The notes beneath the pieces were generated by a model. The model was given only the letters and a program-made list of their open reading frames with translations, was not told the origin of the DNA and did no database searches. This document shows, in pieces, positions 1 through 56,954 of a stretch of DNA of 56,954 nt. The DNA lies in NCBI GenBank assembly GCA_016790165.1, contig JAEUPL010000010.1, positions 1-56,954 of the forward strand, given 5' to 3'. Numbering within the stretch: the stretch's first letter is position 1; the number at the start of each line of letters is the position of its first letter. This DNA comes from Burkholderiales bacterium (GTDB lineage Bacteria > Pseudomonadota > Gammaproteobacteria > Burkholderiales > Casimicrobiaceae). The position numbers and the translations under genes are program-made.

Positions 1-170
1 TCTTTCAGAGCGTCCTGGCCGCCTTCCTCAAACCGCCGCAGCCACTTGCGCGCCGTCTGACGGCTGATGCCGGCGGCCTCGGCCGCCGGCATCAGCCCCA
101 TGACAGCGACGCGTTCGATCAGCAACTTGCGTCCTTCCACGGTCAATCTGGCATTCTTATGGCTGTTCAC
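1..170 (-). CDS. IS481-like transposase, N-terminal fragment (cut by window edge)
   Basis: Reading leftward from a GTG at 170, the frame encodes an N-terminal helix-turn-helix region with LTVEGRKLLIERVAVMG, then MPAAEAAGISRQTARKWLRR and EEGGQDALK. This is the DNA-binding domain expected at the start of an IS481/IS3-type DDE transposase. AGAGGAAA lies upstream of the GTG. About 56 codons are visible and the frame is open to the edge. Bases 65-94 form a perfect inverted repeat (14-bp arms, 2-nt loop) inside the recognition helix coding region. That hairpin is exactly what is missing from the copy at the other end of the window. Confidence 0.85.
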   Translation of the reverse strand, partial: MNSHKNARLTVEGRKLLIERVAVMGLMPAAEAAGISRQTARKWLRRFEEGGQDALK

Positions 171-256
171 CTGGTTGATTTCCTCTGAGAGTTCTGAAGC
201 GTGCTAACTCCAGTCTCCCAGAATCTTTCAGGTGAACAACCTATTGAAACATCACA
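1..256 (-). mobile_element. IS481-like insertion sequence, 5' part, running off the window
   Basis: The terminal inverted repeat reads inward-to-outward on the minus strand as TGTGATGTTTCAATAGGTTG. This closely resembles my recollection of the IS481 end, which also begins TGTGA and contains TTCAATAGGTTG. The base beside it is followed by CTAG (258-261), the known target motif of IS481. The same sequence reappears at 56601-56954 in the opposite orientation, with one substitution in the shared leader region and a 43-nt deletion there. Only the 5' part of the element is present because the window ends inside it. Confidence 0.88.
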
Positions 257-257
257 C

Positions 258-770
258 CTAGAGCGCCCGCTCCCAGTGTTGCCCCACCAGATCCAGGCCG
301 AATGAGTGATGCCGTTCTTCCGCGACCAAGGTGAAGCCTTCGGCGATGTAGATCGCGCGCGCCGCGTGCAGCACGTCGTTGGTCCACAGCGTCATGCGCG
401 TGTACCCGGCGTTGCGTGCAAAGTCGATGCAGGCACGCACCAGCCGCTTGCCGACGCCGAGGCCGCGCGCTTCGGGCCGCACAATCACCATGCGCAGCTT
501 GGCGACCGCATCGTCCTGCCTCACCACGAACGCGCAGCCGAGCCGTTCTTCGTGCGTGCCATCACCGCGCACCGCGAGGTAGCAGACTTCGCGCGCCGCG
601 TCGAAGTGATCAACAAAGTCCGCCGCTATGCGTGCCACGAACGATTCAAAACGAATGTCCCAACCGTACTCGCGAGCGTAAATTTCACCGTGCTGGCTGA
701 TCACCCAGCCGATGTCACCGGGTTGGTGCGTGCGCAGGCGCGCCGCGGCGGTGTCGGCCTGGTTCGTCAT
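258..770 (-). CDS. GNAT-family N-acetyltransferase
   Basis: A single GNAT domain of 170 residues that would transfer an acyl group from acyl-CoA to an unknown amine. The acetyl-CoA loop is seen as RPEARGLGVGKRLVRACIDFA, matching the R/Q-x-x-G-x-G/A pattern, and the protein ends in HHSFGLDLVGQHWERAL, typical of GNAT domains related to MarR-GNAT fusions. The ATG at 770 overlaps the stop of the upstream tandem-GNAT gene by 4 nt (ATGA), so the two are probably translationally coupled. The TAG stop (258-260) lies within the CTAG at 258-261 that the flanking IS used as target. The reading frame therefore seems complete despite the insertion. Confidence 0.85.
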   Translation of the reverse strand: MTNQADTAAARLRTHQPGDIGWVISQHGEIYAREYGWDIRFESFVARIAADFVDHFDAAREVCYLAVRGDGTHEERLGCAFVVRQDDAVAKLRMVIVRPEARGLGVGKRLVRACIDFARNAGYTRMTLWTNDVLHAARAIYIAEGFTLVAEERHHSFGLDLVGQHWERAL

Positions 771-1909
771 CTCGCCACGGTGTTCGCGCTCCGTGCCGCG
801 AGCAGCGCGGGCGACAGCCGCGCCATGAACAGCGCGTCGGCATACCCGCCGTCGCGGAAGGAGAACTCCCGGTGGCAGCCCTCGTGCGCGAAACCGAGCG
901 ACTCGTAGAGCTGGATCGCGCGCAGGTTGTCGGCGTGCACGGTCAACTCGACGCGCGAATAGTTGGCCCAGCGATCGGCGAAATCGAGCAAGGCCGCCAT
1001 GAGCGCGCGGCCAATGCCGACGCCCTGATAGCGCGATGCGATGGTGATGCCCACGCCGCAGACATGACGCTGGCGCGGGTTGTCGGAGAGCGGATGCGCG
1101 CCCGCGTGACCCACCACCTGGCCATTCACGATGGCCACGAACAACGCATGACGGTTGCCCGCTGGCGGAGCGGCCAGTCGCGCGCGCCACGTTGCGGCGT
1201 CGCCGTAGGGATGCTGCAGGGTGCCAAGCGAGGCGCTGCGATCCGCAAACACATCGGCAAACCCTTCGGCATCTTCCTCGGTCGCGGCGCGAATGCTGAA
1301 TTTGACGGCGCGGCGGCGCGAGCGTTTCACCGGCGGCAGGGGCGGCGACGTCGGCGCGGGCAGCACTGCGCGCTGCGTGCGCGCCAGCACGGCACTGTCG
1401 GCATACGCTCCCCACTGCATCACATCGCAACGCTTGACGCCTTCGCCGACAAAGCCAAACGACGCGTAAAAGCGCTCCAGCGGGGTCGTCTCTCTGTCTG
1501 GCCTCCCGCCGGGCCGCCGCGGCACATCCACCTCAATGCGCCGCAGTTGCAGGGCCTCGTCGCAGGCGGTCAGCGCCGTCGTGAGCAACGCGCGACCCAC
1601 GCCGCGTCGCCGATGATCGGGGCACACGGCGAGCAAATCGAGCTGAGCCTGATGCTTGCGTCGCACGTGATTCGGGAACGCGCGCAGCAACAGCACACCC
1701 ACCAGCACCTCGCCTGCGAACGCGAGCAACGGCAGGCAGCAGGCATCGGCATAATCGGCCAACCGCCGCTCCCAATGCGACGCGCTGCTGAACGGGGCGA
1801 GCGGCGTGAACGGCAGCATCGCCGGGTCGGCGAACAGCGCCGCGAGCGCGGCGGCATCGCGCGCTTCGGCGCGGCGCACGGTCGGGGCGGGGGCAGTCAC
1901 CGTGGTCAT
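767..1909 (-). CDS. Tandem GNAT acetyltransferase (two domains in one chain)
   Basis: About 380 residues with two GNAT domains. The first spans roughly residues 5-170, with acyl-CoA loop CPDHRRRGVGRALL. The second spans roughly 195-365, with loop ASRYQGVGIGRALMAALLDF and a following N-x-x-A-x-x-L-Y motif (NLRAIQLYESLGF) typical of RimI/PhnO-like members. A proline-rich linker (LPAPTSPPLPPVKRSRRR) joins them. The first domain has PRRPGGRPDRET in place of the usual asparagine-alanine motif and may be degenerate. I chose the ATG at 1909; an in-frame ATG at 1927 is also possible, and neither has a strong ribosome-binding site. Substrate unknown. Confidence 0.8.
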   Translation of the reverse strand: MTTVTAPAPTVRRAEARDAAALAALFADPAMLPFTPLAPFSSASHWERRLADYADACCLPLLAFAGEVLVGVLLLRAFPNHVRRKHQAQLDLLAVCPDHRRRGVGRALLTTALTACDEALQLRRIEVDVPRRPGGRPDRETTPLERFYASFGFVGEGVKRCDVMQWGAYADSAVLARTQRAVLPAPTSPPLPPVKRSRRRAVKFSIRAATEEDAEGFADVFADRSASLGTLQHPYGDAATWRARLAAPPAGNRHALFVAIVNGQVVGHAGAHPLSDNPRQRHVCGVGITIASRYQGVGIGRALMAALLDFADRWANYSRVELTVHADNLRAIQLYESLGFAHEGCHREFSFRDGGYADALFMARLSPALLAARSANTVAR

Positions 1910-2039
1910 GGCACAACGATAGCGCAACGCGCCAACGCCGCGACCCGTGGCGGCGCTATTTTTTGCGCGTCACGGAATAGTTCTCGCCGCCCGCGTGTTT
2001 ACCGCTTTGCGATCCCGCATACTTTCACGAGGAACTCCG

Positions 2040-2420
2040 ATGCCGAACCAGATCAAATCCCTGCTCGCCGCCGCCCTGGGCGCTGCCGTGCTTGCCGGTT
2101 GCGCCACCACGGCGGTGCCAACCAAGACGGCGAGCGGCGTCCTGACCGGGCCCAACGACATGACGCTCTACACGTTTGATCGCGACACCGCCGACAGCGG
2201 CAAGAGCGTATGCAATGGGCCGTGTGCCAGCAACTGGCCACCGCTATTCGCCGCCGACGGTGCCACCGCCGCAGCGCCCTACAGCATCATCACGCGTGAC
2301 GACGGCAAGAAGCAATACGCCTACAAGGGCAAGCCGCTCTACTACTGGGCGAAAGACGCCAAACCGGGCGACAAGACCGGTGATGGCTTCAACAAGGTCT
2401 GGCGAGTCGCCACGCCGTAA
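2040..2420 (+). CDS. COG4315-type small lipoprotein (secreted repeat of PF03640)
   Basis: A 126-residue exported protein. The N-terminus is a lipoprotein signal with lipobox LAGC at residues 18-21, so it should be lipidated at Cys21. The mature part carries two copies of the short repeat typical of COG4315 lipoproteins: one around LTGPNDMTLYTFDRDT with CNGPCASNWPPLFA, the other around KQYAYKGKPLYYWAKD. The paired cysteines in CNGPC are characteristic. GAGGAA lies upstream of the ATG. The molecular function of this family is unknown. It lies 75 bp ahead of an ECF sigma factor gene on the same strand, and such pairings occur elsewhere, so shared regulation is plausible but unproven. Confidence 0.85.
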   Translation: MPNQIKSLLAAALGAAVLAGCATTAVPTKTASGVLTGPNDMTLYTFDRDTADSGKSVCNGPCASNWPPLFAADGATAAAPYSIITRDDGKKQYAYKGKPLYYWAKDAKPGDKTGDGFNKVWRVATP

Positions 2421-2495
2421 GGCGGACGGCCGCTGAACTGATGTGCTGCATGCGCGCTCATACGCCTTCACCTGACCCGTCCGGCGGCGCCCACG

Positions 2496-3053
2496 ATGGG
2501 GCTTGAGCGCGCGCTACCCGAATTGCCGCGCCTGCGGCGCTACGCCCGTTTGCTCACGGGCAGTCGTGAGCGTGCCGATGACCTGGTGCAGGATACGCTC
2601 GAGCGGGCGTGCCGCAAGTGGTCCCTCTGGCGCGAGGCCGATCCCACGCTCGACGGCAGTGGGCTGCGTCGTTGGCTGCTCACGATGATGCACAACGTAC
2701 ACCTCAACCACCTTCGCGACGAGAGGCTGCCGCTGGTTCAGGACGACGGCGATGTTGAGGCGGCAGCGAGCTCACTCGACATGGCCGCCGCGGTCGGCGC
2801 GCGCCTCGATATGGCGCAGGCGCTGGCCGCCCTCAGCAGCCCCCTGCGCGACGTGGTGCTACTCGTCTGCGTGGAGGAATGCAGCTATGAGGAGGCAGCG
2901 CGCATTCTTGATGTGCCCGTGGGCACCGTCATGTCGCGCCTCTCCCGTGGGCGCGAGCGGCTGCGTGCGTTGCTTTCCGCCGATTCATCCAACCTGCCCG
3001 CTGCGCCTGCGCTGCGCGTGATTTCCTCCCGACGAGGTGCGCATGAACGTTGA
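2496..3053 (+). CDS. ECF-type RNA polymerase sigma factor
   Basis: A 185-residue sigma-70-family factor of the extracytoplasmic-function class. Region 2 is recognisable at residues 9-60 (LPRLRRYARLLTGSRERADD, then LVQDTLERACRKW). Region 4 is at about 108-160, with the helix-turn-helix SYEEAARILDVPVGTVMSRL followed by SRGRERLRALL. There is no region 1.1 or 3, as expected for ECF factors. The downstream gene overlaps it by 11 nt and encodes a membrane anti-sigma factor, so activity is probably held in check at the membrane. The ATG at 2496 lacks a clear Shine-Dalgarno, so the true start is slightly uncertain. The inducing signal cannot be told from the sequence. Confidence 0.92.
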   Translation: MGLERALPELPRLRRYARLLTGSRERADDLVQDTLERACRKWSLWREADPTLDGSGLRRWLLTMMHNVHLNHLRDERLPLVQDDGDVEAAASSLDMAAAVGARLDMAQALAALSSPLRDVVLLVCVEECSYEEAARILDVPVGTVMSRLSRGRERLRALLSADSSNLPAAPALRVISSRRGAHER

Positions 3054-3894
3054 ACATCACGATCCCGACGCCGTGACGGAGGCCGAATTGCATGCCTTTG
3101 TCGACGGTCAACTGCCGGCCCCGCGAGTCGAAGCGGTGAACGAGTGGCTCCGCGCGCGGCCCGACGCTGCGGCCCGTGTTGCGGCATGGCAGGCGCAACG
3201 CGCGCAACTGCGTGCGCTGCACCGCGACGTCCTGGACGAACCCGTTCCCGCCGCGCTTCGGGCGAGCCTGGAGCCTGCACGCTCGCGTGCCCGGTTCGGC
3301 ACGGGGGGCGCAGCGCGGTGGGCGCTTGCAGCCTCGCTGCTCGGGGTGGGCTTTGCCAGCGGGTGGGCGGTACATGCGAGTCGTGCTGCCGAAGCGCGAG
3401 TCGATGCCGTTGCCACTGCCGCCCCGGGATTCGTGCGCGAAGCGCGGCTGGCGCATGTGCTGTACACGCCGGAGCGTCGCCACCCGGTCGAGGTCGGCGC
3501 CGGTGAACGCGCGCACCTGCTGCAATGGCTCTCGAAACGCCTCGACGCACCACTCGCAGCGCCTGACTTCAGCGCGCTCGGCTACACCCTCATGGGCGGG
3601 CGCTTGCTGCCCGGCAGCAACGGTGAGGCCCGCGCGCAGTTCATGTTTGAGTCGGGTCGCGACGCCCGGGTGACATTGCATGTGTCGGTGCTGGCGGCGG
3701 AAACCGCGAGCGCCGCTGCGAACGGCGGTGAGCGGGCGTTTCGCTTCGCCACCGAAGGCAACACCCAGACGTTCTATTGGGTCGAAGGCCGATTCGGCTA
3801 CGCGTTGAGCGGCGAGGTGGCGCGCAGCGAGCTTGCGGCACTGGCTGACAGCGCCTATCGCCAACTCGCGCTGTCGGGTACGAGCGCCCGCTGA
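3043..3894 (+). CDS. Transmembrane anti-sigma factor
   Basis: A 283-residue protein whose start (ATG 3043, GAGG at 3034-3037) lies inside the end of the sigma gene. Residues 14-60 look like the cytoplasmic sigma-binding domain of anti-sigma factors (ELHAFVDGQLPAPRVEAVNEW), but without the zinc-binding His/Cys set. One transmembrane segment lies at about residues 92-112 (ARWALAASLLGVGFASGWAV). The periplasmic part (to 283) carries the LLPGSNGEARAQFMFES stretch common in sigma regulators of this type. Gene overlap and order are those of a sigma/anti-sigma pair. The in-frame GTG at 3037 is a less likely start. Confidence 0.85.
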   Translation: MNVEHHDPDAVTEAELHAFVDGQLPAPRVEAVNEWLRARPDAAARVAAWQAQRAQLRALHRDVLDEPVPAALRASLEPARSRARFGTGGAARWALAASLLGVGFASGWAVHASRAAEARVDAVATAAPGFVREARLAHVLYTPERRHPVEVGAGERAHLLQWLSKRLDAPLAAPDFSALGYTLMGGRLLPGSNGEARAQFMFESGRDARVTLHVSVLAAETASAAANGGERAFRFATEGNTQTFYWVEGRFGYALSGEVARSELAALADSAYRQLALSGTSAR

Positions 3895-3920
3895 GGCGCT
3901 TCGGTCGCGCGATTGCGCGA

Positions 3921-6458
3921 CTACGCCTTTGCCTTGCCTTTGCTGGCCGTCGCCTTGGCAGCTTTGGGCTCCCGTGGCGGAAACTCGAAGCCAACCTTCA
4001 CCTCATCCTTCTTGCGTTCAATGACCAAAAATGCCTTGAACGGGCGTTTGGTGCGCGTCGAGACGAAGTGCTCGAGCACGTCGGTCTTGCCGTCCTTGAG
4101 CAGCTTGACCATCTGCTCGCGTTCGATGGGTTGCTGCAGGATCACGCGGCCCGAGCGGAAGTCGCACTTGCGCGGCTTTTCCTTTTTTGCGGCGACCTCG
4201 CAGATGTAGGCGGATTCAAGCTCAAACACGCCGGAGCCACACTTTGGACAACGGCCAACCGGCTGCATGGTGCTGAAGTCCACCGGGTCGGCGCCCTCAC
4301 CCACTTTGCCTTCGTCCTCGTCCCAGTAGAACTCGATTTCGAACGCGTCGTTCATGCGCAAGTTGGCATTGAACGCGCGGCCCAGCTTCGAGCGGAAGCC
4401 TTCCAGGCCCTCCACCTTCTTGTCGCGGATCAGCGTTTCGGCCTCCTCCACAGACAGTTGGCGGCCAGCAAGAATCTTCCAGAACCCGAAGTCGCAATGC
4501 GTGCATGAGAACTTTTTGTAGTTCTCTTTCATCGCGCTGCCGCACTTGGGGCAGGGCGTGGCGAGATCCGCGAAATCCCCCGGCACGGTGTCACTCTCGT
4601 GCCCCTTGGCCTGCTTGACGATGTGTTTCGCCATGTCGGCGATTTCGGCCATGAATTTTTCGCGGCTGATTTCGCCCTTCTCCATGCGCGCGAGCTGGGT
4701 CTCCCAGTTGGCGGTCAACTCCGCCTGTGTCAGCTCGGGCACATCGAGGCCGTTGAGCAGCGTGATCAGCGAGAACGCCTGCGGTGTTGGCTTCAGCACC
4801 TTGTCCTCGCGCACGAGGTATTTCTGCAGGATCAGGCCTTCGATGATCGACGCGCGGGTCGCCGGCGTACCGAGGCCCTTCTCCTGCATCGCGGCACGCA
4901 GTTCTTCGTCATCAATCAGTTTGCCCGCACCCTCCATGGCCGAGAGCAGCGTCGCTTCGCTATAGCGCGCGGGCGGTTTGGTTTGCAGTTCCTTGGCGGT
5001 GACTTCGCTGGCCTTGGGCTTCTCGCCAGCTACCACCGGAGTGAGGTTGCCGGTTTCTTCGGTGTCCGCCTCCTTGCCATACACCGCGAGCCAGCCGGGG
5101 TTCACCAGCACTTTGCCTTCGCTCTTGAACGCTTCGCCCTCCACGCGGGTGATGCGTGTGGTCTGCTGGAACTCCGCCGATGGGTAGAACACGGCCAGAA
5201 AGCGCTTGACGACCATGTCGTAGAGCTTCTCTTCCAGTTCGTTCAGCGCTTTCGGCAGTTGCAGCGTCGGGATGATCGCGAAGTGGTCAGAAATCTTCGC
5301 GTTGTCGAACACGCGCTTGTTCGCTGGCCGAACGTACTTCTTGTTGCGAATTTCACGGGCGAACTGGCCGTAGCGATTGGTGTCTTCCAGCTGCTCCAGC
5401 GTTTGCCCGACGGTTTTTACGTAATCCTCGGGCAGGGCGCGCGAATCGGTCCGCGGGTAAGTCAGCACCTTGTGCTTCTCATACAACGCCTGCGCCAGTG
5501 ACAGCGTGGTGCGGGCCGAAAACCCAAAGCGGCTGTTGGCCTCGCGCTGCAGGCTGGTCAGGTCGTAGAGCAGTGGCGGCGCCTGTGTGGTCGGCTTGCT
5601 TTCTTCCTCGACGACGCCCGGCTTGCCCAGGCACTTGAGCACAATGGCCTTGGCACGCGCCGAGGCCGACGCCTTTGCCTCCGCGGTATCGAAAATGCGC
5701 TCGGCGCGGGCGTGCTCGTCATCGCCCTTCCTGAATTTTTCGTCAAACCAGCGACCAGCGTACTGTCCGGCTTTGGCGTCGAACGTCGCATGCACTTCAA
5801 AATAAGTACGCGGCACAAACTTGCGTATCTTCTCTTCGCGTTCGACGATCAGCGCGAGGGTCGGCGTCTGCACCCGTCCGACGGTGGTCAGATGAAAGCC
5901 ACCACTCTTTGAATTGAAGGCGGTCATTGCCCGCGTGCCGTTGATGCCCACCAGCCAGTCGGCTTCCGAGCGGCTGCGCGCCGCATCGGCCAGCCCCTGC
6001 AAGTCCTGGTCGCTGCGCAGCTTGGCAAAGCCATCGCGAATAGCCGTCGGTGTCATCGACTGCAACCACAGCCGCTTCACCGGCTGTTTGGCCTTGGCGT
6101 GTTGCTGAATCAGGCGGAAGATCAGCTCCCCCTCACGCCCGGCGTCGCAGGCGTTCACCAGCTCGGTCACGTCCTTGCGCTTGATCAGTTTGGTCAGTTG
6201 CTTCAGCCGGTCCGCTGTTTTTTCGATCGGCTTCAGTTCAAAGTGCGACGGAATCACCGGCAGCTTGGCAAACGTCCACTTGCCGCGCTTGACTTCTTCC
6301 TCTTCCGGCTCGCCGATTTCGACCAGGTGGCCCACCGCTGAACTGATCACATATTGATCGTTCTCGAAGTGGTCGCCGTCCTTCTTGATGTTGCCGAGCG
6401 CCTTCGCGATATCGCTCGCGACCGATGGCTTTTCGGCGATGATGAGTGTCTTTCCCAT
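3921..6458 (-). CDS. topB: DNA topoisomerase III (type IA)
   Basis: An 845-residue type IA topoisomerase that relaxes and decatenates DNA by single-strand passage. It starts MGKTLIIAEKPSVASDIAKA, the Toprim domain signature. NACDAGREGELIF carries the acidic metal-binding residues. The active-site tyrosine region is TYPRTDSRALPEDY. The C-terminus has cysteine clusters (CPKCGSAMKENYKKFSCTHC and CPKCGSG) that look like zinc ribbons, then a Lys/Ala-rich tail. I chose the ATG at 6458 because the protein then begins as in the family; the frame extends further upstream without support. It converges on the anti-sigma gene and diverges from the restriction-modification gene, 67 bp away. Confidence 0.95.
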   Translation of the reverse strand: MGKTLIIAEKPSVASDIAKALGNIKKDGDHFENDQYVISSAVGHLVEIGEPEEEEVKRGKWTFAKLPVIPSHFELKPIEKTADRLKQLTKLIKRKDVTELVNACDAGREGELIFRLIQQHAKAKQPVKRLWLQSMTPTAIRDGFAKLRSDQDLQGLADAARSRSEADWLVGINGTRAMTAFNSKSGGFHLTTVGRVQTPTLALIVEREEKIRKFVPRTYFEVHATFDAKAGQYAGRWFDEKFRKGDDEHARAERIFDTAEAKASASARAKAIVLKCLGKPGVVEEESKPTTQAPPLLYDLTSLQREANSRFGFSARTTLSLAQALYEKHKVLTYPRTDSRALPEDYVKTVGQTLEQLEDTNRYGQFAREIRNKKYVRPANKRVFDNAKISDHFAIIPTLQLPKALNELEEKLYDMVVKRFLAVFYPSAEFQQTTRITRVEGEAFKSEGKVLVNPGWLAVYGKEADTEETGNLTPVVAGEKPKASEVTAKELQTKPPARYSEATLLSAMEGAGKLIDDEELRAAMQEKGLGTPATRASIIEGLILQKYLVREDKVLKPTPQAFSLITLLNGLDVPELTQAELTANWETQLARMEKGEISREKFMAEIADMAKHIVKQAKGHESDTVPGDFADLATPCPKCGSAMKENYKKFSCTHCDFGFWKILAGRQLSVEEAETLIRDKKVEGLEGFRSKLGRAFNANLRMNDAFEIEFYWDEDEGKVGEGADPVDFSTMQPVGRCPKCGSGVFELESAYICEVAAKKEKPRKCDFRSGRVILQQPIEREQMVKLLKDGKTDVLEHFVSTRTKRPFKAFLVIERKKDEVKVGFEFPPREPKAAKATASKGKAKA

Positions 6459-6525
6459 TTTTTCAGTGTAACCACAAAAGCCTGACGCGACGGCGGCGCG
6501 TCGATTCAACAGTTACATTGTCGCC

Positions 6526-9504
6526 ATGTCCGATCCGGCCATCGACTCGCCCGAAACCTTCATTGCCCACTGGTCGCCCGGTGGCGGTGGCTACGCCATG
6601 AGCGAGCGGGCCGGCGCGCAGCCGCACTTCATCGGCCTCTGCGCGCTGCTCGGCGTGCCCGCGCCGGACGACGCCGAGCACTACACGTTCGAGAAGGGCA
6701 CGCTCAAGCTCGGTCAGCAGCGCGGCTATGCCGATGTGTTCAAGCGCGGCTGTTTTGCCTGGGAGTACAAGGCGCCGGGGGGCGATCTGGTCGGCGCGCT
6801 GCGGCAATTAAAGGACTACGCCAACGCGCTCGACAACCCGCCATTGTTGATCGTCAGCGACCGGCTGAGCTTCGAAATTCACACCCAGTTCACCGGTCGC
6901 CCGACCGAGGTGTACCGCATTGCGCTCAAGCAATTGAGCGAGCCCGAGCCGCGCCAGCTGCTGCGCCGCGCCTTCACTGACCCGGCAAGTTTTCAGCCGC
7001 AACGCACCAACCGCGACATTACCGAGCAGGCCGCGAAAGCCTTTGCCGATGTGGCCGAGCGCATGCGCCACGAGCGCGGCGAGCCGCCCGAGCGCGTGGC
7101 GCACTTTCTCACGCAATGCCTGTTCTGCTTCTTCGCCGAGGACGTGGGCCTGCTGCCGGAGCGGCTGTTTGAAAAGCTCGTCGCCAAGCAGATCACGCCC
7201 GAGAAGCTGCGCATCGCGCTGGCCGAGCTCTTTGGCCGCATGCGCGACGGCGGCCTGTTTGGGCTCGACGACATCCCGTGGTTCAACGGCGGTTTGTTCA
7301 AAACGATTGACGTGCCGCTGATTACGCCGATGGACGTGGCCGCGCTGAAAACCGCATCGCAGTTGAACTGGAGCGCGATTGATGTGGCCATCTTCGGCAC
7401 CCTGTTCGAACGCGGGCTCGACCCGAAGAAGCGCAGCCAGCTCGGCGCCCACTACACCGACCCGGCCACCATCATGCGCATCGTCACCCCGGTGGTCGAG
7501 CGCCCGCTGCGTGCGGAGTGGGCGGTGGCGCGCGACGAAATCGGCAAACTGCGCGCCAAAAGCAAAAAGTACAACGACGCGGCCTACCAGAAGGCCAAAG
7601 CCGCCGCCACGCGCTTTCTGGAGCGCCTCGCCCGCTACCGTGTGCTCGACCCCGCCTGCGGCAGCGGCAACTTTCTCTACCTCGCGCTGAAAACGCTCAA
7701 GGACATCGAGCACAGCGTGCACGTGGACTTGCAGGCGCTTGAGCTGGATCGTCCGGTTGACCTCGTCACCAGCCCTGCCAACGTACTCGGCATCGAACTC
7801 AACGAATACGCCGCCGAGCTTGCGCGTGTGACGGTGTGGATTGGCGAGCTGCAATGGCGGCTGCAACACGGCTACCCGTTCAAGCAAAACCCGGTGCTGG
7901 AACCGCTCGATCACATTGAGTGCAGGGATGCGCTGCTTACACCCCTCTCCCACGAGGGGCGAGGGGCTCACGTCGTGGAAGCCCACTGGCCTCGGGCCGA
8001 CGCGGTGATCGGCAATCCGCCGTTTGTCGGCGGCAGCAAGAAGCGGCGCGAACTGGGCGACGAAACATTTGAAGCGCTCGCCAAGATTTATGAGGGCCGC
8101 GTGCCGCCAGGCGCTGATCTGGTTTGCTACTGGTTTGACAAATCGTTGCAGCAGATGAAACGTGGCGAACTTGATCGCGCTGGGCTGGTTTCTACCAATT
8201 CCATTCGCGGTGGCGCGAACCGGGAAGTTCTCGATGCCATCGTGAATGGTGGTGCAATTTCTGATGCTTGGAGCGATGAGCCTTGGGTCAACGACGGTGC
8301 GGCGGTTCGCGTGAGTTTGATTTGTTTCGATCAAGAGCGAGTGTCGAAAGTTGGATCGCACTTGAATGGACGGGTCGTCAGCAGAATCGCGGCGGATTTG
8401 ACAGACGGCGGTGATGGTGACTTGACTGGTGCCGTGACTTTGTCCGCAAATTTGGCGGCATCGTTCCAGGGCGCGTCGAAGAAGGCGAAATTCGAAATCA
8501 ATGAGACGCTGGCGAGAAGTTGGTTGGCGCAACCTAACCCGAATGGTCGTCCCAACTCTGACATTTTGAAACCTTGGGCCAACGGCTTCGAACTCAGCCG
8601 ACGTCCACAAGCGCAGTGGATCATCGACTTCGGAATAGAACTGTCCGAGCGCGAAGCAGCGTTGTATGAAGCGCCATTCAGGCATGTAGAGACTCGCGTG
8701 CGGCCGGAGCGCGAGCGAAACAACCGCGAAGCGTATCGAAAGTATTGGTGGCGTTTCGCGGAACCTAGGCCCGGTCTACGCCGAGCGTTACAACCGCTCA
8801 CACGATTCATCGCCACAATCGCACATTCGAAGTACCGCTTCTTTGTCTGGTTGCCGATTACCACCTCGCCGGATCAGGCGCTGATTACTGTTGCCCGCGC
8901 CGACGACACCACCTTCGGCATCCTGCATTCGCGCTTTCACGAGCTGTGGTCGTTGCGCATGTGCACGTGGCTTGGCGTCGGCAACGACCCGCGCTACACC
9001 CCCACCACGTGCTTCGAAACCTTCCCCTTCCCCGAAGGCCTGACGCCGCGCGATACGGCGCATCAGCGCACGGAGACGCTGGCGGACGGGGCGATGATTC
9101 CGGCGGATTTGGGCGCGCATGGTTCGGCGGGCTCACCACGAACGGCAGCGGAGGCCATCGCCCGCGCCGCCAAGCGGCTGAACGATTTGCGCGAGCGCTG
9201 GCTGAATCCGCCGGAGTGGACCGAGCGGGTGCCGGAGGTGATTCCGTTGGGGATGGACGCGAGCCCGTACCCGGATCGCATCCTGCCGAAGCCGGGCCTG
9301 GGTGCGGCGGAACTGGCCGAGCTGAAGAAGCGCACCCTGACCAACCTCTACAACCAGCGTCCGGCGTGGCTCGCCGACGCGCATGCCGCGCTGGACGCGG
9401 CGGTGGCGGCGGCCTACGGCTGGGCGGACTACACGCCCGACATGCCGGACAACGACATCCTCGCCCGCCTGTTGGCGCTCAATCAGGCGCGCGCGGCGGC
9501 CTGA
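6526..9504 (+). CDS. MmeI-like type IIL/IIG restriction-modification enzyme
   Basis: A 992-residue protein built like single-chain MmeI-type enzymes, which methylate and cut DNA with one polypeptide. The N-terminal nuclease domain has D70 and WEYK with E80 and K82, the PD-(D/E)XK catalytic pattern. A helical spacer follows. The N6-adenine methyltransferase core has motif I DPACGSGNFLYLAL near residue 374 and motif IV NPPF near 496. The target-recognition part lies at about 540-785, and a helical C-terminus ends the chain. There is no separate specificity or restriction gene, as expected for this class. Base composition drops clearly in the target-recognition part, pointing to recombination. 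A BREX PglX-type methylase is a less likely alternative because of the N-terminal nuclease motif. Confidence 0.88.
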   Translation: MSDPAIDSPETFIAHWSPGGGGYAMSERAGAQPHFIGLCALLGVPAPDDAEHYTFEKGTLKLGQQRGYADVFKRGCFAWEYKAPGGDLVGALRQLKDYANALDNPPLLIVSDRLSFEIHTQFTGRPTEVYRIALKQLSEPEPRQLLRRAFTDPASFQPQRTNRDITEQAAKAFADVAERMRHERGEPPERVAHFLTQCLFCFFAEDVGLLPERLFEKLVAKQITPEKLRIALAELFGRMRDGGLFGLDDIPWFNGGLFKTIDVPLITPMDVAALKTASQLNWSAIDVAIFGTLFERGLDPKKRSQLGAHYTDPATIMRIVTPVVERPLRAEWAVARDEIGKLRAKSKKYNDAAYQKAKAAATRFLERLARYRVLDPACGSGNFLYLALKTLKDIEHSVHVDLQALELDRPVDLVTSPANVLGIELNEYAAELARVTVWIGELQWRLQHGYPFKQNPVLEPLDHIECRDALLTPLSHEGRGAHVVEAHWPRADAVIGNPPFVGGSKKRRELGDETFEALAKIYEGRVPPGADLVCYWFDKSLQQMKRGELDRAGLVSTNSIRGGANREVLDAIVNGGAISDAWSDEPWVNDGAAVRVSLICFDQERVSKVGSHLNGRVVSRIAADLTDGGDGDLTGAVTLSANLAASFQGASKKAKFEINETLARSWLAQPNPNGRPNSDILKPWANGFELSRRPQAQWIIDFGIELSEREAALYEAPFRHVETRVRPERERNNREAYRKYWWRFAEPRPGLRRALQPLTRFIATIAHSKYRFFVWLPITTSPDQALITVARADDTTFGILHSRFHELWSLRMCTWLGVGNDPRYTPTTCFETFPFPEGLTPRDTAHQRTETLADGAMIPADLGAHGSAGSPRTAAEAIARAAKRLNDLRERWLNPPEWTERVPEVIPLGMDASPYPDRILPKPGLGAAELAELKKRTLTNLYNQRPAWLADAHAALDAAVAAAYGWADYTPDMPDNDILARLLALNQARAAA

Positions 9505-9686
9505 TCGCGCCGCCGCATCGGCTGCCATTACAGCTTTTCGCTGCTATCGGCGGCTGGTTGGTCGTTAGCGCCGATTTTTCCAGATAGTCGACATTAAGTA
9601 AGAACGCGCTGCATTGACCGTCGGCTGGTCGTTGGCGCTAAAAAGCCATTCACGAAGAACTTCGAAGCAGAGCACGGATACCGCGC
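9505..9686. other. Intergenic stretch between the restriction-modification gene and arsR
   Basis: This gap holds repeat copy A (9530-9646). No open frame with coding character was seen. The remaining bases up to 9686 lead into the arsR promoter. Confidence 0.6.
9530..9646 (+). repeat. Paired REP-like element, copy A
   Basis: The left unit begins ACAGCTTTTCGC and contains GGCTGGTTGGTCGTT. The right unit contains TTGACCGTCGGCTGGTCGTT and ends GGCGCTAAAAAGC. The two units are imperfect inverted copies. Between them is an AT-rich linker with ATAGTCGACATTA. Similar elements lie at 19349-19470, 32681-32801 and 44589-44709, so this is a dispersed family. This copy sits between the restriction-modification gene and the arsenic operon. 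Confidence 0.75.
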
Positions 9687-9718
9687 TTGACGTGTTCAAT
9701 AATTCGAGTATTATTGAA
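9687..9718 (+). promoter_or_regulatory. arsR promoter with overlapping ArsR-type operator
   Basis: TTGACG (9687-9692) and TATTAT (9709-9714) are separated by 16 bp. Overlapping them is an imperfect palindrome, TTCAATAAT-N-rich centre-TATTATTGAA (9695-9718), the AT-rich dyad expected of an ArsR-family operator. The ATG of arsR is at 9721, only 6 nt after the -10 box. If transcription starts at the usual distance, the mRNA would begin at or very near the start codon and have no leader. Repression by ArsR bound over the -10 would be released by As(III). Confidence 0.7.
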
Positions 9719-9720
9719 GC

Positions 9721-10074
9721 ATGGAAACAAACATCGCCGCTGCCACCCTCGCCGCCCTCGCCCAGCCCACGCGGCTGGAAATCTTTCGCGCACTGGTGGT
9801 GGCCGGGCCGGCTGGCCTCGCGGCTGGCGCGCTGGCCGAGCAACTGGCGGCCACGCCCTCGGTCCTGTCGTTTCACCTGAAGGAGCTGCGCTTCGCTGGC
9901 TTGGTGGACTCAGCCACGCAGGGCCGCTTTGTGATTTACCGGGCGCGCTTCGACACGATGACGGCGTTGCTCGGCTTTTTGACCGAAAACTGCTGCGCGC
10001 GCAGTAACCCGCAGGACGCATCCTGCTGTGTGCCCGACCTGGCCAGGAAGGCACCGCCCCTGAAATCATGCTGA
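9721..10074 (+). CDS. arsR: ArsR/SmtB-family arsenical-responsive repressor
   Basis: A 117-residue winged-helix repressor. The fold is recognisable from LAALAQPTRLEIFRAL (11-26) and the recognition helix region TPSVLSFHLKELRFAGLV (45-62). Cysteines lie at the C-terminal end: C91-C92, C102-C103 and C117. This resembles the Acidithiobacillus-type ArsR, where a C-terminal vicinal pair plus a third Cys bind As(III), rather than the E. coli type with cysteines in the DNA-binding helix. It heads arsI-arsC-aqpS. There is no Shine-Dalgarno before the ATG, in line with a leaderless transcript. Methylarsenite could also be an inducer, given the neighbouring arsI. Confidence 0.9.
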   Translation: METNIAAATLAALAQPTRLEIFRALVVAGPAGLAAGALAEQLAATPSVLSFHLKELRFAGLVDSATQGRFVIYRARFDTMTALLGFLTENCCARSNPQDASCCVPDLARKAPPLKSC

Positions 10075-10084
10075 AAGGACTCTC

Positions 10085-10582
10085 ATGAAACGCTTCCACG
10101 TTCACGTCGCGGTGGATGATCTGGCACAAAGCACGCGCTTCTACAACGCACTCTTTGGCGCCCCTCCGGCGGTTGAAAAGCCCGACTACGTCAAGTGGAT
10201 GCTGGACGACCCCCGCATCAACTTCGCGATCTCGGCGCGCGGCCAGCCGGCCGGCGTGAACCATCTTGGCTTGCAGGTGGAAAGCGACGACGAGCTCGCC
10301 GCACTCAAGGCGCAGCACAGCGCGGCGGCGCTCGCGCTGTTCGACGAGGGAAAAACCAGCTGCTGCTACGCCCACAGCCACAAGCACTGGCTGACCGACC
10401 CGCAGGGCGTGCCGTGGGAGGTGTATCACACGATGGGCGCGGTGCAGACGTTCAACGGCGAATCCGCACCCACGTGCGGTAGTGGCGACGCGACGAAAAC
10501 GGGCGGTTGCTGCGTGCCCGACGCCTCGCCCGCGAAAGCCGCACCGCTTGCCGGGGAGCGCGGCAAGGGCTGCTGTGCTTAA
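10085..10582 (+). CDS. arsI: ArsI-type C-As lyase / CadI-like VOC dioxygenase
   Basis: A 165-residue vicinal-oxygen-chelate protein. Likely metal ligands are H5 (FHVHVAV), H60 (VNHLGL) and E112 (PWEVYHT). The vicinal pair C93-C94 in KTSCCYAHSHKHW, with K100 nearby, is the methylarsenite-binding signature of ArsI, which splits the carbon-arsenic bond of trivalent organoarsenicals to give As(III). Family members named CadI share the fold. The C-terminal tail (after residue 120) is unusually cysteine-rich, with GGCCVPD and a terminal GCCA. AAAGGA precedes the ATG. The position directly after arsR supports an arsenic role. Confidence 0.87.
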   Translation: MKRFHVHVAVDDLAQSTRFYNALFGAPPAVEKPDYVKWMLDDPRINFAISARGQPAGVNHLGLQVESDDELAALKAQHSAAALALFDEGKTSCCYAHSHKHWLTDPQGVPWEVYHTMGAVQTFNGESAPTCGSGDATKTGGCCVPDASPAKAAPLAGERGKGCCA

Positions 10583-10600
10583 GCGCCGAGGCAAGAAGCC

Positions 10601-11107
10601 ATGAGCAACACTTACAACGTACTCTTTCTGTGCACCGGCAATTCCGCGCGCAGCGTGATGGCCGAGGCGCTGGTCACCGTGATCGGCGGCGGCCGCTTCG
10701 TCGGTTACAGCGCGGGTAGCCATCCGACCGGCCGCGTCAATCCATTCGCCGTGGAGCTGACCACGCAGATTGGCTATCCGGCCGAGCGCCTGCGCAGCAA
10801 GTCGTGGGACGAGTTCGCCGCCGCGAGCGCACCGCAGATGGACTTCATCATCACCGTCTGCGACAACGCCGCGGGAGAGGTGTGCCCGTATTGGCCCGGT
10901 CAGCCCACCACCGCACACTGGGGCTTTGCCGATCCGGCGGCGGTCAACGGCACGGACGAGGAAAAGCGGCACGCCTTCCGCCGCATCTTCAATGAAATCA
11001 CGCAGCGTGTGCGCGCGTTCGCCAGTCTGCCACTTGAGGCGCTGGATGCCCAATCGATGCAATCGGCCGTCCGCCAGATTGGCGAGTCGTCGACGGCTGC
11101 GGTATGA
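10601..11107 (+). CDS. arsC: Arsenate reductase, low-molecular-weight phosphatase type
   Basis: A 168-residue protein that reduces arsenate to arsenite. The phosphatase loop C11-x5-R17-S18 is seen in LCTGNSARSVMAEAL. Two further cysteines, C86 (TVCDNA) and C94 (EVCPYWPG), would form the disulfide relay of thioredoxin-coupled ArsC. WGFADP supplies the usual general-acid Asp. The sequence is closer to the Staphylococcus/Bacillus type than to the glutaredoxin-coupled E. coli ArsC. A ribosome-binding site (GAGGCAAGAAG) precedes the ATG. The stop overlaps the start of aqpS by 4 nt (ATGA). Confidence 0.92.
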   Translation: MSNTYNVLFLCTGNSARSVMAEALVTVIGGGRFVGYSAGSHPTGRVNPFAVELTTQIGYPAERLRSKSWDEFAAASAPQMDFIITVCDNAAGEVCPYWPGQPTTAHWGFADPAAVNGTDEEKRHAFRRIFNEITQRVRAFASLPLEALDAQSMQSAVRQIGESSTAAV

Positions 11108-11796
11108 GCGATGCGCTGACCGTGCCGCGCGCACTGGCAGCAGAGTTCCTTGGCCCCGCGCTGCTCGCCGGTGTGGTGGTCGGCAGCGGCATCCTGGCAG
11201 AACGTCTCGCCGCTGGAAATGCAGCCGTTGCGTTGCTGGGCAATACGCTCGCCACTGTCACTGCGTTGGGTGTGCTGATCGTGCTGTTCGGGCCGCTGTC
11301 GGGGGCGCATTTCAACCCCGCCGTCTCGCTGGTTTTCGCGCTGCGACGCGAGCTGGCCTGGCGGCGCGCTGCGGCCTTTGGCGCAACGCAGTTGATCGCG
11401 ATGACGCTGGGCGTCTGGATTGCCCACGCGATGTTCGAACAACCCGTGCTGCAATGGTCAAGCAAAGTGCGCGCCTCGTACGGCGAAATGCTGGGCGAGT
11501 TCGTGGCGACGTTCTGGTTGCTGCTCACCATTGTCGGCACGCGGGCGGCGCGGGCTGACTGGTCGGCGCTGACCGTGCCGGCGGCGATCGCGGCGGGGTA
11601 TTGGTTTACGTCGTCGACTTCGTTCGCCAATCCGGCCATCACGATTGCGCGGGCGCTGACCGACACCTTCTCCGGCGTTCGTCCCGCGGATGTAGTGCCT
11701 CTGGTCGCGGCCCAGATCCTGGGCGCACTGGCGGCGTCGGCGGTGAGCCGCAGACTGTTTGGATCGGGCACCGCGCCGACAGCGAGTCCGTTGTGA
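11104..11796 (+). CDS. aqpS: Aquaglyceroporin AqpS-like arsenite channel
   Basis: A 230-residue membrane protein of the MIP family with six predicted membrane spans and both pore motifs: NPA at 71-73 (GAHFNPAVS) and NPA at 176-178 (FANPAITIAR). Its translational coupling to arsC matches the Sinorhizobium meliloti arrangement, in which AqpS lets As(III) made inside the cell flow out down its gradient. No ArsB or Acr3 pump is present in the operon, so this channel is the only candidate arsenic exit in the window. The cargo is inferred from context; aquaporins of this type can also pass other uncharged solutes. Confidence 0.88.
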   Translation: MSDALTVPRALAAEFLGPALLAGVVVGSGILAERLAAGNAAVALLGNTLATVTALGVLIVLFGPLSGAHFNPAVSLVFALRRELAWRRAAAFGATQLIAMTLGVWIAHAMFEQPVLQWSSKVRASYGEMLGEFVATFWLLLTIVGTRAARADWSALTVPAAIAAGYWFTSSTSFANPAITIARALTDTFSGVRPADVVPLVAAQILGALAASAVSRRLFGSGTAPTASPL

Positions 11797-11813
11797 AATC
11801 GCTGGAGCTGCAA

Positions 11814-12929
11814 CTAGCCGCGCCGCTGCCACCGCCCGTCGGATAAGGTTTCGACCCTGCCTTCGAGTTCAAGCAGCGTGAGTTCGGTCATCACTTGCGC
11901 GACGGGCAGGCCGCTCCGTGCGACCAGCGTGTCGGCGTCGACCGGCGCATGCTCGATGTGAGCGAACACGCCAGCGTCGACGCCTGGCGAGGCCCGCTTC
12001 AAGTCGCCGTGAACAGGCAGGGCGGGTGGGGCATCCAGGCGCAACTCGTCCAGCACATCCTGCGCGGTTTCAACGAGCTTGGCGCCCTGCTTGATCAGGT
12101 GGTGGCAGCCCTTGTGAAACGTGGAGTGAATTGAGCCGGGAATCGCGAACACTTCGCGGCCCTGCTCGCCGGCCAGGCGTGCGGTGATGAGCGAGCCGGA
12201 ATTCATTGAGGCTTCCACCACCAGCACGCCGCGCGAGAGGCCGCTGATGACGCGATTTCGCTTGGGAAAGTTGCCCGCGTGTGGCGGCGTACCGAGCGGG
12301 TATTCGGAGAGCAGCAACCCACGCTCGGCGATGCTGTGGGTGAGCGCCTTGTTTCGGGCCGGATAGATGCGGTCAATGCCCGTGCCCACGACGGCAATCG
12401 TTGACCCTGCAGTGGCGCTCGTGGCGCGCAGCGCACCGGTGTGTGCGGCAGCATCAATACCCAGCGCGAGGCCCGAAACCACCGTGACGCCGCCCTCGCT
12501 GAAGGCCTGCGCAAATGCCTCGGCCGTATCGCTGCCGCCGGCCGAACAATTGCGTGAACCCACCATCGCGAGCGCAGGCCGCTGCAACAGCTCCAGCCGG
12601 CCTTTGGCGAACAGGATGATCGGCGCGTCGCCACTTTCCAGCAACGCCCTGGGGTACGCCGGGTGCGACCACGTCAGCAGATGCTGATCCGCGTGGGCAG
12701 CCAGCCACGTGAGTGACGCGTCAACGCGCTCGGCGATATCCACGTCGGGCGGCGCACTGAGACGACGAGCAATGGCTTCCCCAACGACCGGCGTCAGCGT
12801 CCCCACACTCGCCGAAAACACCGCTGCTGGTTCGCGCAAGGCGCTCAGCAGCGCATGTGCCGAGCGCGCACCGATGCCGGGCGTGAATGCCAGTCGCAGG
12901 AATTGCGCGTCATCAGTCGCAAGGGGCAC
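11814..12929 (-). CDS. dprA: DNA processing protein DprA
   Basis: A 371-residue protein that loads RecA onto incoming single-stranded DNA during natural transformation. The Rossmann-like DprA domain is clear: HPAYPRALLESGDAP, MVGSRNCSAGG, SGLALGIDAAAHTGAL, FPKRNRVISGLSRGVLVVE, and GSLITARLAGEQGREVFAIP. A C-terminal winged-helix-like part (about 310-371) begins near DADTLVARSGLPVAQVMTEL. An N-terminal SAM-like helical region precedes. The start is a GTG at 12929 with GGAG upstream. It lies downstream of the LysM gene and a terminator, in the order seen in many Burkholderiales. Confidence 0.96.
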   Translation of the reverse strand: MPLATDDAQFLRLAFTPGIGARSAHALLSALREPAAVFSASVGTLTPVVGEAIARRLSAPPDVDIAERVDASLTWLAAHADQHLLTWSHPAYPRALLESGDAPIILFAKGRLELLQRPALAMVGSRNCSAGGSDTAEAFAQAFSEGGVTVVSGLALGIDAAAHTGALRATSATAGSTIAVVGTGIDRIYPARNKALTHSIAERGLLLSEYPLGTPPHAGNFPKRNRVISGLSRGVLVVEASMNSGSLITARLAGEQGREVFAIPGSIHSTFHKGCHHLIKQGAKLVETAQDVLDELRLDAPPALPVHGDLKRASPGVDAGVFAHIEHAPVDADTLVARSGLPVAQVMTELTLLELEGRVETLSDGRWQRRG

Positions 12930-12963
12930 GGTCTGCTCCGGGTTGAATCGGCACGCATGGCGA

Positions 12964-12988
12964 GAAAAAGGGCACCCCGTGGGTGCCC
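12964..12988 (-). terminator. Rho-independent terminator of the LysM gene
   Basis: On the minus strand a perfect 8-bp stem (GGGCACCC / GGGTGCCC, 3-nt loop) is followed by a run of T (12964-12969 on the plus strand are A-rich). It lies just after the LysM gene stop at 13015 and before dprA, so dprA is probably expressed partly from its own start site or by read-through. Confidence 0.85.
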
Positions 12989-13014
12989 TCGTTCCGCGTC
13001 GCGCGGCGTGAATG

Positions 13015-14250
13015 TCAGGGATTGCGCACTGCGTAGCCAGGGCGCACGTTGTCCATGCCCGTATTCATGACGAGGCCATAGGCAATGCCATCGAACACGC
13101 GGAACACAAAAATCAATCCGATGCGCTCCTCGGGGATATCCAGTGTTTTCGGTTCGCTGCCGGCGACATAAGGCCAACCGGGCACCCAGTTCAAGGGCGA
13201 TTCCTTGAACCGCGGATTGGCAAAGGTCTCGACCGGTTTGAACACGGCGAGCACATGACCCACCTCAAGACCATGCCGCTTGCCGAGATTGAGCGTTACG
13301 ACATTGGTGCGCCCGGCCTCGGAGACACCGGCCGGCAACGTCATCACATTGCCTTGCACTTTTTGTTCCGGCGCCCGAGGCACGTAGGCGACGGTTTCCG
13401 GCGGGGAGGCCGGGATCAAGTAGTCGCCGATCTGGACTTCCTGCCGTGCCGAGACGATTTCGAGCCTGGCGACATCGCCGTCACGCTGCAATTTTGCGTC
13501 GCCGAGATACGTGGCTTCGTAGCCGATGATCTGCGGGTCGGGCGTGGCGTGATGCCATTTCCACCACGGGCGGGGAGCGATGGCCGGGTCGCGCAACTCG
13601 CGGCCCCTGCGGAAGATCTGGAACGTCTTGCCCATGGGGGGCTTCACGCCGACGGCATAAATCGCATCCAGCGTGGAGAACGCCACCCGCTCGCCGACCG
13701 ACTTGACGATCTGCGGTGCATCATCAAACGCCTCCGCGCCAATCACGCGGTTGCGCAGCATGAACGGCTCGATGTCTTCCGGGCGAATGCTGGGCACCGC
13801 CTGTGCCTCGCGCGCTTCAGCACGGATTTGCGGAGTCAACACCACGACAGGACGGTCACCGGGGCCGCTGCCGAGAATGGACAATCGTGGCCCACCGGGC
13901 GCATTGCGATCAAGCACGATAACCTGCCCCGGATAAATCCAGTGCGGATTGCGAATCTGGTCGCGATTGAGGCGCCAGACTTCGGGCCAGCGCCAAGGTT
14001 GCTTGAGGAATTTTCCGGAGATACCCCAGAGGGTGTCACCGCGAACCACGGTGTGACGATCCGGCGCGTTGTCGGCCACCTGCACCGGTGCAGTACTGGC
14101 CGGCGCGTCGACGGATTGTGCCAGCGCCTGTGGGGCGACCAACGACGCCGTCAACCCCAGGATCAGGCTGCAAACCAGCGCTGACCGCGCGGCCGCCGTT
14201 GGCAAAGGCAGGCGCGGTGACGTCTGGATCGTGGGTGGGTTCGTTAACAT
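13015..14250 (-). CDS. Exported LysM-domain protein
   Basis: A 411-residue protein with a signal peptide ending near APQALA|QS and one LysM motif (HTVVRGDTLWGISGKFLKQP, then WRWPEVWRLNRDQIRNPHWI and YPGQVIVL), the usual peptidoglycan-binding module. The remaining ~280 residues contain a conserved region found with LysM in betaproteobacteria, often annotated as LysM peptidoglycan-binding domain protein near dprA and def; its enzymatic role is unknown. I chose ATG 14250 because AGGAAACGG precedes it; an upstream in-frame start at 14277 is less likely. It diverges from def. Confidence 0.88.
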   Translation of the reverse strand: MLTNPPTIQTSPRLPLPTAAARSALVCSLILGLTASLVAPQALAQSVDAPASTAPVQVADNAPDRHTVVRGDTLWGISGKFLKQPWRWPEVWRLNRDQIRNPHWIYPGQVIVLDRNAPGGPRLSILGSGPGDRPVVVLTPQIRAEAREAQAVPSIRPEDIEPFMLRNRVIGAEAFDDAPQIVKSVGERVAFSTLDAIYAVGVKPPMGKTFQIFRRGRELRDPAIAPRPWWKWHHATPDPQIIGYEATYLGDAKLQRDGDVARLEIVSARQEVQIGDYLIPASPPETVAYVPRAPEQKVQGNVMTLPAGVSEAGRTNVVTLNLGKRHGLEVGHVLAVFKPVETFANPRFKESPLNWVPGWPYVAGSEPKTLDIPEERIGLIFVFRVFDGIAYGLVMNTGMDNVRPGYAVRNP

Positions 14251-14452
14251 TCCGTTTCCTGGCCGTGTTGGCAGCATGAGTCGACTCGGTGGGGCGGATA
14301 GCTCAGGGATATTCCCACGACATTGTCATGGCTCCGAAGCGCAGCATCGTGCGCGACGGGTCGTGGCAACGTCGCTGGAAACGACAGGTGTCGCCCCAAC
14401 CTTGAGAAATTACATGAAGATTGTGCAACCAGCCATCTGATTTGGCAAGTAA

Positions 14453-14962
14453 ATGGCGCTCCTACCCATCCTCGAATACCCCGATGCGCGGCTAAAACGC
14501 ATCGCCGCGCCCGTGACCGAGTTCACGCCCGCTCTCAGGAAGCTCGTCGACGACATGGCTGAAACCATGTACGAGGCGCCCGGCATCGGTCTGGCGGCGA
14601 CGCAGGTCGACGTGCACAAGCGTGTGATCGTGATTGACATCACGAAGGACAAAAGCGATCTCAAGGTCTTCGTCAATCCCGAAATTGTCGAAGCGGACGG
14701 CGAGATCGTGGGCGAAGAAGGCTGCCTGTCGGTGCCCGAGTACTACGACAACGTGCGGCGCGCCGCCCACATCAAGGTGCGCGCGCAGAACGCCGAGGGC
14801 ACGCCGTTCGAGCTGGAGGCAACCGAGTTGCTCGCCGTGTGCATCCAGCATGAAATGGATCACCTCAAGGGGGTCGTGTTTGTTGACCACCTTTCGCAGC
14901 TGAAACAAATGCGCGTGAAGACCAAAATGGTGAAGCGGCACCGCGAGCAGGCCCGGCGCTGA
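14453..14962 (+). CDS. def: Peptide deformylase
   Basis: A 169-residue metalloenzyme that removes the formyl group from new proteins. All three signature motifs are seen: GIGLAATQ, EGCLSVP (Cys metal ligand) and QHEMDHLKG (two His ligands and catalytic Glu). Length is normal. Its stop overlaps the fmt start (TGATG), so both steps of N-terminal formyl metabolism are made together. No strong Shine-Dalgarno precedes the ATG. Confidence 0.97.
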   Translation: MALLPILEYPDARLKRIAAPVTEFTPALRKLVDDMAETMYEAPGIGLAATQVDVHKRVIVIDITKDKSDLKVFVNPEIVEADGEIVGEEGCLSVPEYYDNVRRAAHIKVRAQNAEGTPFELEATELLAVCIQHEMDHLKGVVFVDHLSQLKQMRVKTKMVKRHREQARR

Positions 14963-15954
14963 TGCGCGTCGTCTTCGCGGGCACGCCGGAATTTGCCGCC
15001 GTGGCGCTACGAGCGCTGCTCGTGGTGCCGCGCGACGTCGCGCTCGAGGTGGTAGCGGTGTACACCCAACCGGATCGGCCGGCCGGGCGCGGCATGAAAC
15101 TCACCGCATCCGCAGTGAAGCAGGTAGCGAGCGCGCACGGCCTACCCGTGCTGCAGCCGCCCACGTTACGCACGCCCGAGGCACAGGCTGAATTGGCTGC
15201 GCTGGCGCCGGACGTGATGCTGGTGGCGGCGTATGGACTCATCCTGCCGCAGTCGGTGCTTGACATTCCTCGGCTGGGCTGCCTCAACATCCACGCCTCT
15301 CTCCTGCCGCGCTGGCGTGGGGCTGCCCCGATCCACCGCGCCATTCTGGCGGGCGACACCGAAAGCGGTGTTGCGATCATGCAGATGGAGGCTGGACTCG
15401 ACACCGGGCCGGTGCTCGCCGAGCGCCGCACGGCCATCGCAGCGCGGGAAACCACCGGGCAGTTGCACGACCGGATTGCCGCGCTGGGTGCAGAGGCTGC
15501 CGTCGACGTACTGCGCCGACTTGCGCGCGGTGAATCGCTGGTCGCAACGAATCAGCCTGTCGAGGGCGTGACATACGCGCACAAGATCACGCCGGAAGAA
15601 GCTCAAATCGACTGGTCCGCAAGTGCCGTTGAAATTGATCGAAAAATTCGCGCGTTCAACCCGGTGCCCGGCGCGTGGACCACGTGGCGCGGTGAAAAAC
15701 TGAAGCTTTGGGCAAGTGAGTTGGTTCACGTGCCGTCGTGCCTTGGCGGTGAGCCCGGGACGGTGCTCGCTTCGACACCTGCGGGCGTAGCGGGTGCGCG
15801 CGCGCCGTCACAATTGCTCGTGTCCTGTGCCGGGTCTGTGCTCGCGGTGACCGAGGCGCAGCGTGCTGGCGGCCGCCGCATGCCCGTGTCGGCATGGCTC
15901 ACCGGCAATGACCACCCGAATCCCGGCGAACGCTTCGGCCTGAGCGGCGACTGA
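14962..15954 (+). CDS. fmt: Methionyl-tRNA formyltransferase
   Basis: A 330-residue enzyme that formylates initiator Met-tRNA using 10-formyl-THF. It starts MRVVFAGTPEFAAVALRALL. The catalytic region has NIHASLLPRWRGAAPIHRAI (the Asn and His of the active site and the SLLPRWRGAAPI signature) and a following GVAIMQMEAGLDTGPV with the catalytic Asp. The C-terminal OB-like domain spans about 205-315. It overlaps def by one base. The product substrate pair (fmt/def) is typical of this locus. Confidence 0.97.
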   Translation: MRVVFAGTPEFAAVALRALLVVPRDVALEVVAVYTQPDRPAGRGMKLTASAVKQVASAHGLPVLQPPTLRTPEAQAELAALAPDVMLVAAYGLILPQSVLDIPRLGCLNIHASLLPRWRGAAPIHRAILAGDTESGVAIMQMEAGLDTGPVLAERRTAIAARETTGQLHDRIAALGAEAAVDVLRRLARGESLVATNQPVEGVTYAHKITPEEAQIDWSASAVEIDRKIRAFNPVPGAWTTWRGEKLKLWASELVHVPSCLGGEPGTVLASTPAGVAGARAPSQLLVSCAGSVLAVTEAQRAGGRRMPVSAWLTGNDHPNPGERFGLSGD

Positions 15955-15990
15955 TACCGCTCCGCCCGGTCACCGGTTGGCAGGGCTCAG

Positions 15991-16005
15991 ATTATTCGTA
16001 ATAAT
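15991..16005. promoter_or_regulatory. AT-rich perfect palindrome upstream of the BNR protein gene
   Basis: ATTATT-cgt-AATAAT is a perfect 6-bp inverted repeat in otherwise G+C-rich intergenic DNA, between fmt and the large secreted protein. It could be an operator or part of a promoter; the protein bound is unknown. Confidence 0.35.
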
Positions 16006-16139
16006 GCGGCACGCGATGTTGCAGCGATGTGCCGCGCCTTCTTCTTGTTCTTTGGAGTTGCCGGATGTGCGCACTGCAACATTCAGCTGTGGACGAACCA
16101 CTGGATCTGTACGCCACGCGCGGTCTCAAGGCAGCGCGG

Positions 16140-19100
16140 ATGCGGTGTGCGGGCTTGATGATCGCGGCGGCAAGCTGTCTGGCCCTTCTCGCGGAACCAG
16201 TCGTCGCGCAGACGACGCTTGCCTCCCCTGTTCGAGCCAGCCCAAAGAAGCGGTACATCACGGATAGCGGCGCCTACATCGCGGCGAGGCTCGCGGCCAT
16301 TCTGGAGATGCGCGGTAGCGAAGAAGCACAAGCCTTGGGGACGCAGCCCCGCGATCAGGCGGTGCGGGTCATGGAGGCACACGCTGCAGCGGCTGCTTCC
16401 ACCGCGCGCGCAGCGGGGCGGGCCGGCAGCGCAAGCATTGCGGCGCAGACGGCCGTGACGAACAGCAGCACATGGACAGAAATCGGGCCGGCACCCATCC
16501 CGAACGGTCAGACGGAAGGCACTGTCACATCCGTGACTGGGCGCGTCACGGCGTTTGAGATCGACCCGACCAACAACAACCGCGTGTATCTCGGAACGGC
16601 GAACGGCGGTGTCTGGCGGTCGCTCAACGCTGGCGCATCATGGGTGCCGATTTTCGAAGGTGCCAGCTCGCTGGCGGTGGGCGCGCTCGCGCTGGCTCCC
16701 AGTGATCCGACCATTCTGTACGTCGGCACCGGCGAAGCCAACAGCTCGGCAGACAGTTTCGCCGGTGTGGGGCTGTATCGCATCGACAGTGCCCCAACGA
16801 CCGCGACACTGGTGGGGCCAATTAACCCGATCCGGAACTACACCGATGCCGACGGCGTCACGGCGCGCAGTGTGCCCGCGTTTAACGGCCGCTCCATCAG
16901 CAAGATACTCGTGCATCCTACCGACCCCGGCTATCTTTTTGTTGGCGTTGCCGGCGGGGTGATTGGCATGGGCGGTGATGCACCACTCGGCGGCACCATT
17001 CCGCCGCTCGCGATGCGTGGTCTCTACCGCCTGCAAGGCGCCAATGGCGCGCCGGGCAGTGTGACGGTGCAGAAGCTCGCCGTGTCGACGGCCGCCGCGG
17101 CAGGGGGGTTTGATTCTCCCAGCACGGGCAATCGCAATGCCGCCGACATGATCTTTCCCGATCCCGCTGACCCGACCACCCTGGTCGTTTGGATGAACGG
17201 CACGGCCGTGGCCAATGACGGCGGTGTCTTCCGTTCGACCAATGCAACCGCTGTGACGCCCACGTTCACCCACGCAATGGTGACCGGAACCGCAAGCGTG
17301 CGTGCGATGTTTGCGGGGTACAAGCAGGCGTCGGCCCCCACCAACGTCATCTATGTTGCGACGGGCGAATCGAGTGCTGGCACGTCCTGTACGTCCACGT
17401 CGGCCAATCAGGGCGCGTTGCGCGTTTCGACTGACGGCGGCGTGACCTGGAGCGGCAAATTGACCGGCGGCGGCGGCTTCTGCGGCGGGCAGTGCTTTTA
17501 CAACCTGGGCATCGATGTTCGCCCCGGTGCGACAGCGGCGACGTCAGATGACAAGCTCTGGCTGGGCGGCAACGTCAGCAGTAGCGGCACCAACTGCCAG
17601 CGCCTGAACGGCATCTCCACCAACGGCGGCTCGACATTTGTCAACTCGGCCACCGGGTTGCATGCCGATACGCACTTCATCAAGGTGGACCCGACGAATC
17701 CGAATATCGTGTACCACGGCAACGACGGCGGCGTGTACAAATCAACCAACGGCGGCAGCAGCTGGGTGAGCTTGAACGCGGGCGTTGGCGCCACCGAGTT
17801 TCAGAGTATCGCCGTGCATCCGACTGACCCAAAAATCACCATCGCGGGGACTCAGGACAACGGAACGCCGATGTACTCGTCGGCAGGGGCCTGGACGCGG
17901 GTGGACTATGGTGACGGCGGCTACGCACGCATCGATCAAAGCAACACGTCGACCACGACGCCGACGATGTACCACACGTATTACAACCAGACCAACAACC
18001 TCATCGGTTTCGCGCGCAATACAAGCATTGCCTGCGCCAGCGATGGCCAGTGGGCCTTCCGCGGCATCTACACCGGGACCGTCGATCCCACCGTGACCTG
18101 CGACGGCGGCCAGGATCGCTTCAACGGCATCACCATCTCGGACGCGGTGAACTTCTACGCACCGCTCGAGCTGGGCCCCAGCGTGGTGAGCGGTGGGCCG
18201 AATACGGTGTATTTCGGCACCGATCGCCTGTACCGCTCCACCGATCGCGGCGACAATATGACGGTGGTGAGTCAGGGGCCAATCGTTTCGGGGGTGCCGA
18301 TCCGGTCGATGCACATTTCTCGTCTCAACGACGGCTTCCGCATGGTCGGTCTCAACAACGGTCAGGTGTGGGCCACGCTAACCGGGGCGTCCACGCTGAC
18401 TAACGTGACTGGCAACTTGCCCACGCCGCTCAAGCAGGCGTTGCGGGTGGTGTTCGACCCGAACGATGCCACTGGCAACACCGCCTACGTGACAACGGGC
18501 GGCTACTGGGGCAACGCGACGGGCCACATCTTCCGCACCACCAACCTCGGCAGCGGCAGCGTCACCTGGTCGGCCGTCTCTGGCAGCGGCAGCACAGCGA
18601 TCCCTGATGTGCCGGTGAACTGCCTGTTGGTCGATCCCTACGACTCTCGTGCGTTATACGCCTGCACCGACATCGGCGTGTACTACTCCGCCGACACCGG
18701 CACCACATGGAACCCGATGGGCAGTGGCATGCCGCGTGTGCCGGTATTCGAGATGGCGTTTTCGGCTGGGACCACTGGCAGTCGCGTGCTGCGCGCTGCG
18801 ACACATGGTCGCGGCATGTGGGAGATCTTGCCGCCGGCTGAATGCGTGATGGATCTCGATGGCAACGGGGTGCACGACGCCAAGACGGATGGCCTGATGA
18901 TCCTTCGCGCAATGCTCGGCTTCACGGGCAACGCAGTGACGGATGGCGCGATCGGGGCGAATGCCATCCGCAACAGCTGGGCAGAAATCCAGTCGGTGCT
19001 CAATCTCGCGGCGCTGGACGTTGACGGAAATGGCGTCTCGTCGCCGCACACCGATGCCATGATGCTGTTGCGCGCGATGTCCGGTCAAACGGGCAATGGC

Positions 19101-19202
19101 GTTGTCGCCGGTGCCACCGGCTCGGGCACGTTGTCGCGCCCAACCTGGACGGCGATGCGTAGCTATCTGAACGGTCGTTGCAGCGGCAGCTTTGCCCCGT
19201 AG
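16140..19202 (+). CDS. Large secreted BNR/VPS10-like beta-propeller protein with C-terminal EF-hand-like repeats
   Basis: About 1020 residues. I start it at ATG 16140, which gives a normal signal peptide (MRCAGLMIAAASCLALLAEP, cleavage near VVAQ); the frame is open upstream to a GTG at 16029. The body has many BNR/Asp-box-like repeats (GGVWRSLNAGASW, GALRVSTDGGVTW, GGVYKSTNGGSSW, GVYYSADTGTTW), as in sialidase/VPS10/xyloglucanase propellers. No catalytic motif was recognised, so an enzyme activity is not claimed. The last ~115 residues hold two repeats with DLDGNGVHDAKTDG and DVDGNGVSSPHTDA, dockerin/EF-hand-like calcium loops bracketed by one Cys on each side. Probably exported and calcium-stabilised; function unknown. 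Confidence 0.8.
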   Translation: MRCAGLMIAAASCLALLAEPVVAQTTLASPVRASPKKRYITDSGAYIAARLAAILEMRGSEEAQALGTQPRDQAVRVMEAHAAAAASTARAAGRAGSASIAAQTAVTNSSTWTEIGPAPIPNGQTEGTVTSVTGRVTAFEIDPTNNNRVYLGTANGGVWRSLNAGASWVPIFEGASSLAVGALALAPSDPTILYVGTGEANSSADSFAGVGLYRIDSAPTTATLVGPINPIRNYTDADGVTARSVPAFNGRSISKILVHPTDPGYLFVGVAGGVIGMGGDAPLGGTIPPLAMRGLYRLQGANGAPGSVTVQKLAVSTAAAAGGFDSPSTGNRNAADMIFPDPADPTTLVVWMNGTAVANDGGVFRSTNATAVTPTFTHAMVTGTASVRAMFAGYKQASAPTNVIYVATGESSAGTSCTSTSANQGALRVSTDGGVTWSGKLTGGGGFCGGQCFYNLGIDVRPGATAATSDDKLWLGGNVSSSGTNCQRLNGISTNGGSTFVNSATGLHADTHFIKVDPTNPNIVYHGNDGGVYKSTNGGSSWVSLNAGVGATEFQSIAVHPTDPKITIAGTQDNGTPMYSSAGAWTRVDYGDGGYARIDQSNTSTTTPTMYHTYYNQTNNLIGFARNTSIACASDGQWAFRGIYTGTVDPTVTCDGGQDRFNGITISDAVNFYAPLELGPSVVSGGPNTVYFGTDRLYRSTDRGDNMTVVSQGPIVSGVPIRSMHISRLNDGFRMVGLNNGQVWATLTGASTLTNVTGNLPTPLKQALRVVFDPNDATGNTAYVTTGGYWGNATGHIFRTTNLGSGSVTWSAVSGSGSTAIPDVPVNCLLVDPYDSRALYACTDIGVYYSADTGTTWNPMGSGMPRVPVFEMAFSAGTTGSRVLRAATHGRGMWEILPPAECVMDLDGNGVHDAKTDGLMILRAMLGFTGNAVTDGAIGANAIRNSWAEIQSVLNLAALDVDGNGVSSPHTDAMMLLRAMSGQTGNGVVAGATGSGTLSRPTWTAMRSYLNGRCSGSFAP

Positions 19203-19258
19203 CGGTCGCCCGCGCCGGCGAACACCTCGCAAACGCCGGGCTGCGGTGAACCCTTAAC

Positions 19259-19280
19259 TAGGGCGTGTTAACACGCCCTA
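19259..19280. repeat. 22-bp perfect palindrome sharing 13 bp with the MITE flank at 44.9 kb
   Basis: The sequence is TAGGGCGTG-TTAA-CACGCCCTA, a perfect inverted repeat centred on TTAA. Its right half, TTAACACGCCCTA, recurs at 44929-44941, where it forms the right edge of the 170-bp palindromic element. It is also shortly after the stop of a plus-strand gene but has no T-run, so a terminator role is less likely. Confidence 0.6.
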
Positions 19281-19348
19281 ATTGCAGCTGCGACCGACGT
19301 GCCGCTCGCCGCGCCGCGCATGACGGTGAAGCGTGAACGGATGATCGC

Positions 19349-19470
19349 AACAGCTTTCACCCACAAGCGACCGGCCGTTGGTCGTTGTGGACATTCTTTT
19401 CCAATAGTCGATGTATAGGATTTTGCGCTTGCAGTGGCCGCCAGCAGGTCGTTGGCCGCAAAAAGCTGTT
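19349..19470 (+). repeat. Paired REP-like element, copy B
   Basis: The ends are AACAGCTTT and AAAGCTGTT, a perfect terminal inverted match. The left unit has GCGACCGGCCGTTGGTCGTT, a GACC/GGTC hairpin. The right unit has GGCCGCCAGCAGGTCGTTGG. The linker holds CCAATAGTCGATGTATA, matching copy A's AGTCGA core on the same strand. It lies between two convergent genes. Confidence 0.75.
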
Positions 19471-19646
19471 TGGCGCCAGATGTCCTCACGATGATGCGGG
19501 GTCCGCCACGTGCCGCGCACTGAGCAGCCATTGCACCAGCTTCATTGGTTTGGCACGTCGGCCGCGATCGCTACCGGACATAGTGACTGAGGCGGTGCGA
19601 CCGGCGTCATCACCTTCCGCGCGCCAGCCCACGACCTGACAGGCGC

Positions 19647-19874
19647 TTAGCGCGCTTTTTCCAGCGATTCGATTTTGGCCGTCAGCTCGTCGATCTGCGT
19701 GCGCAGGCTGGCGAGCATTTCGCGCTGTATCTCAAATTCCTGTCGCGTCACCACGTCCATACGGGCGAGGCCTGCGGCGAGTGTCGCGCGCAGGTTTTTC
19801 TGCAGATCCTCACCCACGCTCCCGCTGCTGCTGAGCAACGCCTTGAGTTGGGCGGCAAGTTCATCAAGTGTCAT
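19647..19874 (-). CDS. ubiK: UbiK-type accessory factor (BMFP family)
   Basis: A 75-residue coiled-coil protein. Residues 1-35 give a helical region (MTLDELAAQLKALLSSS), and residues 40-75 form a heptad-rich coil (VTRQEFEIQREMLASLRTQI, DELTAKIESLEKAR), the pattern of the BMFP/YqiC family. In Enterobacteria this protein supports ubiquinone biosynthesis by helping the soluble Ubi complex; membrane fusion activity has also been described. The start at 19874 is the family start; the frame runs further upstream but through the regulatory region. It diverges from the nitrogen operon, a common arrangement in Burkholderiales. Confidence 0.9.
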   Translation of the reverse strand: MTLDELAAQLKALLSSSGSVGEDLQKNLRATLAAGLARMDVVTRQEFEIQREMLASLRTQIDELTAKIESLEKAR

Positions 19875-19910
19875 GCAAAAAGTATAACGATGCGCCGAAT
19901 TTGGAGGGTT

Positions 19911-19927
19911 TGCGCCAAAAGGGTGCG
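19911..19927 (+). promoter_or_regulatory. Putative NtrC binding site
   Basis: TGCGCC-AAAAG-GGTGCG matches the NtrC consensus TGCACC-N5-GGTGCA at 10 of 12 half-site positions. It lies about 80 bp upstream of the sigma-54 promoter, a usual enhancer distance. A weaker partial match (CGCACC-AAAAG) begins at 19951. This is a visual match only. Confidence 0.75.
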
Positions 19928-20005
19928 ACTTTGTTGCGATGCAGCATGACCGCACCAAAAGACAGCGGATCGGCTTTTGGCAAGTGAATTCCACGTGGTT
20001 TCCGC

Positions 20006-20021
20006 TGGCACGGCGTTTGCA
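20006..20021 (+). promoter_or_regulatory. Sigma-54 promoter of the porin-glnK-amtB operon
   Basis: TGGCACG-GCGT-TTGCA fits the sigma-54 consensus (TGGCACG-N4-TTGCW) at every position, with GG and GC at -24 and -12. It sits 57 bp before the porin ATG and downstream of the NtrC-like site, so the operon is probably switched on by nitrogen limitation. Confidence 0.88.
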
Positions 20022-20077
20022 AAAGTGGGCACAGCGTTGGCTGGACCAACGGATCAATCGACACCACGGAGTTCACG

Positions 20078-20863
20078 ATGAAATTGCAACGTACCCTCAC
20101 AAGCGCGGCACTGGTTAGCCTGATGAGCAGCATCGCGATGGCACAAACCCCACCGACACCACCCGCTGCGGCGCCCGCCCCCGCTGCCGCGCCGGCGTCA
20201 CCCTTTTCAGTGAACGTTGGTGTTGCCAGTTCCTACATTTACCGTGGCCTGAATCAATCGGGTTTTGTCCCTGCGTTGCAGGTGGGTGCCGACTACGCGC
20301 CGGAAGCGGGTTTCTACATCGGCACTTGGGCCTCCAGCATCCGCTGGCTCAAGGACTACGGCATTTCCAGTGGTCGTGCCGAGATCGATATCTACGCGGG
20401 CTACAAAGGCACGGTTGGTGACATCGGATACGACGTGGGTGTCCTGCAGTACTACTACCCCGGTTCCCTGAACGCGGGCGCGACGCGCGGTGATACCACC
20501 GAGGTGTACGTGGCAGGCACGTACAAGATGTTCACGCTGAAATACTCGCACACGGTGTCGCCGTCAATCTTTGCGATTGCCAACGCGCGCAACAGCTACT
20601 ACCTCGAGCTGAACGGCAGCTTCCCGCTGATGGACAACCTGAACCTGAACGCTCACATCGGGCATCAGGGCATCAAGAACACCAGCGCCGGCTCCTACAC
20701 CGATGGCAAGATTGAACTGGTTTACGACTTCGGCAATGGCTTTGCGCTGTCCGGCGGTGTGACTGCCACCGACGCGGACAAAGGCTTCTACACGCCGCCG
20801 GGCGAAAAATTCCAGGGCAAGACGACACCGTACGCCCTGATCAAGTACACCAAATCGTTCTAA
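20078..20863 (+). CDS. TorF-family putative porin (Gcw_chp)
   Basis: A 261-residue outer-membrane protein. A signal peptide (cut near AMAQ|TP) is followed by a Pro/Ala-rich linker and then a beta-barrel of alternating hydrophobic strands, starting SVNVGVASSYIYRGLNQSG, the Gcw_chp/TorF signature. It ends in KYTKSF, with the C-terminal Phe of outer-membrane proteins. CGGAG precedes the ATG. As first gene after the sigma-54 promoter and ahead of glnK-amtB, it probably serves uptake of a nitrogen source across the outer membrane; the substrate is inferred only from context. Confidence 0.85.
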   Translation: MKLQRTLTSAALVSLMSSIAMAQTPPTPPAAAPAPAAAPASPFSVNVGVASSYIYRGLNQSGFVPALQVGADYAPEAGFYIGTWASSIRWLKDYGISSGRAEIDIYAGYKGTVGDIGYDVGVLQYYYPGSLNAGATRGDTTEVYVAGTYKMFTLKYSHTVSPSIFAIANARNSYYLELNGSFPLMDNLNLNAHIGHQGIKNTSAGSYTDGKIELVYDFGNGFALSGGVTATDADKGFYTPPGEKFQGKTTPYALIKYTKSF

Positions 20864-21223
<360 letters not shown>

Positions 21224-21237
21224 ACGGGGGCATACAC

Positions 21238-22833
21238 ATGAAACTCAAGCTATTCGTGGGCGCGCTTTGCGCCGCATTCCTGGTCGGTAGCGGCCCGATT
21301 GCTGTAGCGCAAACCCCTGCTGCGCCGACTGCAGCGCCGACGGCCGAGGCCAAACCGGCCGACGCAGCCAAGCCTTCTGAAGCGGCCAAGCCCGGGGAGG
21401 TTCCATCTGCGCCTGCCGCGGCAGCGCCAGCGGCCGCGGCAGCCCCTGCCGCCGCGGCCCCCGCCCCGGCAGCTCCAGCAGCCAAAGCGCCTGAGCCGAA
21501 CAAGGGTGACACCGCGTGGATGATGGTCTCGACTTTGCTTGTGATCCTCATGACCGTACCGGGCCTCGCCTTGTTCTATGGCGGCCTCGTGCGCTCGAAG
21601 AACATGCTCTCGGTGCTGATGCAGGTGATGGTGACCTTCTCCCTGATCGTCGTGCTCTGGCTGATCTACGGCTACAGCTTCGCATTCACGGAAGGCAACG
21701 CCTACTTTGGTGGTACGGATCGGCTGTTCGGCAAGGGCTTGTTCGACGCGGCCACTGGCGCGTTCGCCAATGCCGCGACGTTCAGCAAGGGCGTCGTCAT
21801 TCCCGAGATCGTGTTCATGGCGTTCCAGGCAACTTTCGCTGGCATCACCTGTGCGCTGATCGTGGGCGCGTTCGCCGAGCGAATCCGCTTCTCCGCCGTA
21901 ATGATTTTCATGGTCATCTGGTTCACCTTCAGCTACATCCCGATCGCACACATGGTGTGGTTCTGGACAGGTCCCGATGCATTCACCGGCCTTGATGCCG
22001 CAAAGTCCGCTGCTGAGTCCGCCAAGGGCGGCATGATTTGGCAATGGGGTGCGCTCGACTTCGCGGGCGGCACCGTGGTGCACATCAACGCCGGCGTGGC
22101 TGGCTTGGTCGGCGCCTACATGGTTGGCAAGCGCGTTGGTTTCGGCAAGGAAGCCTTCCCGCCGCATTCGCTGACGCTGACGATGGTGGGCGCCTCGCTG
22201 CTGTGGGTCGGCTGGTTCGGCTTCAACGCGGGTTCGGCACTTGAGGCCAACGGCTCGGCGGGTCTCGCTTTCCTCAACACCTTTATCGCCACGTCGGCTG
22301 CCGTGCTGTCCTGGAGCTTCGCCGAATGGTTCCTGAAGGGAAAGCCGTCCATGCTGGGTGGTGCATCGGGCGCCGTTGCTGGCTTGGTGGCGGTCACCCC
22401 GGCCGCTGGTAACGTCGGCCTGATGGGCGCGCTGGTGATCGGCCTGCTGGTCGGCCCGCTGTGCCTCTGGGGTGTTTCTGGCCTCAAGAAAATGCTCAAG
22501 GTCGACGACGCGTTGGATGTGTTTGGCGTGCACGCGCTGGGTGGCATTTTCGGTGCACTGGCGACGGGCGTGTTCAACAGCCCGAACCTCGGCGGCCCTG
22601 GCTACGTTGCTGACTGGGTGACGGCAACTGCCATCAAGGCCGCGGACTACTCGATCGCCAGCCAGCTCTGGGTGCAGGCCAAGGCCGTGGGTTTGACCAT
22701 CGTGTGGACGGCTGTTGTGGCGTTCATCGCGTTCAAGATCGCTGACCTGATCGTCGGTTTGCGTGTCAGTGACGACGAACAGCGCGAAGGCCTCGATATC
22801 GTGTCGCACGGCGAAACGGCTTACAACCGCTAA
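21238..22833 (+). CDS. amtB: Ammonium transporter AmtB
   Basis: A 531-residue membrane channel for ammonium with eleven predicted spans. A signal peptide (to about residue 25) is followed by an unusually long Ala/Pro-rich linker (about 26-90) before the transporter proper, which starts GDTAWMMVSTLLVILMTVPG, LALFYGGLVRSKN. The periplasmic recruitment and pore regions are seen in WQWGALDFAGGTVVHINAGV, including the first pore His; HALGGIFGALATGVF carries the second. The C-terminal tail ends in SHGETAYNR, the GlnK contact region. It is the third gene of the nitrogen operon. Confidence 0.97.
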   Translation: MKLKLFVGALCAAFLVGSGPIAVAQTPAAPTAAPTAEAKPADAAKPSEAAKPGEVPSAPAAAAPAAAAAPAAAAPAPAAPAAKAPEPNKGDTAWMMVSTLLVILMTVPGLALFYGGLVRSKNMLSVLMQVMVTFSLIVVLWLIYGYSFAFTEGNAYFGGTDRLFGKGLFDAATGAFANAATFSKGVVIPEIVFMAFQATFAGITCALIVGAFAERIRFSAVMIFMVIWFTFSYIPIAHMVWFWTGPDAFTGLDAAKSAAESAKGGMIWQWGALDFAGGTVVHINAGVAGLVGAYMVGKRVGFGKEAFPPHSLTLTMVGASLLWVGWFGFNAGSALEANGSAGLAFLNTFIATSAAVLSWSFAEWFLKGKPSMLGGASGAVAGLVAVTPAAGNVGLMGALVIGLLVGPLCLWGVSGLKKMLKVDDALDVFGVHALGGIFGALATGVFNSPNLGGPGYVADWVTATAIKAADYSIASQLWVQAKAVGLTIVWTAVVAFIAFKIADLIVGLRVSDDEQREGLDIVSHGETAYNR

Positions 22834-22850
22834 CCGTCTTGCAACTGGTC

Positions 22851-22916
22851 GCCCCTGCACGCAGGGGCAGCTGGTAGTCGAGCATAGAACCCGCTGCGGC
22901 GGGTTTCTTGTTTTTT
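22851..22916 (+). terminator. Terminator after amtB
   Basis: Two hairpins follow the amtB stop. The first is GCCCCTGC-ac-GCAGGGGC (22851-22868). The second is AACCCGC-tgcg-GCGGGTT (22888-22905), followed by TTCTTGTTTTTT (to 22916), a clear Rho-independent terminator. Confidence 0.9.
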
Positions 22917-22944
22917 GGCTACACGCGGCGTGTACATTTGCGCC

Positions 22945-23823
22945 ATGAGCCATGGTGCAACTTCCCCTTCCACCGCAACCACCTGCCTGTGGAATGCGCG
23001 CCTGCTTTGGGTCGAGCGCGGCACCGCCGACGCCGGGGCCTGCGCAACGTGGTATGCCGACTTGTTGGGCGATGCCATGTCACCTGTCGCGAACGGGTTG
23101 TGGCAGCTACGCGGAGCGGAGCGTTGGATGCTCTTCCGTGACGGCCCGGCCAAGTCCGCGCCGAGCTTTGCCTTTGCGTTCCCAACTGTCGCGCAGCATG
23201 ATGCATTTCGTTCGCATCTCGAGCAAGCTGGCGTTGCCATGCAGGCGCTTGCCGCCGAATACGCGACGTTGCTCGGCGGCCACGGTTTCTCGATTCTCGA
23301 CCCGGATGGCCGACGGATGGTGTTCACCGTTTCCCCTGGTCAGGTCGCGGCGGTCGATGGCGCGCTGCCAGGTCGTCTGCAGCACTTTGTCGTGGCCTCG
23401 ACGCAGACCTTGCCGATGCTCGAGTTCTATCGAGACACGCTTGGCTTTGTTGAATCGGATCGCGTGGTCGACAGTGACGGCGATTTGTCGTCCGCTTTCG
23501 TGCGCTCGGACCCCGAGCATCACAGTTTTGCGGTGTTCCGTGCGCCTGCGAGCGGGCCAGACCATCATGCTTACGACGTGCCCAACTGGAATGCGATCCG
23601 CGACTGGGCGGATCATTGTGGTGACCTCGAAATCCCGCTCTGGTGGGGGCCAGGGCGACACGGCGTGGGCAACAACCTGTTCTTCATGATCGAAGACCCG
23701 GACGGCTACAAGATCGAGTTCTCCACCGAGCTTGAGCACATGCCCGTCGAGATGCCCTATCGCGAATGGCCGCACGGCCCGCGCGCACTCAACCTGTGGG
23801 GCAACGCGTGGATGCGAAGTTGA
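22945..23823 (+). CDS. VOC-family extradiol dioxygenase-like protein
   Basis: A 292-residue protein with two vicinal-oxygen-chelate modules, as in catechol 2,3-dioxygenases. The C-terminal module has likely iron ligands in LQHFVVAS (His), DHHAYDVPNW (His) and IEFSTELEHM (Glu), plus the DPDGYKIEF pattern. The N-terminal module (about 15-130) lacks the metal ligands, as is usual. ATG 22945 was chosen as the first start after the amtB terminator with the expected N-terminus. Substrate unknown; aromatic ring cleavage is suggested by the family only. Confidence 0.82.
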   Translation: MSHGATSPSTATTCLWNARLLWVERGTADAGACATWYADLLGDAMSPVANGLWQLRGAERWMLFRDGPAKSAPSFAFAFPTVAQHDAFRSHLEQAGVAMQALAAEYATLLGGHGFSILDPDGRRMVFTVSPGQVAAVDGALPGRLQHFVVASTQTLPMLEFYRDTLGFVESDRVVDSDGDLSSAFVRSDPEHHSFAVFRAPASGPDHHAYDVPNWNAIRDWADHCGDLEIPLWWGPGRHGVGNNLFFMIEDPDGYKIEFSTELEHMPVEMPYREWPHGPRALNLWGNAWMRS

Positions 23824-23941
23824 TGCGGGTCGACTGACTCGGGCGCCCAGGCTCGCCCGCCCGGACATGCACAATTTCGTGCTCAGGGTTGGAACTTGCG
23901 ACGTTGCATGCAGTCTTTCAACTGTCTTCAACTTACAGTGT

Positions 23942-24688
23942 ATGTCTATGCGTTATCGTCTGTGCTCGGGAACCGTCGCGTTCTACAGCGCTCTCTTGAT
24001 GAGCGGCGCACTTGCCGCCCAACCTGCGGACAATGTCGCCCGTGCTGCCACACCCGCGGACCGGCTTGAGGAGGTGGTGCTCAACAGCCCCAAACACGCC
24101 GCTGTCATGCCGTACGACGACGTGTTCGTGCGGCTCAAGCGAATGCGGGATTCGAAGCTGGATCGCGTGACGATGCAAATCAAGATCGTACCGCAGGACG
24201 AAGCGACCAAGCTCAGCGCGGTGCGCGTCGCCATCGTCAATGATCGCGTGAGCGTGCCCGTTCCTGTGGGTGCGGACGGGACGGTGACCGTGCCCTATCG
24301 TGAAGATCTATACAAAACCGATGCTGAGTTGCGCAGCAATCAGCCAAAGGGCTCGCTCAAGGCGTCGCTCACGCTGGGGATTGGGTGGTCCGGCGGGCGT
24401 GAAATTCCGTACCATGAAGTCGAAGAAACCGTTCGACAACTTCAGGTCGCCGGCAAAGACCTGCTAGGCTGGTTTGGCTATATGCTGTTCTTTCCTTCCC
24501 TGCAAAACGTGGAGGTGCCGCTGCAGTATCCCGAGCCCCGTGGACAGACGATGCGCGTGGTAAAGGACGGGATGACCATTGAAACCTACACGGCGGACGC
24601 GAAAGGTCAGCTCACCTTCAAGCTCAAGCCGGGTTGGGCGCAATTGCAGCCGACGCTGGTGTTTAGCGAGGCGCCCCCCAAATTTTGA
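23942..24688 (+). CDS. Exported protein of unknown function (possibly DUF2987-like)
   Basis: A 248-residue protein with an N-terminal signal peptide (hydrophobic stretch VAFYSALLMSGALAAQP). The mature part is a mixed beta protein with two similar-looking halves, including YDDVFVRLKRMRDSKLDRVT and the late stretch PLQYPEPRGQTMRVVKDG. The overall shape recalls DUF2987, but I cannot confirm membership. A second in-frame ATG lies at 23948. It converges on the Hsp70-like gene 18 bp downstream. No function is proposed. Confidence 0.72.
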   Translation: MSMRYRLCSGTVAFYSALLMSGALAAQPADNVARAATPADRLEEVVLNSPKHAAVMPYDDVFVRLKRMRDSKLDRVTMQIKIVPQDEATKLSAVRVAIVNDRVSVPVPVGADGTVTVPYREDLYKTDAELRSNQPKGSLKASLTLGIGWSGGREIPYHEVEETVRQLQVAGKDLLGWFGYMLFFPSLQNVEVPLQYPEPRGQTMRVVKDGMTIETYTADAKGQLTFKLKPGWAQLQPTLVFSEAPPKF

Positions 24689-24706
24689 GCTAGGCAGTCG
24701 CAGCCA

Positions 24707-26080
24707 CTACGCGGCAGCACCCACAGCCCAGGCCTCTGGGTTGTCGCTGCGTGCGATCAGCGCGAGTCCATACGCGATCGACTCCAGTTGGTCACCGGTT
24801 TCGATCGTATGGGGGTCAAAGCGCTGATCAAAGATCGCACGCACCGCTGGCACGAATGACGTACCCCCCGTGAGAAACACGCGGTCAATTGAACTCGCGT
24901 CGAGCCGCGCCTCGCCGAGCGCGGCATCGACGGCATCTTCAATTCTCTGCAGATCGTCCTCGATCCACTGCGCGAAGGCGGCGCGTTCAATCGTGGCATC
25001 AAGCGCGAGGTCGTAGCCGACGCCCGCGGCGCGGAATGCCAGCTTCGCCGTCGGCGCGCTCGACAGTGACGTTTTCACGTCGGCCACCGCCTTATAGAGC
25101 GGATAGCCGAGATCGTTGTCGATGAGCGCGATGAACCTGGCCAGACCATCACGTTCAATGGCATAGCGCAGGTACTCGCGCAGTTCACGCAGCACAGCGG
25201 GTGATTTCATCAGCGCAAGCTGGTTCCATTGCGCAAAGCGATGGTGAAAATGCGTCGGTACTTCGAGAATCTTGTCAATGCTCTTGTACTTTGCGCGGTG
25301 ACCGAGCTGCGGCAAGATCGCATGCTCGAGGATGCGGTAATCAAACACGTCACCTGCGACAGCCACGCCCGAGTGCGCAAGTGGAATCGATTTCAGCCCA
25401 CCGCGCTTGCCGCTGCCCGGCTCGAAACGGATGATCGAGAAGTCGCTGGTCCCGCCGCCAAAGTCCGCGACCAGCACGGTGGCCGCCTGCCTCAGTCGCT
25501 GAGCGAAGAAGTATGCCGCCGCGACCGGCTCGTACACGTAGAGCACTTCGCCGAAGCCAACACGCTTGAACGCCCGCTCGTACCGCTCCAGTGCAAGCGC
25601 TTCGTTCGGGTTCACACCGGCGAAAGCAACCGGTCTGCCGGCAACCAGCCGGGGCGGCAAATCTCGAAGCGCACCATCGGTGTGAGTGCGCATCTTTTCG
25701 ATGAACGCGGTCAGCAAATCCTCGAACGTGAATTTGCGGCCGTGGATGTAAGTCTCGGTGAACGAGCGGCTGGCGGCAAACGTCTTGAAGGACTGCAGGA
25801 ACCGGCAATCCATCGGGTCATCGATGAACCGCTCAATCGCCCATGGCCCGGCCTCAAAGCGCAAGTCCTGCGCTGCGCCGGTGTCCTCTTCCCAAAAGCA
25901 CATCGCCGAGCGAAAGGTGGCGTGAGTTTCACCCGCCAGCGTGAACCGCAACGTGCGGGCAATGCCCGGGTGCGCTGACGCGGCGATGACGGTGTTGGTC
26001 GTGCCGAAATCAAGGCCGAGCGCGAGCGGGAAACCAGCAGGAGAGCGAGGCATTGAGTGGGGGCGAGTCGGTGGCGCCAA
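24707..26080 (-). CDS. yegD: YegD-like Hsp70-family protein
   Basis: A 457-residue member of the actin/Hsp70 ATPase superfamily, without the substrate-binding domain of DnaK. Phosphate-1 motif: LGLDFGTTNTVIA. Phosphate-2: VADFGGGTSDFSI. Adenosine motif: VFLTGGTSFVPAVRAIF. The YEPVAAAYFFAQ connect region is also present. Length and architecture match E. coli YegD, whose role is unknown but presumed chaperone-like. An alternative ATG lies at 26053. It is convergent with the exported protein and divergent from the TehA-like gene. Confidence 0.88.
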   Translation of the reverse strand: MAPPTRPHSMPRSPAGFPLALGLDFGTTNTVIAASAHPGIARTLRFTLAGETHATFRSAMCFWEEDTGAAQDLRFEAGPWAIERFIDDPMDCRFLQSFKTFAASRSFTETYIHGRKFTFEDLLTAFIEKMRTHTDGALRDLPPRLVAGRPVAFAGVNPNEALALERYERAFKRVGFGEVLYVYEPVAAAYFFAQRLRQAATVLVADFGGGTSDFSIIRFEPGSGKRGGLKSIPLAHSGVAVAGDVFDYRILEHAILPQLGHRAKYKSIDKILEVPTHFHHRFAQWNQLALMKSPAVLRELREYLRYAIERDGLARFIALIDNDLGYPLYKAVADVKTSLSSAPTAKLAFRAAGVGYDLALDATIERAAFAQWIEDDLQRIEDAVDAALGEARLDASSIDRVFLTGGTSFVPAVRAIFDQRFDPHTIETGDQLESIAYGLALIARSDNPEAWAVGAAA

Positions 26081-26200
26081 GTTGCAGCGTGACGACGGGA
26101 CGCGGATTGTATGCGCAGGCGCTGCCGGGACGTCGAGTCAGTAATCTCGCCAAGTAACTTTTCATCAATGTCACCGCGTCCGGCGCACTACACTCGCCGT

Positions 26201-27214
26201 ATGAGTGTCGTCGGAACGGAAAGTCAGCGCAGCGCAACCATCACCCCGATCGGGACTGGCCGCCCGTGGTTGTCGCGCATGCCACCGGGCTTGTTTGCAA
26301 TCCCGTTCGGAATGCTGGGCCTCGCGGGCGCTTGGCGGCGCATGACACCGTTGCGCTTCGAAGCGACGGACGTGGTGGCGTCATTCCTCCTCTCCGTCGC
26401 GACCGCGTTGCTGGAGCTATTGCTGATTCTCTGGGTCATAAAGTTTGTGCGGTATCGCGAGGACGTGCGCAAGGACTTGGCGCATCCCGTCCATGGCGCG
26501 ATGCTCTCACTGATGCCCTTGACCGTGCTGCTCGCGGTTGCACTTTGGTTGCCGTCGTCGCCGCAAATTCGCGTAACAGCTGTCTGGTTGGTTTCCGGTG
26601 CCATCGTGGTGCAGGTGATGCTGGCATGGCGTGTCGTCACACGTGTCGCAACAGGCGAATTGCCACCGGAGGCGGTAACGCCAGCGCTTTATTTGCCTCC
26701 CGTCGGCGGCGGCCTGATCGGTTCGTTGGCGTTGGCCGCCTTGGGGGCACACGGTTGGGCCGTGCTTGCGTTTGGCCTGGGATTGGCGGCCTGGTGGTTG
26801 CTTGAGGCCCGTGTCCTCAATCGCCTGTTTGCCGGGCCGATGCCGCCGCCACTTCGGGCCACCGTGGGTATTGAACTGGCACCCGCGCCTGTGGCAACGT
26901 TGGCGGCACTTGCGCTTTGGCCTTCACTGCCCGTGGACGGCGTTTTGCTGGCGTTGGGCGTGGCTTGCGGGCCGTTGATTGCCGTGCTGGCGCGGTGGCG
27001 ATCATGGACCAGCGTGCCATTCTCTGCGGCCCACTGGTCATTCTCGTTCCCGATCGCCGCGCTCGCGTCCGTCGTTGTCGAGGCCGTGCGGCGCGGCGGC
27101 TGGCCGTCTCAGGTGGCTTGGGTGGCCGTGCTAATGGCAACCTCGGTGATCGCCTATCTCGCGATCCGCAGCGTGCTGTTGCTGGTTCGCGGGCGGCTCA
27201 TTCCCCCCGGATAA
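26201..27214 (+). CDS. TehA/SLAC1-family anion channel
   Basis: A 337-residue membrane protein with about ten hydrophobic segments. The beginning, MPPGLFAIPFGMLGLAGAWR, is the characteristic first helix of the tellurite-resistance/dicarboxylate transporter (TDT) family, which includes TehA and plant SLAC1 anion channels. The start at ATG 26201 was chosen because it gives the family N-terminus; the frame is open 30 codons further upstream. No TehB neighbour is present, so tellurite resistance is not implied. Confidence 0.85.
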   Translation: MSVVGTESQRSATITPIGTGRPWLSRMPPGLFAIPFGMLGLAGAWRRMTPLRFEATDVVASFLLSVATALLELLLILWVIKFVRYREDVRKDLAHPVHGAMLSLMPLTVLLAVALWLPSSPQIRVTAVWLVSGAIVVQVMLAWRVVTRVATGELPPEAVTPALYLPPVGGGLIGSLALAALGAHGWAVLAFGLGLAAWWLLEARVLNRLFAGPMPPPLRATVGIELAPAPVATLAALALWPSLPVDGVLLALGVACGPLIAVLARWRSWTSVPFSAAHWSFSFPIAALASVVVEAVRRGGWPSQVAWVAVLMATSVIAYLAIRSVLLLVRGRLIPPG

Positions 27215-27218
27215 GTGA

Positions 27219-28397
27219 CTAAAGGCCCGCCGCGGCGCGCAGTGCGGCCGCGCGATCGGTGCTTTCCCAGGTGAACTCAGGTTCGTCGCGGCCAAAGTGG
27301 CCGTAGGCAGCGGTTTTCTCGTAGATCGGTCGCAGCAGGTTGAGCATCTGGATGATGCCCTTTGGCCGCAGGTCGAAGTGTTCGTTGACCAGCGCGGCGA
27401 TCTTTTCATCAGAGATCACGCCCGTGCCTTCGGTGTACACGGTCACGTTCATCGGCTTGGCAACACCGATGGCATAGGCCACCTGCACTTGACACTGCTT
27501 GGCCAACCCGGCAGCGACGACATTCTTGGCAACGTAGCGCGCGGCGTACGCGGCGGAACGGTCTACCTTGGACGGATCCTTGCCGGAAAACGCGCCGCCG
27601 CCATGCGGGCAGGCGCCGCCGTAGGTGTCGACAATGATCTTGCGGCCGGTGAGACCGCAGTCACCCTGCGGGCCGCCAATCACGAAGCGGCCAGTCGGGT
27701 TGACCAGGTAACGCGTGGCCTGCAGCCACTCTTTCGGCAGCACTGGCTTGATGATTTCCTCGATCACTGCCTCGTAGAAGCTCGCCTTGAGCTTGGTGGG
27801 CGTCTCGCTCTGGTCGGGACTGTGCTGGGTGGAGAGCACAACAGTATCAATCGAATGCGGCTTGCCATCGACGTAGCGCATCGTGACCTGCGACTTGGCA
27901 TCCGGGCGCAGGAACGGCAGGCGACCATCCTTGCGCAGCATGGCCTGACGCTCGACGAGGCGGTGCGCGTAGTAAATCGGCGCTGGCATCAGCACGGGGG
28001 TTTCGTCGCATGCGTAGCCGAACATGAGGCCCTGATCGCCCGCGCCGGTATTCAGGTGATCGTCGCTGGCGTGATCGACGCCCTGCGCGATGTCATTGGA
28101 CTGCTTGTCGTAGGCGACGAGCACGGCGCAACCCTTGTAGTCGATGCCGTACTCGGTGTTGTCGTAGCCGATACGCTTGATGGTGTCGCGCGCGACCTGA
28201 ATGTAGTCAACGTGCGCGTTGGTGGTGATCTCGCCAGCGAGCACCACGAGACCAGTATTGGTCAACGTCTCAGCCGCGACTCGCGAACGTGGGTCCTGCT
28301 GGAAAATGGCGTCGAGGATGGCGTCCGAGATCTGGTCAGCCACCTTGTCGGGGTGACCTTCGGAGACCGATTCGGAGGTGAAGAGGTAGTCGCTCAT
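27219..28397 (-). CDS. metK: S-adenosylmethionine synthase
   Basis: A 392-residue enzyme that makes S-adenosylmethionine from methionine and ATP. It begins [36 protein letters not shown] and [19 protein letters not shown] are the two PROSITE-type signatures. Length is normal. It diverges from lpxL, as in many Burkholderiales. It ends 4 bp beyond the stop of the convergent TehA-like gene. Confidence 0.98.
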
Positions 28398-28422
28398 GAG
28401 TAAAACCTTGCCTGAAAAATCC

Positions 28423-28449
28423 CACCGGTTCGACTGGGGCGAGCCGGTG
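28423..28449 (-). promoter_or_regulatory. Stem-loop in the metK leader
   Basis: CACCGGTTCG and CGAGCCGGTG can form a 10-bp stem (one G-T pair) with a 7-nt loop, 26 nt upstream of the metK start on the minus strand. It has no T-run. It does not match SAM or SAH riboswitch consensus features that I know, so its role is open. Confidence 0.4.
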
Positions 28450-28641
28450 ATTCCCTTGGTCTCACGAGCGGCGACGCTTTAGCGGAAAAATGGCGCGATG
28501 CAGTGACCGCCGACGTCCGCCCCGCAAGTAGTCGAATAACTCAGCGAACGCCACCTAGAATTGTAGGCGAATCGTCGCACCGCCCCGAGCGTAGCTGCGA
28601 GTCGCCCTTTCCGGCGGTGAACACGTCACCATCATCTTCAA

Positions 28642-29502
28642 GTGCCCAATTTGCTTCTACGTCTGGCTGTTGTTCTTGCTGGCTGGCTTGCCCGACGCTC
28701 GCTCGCGACGCAGGCGTATCTCGGTGGCGCACTGGGGAGGCTGATGCTCCTGAGCACACAGATGCGTCGGCGCCTGCGCGACAACCTCACGGTCTCCAGT
28801 TACGCGGAACGGGTGTCCTCTGCCGCTGCGGCCACGGGCATCGGTCGCATGGCGCTCGAAACCGCCGCCGTGTGGTCAACGCCCGACGCGGTCCTGCTCG
28901 GGCGCATCCGGCGCGTTGACGGATGGGATCATGTGCTGGCTGCCCATGATGCCGGGCGTGGCCTGATATTTCTAACACCGCATCTGGCAACCTTCGAATA
29001 TGCCTCGCTCTTCATCGGCTCGCAGCTGCCGATCACGGTCATGTTTCGACCGCCGCGTGTGGCGTGGGCTGAGCCGCTGATGCGAAAGGGGCGCGATCGT
29101 CTGCAGATCAAGTCGGAACCCGCTGAAATGAGCGGCATCCGCGCGATGCTCAAGGCGCTTCGTCGCGGCGAATGCATCGGACTGTTGCCCGATCAGGTGC
29201 CGACCGGCGGGGACGGCGTCTGGGCTCCTTTTTTTGGTCGACCGGCGTACACCATGACGCTGGTGCAAAAACTCGCCAGGACGACCTCGGCGCAGGTGGT
29301 GATGATCGTCTGTGTGCGCCTGCCGCGCGGTGCCGGATACCGGCTCGTCTTCACGCCGTTGCCACCATTCTCTGACGCACCGCAGACCGCTGCGCGCGAA
29401 TTGAATGCGGCGGTAGAGCAAGCCATTGCCCTGGCGCCAGACCAATATCTCTGGAGCTACAACCGATACAAGGTTCCGGCGGGCGCCGGGGTGCCGCCGT
29501 GA
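28642..29502 (+). CDS. lpxL: Lipid A biosynthesis acyltransferase (LpxL/HtrB family), first copy
   Basis: A 286-residue inner-membrane acyltransferase that adds a secondary acyl chain to Kdo-lipid A. The catalytic H-x4-E motif is seen in TPHLATFEYASLF. GLLPDQVPTGGDGVWAPFFG and the late YLWSYNRYK are family landmarks. The N-terminal hydrophobic anchor is NLLLRLAVVLAGWLA. The start is a GTG at 28642 with only a weak ribosome-binding site. The stop overlaps the second acyltransferase start (GTGA), so the two act in one operon and probably add two different acyl chains. Confidence 0.9.
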   Translation: MPNLLLRLAVVLAGWLARRSLATQAYLGGALGRLMLLSTQMRRRLRDNLTVSSYAERVSSAAAATGIGRMALETAAVWSTPDAVLLGRIRRVDGWDHVLAAHDAGRGLIFLTPHLATFEYASLFIGSQLPITVMFRPPRVAWAEPLMRKGRDRLQIKSEPAEMSGIRAMLKALRRGECIGLLPDQVPTGGDGVWAPFFGRPAYTMTLVQKLARTTSAQVVMIVCVRLPRGAGYRLVFTPLPPFSDAPQTAARELNAAVEQAIALAPDQYLWSYNRYKVPAGAGVPP

Positions 29503-30413
29503 GCGCCGTTCGCATCAGCACTCTGGGTGGCGCGTTGACCTGGGTGGGCAGCAAGGTGCTCGCGCGATTGCCGCTGCGCTGGATCGCGTCGATCAGCGGT
29601 ATGCTGGCCGCGTTGGGTTGGCACTTGGCGAAGTCGCGTCGCCGCGTGGCCCTGACCAATCTGCGACTTTGCTTTCCGGACAAGACGGAGACGGAGCGGG
29701 AGGCCATTGCGCGAGCGCATTTCCGCGCCTACGTGCAAGCGGCACTGGAGCACGGCTTTCTGTGGAATGCCAGCGGCGAACGAATTCGAGCCTACGTCAC
29801 GCTGCACGACGAGATGCAGTGGCGGCGGTTTCGCGAACCGACGGCGGGCGAAGCGGTGCGACCCGTGATCTGGTTGTGTCCGCACTTCATCGGCCTCGAC
29901 GCCGCGGCGATCCGCATTTCCGTCGATACGTCCGGCTGCTCGCTGTATAGCCGTCAAAGCAATCCCGATCTTGACCGGATGCTGCTGGCGGGGCGCACGC
30001 GCTTCAGCCACTCGCGTATCCTGGCCCGCAATGACGGCGTCAAACCCATCGTTCGTGCGATGCGCGACGGCCTTCCGTTTTACTATCTGCCCGATATGGA
30101 TTTCGGGTTGCGCGATTCAGTGTTCGTTCCGTTCTTCGGCGTCGATGCGGCGACGATTACGGGCGTATCGCGTCTGGCGAAACTGACCGGCGCCGCCGTC
30201 GTTCCGGTGATTGCCACGCAGCGGCCGAAAGGTGCGGGCTACGACGTGCGCTTCTATCCGGCGTTCGAGCACTTTCCCTCGGGCAACGACGTGGCCGACG
30301 CGCGACGCGTCAACGCCTTCATCGAGGATCGTGTGCGCGAGAACACGGCGCAGTATCTGTGGACACACAAGCGCTTCAAGACGCGCCCCCCGGGCGAGAA
30401 GGGCGTGTACTGA
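29499..30413 (+). CDS. lpxL: Lipid A biosynthesis acyltransferase (LpxL/HtrB family), second copy
   Basis: A 304-residue homologue of the preceding gene, with the H-x4-D version of the catalytic motif (CPHFIGLDAAAIR), YYLPDMDFGLRDSVFVPFFG, and a C-terminal YLWTHKRFKTRPPGE. Start GTG 29499 overlaps the previous stop. The two copies differ strongly, so they are not a recent duplication. With msbA at the end of the window, they serve lipid A maturation and export. Whether this copy is functionally LpxL or LpxM cannot be told from sequence. Confidence 0.9.
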   Translation: MSAVRISTLGGALTWVGSKVLARLPLRWIASISGMLAALGWHLAKSRRRVALTNLRLCFPDKTETEREAIARAHFRAYVQAALEHGFLWNASGERIRAYVTLHDEMQWRRFREPTAGEAVRPVIWLCPHFIGLDAAAIRISVDTSGCSLYSRQSNPDLDRMLLAGRTRFSHSRILARNDGVKPIVRAMRDGLPFYYLPDMDFGLRDSVFVPFFGVDAATITGVSRLAKLTGAAVVPVIATQRPKGAGYDVRFYPAFEHFPSGNDVADARRVNAFIEDRVRENTAQYLWTHKRFKTRPPGEKGVY

Positions 30414-30414
30414 C

Positions 30415-31452
30415 ATGGCACGACAACCCAGGCCACCGCGTATCGAAGTCGCCACTGACGAGAGCGTGACGCGGGCGGTAGAGCGCCTTCGAGCGGGTGA
30501 TCTGATCGGGCTACCCACGGAGACGGTCTACGGACTCGCGGCGGACGCAGGCAACGCCGACGCGGTTGCCAAAATATTTGCGGCGAAAGGCCGGCCCGCG
30601 GACCATCCGCTGATCGTGCATGTGGCCTCGGCCGAGGCGGCAACCGCCTGGGCTGCATCGTGGCCCGCCGCAGCCCACCGGCTGGCGACCGCCTTTTGGC
30701 CGGGACCCATGACGCTGATCGTCAGGCGGGCACCGCATGTGCTCGACGCGGTGACGGGTGGACAGGACACGGTTGGGCTTCGCGTGCCCTCGCATCCGGT
30801 GGCGCAGGCGGTGCTGCGCGCGTTCTCGAGCAGCGACACGCGGCCGATGGGGGTTGCCGCGCCGTCCGCCAACCAGTTCGGGCAGGTGAGCCCAACGACG
30901 GCCCAGCACGTCGCGGAGGAATTTCCCGATCAAGCGTTGCTGGTGCTCGACGGTGGCGCGAGCGAGGTCGGGGTCGAGTCGACGATTATCGACGTGAGCG
31001 GCGCGGTGCCACGGGTATTGCGGCCGGGCCGGGTGCGTGCAGGTGACATCGAGCGCGTGCTCGGCCAGCCGCTGGCCGACGCCTGCGCTGATGCGCCGCG
31101 CGTCTCCGGCGCACTGGCATCTCACTACGCGCCGCGCACGCAGACGCTGATGCTGGCCACGTCGCGCCTGAAGATGCAGTTGCGCGCATTCCGGCAGGCG
31201 AAGGCGACGCAACCGACGCGTTGCGTGATCACCCATTCCTTCGACCCGGAGCCGATGGAGCGACTGCGCGTCGTCCGGCTCGCCGCCGATGCCGAGACGT
31301 GGGAATACGAACTCTACGCGCTCCTGCGTCAGCTCGACCAGGAGCGCTACGGCACGCTCATCGTCGAAACCCCGCCGGACTCGCCGGAGTGGGATGCCGT
31401 GAACGACCGCCTGCGCCGCGCGACGCATGGGTCTTCGCTTGACGAGTCATGA
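30415..31452 (+). CDS. sua5: Sua5-type threonylcarbamoyl-AMP synthase
   Basis: A 345-residue enzyme that makes threonylcarbamoyl-AMP for the t6A modification of ANN-decoding tRNAs. The YrdC-like domain (about 15-205) has LIGLPTETVYGLAADA, KGRPADHPLIVHV and APSANQFGQVSPTTAQHV. The C-terminal Sua5 domain follows (about 225-345, SGALASHYAPRTQTLML), so this is the long Sua5 type, not short TsaC. ATG 30415 lies 2 bp after the lpxL stop, giving a compact operon. Confidence 0.93.
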   Translation: MARQPRPPRIEVATDESVTRAVERLRAGDLIGLPTETVYGLAADAGNADAVAKIFAAKGRPADHPLIVHVASAEAATAWAASWPAAAHRLATAFWPGPMTLIVRRAPHVLDAVTGGQDTVGLRVPSHPVAQAVLRAFSSSDTRPMGVAAPSANQFGQVSPTTAQHVAEEFPDQALLVLDGGASEVGVESTIIDVSGAVPRVLRPGRVRAGDIERVLGQPLADACADAPRVSGALASHYAPRTQTLMLATSRLKMQLRAFRQAKATQPTRCVITHSFDPEPMERLRVVRLAADAETWEYELYALLRQLDQERYGTLIVETPPDSPEWDAVNDRLRRATHGSSLDES

Positions 31453-31492
31453 GCCGCGCTACCGACAGCAACCGTCGCGACAATCTCGCTGC

Positions 31493-32677
31493 ATGAAGAT
31501 TGTCCTCGCCCCTGACTCGTTCAAAGGTTCGCTCGCGGCAGACCGTGTGTGCGCGGCACTGGAAGGCGGTTTGCGCCGCGCGCTGCCCAACGCGGAGATC
31601 GTCAAGCGGCCGATGGCCGACGGCGGGGAAGGCACGCTTGACGCTGTGGTCACCGCGCTGGCGGCCAGCGGTGGCGCTCGACGCAAACAGGCGCTGGTCA
31701 AGAACGCAGCCGGGCAATCGGCCGAAGCCGCCTATGCACTGATCAAGCACGGCATCTACGAAGCCGCCGTGATTGAGGTGGCGCAGGTCGTGGGCATCGA
31801 GGATGCGCACAACATGGCCGTGCCGGTTGGCGAGCGGTCAAGCTACGGCGTCGGTGAACTGATCCGTCTGCTGCTGGCGGAGGGCATCCGGCATTTCTTC
31901 GTCGGCCTGGGCGGTACCTGTACCAACGACGGCGGCGCTGGCCTGCTGGCGGCGTTGGGGGTCAAGTTCACGGGCACCTTCCGGCGCGAGATTGCACCGT
32001 CGCCGAATGGCCTGGCAAAGCTCATTTCGGTCGACGTCACCGGGCTCGACGCGCGCCTCGCCGAGTGCGAAATCACGCTGCTCTCCGACGTGAACAACCC
32101 GCTCGTCGGCGAATGTGGCGCGACGGCGATCTTTGGACGGCAGAAGGGCGTTGCGGCGCACGAGATCAGCAACGTCGACGCCGTGATTGACGCGTATGCT
32201 GACCGGCTGGAGGCTGCGCTGCAGCGCCACGCCAAAGCGAAACCCGGCGCCGGTGCGGCGGGCGGCCTCGGCTATGCCCTGCAACTGCTCGGCGCGAGGT
32301 TTGAATCGGGCGCACACACGGTGGCGCGTCTGATCGGACTGGCGGATGCCTGCAACGGCGCGGACTGGCTGATCACGGGCGAGGGGCGTAGTGACGCGCA
32401 AACGCTGCTCGGCAAGACGCCGTTCGCCGCCGCGCAGATTGCGCGCGAGAACGGTAACGCTTGGCTCAAAGCCACGTTGATCAGTGGTGGTGTCGACGCC
32501 GCTTCGCTCGAGGCGCTGAACCCGGTCTTCAACGGCGGCTGCTTTTCGATTGTGCCTGGACCGATGGCGCTGGATCAGGCGATCATCCGCGCGCCGGAGT
32601 TGTTGAGCAATGCCGCTGAGCAACTCGCGCGACTGCTTGTCGGCAACGCGCCCGAACCGGTGACGACAAACACCTGA
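31493..32677 (+). CDS. Glycerate kinase (GarK/GlxK type)
   Basis: A 394-residue kinase that phosphorylates D-glycerate. It starts MKIVLAPDSFKGSLAADRVC, and MADGGEGTLDAVV, GLGGTCTNDGGAGLLAALG and ITGEGRSDAQTLLGKTP are landmarks of the type I glycerate kinase family. ATG 31493 was chosen because it gives this N-terminus; no strong Shine-Dalgarno is visible. Whether it yields 2- or 3-phosphoglycerate is not shown by the sequence. It is followed directly by repeat copy C. Confidence 0.93.
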   Translation: MKIVLAPDSFKGSLAADRVCAALEGGLRRALPNAEIVKRPMADGGEGTLDAVVTALAASGGARRKQALVKNAAGQSAEAAYALIKHGIYEAAVIEVAQVVGIEDAHNMAVPVGERSSYGVGELIRLLLAEGIRHFFVGLGGTCTNDGGAGLLAALGVKFTGTFRREIAPSPNGLAKLISVDVTGLDARLAECEITLLSDVNNPLVGECGATAIFGRQKGVAAHEISNVDAVIDAYADRLEAALQRHAKAKPGAGAAGGLGYALQLLGARFESGAHTVARLIGLADACNGADWLITGEGRSDAQTLLGKTPFAAAQIARENGNAWLKATLISGGVDAASLEALNPVFNGGCFSIVPGPMALDQAIIRAPELLSNAAEQLARLLVGNAPEPVTTNT

Positions 32678-32680
32678 GAC

Positions 32681-32801
32681 AACAACTTTTCAGCCTCTGC
32701 GGCGACTGATTGGTCGTCGAAACGCTATTTTTTGAAAAGTCGACTTGGAAAAAATATCGCCTAAGTGACCGCCTGGCAGCCGTTACGGACGAAAAGCTGT
32801 T
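32681..32801 (+). repeat. Paired REP-like element, copy C
   Basis: It begins four bases after the glycerate kinase stop. The left unit begins AACAACTTTTCAGC and contains GCGACTGATTGGTCGTC. The right unit contains GTGACCGCCTGGCAGCCGTT and ends GAAAAGCTGTT. The linker holds TTGAAAAGTCGACTTGG. The element is the same length and orientation as the other copies but is the most diverged. Confidence 0.7.
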
Positions 32802-32973
32802 AGTGCCCCTCACTCACGCGCTGGACTTACCTGGCTCAACACGCTGGGTTTTTGTCTCCTGATGGCGACAATATTATGTCTCAACGATAGTGAGTGCTAA
32901 CACTTTAGCGCGCATTTGAGTTGCAGACACATGACACACCTGTCAAAATGCTGCAAACGATCGGACCAATTCA

Positions 32974-33891
32974 GTGCTTCAAAAGATTCGGAATCTTCGC
33001 CGGGGGGTAGTGCTCGCAGCGCTTTTTGGCGCGGCTGCGATCGCACAGGCTGCCCCGTTCGGGTATTCCGTGCGCAGCGACACCGACCGCAAGCTCTATC
33101 GCATCGATCTGGCCACCGGGTTCGCGACCGCGATCGGCGCCACCGGGTTTAGCAAAATCGAAGGCATGGCCGTCGGTGCTGACGGCCAGCTCTATGGCGT
33201 GAATCCATCGACGGCGCAGCTGGTGCGCTGCTCCGGCGCAACGGGCGCCTGTACGGCCGTCGGGCAACTGGCTGGCTTGCCGCAGCTGCAAACGAATGCC
33301 GGCCTCGCATTCACTACCGACGGCCAGTTGTACCTCGCCATGAATGCCGTGATTTACCGCGTCGACGCCGCCACCGGGGCAACGACGTCGCTCGGCGGCA
33401 GCGGACCGGCGCTGTCCGGCTTGGCGGGCGTCACGCCTAGCGCCATCTGCCCATCGGGCCTGTTCGGCATGGGTGGCAACACCGACCGGGGCAAGTTTTA
33501 CTGCATCAACGTCAGCACGGGTGCGGCGACCCTGCTCGGCACCGTGGGCGTTTCGCCGCTTGACGTCGGGCTTGACGGTGATGCGTCCACTGGTCTGGTG
33601 TGGGGCGTGAGCAACGACAACCCCGGACAGGTGTTTGCGGTTGCACCCGAAACACTTGCGGTGAGCAACGTCAGCACGGTGACCCTCGCCGGCGTGCCCA
33701 TCGGCGGATTTGAGAGCCTTGCCGTGGCGCCGGCGGGCCAGGGCGCGGCGGGTGACGCGGCTGACGCCGCCGTGGTCCCTACGCTCGGCGTTTCCGCGCT
33801 TGCCTTGATGGCGGCGTTGACGGCGCTGCTTGGCGCCAACACCATCGTGCGACGCGGCCTGCGCCACATCGATCGCTCAATCCGCAAATAG
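32974..33891 (+). CDS. Secreted protein with IPTL-CTERM-like sorting tail
   Basis: A 305-residue protein beginning at a GTG, with a signal peptide ([18 protein letters not shown]). The main part (about 30-250) is a repeating beta structure ([53 protein letters not shown]), similar to DUF4394/YVTN-type propellers. The C-terminus has [20 protein letters not shown] followed by a basic end ([15 protein letters not shown]), the three-part layout of IPTL-CTERM tails: P-T-L motif, membrane helix, Arg cluster. It is probably anchored or processed at the cell surface. It overlaps the convergent trpC by 15 nt. Confidence 0.78.
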
Positions 33892-34677
33892 CTCCGCCAG
33901 CGCGCGTCCCGGATCCGGCGCGCGCATGAACGCTTCTCCGACCAGGTAGCTGTGTACGCCATGCGCCCGCATGTGCTGCACGTCGTCGCGCCCTAGGATG
34001 CCACTCTCGGTGATCACACGTTTGCCGGCCGGAATGCGCGAGAGCAGATCGGTGGTGGTCGAAAGCGAAACGTTGAACGAGCGCAAGTCGCGATTGTTGA
34101 TGCCGATCAGCGAGGTCTGCAAGGTGAGTGCCGCGTCGAGCTCCGCCGAATCGTGCGACTCAACCAGCACTGCGAGTCCCAGCTCAACTGCAAGCGCTTC
34201 CAGCGCCAGCATCTGGTTCCACTCCAGCGCGCCGACGATGAGCAGGACGCAGTCTGCGCCCATCGCTGCGGCCTCGTACACCTGATAGGCGTCGACGATG
34301 AAGTCCTTGCGGATCACTGGCAGGCCGCAGGCGGCGCGCGCCTGTTGCAGGAACTCGGTCGCGCCCTGGAAATAGCTGCGGTCTGTCAATACCGACAGAC
34401 ACGCGGCACCGCCGGCTTCATAGCTGCGTGCGATGTCAGCGGGTACAAAGTTTTCGCGCAGGATGCCCTTGCTGGGGCTCGCCTTCTTGATTTCGGCGAT
34501 CACAGCGCTGTGACCGGCTGCGATCTTCGCTTCAATCGCGCCTGCGAAATCACGAAGGTCACCGGCGCGAGCGCGAGCCTCTGCGTCGGTGCGAATCGCA
34601 GCGAGCGGCTTGGCGCGCATCGCCGCAGCGATTTCTTCGTGCTTGGTGGCGATGATCTTGGTCAGGATGTCGCTCAT
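33877..34677 (-). CDS. trpC: Indole-3-glycerol-phosphate synthase
   Basis: A 266-residue TIM-barrel enzyme closing the indole ring in tryptophan synthesis. Visible landmarks: [19 protein letters not shown] (catalytic Lys and Glu), [46 protein letters not shown] and [15 protein letters not shown]. It is a single-function protein without the TrpF domain. It is the last gene of the operon, 13 nt after trpD. Confidence 0.97.
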
Positions 34678-34690
34678 GGCGTGACTAAGC

Positions 34691-35737
34691 TCAGGCGCCG
34701 AATGGCTTGATCTTGAACGATCGCGTCAAGTTGGCCAGTTCGTCCACCTTCCTGCGCGCTGCGCCGCTTGCGATGGTGGCCCGGGCTAGATCGATGCCGT
34801 CACGCAGCGTCTTTGCGACGTTGGCGGTGTAGAGCGCGGCTCCCGCGTTGAGTAGAACCACGTTCTGTGCAGGACCCGGCTGACCGCTCAACGCGGCCAG
34901 CAGCATTGCCTTCGACTCGTCCGGCGTGTCGACGCGCAGGTTGCGCGTGGCACTCATCGTGAAGCCAAAGTCTTCGGGGTGGATCTCGTACTCGGTGATC
35001 TTGCCGTCCTTGAGCTCGCCGACAACGGTTCCGGCGCCGAGCGAGATCTCGTCGAGTGAATCGCGGCCGTGCACCACCATCACGTGCTGCGCGCCGAGGC
35101 GCTCCATCACGCGCACCTGAATGCCGACCAGATCAGCGTGGAACACGCCCATCATGGTGTTTGGGGCGCTGGCCGGATTGGTCAGCGGGCCGAGAATGTT
35201 GAAGATGGTCTTTACGCCCAGTTCGCGGCGGATCGGCACCACGGCCTTCATCGCCAGATGGTGATTGGGCGCGAACATGAATCCGACGCCCACCTCGCGA
35301 ATGCACTGCGCAATCTGGTCCGGGATCAGCATGATGTTGACGCCAAGCGACTCCAGCACGTCTGCGGCGCCGCTCTTCGACGACACGCCGCGATTGCCGT
35401 GCTTGGCCACCTTGGCACCGGCTGCGGCAGCAACAAACATCGACGCGGTTGAGATGTTGAACGTGTGCGACAAATCGCCACCGGTACCGACGATGTCGAC
35501 CAGATTCGGTTCGTTCTCAATCGGGACTTTGGTGGAGAGCTCGCGCATCACCATCGCCGCCGCGGTGATCTCGCCAATGGTCTCCTTCTTGACGCGCAGG
35601 CCCATGAGGAAGGCGGCCGCCTGTGCCGGTGAAAATTCACCGGCCATCAGCTTGCGCATCAGCGAAAGCATTTCGTCGTGAAAGATCTCGCGATGCTCGA
35701 TCGTGCGTTGCAGGGCTTCGTTTATTGAGATGGGCAT
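34691..35737 (-). CDS. trpD: Anthranilate phosphoribosyltransferase
   Basis: A 348-residue enzyme that joins anthranilate to PRPP. The PRPP site is [40 protein letters not shown] and [12 protein letters not shown] are other family regions. It is not fused to TrpG. It lies 9 nt downstream of trpG. Confidence 0.97.
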
Positions 35738-35746
35738 GATGGCCGC

Positions 35747-36310
35747 CTACAGGCTTAAAAAGTTGCGCAACAGATCATGACCGTGTTCGGTGATGATCGA
35801 CTCGGGGTGGAATTGCACCCCCCAGACGGGCAGCATCTTGTGGCGCACGCCCATGATCTCGCCATCGTCGCTCTCGGCGGTAATCGAGAGCACATCGGGC
35901 AAGCTCGCGCGCTCAATCACCAGTGAGTGATAGCGCACAACGGTATACGGACTCGGGATACCGGCAAAGCAATCCTGCCGGTTGTGGGTGATGGTCGAGG
36001 TCTTGCCGTGCATCACCCGTTTGGCGCGGACGATGTTGCCGCCAAACGCCGCGCCGATGCTCTGGTGCCCCAGGCAAACGCCAAGAATGGGCACCTTGCC
36101 TGCAAACGCCTTGATCAACGGCACCGAGATACCGGCCTCGTTTGGAGTACAGGGCCCCGGAGACACAACGATGCGCTCGGGCCGCTTCGCGTCAACGCCG
36201 GCCAGATCGATGGCATCGTTGCGAATCACTTCCACCTCGGCACCCAGCTCGCCAAAGTATTGCGCCAGGTTGTAGGTAAAGCTGTCGTAGTTATCGATGA
36301 GCAGAATCAC
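35747..36310 (-). CDS. trpG: Anthranilate synthase glutaminase subunit
   Basis: A 187-residue class I glutamine amidotransferase giving ammonia to TrpE. It starts [20 protein letters not shown]. The nucleophile is C79 in [10 protein letters not shown]. The His-Glu pair is in [25 protein letters not shown] is the usual oxyanion region. It could also serve folate synthesis as PabA. The start overlaps the ltaE stop by 4 nt (ATGA). Confidence 0.96.
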
Positions 36311-37341
36311 TTGGCTGCCTCTGTGAAATAAGCCTTGACAGCGGCGACGAACGCGTCAACGTCATCGCGTGAGACATCGAGGTGGGTGACCAGTCGCGCG
36401 GCATAGACGCCCTGCATCAGCATGCCGCGCGCGGCGAGGTATGCCTCCAGCGGCTTGGCATGTGCCTCCGGCAGATTGAGGAAGACCATGTTCGTCGCCT
36501 GTGCCGACACGGTGATCTCCGCAACCTCACGCAGACCGGCGGCAAGGCGCGCGGCGTTGTGATGATCGTCACGCAGGCGTTCCACCTGATGCTCAAGCGC
36601 GTAGATGCAGGCCGCGGCCACATAGCCCGCCTGCCGCATGCCGCCGCCGAGCATTTTGCGCCAGCGGTGCGCACGCTCGATGATGACCCTGTCGCCCACG
36701 AGCACCGCACCGACGGGCGCGCCCAGCCCTTTCGAAATGCATAGGGATGCGGAATCGAACGGCGCCAGCAGCTCGGCGATGCTGCATTTGCTCGCGACCG
36801 CTGCGTTGAACGCACGCGCGCCGTCGAGATGTACGTTGAGCCCCTTGCTGCGCGCCAAAGCGGCCGCGTCAATCACATACTGCTGCGGCAGCACGCGGCC
36901 GCCCCAGGTGTTCTCCAGTGCCAGCAGGCGGGTGCGAGCGAAGTGCGTCCCGAGGCCGGGGCCGAACGGCTTGATCGCGGCGGCGATCTTCTCCAGCGGC
37001 AACGAGCCATCGGCGGCTTGCTCGATCGGCTGTGGCTGGATGCTGCCCAGCACCGCCGCACCGCCCCCCTCCCAGCGGTAGGTGTGCGCCATCTGGCCGA
37101 CGATGTATTCGTCGCCGCGCTCACAATGCGCCATCAGCGCCGCCAGATTGCTCTGCGTACCCGACGGCAGAAACAGTGCCGCCTCTTTCGCGGTGGCCTC
37201 GGCCATCATGGCCTGCAGGCGGTTCACCGTCGGGTCATCGCCCCACACATCATCGCCCACCTCTGCCGAGTTCATTGCCGCCAGCATGCCCGGCGTCGGG
37301 CGGGTCACCGTATCGCTGCGCAGATCAATCACCTTGCTCAT
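36307..37341 (-). CDS. ltaE: Low-specificity L-threonine aldolase
   Basis: A 344-residue PLP enzyme that splits L-threonine (or allo-threonine) to glycine and acetaldehyde; members can also act on beta-hydroxy amino acids such as serine. Landmarks: [63 protein letters not shown], and the PLP lysine in [16 protein letters not shown]. The start overlaps the trpE stop and the stop overlaps the trpG start, both by 4 nt, so it is fully embedded in the trp operon. That position is unusual. Confidence 0.94.
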
Positions 37342-38822
37342 GCCGCACTCCCGTCCAGACCACGCTGCACCATCTCGGCAGCGCGCAGCACCGAACGCAC
37401 CTTTTGTAGCGTTTCTTCCCATTCCTTGCTGGGTACCGAGTCATGCACAATGCCGGCACCGGCCTGGGCGTAGAGCTTGCCGTTTTGAATCACGGCAGTG
37501 CGGATGGCGATGCACATGTCCATGTCGCCCTGATAGCTCATGTAACCCACCGCGCCGCCGTAGATGTTTCGTTTGACCGGCTCGACTTCGTGGATGATCT
37601 CAAGCGCGCGAATCTTCGGTGCGCCGGAGAGTGTGCCCGCCGGAAACGTTGCGCGCAGTACGTCAATATTGTGGGTGCCGGGCTTCAGCGTGCCCTCCAC
37701 GTTACTCACGATGTGCATGACGTGCGAATAGCGCTCGATGATCATCTTGTCCTTGACCACCACGCTCCCGGTCGTGGCGATGCGGCCCACATCGTTGCGG
37801 CCGAGGTCAATCAGCATCACATGCTCGGCCACTTCCTTCTCGTCGGATAGCAGATCTTCGGCCAGCGCATCGTCTTCCTCACGGGTGGCGCCGCGCTTGC
37901 GGGTGCCGGCGATCGGGCGTACGGTCACCGTCTCGCCCTCCTTGCGCACCAGAATCTCTGGCGACGCGCCGACGACGTGAAAGTCGCCGAAGTGATAGAA
38001 AAACATGTACGGTGACGGGTTCAGCGTGCGTAGCGCCCGGTACAGTGAGATCGGCGGCTCGGGGAAGTCCATCACCATGCGTTGCGACGGCACCACCTGC
38101 ATGCAGTCACCCGCCGCGATGTAGTCCTTGCACACCTTCACCGCGGCTTCGTAGGCGGTTTGGCCCATCTGCGATTCGGCGTTGACCACTGTCGTCGCGT
38201 GCTGCAACGGCAGCTTCGCCGGTTCACGCAGCTTGGCGCGCAGCTCGGCCAGGCGTTCGGTTGCGCGCTGGAAAGCATCCGGCTTTGACGGATCAGCGTA
38301 GACGATCAGCGAGATGGTGCTGGAAAGGTTGTCGACGACGGCCAGCTCTTCGGTCAACAGCAGCAGGATGTCGGGCACGCCCAGTTGATCGGGCTTCGGG
38401 TGCTTCTGGGCGAACAGTCCGAGGCGCGGCTCGATGTAGTGTGCTGTCTCAAATCCGAAGTAACCCGTCAGCCCGCCAGCAAAACGGGGCAGGCCAGGGA
38501 CAGTCGCCACCTTGAACTGCGCCTGAAAGGCCGCGATGTAGTCGAGCGGGTCGGCGACGGTCTGCTTATTTGGCCCGAGCGGCGTGATGTGCGTCACCTC
38601 ATTGCCACGCACTTCGATGCGGGTGCGGGTGCGCAGGCCGATGAAGCTGTAGCGACCAAAGCGCTCACCGCCCACCACCGATTCGAGCAGGAAGGTGTAG
38701 CGATCGTTGGCGAGCTTGAGGTAAATCGACAGTGGCGTGTCGAGGTCAGCGAGCGTCTGTTCGACGAGCGGGATGCGGGTGAAGCCTTGCTGAGCGAGCT
38801 TCAGGAATTCTTGTTCGGTCAT
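37338..38822 (-). CDS. trpE: Anthranilate synthase component I
   Basis: A 494-residue chorismate-utilising enzyme. The N-terminal regulatory part has [20 protein letters not shown], close to the tryptophan-binding LLES motif. The C-terminal catalytic domain has [49 protein letters not shown], and [20 protein letters not shown]. It is the first structural gene after the trpL leader. Feedback inhibition by Trp is expected from the LLES motif. Confidence 0.97.
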
Positions 38823-38883
38823 GATGCAACATGCTCCGGAGGGGAGTGATCACAAGGGATCAGGTTCAGGGTCAGTTCTTGTT

Positions 38884-38975
38884 GTTGCGGCATCCGGAGG
38901 ACTCCAGACGCATGCGCTCGCAACCAGCGCAAAGCAATATTGGCAGGCTAACGCCACCAACCTCCAGAGCTTTGC
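38884..38975 (-). promoter_or_regulatory. Putative trp attenuator with alternative stems
   Basis: Minus-strand RNA can form a 41-nt hairpin at 38924-38884 (GTTGCG/CGCAAC, GCAT/ATGC, CTGG/CCGG). The sequence TCTGGAGG inside the leader peptide gene (38968-38961), between its two Trp pairs, can instead pair over 8 bp with CCTCCGGA (38900-38893) in that hairpin. GCAAAGC (38975-38969) can pair with GCTTTGC (38935-38929). No T-run follows the hairpin, so the terminator may be Rho-dependent or the effect translational. Confidence 0.6.
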
Positions 38976-39001
38976 CACCAGGAACGGACCGAGAGGAACA
39001 T
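38948..39001 (-). CDS. trpL: trp leader peptide
   Basis: A 17-residue frame, MFLSVRSWWQSSGGWWR, lies between gph and trpE, 125 nt upstream of trpE. Four of 17 residues are Trp, in two tandem pairs, which is far beyond chance and typical of ribosome-stalling leaders that sense charged tRNA-Trp. It stops at TAG (38948-38950). Its ribosome-binding site is weak (GGAAA some distance upstream). Too short for usual gene finders. Confidence 0.85.
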   Translation of the reverse strand: MFLSVRSWWQSSGGWWR

Positions 39002-39033
39002 GTTGTGTGTGCTTGGTTTCCGACGACCGCCAG

Positions 39034-39705
39034 TCAAGTGAGCAGCGGAACGATGTCCGTAAATGTATCCACGATTGCGTTGGCGCGCAAATCGGCCAGG
39101 TTTTCGCCCTCGCTGTAGCCGTAGGTCAACAGCACCACCGGCGAACCGGCCGCCTGCGCGGCGCGGCTATCGTTACCGGAGTCGCCAATCATCAGCATCT
39201 GTGCTGGATGCACGCGATGCTGGCCCGCCGACCAGAAAATCATGCCGGGGTCGGGCTTGTTGGTCGCCAGCATGTCACCGCACACGATGTGGTCGAAGTA
39301 CTGCGTGAGGTTGAAGTGCTTGAGCAGCGCCTCGCTGTACGTCGTCCACTTGTTGGTGACGACCGACAGCGTGAGCCCGCGTTCGCGGAACGCGTCCAGC
39401 CCGTCGATCACGCCGGGATAGATCGACGTGTTGTCGGCAATGTGCTCGAAGTAGAACTGGCGATACAGCATCAGCGCGTGTTCCAGCTCGGCATCGCTCG
39501 GCTCGCGCCGCAACACATGGCGCAGCGATTTGCCCACGTGCGCCATCAGCCCCTTGCCCACGAACGTCTTCACCAACTCTATCGGCAACGGCTCATGGCC
39601 CATCTCGTCCAGCACCAGATTGACCGATGCGCAAAGATCAGGGATGGTGTCGAGCAGCGTGCCGTCGAGATCGATGGCGATGGCTTTGATGTGATGCAGA
39701 CTCAT
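39034..39705 (-). CDS. gph: Phosphoglycolate phosphatase
   Basis: A 223-residue HAD-superfamily hydrolase that removes phosphate from 2-phosphoglycolate. Motif I is [15 protein letters not shown], with the nucleophile and general-acid Asp. Motif II is [19 protein letters not shown]. The final motif is [19 protein letters not shown]. It overlaps rpe by 4 nt. The rpe-gph-trpE order is standard in betaproteobacteria. Confidence 0.95.
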
Positions 39706-40373
39706 GCGCTAGCCAACGCCTTGCGCATATCGGCAATCGCCGCCGCGTAGTCCTTGGCGCCGTAAACCGCACTACCGGCCACAAATGTGTCAGCGCCCGC
39801 GGCCGCCACCTTCGCAATGTTGTCGGCCTTGATACCGCCGTCGACTTCGAGCATGATTTGCCTGCCGGACGCGTCGATGCGCCGCCGCACCTCGGCAATT
39901 TTGGGTAGCACGCCGTCGATGAACTTCTGTCCACCAAAGCCCGGGTTCACGCTCATGATGAGCACGAGATCGAGCTTGTCGAGCGTGTAGTCGAGATATG
40001 AAAGCGGCGTCGCCGGATTGAATACGAGGCCGGGCTTGCAGCCGCAGTCGCGGATCAGTGCGATGGTGCGGTCGATGTGTTCGCTCGCCTCGGGGTGAAA
40101 GCTGATGATGTTGGCGCCCGCCTTGGCGAATTCCGGGATGATCGCATCGACCGGCTTCACCATCAGGTGCACGTCGATGGGCGTGTTGCCAACGTGCGGT
40201 TTGATGGCGCTGCACACCATTGGCCCGATGGTGAGGTTGGGCACGTAATGGTTGTCCATCACGTCGAAGTGGATGAGATCGGCACCGGCCGCGATCACGG
40301 CGCGCACTTCGTCGCCGAGGCGTGCGAAGTCTGCCGAAAGAATCGAGGGTGCAATCTGGTAGTTGCGAGACAA
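39702..40373 (-). CDS. rpe: Ribulose-phosphate 3-epimerase
   Basis: A 223-residue TIM-barrel enzyme of the pentose phosphate pathway. [37 protein letters not shown] and [20 protein letters not shown] are complete, with the metal-binding His and Asp residues. I chose the TTG at 40373, preceded by GGGG, because the family normally starts M-S-R; another TTG at 40385 is in frame. It diverges from apaG. Confidence 0.93.
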
Positions 40374-40428
40374 TTCGCGCCCCAATCGAATTTATGCTGG
40401 ACGTTGGTCCGGCAGGGACACCGCAGCA

Positions 40429-40803
40429 GTGAGCCGCTACAGCATCAAGGTTGATCCGACCCCATTTTACTTGGCCGATCAGAGCGATCCGGCTAACGAC
40501 CAGTATGTGTTCGCGTACCACATCCGCATCGAAAACGTGGGCGAGGTGGCGGTGCAGTTGCTATCGCGACACTGGATGATCACTGATGCTGACGGCAAGG
40601 TGGAAGAAGTGCGCGGCGCCGGTGTGGTGGGTCAACAGCCGAAGCTGGCACCCGGCGAATCCTACGAATACACCAGCGGCTCACAGTTCAAGACGCCCGT
40701 GGGCACCATGCAGGGCAGCTACCAGTTTATCGCCGACGACGGCGTGAAGTTCGAGGCGCCGATCCCCAGGTTCGTGCTCTCAGCAAAGCGGGTGCTTCAC
40801 TGA
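40429..40803 (+). CDS. apaG: ApaG protein
   Basis: A 124-residue beta-sandwich protein (DUF525). YVFAYHIRIENVGEVAVQLL, SRHWMITDADGKVEEVRGAG, VVGQQPKLAPGESYEYTSGS and MQGSYQF are all present. Its biochemical role is unknown in bacteria, though linked to metal and polyphosphate stress. The start is a GTG at 40429. It converges with the small membrane protein gene, overlapping its end by 7 nt. Confidence 0.95.
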   Translation: MSRYSIKVDPTPFYLADQSDPANDQYVFAYHIRIENVGEVAVQLLSRHWMITDADGKVEEVRGAGVVGQQPKLAPGESYEYTSGSQFKTPVGTMQGSYQFIADDGVKFEAPIPRFVLSAKRVLH

Positions 40804-40970
40804 CGTTTCTCGTCGGCCGCGTCTGCCGCGCGGCGGGCGGCTTCGTCGTAGTCGCGCAGCTTCTTGTTGCGGTCCGCGGCGCCGCGCACGATCCACCAGA
40901 TGAGCGCGGCGAACATGGCGCCGGCGCCGAGGGTTTCGAGCAGGAAAATCCAGAGTCCGCTTTCAATCAT
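40797..40970 (-). CDS. Small single-span membrane protein of unknown function
   Basis: A 57-residue frame, starting MIESGLWIFLLETLGAGAMF. Residues 5-28 form one membrane helix; the rest is a charged, Ala-rich helix (NKKLRDYDEAARRAADAADE). It starts 23 bp after the GDPD stop on the same strand, so it may belong to that operon. Similar small proteins occur in betaproteobacteria beside apaG; no function is known to me. Confidence 0.65.
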   Translation of the reverse strand: MIESGLWIFLLETLGAGAMFAALIWWIVRGAADRNKKLRDYDEAARRAADAADEKRQ

Positions 40971-40993
40971 TGCAAGTTCAGCCGGGGTTGTAT

Positions 40994-41986
40994 TTATCGA
41001 GCTGGGTAGCGCGCCGGGACGGTCATGCCCCGCCGCTCGAGCAATGCGCGCAGGCGGTCCGGATAGTCGCTGATCAGGCCGTCGACCTGCCAGTCGAGCA
41101 GGCGGGCCATGTCCGCCTCGTCGTTGACCGTCCACGGAATGATTTTCAGGCCCAGCGTGTGCGCTTCGTTCACGAGGGCAGCGGTCACGTCCTTGAAGTT
41201 GGGCGACCAGACGGTGCCGCCAGCGGCCTTGACCGTGCGCGGCGTTGAGCCGCCGTGGTCGTCAACATCGAAGCCTGCAAGCCACGGCGACGCCCCCGGC
41301 TTGCCCACCTGCACCGTGTCACCCGCGCCCTGCTGGCTGGTGAGGAACACGGTCACAATCTCCGGCGCTTCTTTTTGCGCGATCAGCAAGGTGCGCCAGT
41401 CGAACGATTGAATCGTCGCTCGAGCGGCGAGCCCGGCGCCGCGAATCTCGGCGATCAACGCGCGGACAAACGGCTCGGCGGCGACCGCTTCTTCGGGCAC
41501 CAGCGGTGAAATTTTGGTTTCGATGTTGAAGCGCACGGCGCTGGCGCCGCGTTTCGCGACGAGATCGAACAGGGCGCGAAGTGTGGGAATGCGTTCGCCG
41601 TCCACCCCCAGCTGCGTGGCGAACGCCCGCGCGTAGGCGCTGCCGGGCTTGATGCGTCCGACGTCATACCCCTGCAGGTCAGCGAAATTCACGGTCGCGA
41701 TCACCGGGCCGCGTTCGTTCAGAAATTGGCCGTCGCCGCGCCGGGTGATATCCGGGTTCAGGTAGCGGTCGTGCGAGATCACCACCACGCCATCGCGCGT
41801 GATGCCTACGTCCAGCTCCAGCGTGCTGACGCCAATGTCGAGCGCCTTGCCGAATGCGGCGAGGGTGTTTTCTGGTGCCAAACCGCGGGCACCCCGGTGC
41901 CCCTGCAGGTCGAAGCGCGTGGCGCAGCCACCCAGCAGGCACAATGCGGCGAGTGCTGGCGCGAGCCAGCGCGTGGAAGTCGTCAT
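40994..41986 (-). CDS. Glycerophosphodiester phosphodiesterase lipoprotein
   Basis: A 330-residue enzyme hydrolysing glycerophosphodiesters to glycerol 3-phosphate and an alcohol. A lipobox LGGC (residues 18-21) marks it as a lipoprotein. The active-site core is GHRGARGLAPENTLAAFGKA with STLELDVGITRDGVVVISHD (catalytic His, Glu, Asp and second His). It is the periplasmic GlpQ-like type by location. The start overlaps the antiporter stop by 4 nt. Confidence 0.92.
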   Translation of the reverse strand: MTTSTRWLAPALAALCLLGGCATRFDLQGHRGARGLAPENTLAAFGKALDIGVSTLELDVGITRDGVVVISHDRYLNPDITRRGDGQFLNERGPVIATVNFADLQGYDVGRIKPGSAYARAFATQLGVDGERIPTLRALFDLVAKRGASAVRFNIETKISPLVPEEAVAAEPFVRALIAEIRGAGLAARATIQSFDWRTLLIAQKEAPEIVTVFLTSQQGAGDTVQVGKPGASPWLAGFDVDDHGGSTPRTVKAAGGTVWSPNFKDVTAALVNEAHTLGLKIIPWTVNDEADMARLLDWQVDGLISDYPDRLRALLERRGMTVPARYPAR

Positions 41987-43818
41987 GACGTGCTTTCCTT
42001 GCTTGTGCTCGCCACCGCCAACTCGGGTGATTGACGATCGCTGCGGCCATCGAGTGCCGCGTCTTCGCGCAGGATGCTATCGAGCTCGGCGCGCGCCGTT
42101 TTTGCCAGAGCGATGAGCTGCGCTTCATCGCGAAACACGGCCTGCGCGCGATCCAGCATTTCATGGTCGTGCTCAACAAACGTGGTGAGTGTGCGCTCGA
42201 TACGTTCGTCGGGTTCGCCCAGGTCGCGCAATACGTGCCGCGCCAGCTCGACACTGCCGGCAAACGTCTCGCGAATTGGCGCAGTGACGCCGAGCTCACG
42301 CAACTCCATCAGGTGCACGCGATTGCGCGCTCGGGCGAGGATTTTCACTCCCGGAAAATGCTGTCGCACCAGTCGCACAATCGCGAGCGAGGCCTGCACG
42401 TCATCCACACAGACCACAAACAGCGCCGCATCGGCCGTTTTCGCGGCGCGCAGCAGATCAAGTCGCGTCGCGTCGCCGTAGTAAATCTTGTTGCCGAAGC
42501 GACGGATGGAATCCACATGATCCGGGCTCGCGTCGACGGCGGTAAAGCGAATCTGCCGCATGTTGAGCACGCGACCGACGATTTGCCCGACGCGACCAAA
42601 GCCGGCGATGATCACCGGCGTGCCGGGGTCATCGATGCGATCAAACGGTGGCGGTTCGTCGTCCTTCACAAAGTGCGGCACCAGCACGCGATCATTCAGG
42701 ACCCACAGCAGCGGCGCGAGCACCATCGTGAGCACCACCGCAAGCGCGATCACTTCACTTTCCTCTGCGGAAATCAGCTTTGCTGACTGCGCCGCACTGA
42801 GCAGCACGAACGCGAATTCGCCACCGACTGCGAGCGCCAGCGCCGCAGGCCGCGCCAGCCGGTCTGGTGCCCGCGTCACCCAGCGTCGCACCGCGTAAAA
42901 CACACCGGCCTTGATCGCCAGAATCGCCACCGCCAGCCCCAGCATCGCCACGGGCGCCCGACGCAGCAAATCGAGGTTCACCCCCATGCCGACGGCCATG
43001 AAGAAAAGGCCGAGCAACAACGATTCGAACGGCTCGATGCTCGCCTCCAGTTGATGCCGGAATTGCGAGTCGGCCAGCAGCACGCCGGCGACAAACGCGC
43101 CCAACGTGGCGGAAAGACCGACCTGCGTCATGAGCCAGGCCAGGCCGACGGTGGTGAGCAGTGCCGCGGCGGTGAAAATTTCGTGCGATCCGCATTTCGA
43201 CGCGAACTTGAAGAGCAGCGAGAGCAGTGGCCGGCCCAGAAGCGCCACCCCGACCACCGCCGCCAATGCGGGCCAGCCAATGGTCTGAGCCTGCGCGCTG
43301 CTGCCCGTGGCGGCAGCCAGCACGCCAACCAACGCCAGCACCGGAATCACGCTCAAATCCTGGAACAACAACACCGAGAACGCTTCACGCCCGTGTTCGC
43401 TATCGGTTTCGCCACGTTCGGCGAGCGCGGGCAGCGCAAAGGCTGTGGAGGTCATGGCCAGCGCGATGCCAACAATGAGCGCGCCAGCGGGCCGCAGGTT
43501 GGCCCACCACGCGAGCGCGGCGAGCGCCGCGCTGCACACCAGCAGGTGTAACGCGCCGACGCCGAAGATCGAGCGCCGCAGCGCCCAGAGCCGTTCACGC
43601 TGCAACTCAAGACCGATCAGGAACATCAGCAGCGTCACGCCGAACTCCGCGGTCTGCAGCACGGTTTCAGGTTCATGCACGACGCCGAACACGGACGGCC
43701 CGACCAGCACACCCGCCACGAGATAGCCGAGCACTGAGCCCAGGCCCGCCTTCTTGAACAGCGGCACCAGCAGCACTGCGCCGCCCAGCAGCGCGGCGGC
43801 CGTAGCGAGCGACGTCAC
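41983..43818 (-). CDS. Kef-type cation/proton antiporter with RCK domain
   Basis: A 611-residue CPA2 antiporter. The N-terminal ~380 residues form a membrane domain of about twelve spans, with LGYLVAGVLVGPSVFGVV and GVTLLMFLIGLELQRERLW. A TrkA-N/RCK domain follows (about 400-530), with the Rossmann motif PVIIAGFGRVGQIVGRVLN. This matches KefB/KefC, which exchange potassium for protons, usually under glutathione-adduct control. The start is a GTG (43818) in the last of three tandem copies of a ribosome-binding-site/start module. Confidence 0.9.
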   Translation of the reverse strand: MTSLATAAALLGGAVLLVPLFKKAGLGSVLGYLVAGVLVGPSVFGVVHEPETVLQTAEFGVTLLMFLIGLELQRERLWALRRSIFGVGALHLLVCSAALAALAWWANLRPAGALIVGIALAMTSTAFALPALAERGETDSEHGREAFSVLLFQDLSVIPVLALVGVLAAATGSSAQAQTIGWPALAAVVGVALLGRPLLSLLFKFASKCGSHEIFTAAALLTTVGLAWLMTQVGLSATLGAFVAGVLLADSQFRHQLEASIEPFESLLLGLFFMAVGMGVNLDLLRRAPVAMLGLAVAILAIKAGVFYAVRRWVTRAPDRLARPAALALAVGGEFAFVLLSAAQSAKLISAEESEVIALAVVLTMVLAPLLWVLNDRVLVPHFVKDDEPPPFDRIDDPGTPVIIAGFGRVGQIVGRVLNMRQIRFTAVDASPDHVDSIRRFGNKIYYGDATRLDLLRAAKTADAALFVVCVDDVQASLAIVRLVRQHFPGVKILARARNRVHLMELRELGVTAPIRETFAGSVELARHVLRDLGEPDERIERTLTTFVEHDHEMLDRAQAVFRDEAQLIALAKTARAELDSILREDAALDGRSDRQSPELAVASTSKESTS

Positions 43819-43880
43819 GCGGTCACCTCCGCGAGCGACGTCACGCGGTCACCTCCGCGAGCGACGTCACGCGCCCACCT
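43805..43880 (-). repeat. Tandem triplication of a ribosome-binding-site/start-codon module
   Basis: A 26-bp unit (43805-43830) is repeated exactly at 43831-43856, with a partial third copy from 43857. Read on the minus strand, each full unit is GGAGGTGACCGC, then GTG-ACG-TCG-CTC-GC: a strong Shine-Dalgarno followed by a GTG start. Because 26 is not a multiple of three, the starts are in different frames. Only the GTG at 43818 begins the antiporter. The copy furthest upstream overlaps the pth stop. Confidence 0.9.
43815..43870 (-). other. Two coupled 9-codon minicistrons ahead of the antiporter gene
   Basis: From the GTG at 43870 the frame reads MTSLAEVTA and stops at a TGA that overlaps the GTG at 43844. 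That GTG gives the same MTSLAEVTA and stops at a TGA overlapping the antiporter GTG at 43818. Ribosomes leaving pth could thus be relayed through both. The second and the antiporter start are each preceded by GGAGGTGA. Whether they are translated is inference. Confidence 0.55.
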
Positions 43881-44526
43881 TCGCTGTCGGCGTGGGCGCC
43901 GAGCCAGACGCCTTGGGCCTCGTGTGCAGGTGCTTCACGGCATCCTCGGTATCGCCCGTAGCGAGGTAGGCCCACTGCGCGAGGGCGCGTTCAACGGCGA
44001 CCTCGATGGCGTCCTGCTCCTCGCGACGCGGCCGTTGCAGCACCCAGTCCGCCACCGGTTGTTGCGGGTTGGCGCTGTCGCGCGGATGGCCGATGCCGAT
44101 GCGCAGACGCCAGTAGTCGCCGGACCCGAGTTTGGCCTGAATGTCGCGCAGGCCATTGTGTCCGGCGTGGCCCCCGCCAAACTTGAGCTTCACGTCGCCA
44201 GCCGCGAGATCGAGCTCATCATGCGCCACCAGAATTTCCGGCGGTGTGATGGCGAAAAACTTTGCGACGGCTGCCACGCTTTGTCCGGAAAGATTCATGA
44301 AAGTCTGCGGCATCAGCACCCGCACGTCGCTTGCCGAGCCTGTGCCGCGTGCCAGCAGGCCGAAGAATTTCTTCTCGCTCGCGAAACGGCCACCGACCTC
44401 GTGCGCCACATCCTCGGCAAACCAGAAGCCAGCGTTGTGCCGCGTGCGTTCGTACTCCGGCCCGGGATTGCCGAGCCCGACGACGAGTTTGATGGGCAGC
44501 TTTGGAAAACTCACAGCGAAACGCAA
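43867..44526 (-). CDS. pth: Peptidyl-tRNA hydrolase
   Basis: A 219-residue enzyme that recycles peptidyl-tRNA. Active-site residues N20 and H30 lie in VVGLGNPGPEYERTRHNAGF, and the catalytic Asp in LVAHDELDLAAG. FGGGHAGHNGLRDI is complete. Numbering runs ten higher than in E. coli Pth, so the N-terminus is slightly long or the true start lies a little downstream. The stop overlaps a GTG of the repeated start module. Confidence 0.96.
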   Translation of the reverse strand: MRFAVSFPKLPIKLVVGLGNPGPEYERTRHNAGFWFAEDVAHEVGGRFASEKKFFGLLARGTGSASDVRVLMPQTFMNLSGQSVAAVAKFFAITPPEILVAHDELDLAAGDVKLKFGGGHAGHNGLRDIQAKLGSGDYWRLRIGIGHPRDSANPQQPVADWVLQRPRREEQDAIEVAVERALAQWAYLATGDTEDAVKHLHTRPKASGSAPTPTAKVGA

Positions 44527-44588
44527 AGTCAGATCTGCGCCGCAGTGTACCCGCGCCCCTGCGCGGCGCAGCCGACCGATCTTTCGCT

Positions 44589-44709
44589 ACAACTTTTTAG
44601 TTCGAGCGACCAGCCAACGGTCGCTGCGAGCGAATTTTGAGAAAAATCGACTTATTGTCAAATTAAGCTGTAACGACCGTCGACTGGTGGTTGCATGCAA
44701 AAAGTTGCA
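44589..44709 (+). repeat. Paired REP-like element, copy D
   Basis: The left unit begins ACAACTTTTTAG and contains GCGACCAGCCAACGGTCGCT. The right unit contains ACGACCGTCGACTGGTGGTT and ends GCAAAAAGTTGC. The left unit and the reverse complement of the right unit agree closely over about 36 bp. The linker holds GAAAAATCGACTTATTG. It is the copy with the best-preserved arms. Confidence 0.78.
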
Positions 44710-44762
44710 GCACAGCTTGCAGCCATCGCCGTCTCGTTGCAACGCCTCTGGCGAAAATAGTA

Positions 44763-44932
44763 TTAAGGAAACGCTGAACAAGTCTGCGCGATACGTCGCG
44801 CGTCGGATGGGGATGAGCTGGGAGTCGAAAATTTGGCGTCATAGCGGGGCTATGGCGAGAAATTTTTGGCTCGCAGATCGCCCAAGCCCGACGATGCGAC
44901 GTATCGCGCAGACTTGTTCAGCGTTTCCTTAA
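44763..44932. mobile_element. 170-bp MITE-like full-length palindrome
   Basis: The left end TTAAGGAAACGCTGAACAAG and the right end are inverted copies over about 44 bp, with near identity through GTCTGCGCGATACGTCGC. The inner parts also pair imperfectly (AAAATTTGGCG with CGAGAAATTTTT, CATAGC with GCTATG around a GGG loop). The whole element could thus fold into one long hairpin. There is no coding frame. TTAA borders both ends and could be the duplicated target or part of the repeat. The end sequence suggests mobilisation by an IS5-type or similar transposase, which is a guess. Confidence 0.8.
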
Positions 44933-45009
44933 CACGCCCTAGCATGTTGCAACGCCGAACGCCGCCGCCGTTGTGAACGGATGCAGGATGAACCGGCCAT
45001 GACCGCACC

Positions 45010-46386
45010 ATGAACGCACACGCCACATTAAGGCAACTCTGGTCGCTCGCCGGACTCCCGCCCGCCGCGCTCGAGGGCGTCACGCTCACCGGCGCCGAGC
45101 CGGTGCTGCCGTCCTCCTTCGCGGTCGGCACTGCGGCGCAAACCAGCATCGCCGCCGGGGCGCTGGCTGCGGTGGAGTTGGGACATCTCCGCGGGCAATC
45201 TCGGCAGCGGGTGAGCGTGGATACGGTGCACGCGTCGCTCGAATGCAGCGCGTGGTTTGCGCTGGACGGCAAGACGCCCAATGTGTGGGATGCGTTCTCC
45301 GGGCTCTACCACACCGCAGATGGCTGGGTGCGCGTTCACGCCAACTTCGCCCACCATCGCGACGGCGCACTGCGCCTGCTCGGCCTCACGCCCGGCGTGG
45401 CAACGCGCGCGGACGCCGAAGCGGCGCTGCAACGCTGGCGCGCGGTGGAATTTGAAGATGCCGCCGCGAGGCGTGGATTGGTGGCCGCCGCCTGCCGCAG
45501 CTTTGCCGAGTGGGACGCCCACCCGCAGGCCGCGGCGCTGGCGACCTTACCGCTCATCACCTGGACCCGCATCGGCGACGCGCCACCCTTGCCGCTGCCC
45601 GCCCTGGCTGCCGTTGATCGACCCCTCACCGGCGTGCGCGTACTCGATCTCACGCGCATTCTCGCTGGCCCGGTGTGCGGGCGCATGCTGGCGGCGTATG
45701 GCGCGGACGTGATGCTGGTCAACTCGCCGAACCTGCCGAACATCGAGTCGATTGCCGACACCAGCCGCGGCAAGCGGTCGGCCCACGTTGATTTGCGTAC
45801 GGATGCCGGTCGCCAGACGCTGCGGCAGCTCCTCGCGGACAGTCACGTGTTTGTGCAAGGGTATCGTCCCGGCGGTCTGGCGGCGTTGGGCTTCGACCCC
45901 GACACCATCGCGTCGCTGCGTCCGGGCATCGTCCAGGTCTCGTTGTCGGCGTACGGCGGTGTGGGGCCGTGGGGCGCTCGCCGCGGGTTCGACTCTCTGG
46001 TGCAGACCGCGACCGGGTTCAACCACGCGGAAGCTGGAGCCGCAGGAAGCCGTGATCCGAAAGCGCTGCCGGTGCAGATTCTCGATTTCGCGACCGGACA
46101 CCTCATGGCGTTTGCAACCATCGTGGCGTTGCGCCGACAGGCACTGGAGGGCGGTAGTTGGGCAGTCCATCTGTCGTTGGCACAAACCGCGGCATGGCTG
46201 CGCAGTCTGGGCCGCGTAGACAACGGCTTTGCCGTCGCCAGACCCGACGTCGCGCTCTATGCCGAAACGACGGACTCCGGCTTCGGTCGGCTGACCGCCG
46301 TGCGCCACAGCGCCATCTTCGAGCGTACCCCGGCCCGCTGGGTACGGCCGTCCATGCCCCCCGGATCGCATGCGCCCCAGTGGTGA
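45010..46386 (+). CDS. CaiB/BaiF-type CoA transferase (family III)
   Basis: A 458-residue protein of the family III CoA transferases, which move CoA between carboxylic acids. The family core lies in the second half: GVRVLDLTRILAGPVCGRML, AAYGADVMLVNSP, SRGKRSAHVDLRTDAGRQTL, VFVQGYRPGGLAALGFD and VQVSLSAYGGVGPWGARRGF. The usual catalytic Asp would lie near SRGKRSAHVDL. The N-terminal half is a diverged partner region seen in two-domain members. Substrate unknown. Confidence 0.87.
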   Translation: MNAHATLRQLWSLAGLPPAALEGVTLTGAEPVLPSSFAVGTAAQTSIAAGALAAVELGHLRGQSRQRVSVDTVHASLECSAWFALDGKTPNVWDAFSGLYHTADGWVRVHANFAHHRDGALRLLGLTPGVATRADAEAALQRWRAVEFEDAAARRGLVAAACRSFAEWDAHPQAAALATLPLITWTRIGDAPPLPLPALAAVDRPLTGVRVLDLTRILAGPVCGRMLAAYGADVMLVNSPNLPNIESIADTSRGKRSAHVDLRTDAGRQTLRQLLADSHVFVQGYRPGGLAALGFDPDTIASLRPGIVQVSLSAYGGVGPWGARRGFDSLVQTATGFNHAEAGAAGSRDPKALPVQILDFATGHLMAFATIVALRRQALEGGSWAVHLSLAQTAAWLRSLGRVDNGFAVARPDVALYAETTDSGFGRLTAVRHSAIFERTPARWVRPSMPPGSHAPQW

Positions 46387-46476
46387 CGCTTGCGCACGGT
46401 GCAGCCGTTGCGCTGCGCGACGGCAACGCCCGGCAGCGTCCTGACGCGGGCGCAGTCAGCGAGTGCTCGGTACGCT

Positions 46477-47289
46477 CTATGCGACCAGCACGCCCCACAG
46501 CATGCGCAGCCCAAGCACGTAAAGCAGCACAGCGAAGATGCGCTTTAGGGTAGCGACGGGCAGCCTGTGCGACAGCCGCGCACCATACGGCGCGACCAGG
46601 ACGCTGGTGATCGAGATGCCCACCAGCGCAGGCAGGTAGATGTAGCCCAGCGAGGGCTGCGGCACGTTCGGTACGTTCCAGCCGTTCATGACGTTGCCGA
46701 TGGTGGTAAACACCGCGATCGGGAAGCCCAATGCGGCCGACGTGCCGATGGCGGTGTGCACCGGCACATTGCACCATGACAGGAAGGGCACCGAGAAGAA
46801 GCCACCGCCCGCCCCCACCATTGCCGACAGGAAGCCAACCACCATCCCGGCGATGAACAGTCCGGCCGGGCCAGGCAAGGTGCGCGTAGCCTTTGGCTTG
46901 AAGTTGAGCAGCATCTGCGTGCCTGTGTAGAACAGGAAGCAGGTGAAAAACACCGCCAGAAACACCGTCGATAGCATCGCCACGACGCGAGTACCGATCA
47001 GGCTTCCCACCAGAATGCCCGGCGCCATCGCCCACAGCGCCTTCCAGTTCACTGCGCCGCGCGCATGGTGTGCCCGCACCGACGAGATCGACGTGAACAT
47101 GATGGTCGCCATCGACGTCGCGAGGATGACCTGCATCTTGGTCTCGAACGGAAAACCCTGCGCCGGGAACAGGATGGCGAGGATCGGCACCATCGTCATG
47201 CCACCGCCGATGCCCAGCAGCCCGGCGAGAAAGCCGACCAGCACGCCCAGCGCGAGGTAGGCGAAGAACCAGGCGTTGATGTATTCCAT
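46477..47289 (-). CDS. TauE/SafE-family membrane transporter
   Basis: A 270-residue protein with about eight membrane spans and the two duplicated signature halves: GVLVGFLAGLLGIGGGMTMV and GMVVGFLSAMVGAGGGFFSV. The family exports sulfite, sulfoacetate or other organosulfur anions in characterised cases. ATG 47289 was chosen because it starts just before the first helix. No sulfur genes are nearby, so the substrate is open. Confidence 0.9.
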   Translation of the reverse strand: MEYINAWFFAYLALGVLVGFLAGLLGIGGGMTMVPILAILFPAQGFPFETKMQVILATSMATIMFTSISSVRAHHARGAVNWKALWAMAPGILVGSLIGTRVVAMLSTVFLAVFFTCFLFYTGTQMLLNFKPKATRTLPGPAGLFIAGMVVGFLSAMVGAGGGFFSVPFLSWCNVPVHTAIGTSAALGFPIAVFTTIGNVMNGWNVPNVPQPSLGYIYLPALVGISITSVLVAPYGARLSHRLPVATLKRIFAVLLYVLGLRMLWGVLVA

Positions 47290-47399
47290 GAGACAGCACC
47301 CCTCAGCGAGGGTGAGAACAGAATGATGCGATGCAGCAAGTCTACGTGCGCGCGCTGACGGGACGCTGAGGCAGGGCCAGTTTATCGAGTGATCGCTGC

Positions 47400-47864
47400 C
47401 TACTTCACTGGCTTCGCCAGCGTCTTGCTGATGAAGTTCCACTCGGCGTCAGAGACCGGCGTGATCGAGAGGCGATTGCCACGCTGCAGAATGCGCATGT
47501 CCGCCAGGTCTGGCGCTGCGCGCAGCGAGGCGAGCGGAATGAGTTCGAATTTCTTCGCGAAGGCGACCTCGACGCACACCCAGAGCGGATTGTCCGGTTT
47601 TGACTTCGGGTCGTAGTGCGGGTTGGTATTGTCGAACTGCGTCGCGTCCGGTGCCGCCGCTTTGGCAATCCTGCATACACCCGCGATGCCGGGCTCGGGG
47701 CAACTGGAGTGGTAGAAGAACGCAAGATCGCCCACCTTCATGTCGTCGCGCATGAAGTTGCGTGCCTGATAGTTGCGTACCCCGAACCACGCGCTCTGGC
47801 CATCACGCCTGAGGTCATCAATGCCGTATTCACTCGGCTCAGACTTCATCAACCAGTAACGCAT
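47400..47864 (-). CDS. EVE-domain protein
   Basis: A 154-residue single-domain protein. MRYWLMKSEPSEYGIDDLRR, WFGVRNYQARNFMRDDMKVG, DLAFFYHSS and VEVAFAKKFELIPLASLRA are typical of EVE domains, which have a PUA-like fold and bind modified bases in nucleic acids. Its in vivo role is unknown. It lies downstream of the 6S RNA gene and terminator, as in other betaproteobacteria. Confidence 0.92.
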   Translation of the reverse strand: MRYWLMKSEPSEYGIDDLRRDGQSAWFGVRNYQARNFMRDDMKVGDLAFFYHSSCPEPGIAGVCRIAKAAAPDATQFDNTNPHYDPKSKPDNPLWVCVEVAFAKKFELIPLASLRAAPDLADMRILQRGNRLSITPVSDAEWNFISKTLAKPVK

Positions 47865-47895
47865 GCGTTGCTCCACGGTTCGGGCAAACCAAATG

Positions 47896-47921
47896 AAAAC
47901 GGGGAGAACGAATCTCCCCGT
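47896..47921 (-). terminator. Rho-independent terminator of 6S RNA
   Basis: On the minus strand a 9-bp stem (ACGGGGAGA / TCTCCCCGT) with a 5-nt loop ends in TTTT. It follows the 6S RNA 3' end by about ten bases. Confidence 0.88.
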
Positions 47922-47930
47922 CATGAATGC

Positions 47931-48138
47931 GAAGACTCCCGCACATGCCGTCACGGCCGTCATCTTGAACCGGGGTTCAAGATTCGGATGCCCCCACCAT
48001 GACTACCAGGTACAGCTGGCGACGTTGGTGCCGAAGCACCCACGAAGAGCCGCGCGCACGGCCACGGTAGCAGAGGCGTCCTCGCGACAAGCGCATTGGT
48101 TCAAAGAAATTTTCGACCGCAACGCACAGCGCAGGAGC
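47931..48138 (-). ncRNA. ssrS: 6S RNA
   Basis: The 3' part reads CTTGAACCCCGGTTCAAGA, then GACGGCC and GACGGCATGTGCGGGAG. This closely follows the 3' part of E. coli 6S RNA, with its TTGAACC/GGTTCAA hairpin and GGCGGCATCTCGGAG. The 5' arm CTCCTGCGC (48137-48129) pairs with GTGCGGGAG (47944-47936) to close the molecule. A -10 box, a terminator and the zapA-ssrS-EVE order all agree. 6S RNA mimics an open promoter and holds sigma-70 RNA polymerase in stationary phase. Ends are estimates. Confidence 0.92.
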
Positions 48139-48144
48139 AGGACG

Positions 48145-48150
48145 ATTGTA
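48145..48150 (-). promoter_or_regulatory. -10 box of the 6S RNA promoter
   Basis: TACAAT on the minus strand lies about 7 nt before the estimated 6S RNA start. I did not find a convincing -35 box at the right spacing. Confidence 0.55.
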
Positions 48151-48215
48151 CGCCTTGCGACCTTCGCGATGTCCGTGTCGCCAACGCGCCACGGCGAGGC
48201 GCAGTGCCGACGTGG

Positions 48216-48497
48216 TCAACCTGCAGCGGGCAGCGCCCGCTGGATTTGGGCGGTGAGCGCCAGTAGCCTTGATTCAATACGCGGATCGGCGGCGCGCGCT
48301 TCATCGCGCTTGTTGGCAGCCAATTCAAGAGCCGCCAGCAACAGCACGCGCTCAATTTCGACCGTGGGCTGCTTTTGCGCGATCACGGCGCATTCGGCTT
48401 CGACGATGGCAATCGCTTCGGCCAGCGCGTCGCGCTCGCCCTCGGGCGCGCCGAGCCGGAACGTGCGCCCATGGATGCGCGCCTCAAGCGTGGTCAT
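48216..48497 (-). CDS. zapA: Cell division protein ZapA
   Basis: A 93-residue FtsZ-ring-associated protein. The N-terminal globular part has EARIHGRTFRLGAPEGERDA, followed by a long C-terminal coil (about 40-90), as in ZapA, which crosslinks FtsZ filaments. The start overlaps the upstream coiled-coil gene by 4 nt. The 6S RNA gene follows directly, as in E. coli and many betaproteobacteria. Confidence 0.92.
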   Translation of the reverse strand: MTTLEARIHGRTFRLGAPEGERDALAEAIAIVEAECAVIAQKQPTVEIERVLLLAALELAANKRDEARAADPRIESRLLALTAQIQRALPAAG

Positions 48498-48694
48498 GCC
48501 GCGCGCGCCTCGTCGTCTGTTCTCGCTTCCGCCGGCAGCCGACCGGCAACGACGCGCAGTCGCTGACTGGCCACGTGCATTCGTTCCCGCTGCGCAGCCA
48601 CTTCGCGGCGCAACGCGGCGTTTTCCGCCGCGAGCTCATTGGTTCGCGCAATCAGTTGCGCGATCACGGCTTCCAGTTCGTCCAGCGATTGCAT
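48494..48694 (-). CDS. Small coiled-coil protein, ZapB-like position and shape
   Basis: A 66-residue protein that is almost entirely a heptad-type coil (SLDELEAVIAQLIARTNELA, AENAALRREVAAQRERMHVA). Proteins of this size and form sit upstream of zapA in many proteobacteria and are annotated as TIGR02449 or ZapB-like. A role in the FtsZ ring is inferred from the 4-nt overlap with zapA. Confidence 0.8.
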   Translation of the reverse strand: MQSLDELEAVIAQLIARTNELAAENAALRREVAAQRERMHVASQRLRVVAGRLPAEARTDDEARAA

Positions 48695-48706
48695 GTGACA
48701 ACTATA

Positions 48707-49330
48707 TCAAGCGGCGCTTGGCGCCGGGGACGAATCGTCAACGCCCAGACGAGTGTGGCTTGGCGCCAGATGAGTATCGAGTGTCCGGTATTCGACCGCC
48801 AGAATTTCCAGTTCCTCAACGCCCGACGGCGTGGGCATGGCGACGGTGTCGCCTTCACGGCTCTTGGTCAGCGCGCGCGCGATCGGACTGATCCAGCTCA
48901 CATAGCCGCGCGCCGGGTCCACCTCGTCGAGCCCGACGATGGCTATGGTGCGCGTTTCGCCGCGTTGGTTGGTCACGGTGACCGTGGCACCGAAAAAAAC
49001 CTGATCGGTATCGCGTGTCGCCGGGTCAATGACTTCCGCGGCATCGAGCCGTTTGATCAGGTAGCGCGTGCGGCGATCAATCTCGCGCAGGCGACGCTTG
49101 CCGTAGAGATAGTCGCCGTTCTCGCTGCGATCGCCGTTGCTCGCCGCCCACGAAACGATGCGCGTGACTTCGGGCCGGTCCACAGTCGTCAAGTGCTCCA
49201 GTTCGGCTTTGAGTCGCCCGTGACCACCGGGTGTCATGTAGTTCCTGGTGCCCGCTGGGAGCGCCGGCAACAACACCTCGTCGTCGTCATCCGGTGCGTC
49301 GGGGTTTTCCTTGGTAAACGCTTTGCTCAT
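48707..49330 (-). CDS. greB: Transcription elongation factor GreB
   Basis: A 207-residue factor that stimulates RNA cleavage in backtracked RNA polymerase. The N-terminal coiled-coil has YMTPGGHGRLKAELEHL and ASNGDRSENGDYLYGKRRLR, with the acidic tip residues D and E. The C-terminal domain has VFFGATVTVTN and WISPIARALTKSREGDTVAM. DYLYGKRRLREIDRR is more like GreB than GreA. The protein is about 45 residues longer than E. coli GreB, with acidic N-terminal and low-complexity C-terminal extensions. Confidence 0.93.
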   Translation of the reverse strand: MSKAFTKENPDAPDDDDEVLLPALPAGTRNYMTPGGHGRLKAELEHLTTVDRPEVTRIVSWAASNGDRSENGDYLYGKRRLREIDRRTRYLIKRLDAAEVIDPATRDTDQVFFGATVTVTNQRGETRTIAIVGLDEVDPARGYVSWISPIARALTKSREGDTVAMPTPSGVEELEILAVEYRTLDTHLAPSHTRLGVDDSSPAPSAA

Positions 49331-49363
49331 GCCAGAACGGTACCACTGACGATCAACGCCGGA

Positions 49364-51439
49364 TCAGTCGTCATCATGCACCCGATGCGCCGCCACGAGC
49401 TTCTGCTGCATGGCCGGAGGCACTCCCTCGTAGTGCGACAGGGTGGTGACAAAGCGACCTGCACCGCTGGTCATGGCGTTGAGCCGGGTTTGGTAGTCGG
49501 TCAGTTCCGATTGCGGCACCTGGCCCTTGACTTGCGCCATGCCACCCGGCGCGCTGTCCGTGCCGTTGACCAGCCCGCGCCGCGACGACAAATCGCCAGT
49601 GATATCGCCGATGTTGGTTTCCGGCGCGGTGATTTCAATATTCACCACCGGCTCAAGAACGAGCGGGCGCGCCTCCCGGATGGCCGCCAGGAAGGCCTTG
49701 CGCGCGGCGGTGACGAAGGCGATTTCCTTGCTGTCAACGCTATGATGTTTGCCGTCGTAAACGATCACGCGCACATCAACCACGGGATACCCGGCGATCG
49801 CACCCATCTGCAGGACTTCGCGGACCCCTTTTTCCACGGCCGGCATGAATTGCCCCGGAATCGTTCCACCCTTCACTTGATCGACAAACTCGAAGCCTCC
49901 GCCGCGCGCAAGTGGCTCGATGCGCAGGAAGACCTCGCCGAACTGTCCGGCGCCGCCTGACTGTTTTTTGTGGCGATGATGCCCCTCGGCGTTGCTGGTC
50001 ACCGTTTCACGGTAGGCGATACGCGGCGGCTGCGTGTCCACCTCGAAACGGTAGACCTCGCGCAGTCGTTCCAGCAGGATGCGCAGGTGCAGGTCTCCGA
50101 GACCAAACAGAATGGTTTGATTGGTCGCCGCGACGTGCTCCAGCTTGAGGCAGGGGTCTTCTGCCACGAGCTTGCTCAGAATCTCCCACATCCGCTGCTC
50201 GTCGCCGTGCCGTTTCGGCGAAATCGCGAGTCCGTGCACCGGCACCGGGAACGGCAGGGGGCGCAGATGAATGTGTTCGTCCTCGGCCGCATCGTGCAGC
50301 ACCGCGTCGAAGTGTAGTTCGTCGACCTTGGCTACGGCACAGATGTCACCGGGGATCGCCTGCGCCACCTCGATGTGCTCTTTGCCCTGCAGCATGAACA
50401 GGTGGGCCACTTTGAAGGGTTTGCGGCCATGTCCCACGTAGAGCAGACTACCCGGCGTGATGGTACCCTGATGCACACGCAGTACGCCCATCTTGCCGAC
50501 GAAGGGATCGATTGCGATCTTGAACACATGGGCCAACACATGCTTTGATGGATCGCAGTCCGCGTGCATCACCATCGCGTCGGCGCCCTCGCCGTTGAGG
50601 AAGTCCGGTGGATTGCTTTCGGTTGGGTTTGGCAACAGCTTGACGATGATGTCGAGCAGTTCCGCGATGCCCACGCCACTGCGCCCTGCGGTGAAGCACA
50701 CCGGAACCAAGTGCCCCTCGCGCAGCGCCTGCTCCAGCGGCGCATGCAATTCCGACGCATCCACGTCACCGTCGTTCAGGTAGCGTTCGACAAACGCACT
50801 GTCGACCTCGACCACCTGCTCGACCAGTGCTCGATGCGCTGCATCCACCGCGCCGAAATCAGAATGCCCTTCGCGGTTGTAGAAGCAATCGACGACGCGA
50901 CTGGCTCCGGCATCGGGCAGGTTGAGTGGCAGGCACTCCTTGCCGAATACCGCCTGAATCTGCGCCAGAAGCGCCGCAAGATCGACGCCCGGTGTGTCGA
51001 TGCGATTGACGATGATCAGGCGGTCGAGATGGCGCTCCGCCGCGTACTCCATCATGCGCACGGCCATGGGCTCAATTCCCGCAGCCGCGTTGATCACGAT
51101 AGCCGCCGTTTCGACCGCTTCCAGCGAAGGCAACGACTGGCCCAACAAGTCACTGCCGCCCGGTGTGTCGAGCAGATGGATGCGTGTGCCGCCAAACGTC
51201 GCGTGCATCACGGCGGTGTTGAGCGAGTGCTGCATCCGCTTTTCCAGCGGGTCGAAATCACTCACTGTGCTGCCACGCTCAATACTGCCCGCAGCGGCGA
51301 TGGCGCCAGCGCGATGCAACAACGCCTCGGCCAGCACCGTCTTGCCGCTGCCGGTCGGGCCGACCAGCGCCAGCGTGCGCAGCGAACGGGTAGTGATGCT
51401 GCTTTCCGGAGTCGATGCGCCGTTTGAATTTGCCGCCAT
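49364..51439 (-). CDS. EF-G-like translational GTPase with altered G motifs
   Basis: A 691-residue protein with the five-domain layout of elongation factor G. The P-loop is GPTGSGKT (27-34) instead of AHIDAGKT. The switch I region lacks the R-G-I-T motif. Switch II is DTPGG (91-95) where EF-G has DTPGH, so the catalytic His is missing. NRID replaces NKxD. Domain IV (GGAGQFGEVFLRIEPLARGG) and domain V (SRRGLVNGTDSAPGGMAQVK) are well kept. It resembles the FusA2/EF-G2 group of unknown function. AGG lies upstream of the ATG. Confidence 0.88.
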   Translation of the reverse strand: MAANSNGASTPESSITTRSLRTLALVGPTGSGKTVLAEALLHRAGAIAAAGSIERGSTVSDFDPLEKRMQHSLNTAVMHATFGGTRIHLLDTPGGSDLLGQSLPSLEAVETAAIVINAAAGIEPMAVRMMEYAAERHLDRLIIVNRIDTPGVDLAALLAQIQAVFGKECLPLNLPDAGASRVVDCFYNREGHSDFGAVDAAHRALVEQVVEVDSAFVERYLNDGDVDASELHAPLEQALREGHLVPVCFTAGRSGVGIAELLDIIVKLLPNPTESNPPDFLNGEGADAMVMHADCDPSKHVLAHVFKIAIDPFVGKMGVLRVHQGTITPGSLLYVGHGRKPFKVAHLFMLQGKEHIEVAQAIPGDICAVAKVDELHFDAVLHDAAEDEHIHLRPLPFPVPVHGLAISPKRHGDEQRMWEILSKLVAEDPCLKLEHVAATNQTILFGLGDLHLRILLERLREVYRFEVDTQPPRIAYRETVTSNAEGHHRHKKQSGGAGQFGEVFLRIEPLARGGGFEFVDQVKGGTIPGQFMPAVEKGVREVLQMGAIAGYPVVDVRVIVYDGKHHSVDSKEIAFVTAARKAFLAAIREARPLVLEPVVNIEITAPETNIGDITGDLSSRRGLVNGTDSAPGGMAQVKGQVPQSELTDYQTRLNAMTSGAGRFVTTLSHYEGVPPAMQQKLVAAHRVHDDD

Positions 51440-51565
51440 GGTTGCCTCACTGATGAATACCGGGGTGAAGTCGTCACCGGGAAGACGACGACGGAATCAG
51501 GCTAGCGCAAGGCCTGTCGAGAGGCAAGCCCGGTTGCGGCAGATTCGAGCGACACTTGCGAGGGA

Positions 51566-52447
51566 TCAAGGGATGCGATCGCGAGCTTCATCCAGTTGCC
51601 GACAAAGCGCGTCAATGGCGTCGATGCTGCGCAGCGTCGGTCGATGAAGGCGCGCACCATCGGCCGTGACGAAGCGACCAGCCGCCATCGCTGCCGGGAA
51701 CAGCCCCGCGTCGCTCCACGACTGCCGCACATCGTTCAATGCGGCAGGATCAGCCAGAATCACCACGTGCGGCTTCGCAGCGAGAACCGCCTCACGCGAG
51801 ACTTCCGGCGCGGGCAGTGGCACTGCGGCGAAAACGTTGTCGGCGCCACACAACGCGAGCGCTTCGCTCACGTAGTGCTGCCCCGACAACGTGAAGAGCC
51901 GCCCGGCACCGAGCTGGTAAAACGCCCGCAACCGCCGCTTGTTTGCGTATCGAGCACGCAGCGACGCAAGCTGCTGGTCGGCCCCATTGGCTCGGGCCAG
52001 CGCCAACTGCCGGTCCCCGTCGTGCCTCGCCCACGCCGAAAAGCGCCGCAGTTCGCGGCCAATGTCTGCAAGGGCGCTGATCTCGCTTTCATCGACCGCA
52101 ACGCCGAGACGCCGCAGTGCGTCGACATCCGCAGCCCGATTGCCGCCACGCCAGGCGACGACTCGATCCGGCTTCAGTGATAGCACGGCCTCCAGATTGG
52201 TCCCACGGTGGCCACTGACGCGCGGCAGGGACTTCGCCTCGGGCGGATAGTCGCAGGATTCACTGACGGCGACCAGTTGCGCGCCCGCGCCAGCCGCGAA
52301 CAGCAACTCCGTGGTGTGGGGGGCAAGGCTCACAATCCGTGCTGGTGTTGGCGCTGGTGACGCGTGCAGCGCATGCGTCACCAGCGCGAGGACACAAGCC
52401 ACCACGCGTCTTGACGCCCCCACAGCGAGCACGGAGGGGCGCCGCAC
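51566..52447 (-). CDS. btuF: BtuF-like periplasmic corrinoid-binding protein
   Basis: A 293-residue substrate-binding protein for an ABC importer. A signal peptide (VVACVLALVTHALHASP) is followed by the class III binding-protein fold: RIVSLAPHTTELLFAAGAGA, SESCDYPPEAKSLPRVSGH, NLEAVLSLKPDRVVAW. This is the BtuF/FecB-type pattern. The GTG start shares one base with the btuB stop (TAGTG), supporting a vitamin B12 role. The BtuC and BtuD partners are not in the window. Confidence 0.9.
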   Translation of the reverse strand: MRRPSVLAVGASRRVVACVLALVTHALHASPAPTPARIVSLAPHTTELLFAAGAGAQLVAVSESCDYPPEAKSLPRVSGHRGTNLEAVLSLKPDRVVAWRGGNRAADVDALRRLGVAVDESEISALADIGRELRRFSAWARHDGDRQLALARANGADQQLASLRARYANKRRLRAFYQLGAGRLFTLSGQHYVSEALALCGADNVFAAVPLPAPEVSREAVLAAKPHVVILADPAALNDVRQSWSDAGLFPAAMAAGRFVTADGARLHRPTLRSIDAIDALCRQLDEARDRIP

Positions 52448-54282
52448 TAGCGCTCAACAGCCAGCGTGAGCCACGCACGCCGACCACCGGTAGCGTACCC
52501 GTAGGCAAGTTGGTATTCGCGGTCTGTCGCGTTCTCCACCCTCGCGCCCATCCGGACGCCCGACCACACTTGACGAGAGACGTGGACACTCAACACCGCA
52601 TATCCCGCCAACGCCCGACTGTTCGCTGGATCGTCGTGGCGCTGGCCCGCCGCCAGCACTTCGATGCCACCGGCGAAGCCGAACGCGTTGCCCGTCAACC
52701 GCAGCGCGCCGTGCACCTTCGCACGGCGAGGCAGTTGCCGGTCTGCGGTCGTATCGCGTGGGTCGGCGAAATCGAGACTGCCATCGATCTGCCAGCCACT
52801 CAGACGTGTGACCCCTGCCAGTGTGAGGCCCGTCAGCCGCGCTTGCGTGACGTTTTGTGGCGCACAGCTGTAGTTGGCATCACAAACGAACTGGATCAGG
52901 TCACGCACGTCATTGCGATAGGCGGTCGCACTCATGCGGTGTCCGTCGCGCGACCAATGCAGGGCAACATCCACGTTTTGCCCGCGTTCTGGTCGCAGCA
53001 TGGGGTTAGCGTAGCCGGGGTAGTAGAGATCGTTGAATGTGGGCACCTTGAAACTGCTGCCGCTGTTCACCGTGAGCCGCCAGTCGCTTGCCAGTCGATA
53101 GCCGGCGCCGACTGTCACCGTACCACGGTTGCCATACTGGTCGCTGTGGTCAAGGCGCGCCGACGCATTCAGGCGCAGTGCCGCCTGCGTCCAGTCGCCG
53201 CCGAGCACTGCGCTGGTGGTGTGGCGCACGGTCACGGGCAGCGCATCCGTCGCGTTGACCGATTCGCGCCGCCATTCGACCGCGGCCAGCGCGCTGGAAG
53301 CGCCGGATATTTGCCAATGGTTCTGCAAGGCGATTTGGTCCTGAGTGGTCCGATAGCGGCCGGGGTACGCCGAATCGAATGTCGACTGATCCTGCGTACT
53401 GCCTGCTCGTAGCAGGACGCGCCATGAGGGCGTCAGGGTCATCTCTGCCGTCGCGTTGACGCCGTTGAAGACCGAACGAACGCGATCGTCGTAGCCAGCG
53501 CCGCCGTCGTACTGTGCCGTTCCCCGCGTTTCGAACGCCGTCAAACCGAGTTTGATCGTCTCGGCGGGCGCGACCGCAGCGCTGACCCGTCCGTGGTTGA
53601 AGCGGTAGCCATCGCGATCGGGGTTGTAGCTGAAATCCGCCGGGTTGACGATGGCGCTGTAGCCGCGGCTCGAGTGCTGCGCCAACGTGATTGACACGCC
53701 GTTCGCCGTATCGCCCAAGCCGACGTTTACGCCGAATTGCTGCGAGCGCAAATCACCCACCGCGGCGCGAGCCACTAACGCACGGTCACGCCGGGTGAAA
53801 ATCTGGATCACGCCGCCCACAGCATCCGCGCCGTAGAGGCTGGCTGCCGGGCCACGCAACACTTCGACACGCTCAATCTGCTCGACATCGAGGTGCTGCA
53901 CCGCGGCAAGCCCGCTGAAAGCTGAGCCGATGCGCTGACCGTCAACCAGGATCAAGGTTTGGTTGCTGTTCGCCCCACGCAGGAAGACGGACGGCGTCGC
54001 ACCCGGACCGTAGGTTGCAATTTCGACGCCGGGCAGCAGCCGCAGCGCCTCGGCGAGCTCGGTGATGCCGGCTGCGCGAAGATCGGTGCCGGACAGGACA
54101 GAGATGTCGCGGGTTGATGTATCGATCGCTTCCGCATAGCGCGCAGCCGTGATGACCACGGGGGCGACACGATCCGACGGCGGCGTAGTCTGCTGGGCAA
54201 GTGCAGGCGCAGCAAGGGCGGTCGCTAGCGTGAGCGGCGTGACGGATGTGTGAAGCGCGCGACGCGCGGTAGTGCAGGACAT
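52447..54282 (-). CDS. btuB: TonB-dependent vitamin B12 receptor BtuB
   Basis: A 611-residue outer-membrane receptor. After a signal peptide (ALAAPALAQ) a TonB-box-like APVVITAARYAE begins the plug, which has LAEALRLLPGVEIATYGPGA, SVFLRGANSNQTLILVDGQR and VEVLRGPAASLYGADAVGGV. The 22-strand barrel follows; the late WRLTVNSGSSFKVPTFNDLY matches BtuB. ATG 54282 was chosen because the signal peptide follows it and GGAGA precedes. A cobalamin riboswitch upstream and btuF downstream confirm the substrate. Confidence 0.93.
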   Translation of the reverse strand: MSCTTARRALHTSVTPLTLATALAAPALAQQTTPPSDRVAPVVITAARYAEAIDTSTRDISVLSGTDLRAAGITELAEALRLLPGVEIATYGPGATPSVFLRGANSNQTLILVDGQRIGSAFSGLAAVQHLDVEQIERVEVLRGPAASLYGADAVGGVIQIFTRRDRALVARAAVGDLRSQQFGVNVGLGDTANGVSITLAQHSSRGYSAIVNPADFSYNPDRDGYRFNHGRVSAAVAPAETIKLGLTAFETRGTAQYDGGAGYDDRVRSVFNGVNATAEMTLTPSWRVLLRAGSTQDQSTFDSAYPGRYRTTQDQIALQNHWQISGASSALAAVEWRRESVNATDALPVTVRHTTSAVLGGDWTQAALRLNASARLDHSDQYGNRGTVTVGAGYRLASDWRLTVNSGSSFKVPTFNDLYYPGYANPMLRPERGQNVDVALHWSRDGHRMSATAYRNDVRDLIQFVCDANYSCAPQNVTQARLTGLTLAGVTRLSGWQIDGSLDFADPRDTTADRQLPRRAKVHGALRLTGNAFGFAGGIEVLAAGQRHDDPANSRALAGYAVLSVHVSRQVWSGVRMGARVENATDREYQLAYGYATGGRRAWLTLAVER

Positions 54283-54447
54283 GGGGGTCTCCGGATCGCC
54301 GAGCCCTCCGCCCGGCAGCAATGGTGCTCGCGGCGCTGGTGTGAACGGAAAATGGCGGCGACTGATCCGTGCGGTGACCGCGAACTGCGGTGCGAGCGGA
54401 GCATTCACTCGCCGCGCACCCCGCACGGTCAGCGATCACAGGCAAGA

Positions 54448-54474
54448 CGCCCGCCTCCGAGGGCGACGCGGGCG
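54448..54474 (-). other. GC-rich hairpin just after the cobalamin riboswitch
   Basis: On the minus strand CGCCCGC and GCGGGCG form a 7-bp stem immediately downstream of the riboswitch core. It may be part of the expression platform. There is no T-run, so it is not a standard terminator. Confidence 0.45.
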
Positions 54475-54475
54475 G

Positions 54476-54712
54476 CATCGGGCCGGTCTCCGGACTCATT
54501 GCGTTCGCGCTTGCGCCTTCCCGAAATCACATCGATTCAGTGGCGCATTGCAAGCGCGTATCGTCGAAAGTGACAGGCCAAAGCCGTCAACAACACCGAC
54601 GATCACAACCTACCGTTGCGGGGGCAGTAGCGGCATGTTGGCACGATGGCTCGCGCCCGTCACCGCTTTCCCGTTTCACCCGGCACACACCCAAGTGCGT
54701 GCCGGACACCCA
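54476..54712 (-). promoter_or_regulatory. Cobalamin riboswitch
   Basis: On the minus strand the order of conserved blocks is that of the adenosylcobalamin aptamer: GTGCCGGGTGAAACGGGAA with GCGGTG, then GCCGCTACTGCCCCCGCAAC, and near the 3' end the B12 box AGTCCGGAGACCGGCC (54496-54481). It lies about 200 nt upstream of btuB and should lower btuB-btuF expression when cobalamin is plentiful. Outer limits are approximate. Confidence 0.93.
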
Positions 54713-54754
54713 ATACGGCGGGGGAGTTTATCAGCGCCATGCAACAATTTGTGC

Positions 54755-56599
54755 ATGATTGCAACTGGCGACTGGCAAACCTTCCGGCGACTCCTTGAGA
54801 TTGCTCGCCCGTACCGGGCCCGGTTGTTGGCCGGGCTGCTGATGCTGGCGCTGGTTTCGCTGACCGAGCCGGTGTTGATGATCGCGTTTTCGCGGATCCT
54901 TGATCGTGGGTTCAGTCATGCCACCAGCGGGGCCGGCGGCGCATCGCTGGTGGCGCCGAGCGCGTTGACTCAGTCGATATTCGCCCCGCTGACTAACCTG
55001 CTTGACCAGGTGCCAGTGCTGTGGTTTCCACTGTTTCTGGTGGGTGTCTTTGCGGTTCGAGGTGCCGCGAATTTTCTGGGCGACATCGCCTTGCATTGGG
55101 TGTCGAGTCGCGTTGTTTTCGATTTGCGTCAGCGCACATTTGCGCACATGCTGCGACTGCCCGTCGGCTGGTTCGATCGAAACTCGACCGCTGAGCTGAC
55201 CTCGAAATTGACGTTCGATACGCAGCAGATTGGTGCCGTAACGAGCCAGGCATTGACCACGCTGGCTCAGGACACTGTCAAGCTGGTTGCGCAACTTGCG
55301 TTGATGGCAGCGGTGAGCTGGCGGTTGACGCTCGGCGTGTTTGTGATTGCACCCGTGGTCGCGTTGGTGGTGCGTTTTCTCACGCGACGGCTGCGCGCGG
55401 CCAGTGTTGCGTTGCAGGCCCAGATGGGAGAACTGTCGCGCTTTGCCGATGAAGCACTGGGCAGTCAGCGCGTTGTCAAGATTTACGCGGCCTTTGCGCA
55501 GATGGCAACGGCGTTTACCGCGCGCGCGAACGCCGTGCGCCGTACCATCATGAAGCAGGAGACAGCGAACGCCGCGAGTGCACCGCTACTGCATCTGACG
55601 GTCTCGTTTGCGATCGCGGGGATTGTGGCACTGGCGATTCGTGAAGGTCAGCGCAACGCGATGTCGGCCGGGGACTTCATGGCGTTCTTTGGCGCGTTGC
55701 TTGGTTTGTTGCCACCGATCAAGAGCTTGTCGTCTGTGAACGCCGTGCTACAGCGTGGCTTTGCGGCTGCTGGCAGCGTATTCGCCGTCCTCGATTCGAA
55801 GCCGGAATCGGGCATCACGGAAGCGCCGATGTCGGGTGCGGTCGCTGGCGCGGTACGTCAACCCGCGCCCGCCATCGAATTTCGAAATGTCTCTTTGCGC
55901 TACCCGGATCGCGATCGCGATGCACTGAGTGATGTGTCGCTGGTGGTTCCTGGCGGCGCGCGTGTCGCATTTGTCGGTGGATCGGGTAGCGGCAAGTCCT
56001 CGGCGTTGGCACTTCTTGCAGGCTTTTATTCGCCAGACGTCGGTTCGGTTCTGCTGGACGGCGTAGCGGTCACGGCGCTTGGGCCTGCCGCCACACGCAG
56101 TCAGATCGCACTCGTTGATCAACACGTGTTGCTCATCAGCGATTCCGTGAAGGCCAATATTGCTTTTGGCGTCGCCGAAGAAGCAATCGACGAATCCCGC
56201 GTGCGCTGGGCAGCCGCGGCGGCAGGGGCTGATGTATTTGTTGAATCATTGCCGCAGGGCTACGGCACCGCGGTTGGCGAGGGAGGGGGGCTGCTGTCGG
56301 GGGGGCAGCGGCAGCGGATTGCCATCGCCCGCGCGCTGTACAAGGGCGCACCAATCATCGTCTTCGATGAGGCCACATCGGCCCTCGACAGCGAATCGGA
56401 AAGCGTGGTTCAGGAGAGCGTACGACAACTCGGTGGTGGCCACACCGTGGTTCAAGTGGCGCATCGACTCAGCAGCATTCGCGACGCTGACGTCATCTTT
56501 GTGTTCGATGCAGGGCGAATCGTCGAGTTCGGCAACCACGCACAATTGTCCTCGCGTAACGGAGCGTATGCTCGCCTGCTCGCCGCGCAATCGGGCTAG
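54755..56599 (+). CDS. msbA: Lipid A export ATP-binding/permease protein MsbA
   Basis: A 614-residue half-ABC transporter that flips lipid A-core across the inner membrane. The N-terminal ~330 residues hold six membrane spans (LLAGLLMLALVSLTEPVLMI and others). The ATPase domain has Walker A GGSGSGKSS, signature LLSGGQRQRIAIARAL, Walker B IIVFDEATSALD and H-loop VAHRLSS. I chose ATG 54755; the frame is open far upstream through the riboswitch without coding character. The TAG stop lies in the CTAG used by the IS, so the protein appears complete. Other type I exporters are possible, but the length and the D-R-G-F region fit MsbA. Confidence 0.88.
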   Translation: MIATGDWQTFRRLLEIARPYRARLLAGLLMLALVSLTEPVLMIAFSRILDRGFSHATSGAGGASLVAPSALTQSIFAPLTNLLDQVPVLWFPLFLVGVFAVRGAANFLGDIALHWVSSRVVFDLRQRTFAHMLRLPVGWFDRNSTAELTSKLTFDTQQIGAVTSQALTTLAQDTVKLVAQLALMAAVSWRLTLGVFVIAPVVALVVRFLTRRLRAASVALQAQMGELSRFADEALGSQRVVKIYAAFAQMATAFTARANAVRRTIMKQETANAASAPLLHLTVSFAIAGIVALAIREGQRNAMSAGDFMAFFGALLGLLPPIKSLSSVNAVLQRGFAAAGSVFAVLDSKPESGITEAPMSGAVAGAVRQPAPAIEFRNVSLRYPDRDRDALSDVSLVVPGGARVAFVGGSGSGKSSALALLAGFYSPDVGSVLLDGVAVTALGPAATRSQIALVDQHVLLISDSVKANIAFGVAEEAIDESRVRWAAAAAGADVFVESLPQGYGTAVGEGGGLLSGGQRQRIAIARALYKGAPIIVFDEATSALDSESESVVQESVRQLGGGHTVVQVAHRLSSIRDADVIFVFDAGRIVEFGNHAQLSSRNGAYARLLAAQSG

Positions 56600-56600
56600 G

Positions 56601-56954
56601 TGTGATGTTTCAATAGGTTGTTCACCTGAAAGATTCTGGGAGACTGGAGTTACCACGCTTCAGAACTCTCAGAGGAAATCAACCAGGTGAACAGCCATAA
56701 GAATGCCAGATTGACCGTGGAAGGACGCAAGTTGCTGATCGAACGCGTCGCCGTCAGACGGCGCGCAAGTGGCTGCGGCGGTTTGAGGAAGGCGGCCAGG
56801 ACGCTCTGAAAGACCGAACTTCCCGTCCGAATCGCACCCGAAGCAGCATCGACACCAAGCTGGCCGAGCGTATCGAGCAGTTGCGGCGCGCGCGCATGCC
56901 GATGCGCCGGATCGCGGTCGTGGTGGGCCGCAGCGTGGCTACGGTCAGCCGCTT
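56601..56954 (+). mobile_element. IS481-like insertion sequence, 5' part, running off the window
   Basis: The end TGTGATGTTTCAATAGGTTG begins one base after CTAG (56596-56599), exactly as in the copy at 1-256 but in the opposite orientation. Over the shared leader the two copies differ at one base. This copy has lost 43 nt inside the transposase gene. Confidence 0.88.
56687..56954 (+). pseudogene. IS481-like transposase with a frameshifting 43-nt deletion (cut by window edge)
   Basis: The GTG at 56687 starts the same frame as in the other copy (LTVEGRKLLIERVAV). At about 56750 a 43-nt segment, matching 63-105 of the window, is missing. The frame then shifts and stops at TGA 56807-56809 after 40 codons. 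Downstream, the original frame resumes as KWLRRFEEGGQDALKDRTSR and continues to the edge. The lost part encodes the first half of the helix-turn-helix. Confidence 0.85.

Follow-up and report, generated by a model that had tools for sequence, protein, structure and literature searches.

Four copies of one dyad-symmetric element

The question raised by the window examined here, that is, the whole stretch of 56,954 nucleotides that forms contig 39 of the source genome (G000; 3.76 Mb in 41 contigs), is what kind of element recurs at four of its sites. A sequence-only reading had pointed to these four copies, and all of them are present, in frames of 122, 122, 121 and 122 bp. Their positions in the window, together with the boxes of copy 1 and the cores, are as follows.

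9529..9650, unstranded: element copy 1, 122-bp frame, nhmmer E 5.3e-24; tandem genes on either side, about 26 bp past the stop of an MmeI-like gene
9531..9538, plus strand: left end box CAGCTTTT of copy 1, columns 3-10, from conserved columns; its inverted partner lies at 9641-9648
9587..9592, unstranded: central GTCGAC of copy 1, frame columns 59-64, from sequence and alignment
19349..19470, unstranded: element copy 2, 122-bp frame, nhmmer E 8.3e-24; convergent genes on either side (gene caller of our own script)
19407..19412, unstranded: core of copy 2, GTCGAT
32681..32801, unstranded: element copy 3, 121 bp, short by one base, nhmmer E 2.5e-18; 4 bp past a glycerate kinase gene
32739..32744, unstranded: core of copy 3, GTCGAC
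44588..44709, unstranded: element copy 4, 122-bp frame, nhmmer E 1.8e-24; divergent genes on either side (gene caller of our own script)
44646..44651, unstranded: core of copy 4, ATCGAC

The 17-copy training alignment took in copies 1, 2 and 4 and left out copy 3, so that the E-value of copy 3 is independent. When contigs 18 and 39 (415 kb) were searched at E<=1, all matches had E<=6.5e-9, and copies and background are therefore cleanly apart in those 415 kb.

The plan read previously from the sequence, a unit followed by an AT-rich linker and the inverted unit, proved right, with the addition that the linker is itself symmetric around AAGTCGACTT; the element is therefore one dyad of about 120 bp. 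A symmetric frame of 122 columns emerges when the copies are aligned with their own reverse complements, and it runs from the end box CAGCTTTT through a box pair (A.CGACC / CGGTCGTT) and an A+T tract to the core AAGTCGACTT, followed by the mirror image. What the copies represent is thus a single dyad-symmetric site of 120 bp with GTCGAC at its centre, and not a pair of REP hairpins. A second dialect has different inner and outer boxes (GGGGCT and variants) and the same ends and core as dialect 1; between species groups the boxes change, while the ends, the core and the helical rhythm described below stay.

Copy number and phylogenetic distribution

Further copies were found elsewhere in the source genome, which speaks for the dispersed family that the sequence-only reading had seen. 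A model built from the 17 sequences gave at least 150 matches there, mostly near full length, many of which are the two strands of one copy, and BLAST with copy 4 as query found 41 matches (E<=10) in the same genome, with most of the 30 fetched lying in recognisable copies and a few not. In a sample of 1.46 Mb (contigs 18, 39, 1, 15 and 6, the first 220 kb of contig 7 and 180 kb of contig 9) we counted 104 copies, one per 14 kb, which by extrapolation corresponds to about 270 copies per genome, probably a few hundred. Contig 82 of a congener, G008, holds 19 copies in 166 kb.

The distribution of the family is narrow. The model detected it in 11 of 30 genomes, all of the same genus, and a dialect-independent pattern composed of ends and core gave element-like matches in 11 of 17 genus members, ranging from 2 (G009) to about 100 (G015) per genome, and none in three genomes outside the genus; two one-strand pattern matches in G014, unlike elements, were left out of the count, and the reversed-pattern control gave 0 matches across those 20 genomes. 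By this pattern six of the 17 congeners are without the element, and its function is therefore not essential to the genus. At the level of the order, 3 of 399 genomes (158 genera) match, all of them genus members, seven of which were in the sample; at the level of the class, the source genome and one single-strand match elsewhere were found among 369 genomes, where the reversed control gave seven matches. A strict dialect-1 pattern applied to 84,980 species genomes, a collection that possibly does not contain the source genome itself, retrieved two metagenome-assembled genomes only, JAKPSO01 and JAGNQL01, which match G003 and G008. The element was thus not found outside its genus in the bacterial samples searched. 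One IMG/VR contig carries one copy, of the other dialect; a phage origin was considered and set aside, given that single copy and the Pfam result for ten of the contig's open reading frames, which consisted of two DUFs only. A literature search by title and abstract returned no publication describing this 120-bp repeat.

Pairing of the arms and RNA structure

It had also been claimed from the sequence that the arms diverge while keeping their pairing, and the larger set of copies does not support this: across 60 copies of the source genome, 32.4 of 61 pairs of the whole dyad form within a copy, against 32.75 when copies are shuffled. The local hairpins behave alike, with 5.28 of 8 pairs against 5.14 shuffled on the left and 4.90 of 8 against 4.96 on the right. 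A contrary lean was seen for the left hairpin, where 4 of 1000 shuffles reached the value of 14 copies of G003 and 18 of 1000 that of the pooled set, as well as for dyad columns 11-18 in 35 copies of G008 (16 of 500), columns that lean the opposite way in the source genome. Hairpin pairing therefore shows no clear constraint, apart from the weak left-hairpin signals.

These values bear on the idea that the element is a transcribed RNA or a bidirectional terminator, which would suit both its near-palindromic sequence and the copies that lie directly past stop codons. A search of Rfam at the gathering threshold, covering the window and eight loci, found nothing at the element, its sole match being a cobalamin riboswitch elsewhere in the window; RNAalifold gave -5.4 kcal/mol, and of its 14 pairs one is compensatory; and pairing stays at or close to the shuffled level. 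Judged from sequence, a role as terminator appears unlikely because a conserved hairpin is absent, and an RNA-level function of either kind would be very surprising.

Length, helical-turn insertions and A+T rhythm

The length of the element is fixed to a high degree. In the source genome, 94 of the 104 copies have no net indel, seven are short by one base, one is long by one, one carries +10 and one partial copy +5; in the parts of G008 that were sampled, 58 of 65 have no net indel, four are short by one and the others carry +10, +11 and +21. The alignments of those copies, with extra loci from the source genome and G003, contain eight insertions of at least 2 bp, seven of which are 10 or 11 bp long (the +21 counts as two of them, one of each length), while the eighth, of 5 bp, is that of the partial copy. 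They are located between the end box and the outer box or between the inner box and the core, with one put inside the outer box by the aligner.

We also scanned ten genomes with a pattern in which one half could be lengthened by 3 to 26 bp. This gave 46 matches, against 4 for the reversed-pattern control, with a total length of 123-126 in 25, 131-136 in 13 and elsewhere in 8; three of the 46 overlap normal-length copies, a few look like chance and two are copies already present in the insertion alignments. In the source genome, where a normal copy measures 115, eight of nine matches are exactly 125 (+10), the remaining one overlapping with a copy of normal length. Normal copies measure 113-115 in the other species, and the length classes there therefore correspond to about +8 to +13 and +16 to +23; the second class (131-136) is accordingly a loose one, and counts against a whole-turn reading.

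The A+T content of the element follows a near-helical rhythm as well, with a best period of about 9.75 bp in the source genome, in G008 and in two length classes of dialect 2, a periodicity reached by 2, 17, 0 and 0 of 2000 column permutations, respectively. Peaks lie near columns 8, 18, 38, 49 and 57 in the source genome and, in its own numbering, near 7, 16, 25-28, 36, 47 and 55 in dialect 2, where part of the rhythm arises because the copies were picked by ends and core.

Genomic position and spacing

With genes called by our own hexamer script, and no standard caller, 109 of 110 copies on five contigs of the source genome and four of G008 are intergenic. Copies of the source genome lie, at the median, 21 bp from a stop codon and 109 bp from a start codon. 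An element is present there in 25 of 67 convergent gaps, as compared with 75 of the 447 gaps of other orientation (p 2e-4), and a slight depletion is seen for divergent gaps, with 23 of 157 as compared with 77 of 357 (p 0.07).

Copies in the source genome are spaced more regularly than chance placement would give. They lie about 13 kb apart on average and rarely under 4 kb; the 97 intervals have a coefficient of variation of 0.617, and 3 of the 97 are under 3 kb, where uniform placement would give 19 and an orientation-matched null a mean of 16.7. This evenness was reached by 0 of 3000 simulations of the orientation-matched null. In G008 the same tendency is weak: 5 of its 32 intervals fall below 3 kb where 9.2 would be expected, a result matched by 83 of 2000 simulations, and the coefficient of variation is not significant.

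Divergence of the copies

The best pair among 60 gapless copies of the source genome is 72% identical, so that near-identical members of the MITE kind are absent from these 60; a MITE-like 160-bp repeat of the same genome has four copies at 92-96%, copies that were chosen by exact 15-bp ends, which favours intact ones. Thirteen gapless pairs of copies lie beside at least one orthologous gene, both flanks having the same genes in only three of the 13, and in these pairs spacer identity is 32% (standard error 3) against 28% in random pairs, and identity of box columns 75% against 73%. Spacers are therefore near saturation, while the boxes and the length hold. Homogenisation by copying was considered and rejected, as copies found next to the same gene resemble each other hardly more than random copies do. 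In the four cases viewed for empty sites, intergenic DNA of the source genome and of G008 or G003 is too diverged for alignment at the level of bases.

Where neighbouring genes are adjacent both in the source genome and in G008 or G003, an element is present in both in 3 of 4 element gaps, and 0 of 202 element-free gene sides of the first comparison set have an element in the source genome; all these synteny counts refer to gene pairs with orthologues in the sampled contigs.

A proposed DNA-wrapping architectural site as the best explanation

The fixed length despite deep divergence, the insertions of about whole turns, the near-helical A+T rhythm and the lack of clear pairing together point to a DNA-wrapping complex, and even spacing at the ends of transcription units points to chromosome architecture. 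Our best explanation, to which we give about as much credence as doubt, is that the element is a helically phased, DNA-wrapping nucleoprotein site, most likely an anchor of chromosome architecture bound by a putative protein. A two-fold symmetric complex of that protein would assemble on the double-stranded site, with the approximately 120 bp of DNA (about 11 turns) bent or wrapped around it and three types of box arranged in mirror symmetry, namely the end CAGCTTTT, an inverted pair varying by species group and the core AAGTCGACTT. We propose that spacers, free in sequence, change in length mostly by zero or by whole turns because the boxes must share one face of the helix. Probably a few hundred such complexes would then stand just past stop codons at even distances, and they could serve as architectural anchors of the chromosome, for example as supercoil-domain boundaries or sinks between transcription units. 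Several observations count against this explanation, among them the weak spacing signal of G008, the synteny breaks at elements, the six congeners without the element and the approximately 97 bits of symmetrised information in the element, which are more than a mere bending signal requires; our searches also found no binding protein for it.

The supercoil domains of bacteria, about 10 kb in size, are generally regarded as lacking fixed borders set by sequence. We advance more tentatively, and with doubt prevailing, the broader proposal that this genus evolved sequence-defined domain markers: a few hundred 120-bp wrapping sites at the ends of transcription units, whose distances of about 10-15 kb would be regulated, possibly by selection for spacing, whose geometry is kept while spacers turn over, and whose box dialects may co-evolve with the putative protein. 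Regular, genome-wide, helically phased sites would offer a direct handle on hard-wired supercoil domains in bacteria, and the box dialects across congeners constitute a natural experiment toward finding the protein.

Recombination, gyrase and passive mobility as alternatives

Synteny breaks at elements keep recombination or mobility with target immunity a serious rival, in which an enzyme would act on the dyad, segments would move between elements, and immunity, or deletion between close copies, would produce even spacing; we regard it as rather unlikely, though well ahead of the other alternatives. Of the 15 element gaps 9 are breaks, as compared with 6 of the 46 gaps that measure at least 100 bp and contain no element (p 0.0007) and with 1 of 71 short gaps, a pattern that fits recombination at least as well as architecture, with the reservation that gaps between transcription units are places where breaks are expected anyway. 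Single loci tell a similar story. On contig 82 of G008, segments of 2.7 kb and 3.4 kb each lie between a pair of elements, and the 2.7-kb segment with its two elements corresponds to one element on contig 15 of the source genome; one element of G003 joins a left flank matching C18:60712 of the source genome (a short match of 135 bp) to a right flank matching C2:42174, the flanks of two different elements there; and on contig 281 of G008 both partner genes keep their same-side element in the source genome, beside other neighbours. Resolvase res sites also obey whole-turn spacing rules, and the congeners in which serine recombinases turned up all carry the element (3 of 5 element-bearing genomes, 0 of 4 without it). 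The frames of these recombinases, however, range widely in length, from 199 to 681 aa, and no serine recombinase match was obtained in the element-bearing G012 and G015. Near-identical copies such as those of the MITE-like repeat are missing among the 60 compared. Of the 33 predicted proteins encoded by the segments that separate close copies, one is transposase-like and the others, on inspection by eye, seem ordinary, so that a cassette reading was set aside as well. Should the elements be recombination sites after all, they would amount to a dispersed system of unusual density, with an influence on gene order.

The other two readings concern an existing enzyme and an inert repeat. If the elements were strong sites for DNA gyrase or another type II topoisomerase, they would remove positive supercoils after transcription units, and the bias towards convergent 3' ends, like the size, symmetry and A+T oscillation of the element, would suit such a role. 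Among published geometries that we met, the gyrase motif of E. coli comes closest; it is symmetric and about 130 bp long, with a 36-bp centre, two 47-bp arms and a GC oscillation of 10.75 bp, and gyrase binds BIME-2 (PMC6379681). That motif is degenerate and has the longer period (PMC6379681). The boxes of the element, by contrast, are sharp and differ from one species group to another, and its period is 9.75, not 10.75 bp. Its occurrence in one genus only, as far as the samples searched show, is likewise hard to reconcile with this reading, which we consider improbable. Gyrase itself is universal. An old and decayed passive mobile repeat of the REPIN, BIME or MITE kind appears less probable still. 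The sequence-only reading had favoured a BIME or MITE family over a terminator or operator; the dispersed, intergenic character of the family stands, as does the rejection of a single-locus operator, whereas the assignment to REP-like elements, BIMEs or MITEs is not supported, given the lack of a clear pairing constraint and of near-identical pairs, a Y1 gene that lies apart, over-regular spacing in the source genome and helical-turn insertions, which point to a protein-DNA geometry. Many intergenic copies close to 3' ends, as known for REPs (PMC3733652), and positions partly common to the species and partly not, would agree with a passive repeat. Decay, on the other hand, would leave indels and fragments, and what we observe is a retained length and no intermediate-scoring copies in the 415 kb of contigs 18 and 39. 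REPINs, moreover, carry compensatory changes and are scattered at random over extragenic DNA (PMC3116915), unlike an element whose pairing is not clearly conserved and whose spacing is over-regular.

Candidate partner proteins

No family of recombinases or transposases tested, whether Y1, tyrosine or serine, tracks the element cleanly. The sequence-only reading had suggested looking for a RAYT (Y1) partner. The Y1 gene of RAYT type at C7:97470 has its nearest element 6.8 kb or more away, the Y1 matches on contig 12 have theirs 3 kb off among the matches listed, and Y1 genes are present in the element-free congeners G002, G007, G010, G011 and G014. The gene is thus unflanked by elements and its presence does not follow theirs across congeners; with no element within 6 kb of the Y1 gene on contig 7, a RAYT link was rejected. 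As regards tyrosine recombinases, each of the six genomes compared has XerC- and XerD-like proteins (BLAST groups, with the XerC-like protein of G016 left aside), and these proteins are accordingly general. The gene of an integron-type integrase in the source genome, at C6:1233-2288, stops about 55 bp short of an element; the integrase is present also in the element-free G007 and was not found in the element-bearing G012, where three weaker matches were left out. As the integron-type integrase does not co-occur with the element, tyrosine recombinases were set aside, and this distribution also speaks against recombination.

Comparison with known systems

Among described repeats, the REPIN, an inverted REP doublet moved by RAYT, resembles the element in having inverted units round a spacer, a similar size, hundreds of copies per genome and an intergenic location (PMC3116915). 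The element differs from it in the absence of a clear pairing constraint and of near-identical copies among 60, in the Y1 gene of contig 7 that does not adjoin it, in its even spacing and in its helical-turn insertions; of the GTAG or CGTC tag that marks the foot of a REP hairpin, no GTAG was seen in the consensus by eye. The BIME-1 (RIB or RIP), associated with IHF, and the gyrase-related BIME-2 of enterobacteria are likewise intergenic palindromic repeats 3' of genes with a proposed architectural role, from which the element is distinguished by its single 120-bp dyad, three mirrored boxes, regular spacing and occurrence in one genus only, and by the fact that no REP consensus was recognised by eye.

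An integron attC site was rejected as an equivalent, since the copies are dispersed at about 13-kb spacing and form no array, and the integron-type integrase does not co-occur with them. The res site of the Tn3 family, which is about 114-120 bp long, has several dyad subsites and follows a whole-turn spacing rule, is like the element in all three respects; the element differs in its many dispersed copies and in the two element-bearing congeners, G012 and G015, where a serine recombinase was not found. Dispersed chromosomal sites read by one architectural protein are represented by the short matS, SlmA and Noc sites, and compared with these short and fewer sites the element is far longer, at 120 bp, and is present in probably a few hundred copies.

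Genomic surroundings of the element

Three further features were located in the window, including a MITE-like repeat:

6526-9504, MmeI-like restriction-modification protein, 992 aa, single-gene
44768-44927, MITE-like repeat, 160 bp, ends GAAACGCTGAACAAG / CTTGTTCAGCGTTTC
54464-54728, cobalamin riboswitch on the minus strand, bit score 80.8

Across the sampled contigs, the four full copies of the 160-bp MITE-like repeat, chosen by exact 15-bp ends and hence biased toward intact copies, share 92-96% identity, and two of the four have a 120-bp element at a centre-to-centre distance of at most 200 bp. The longest interval without elements that we observed spans 45 kb in contig C47 of the congener G008 (~8-53.5 kb), with a GC content similar to that of the contig itself.

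The second dialect, a variant of the element in other congeners, was found in one copy on a 12.5-kb IMG/VR contig (L258:8843-8957); a Pfam search with ten of the contig's ORFs returned two DUFs as the sole matches. In the window's own genome, an element lies ~55 bp past the end of an integron-type tyrosine recombinase gene (L228; G000 C6:1233-2288).
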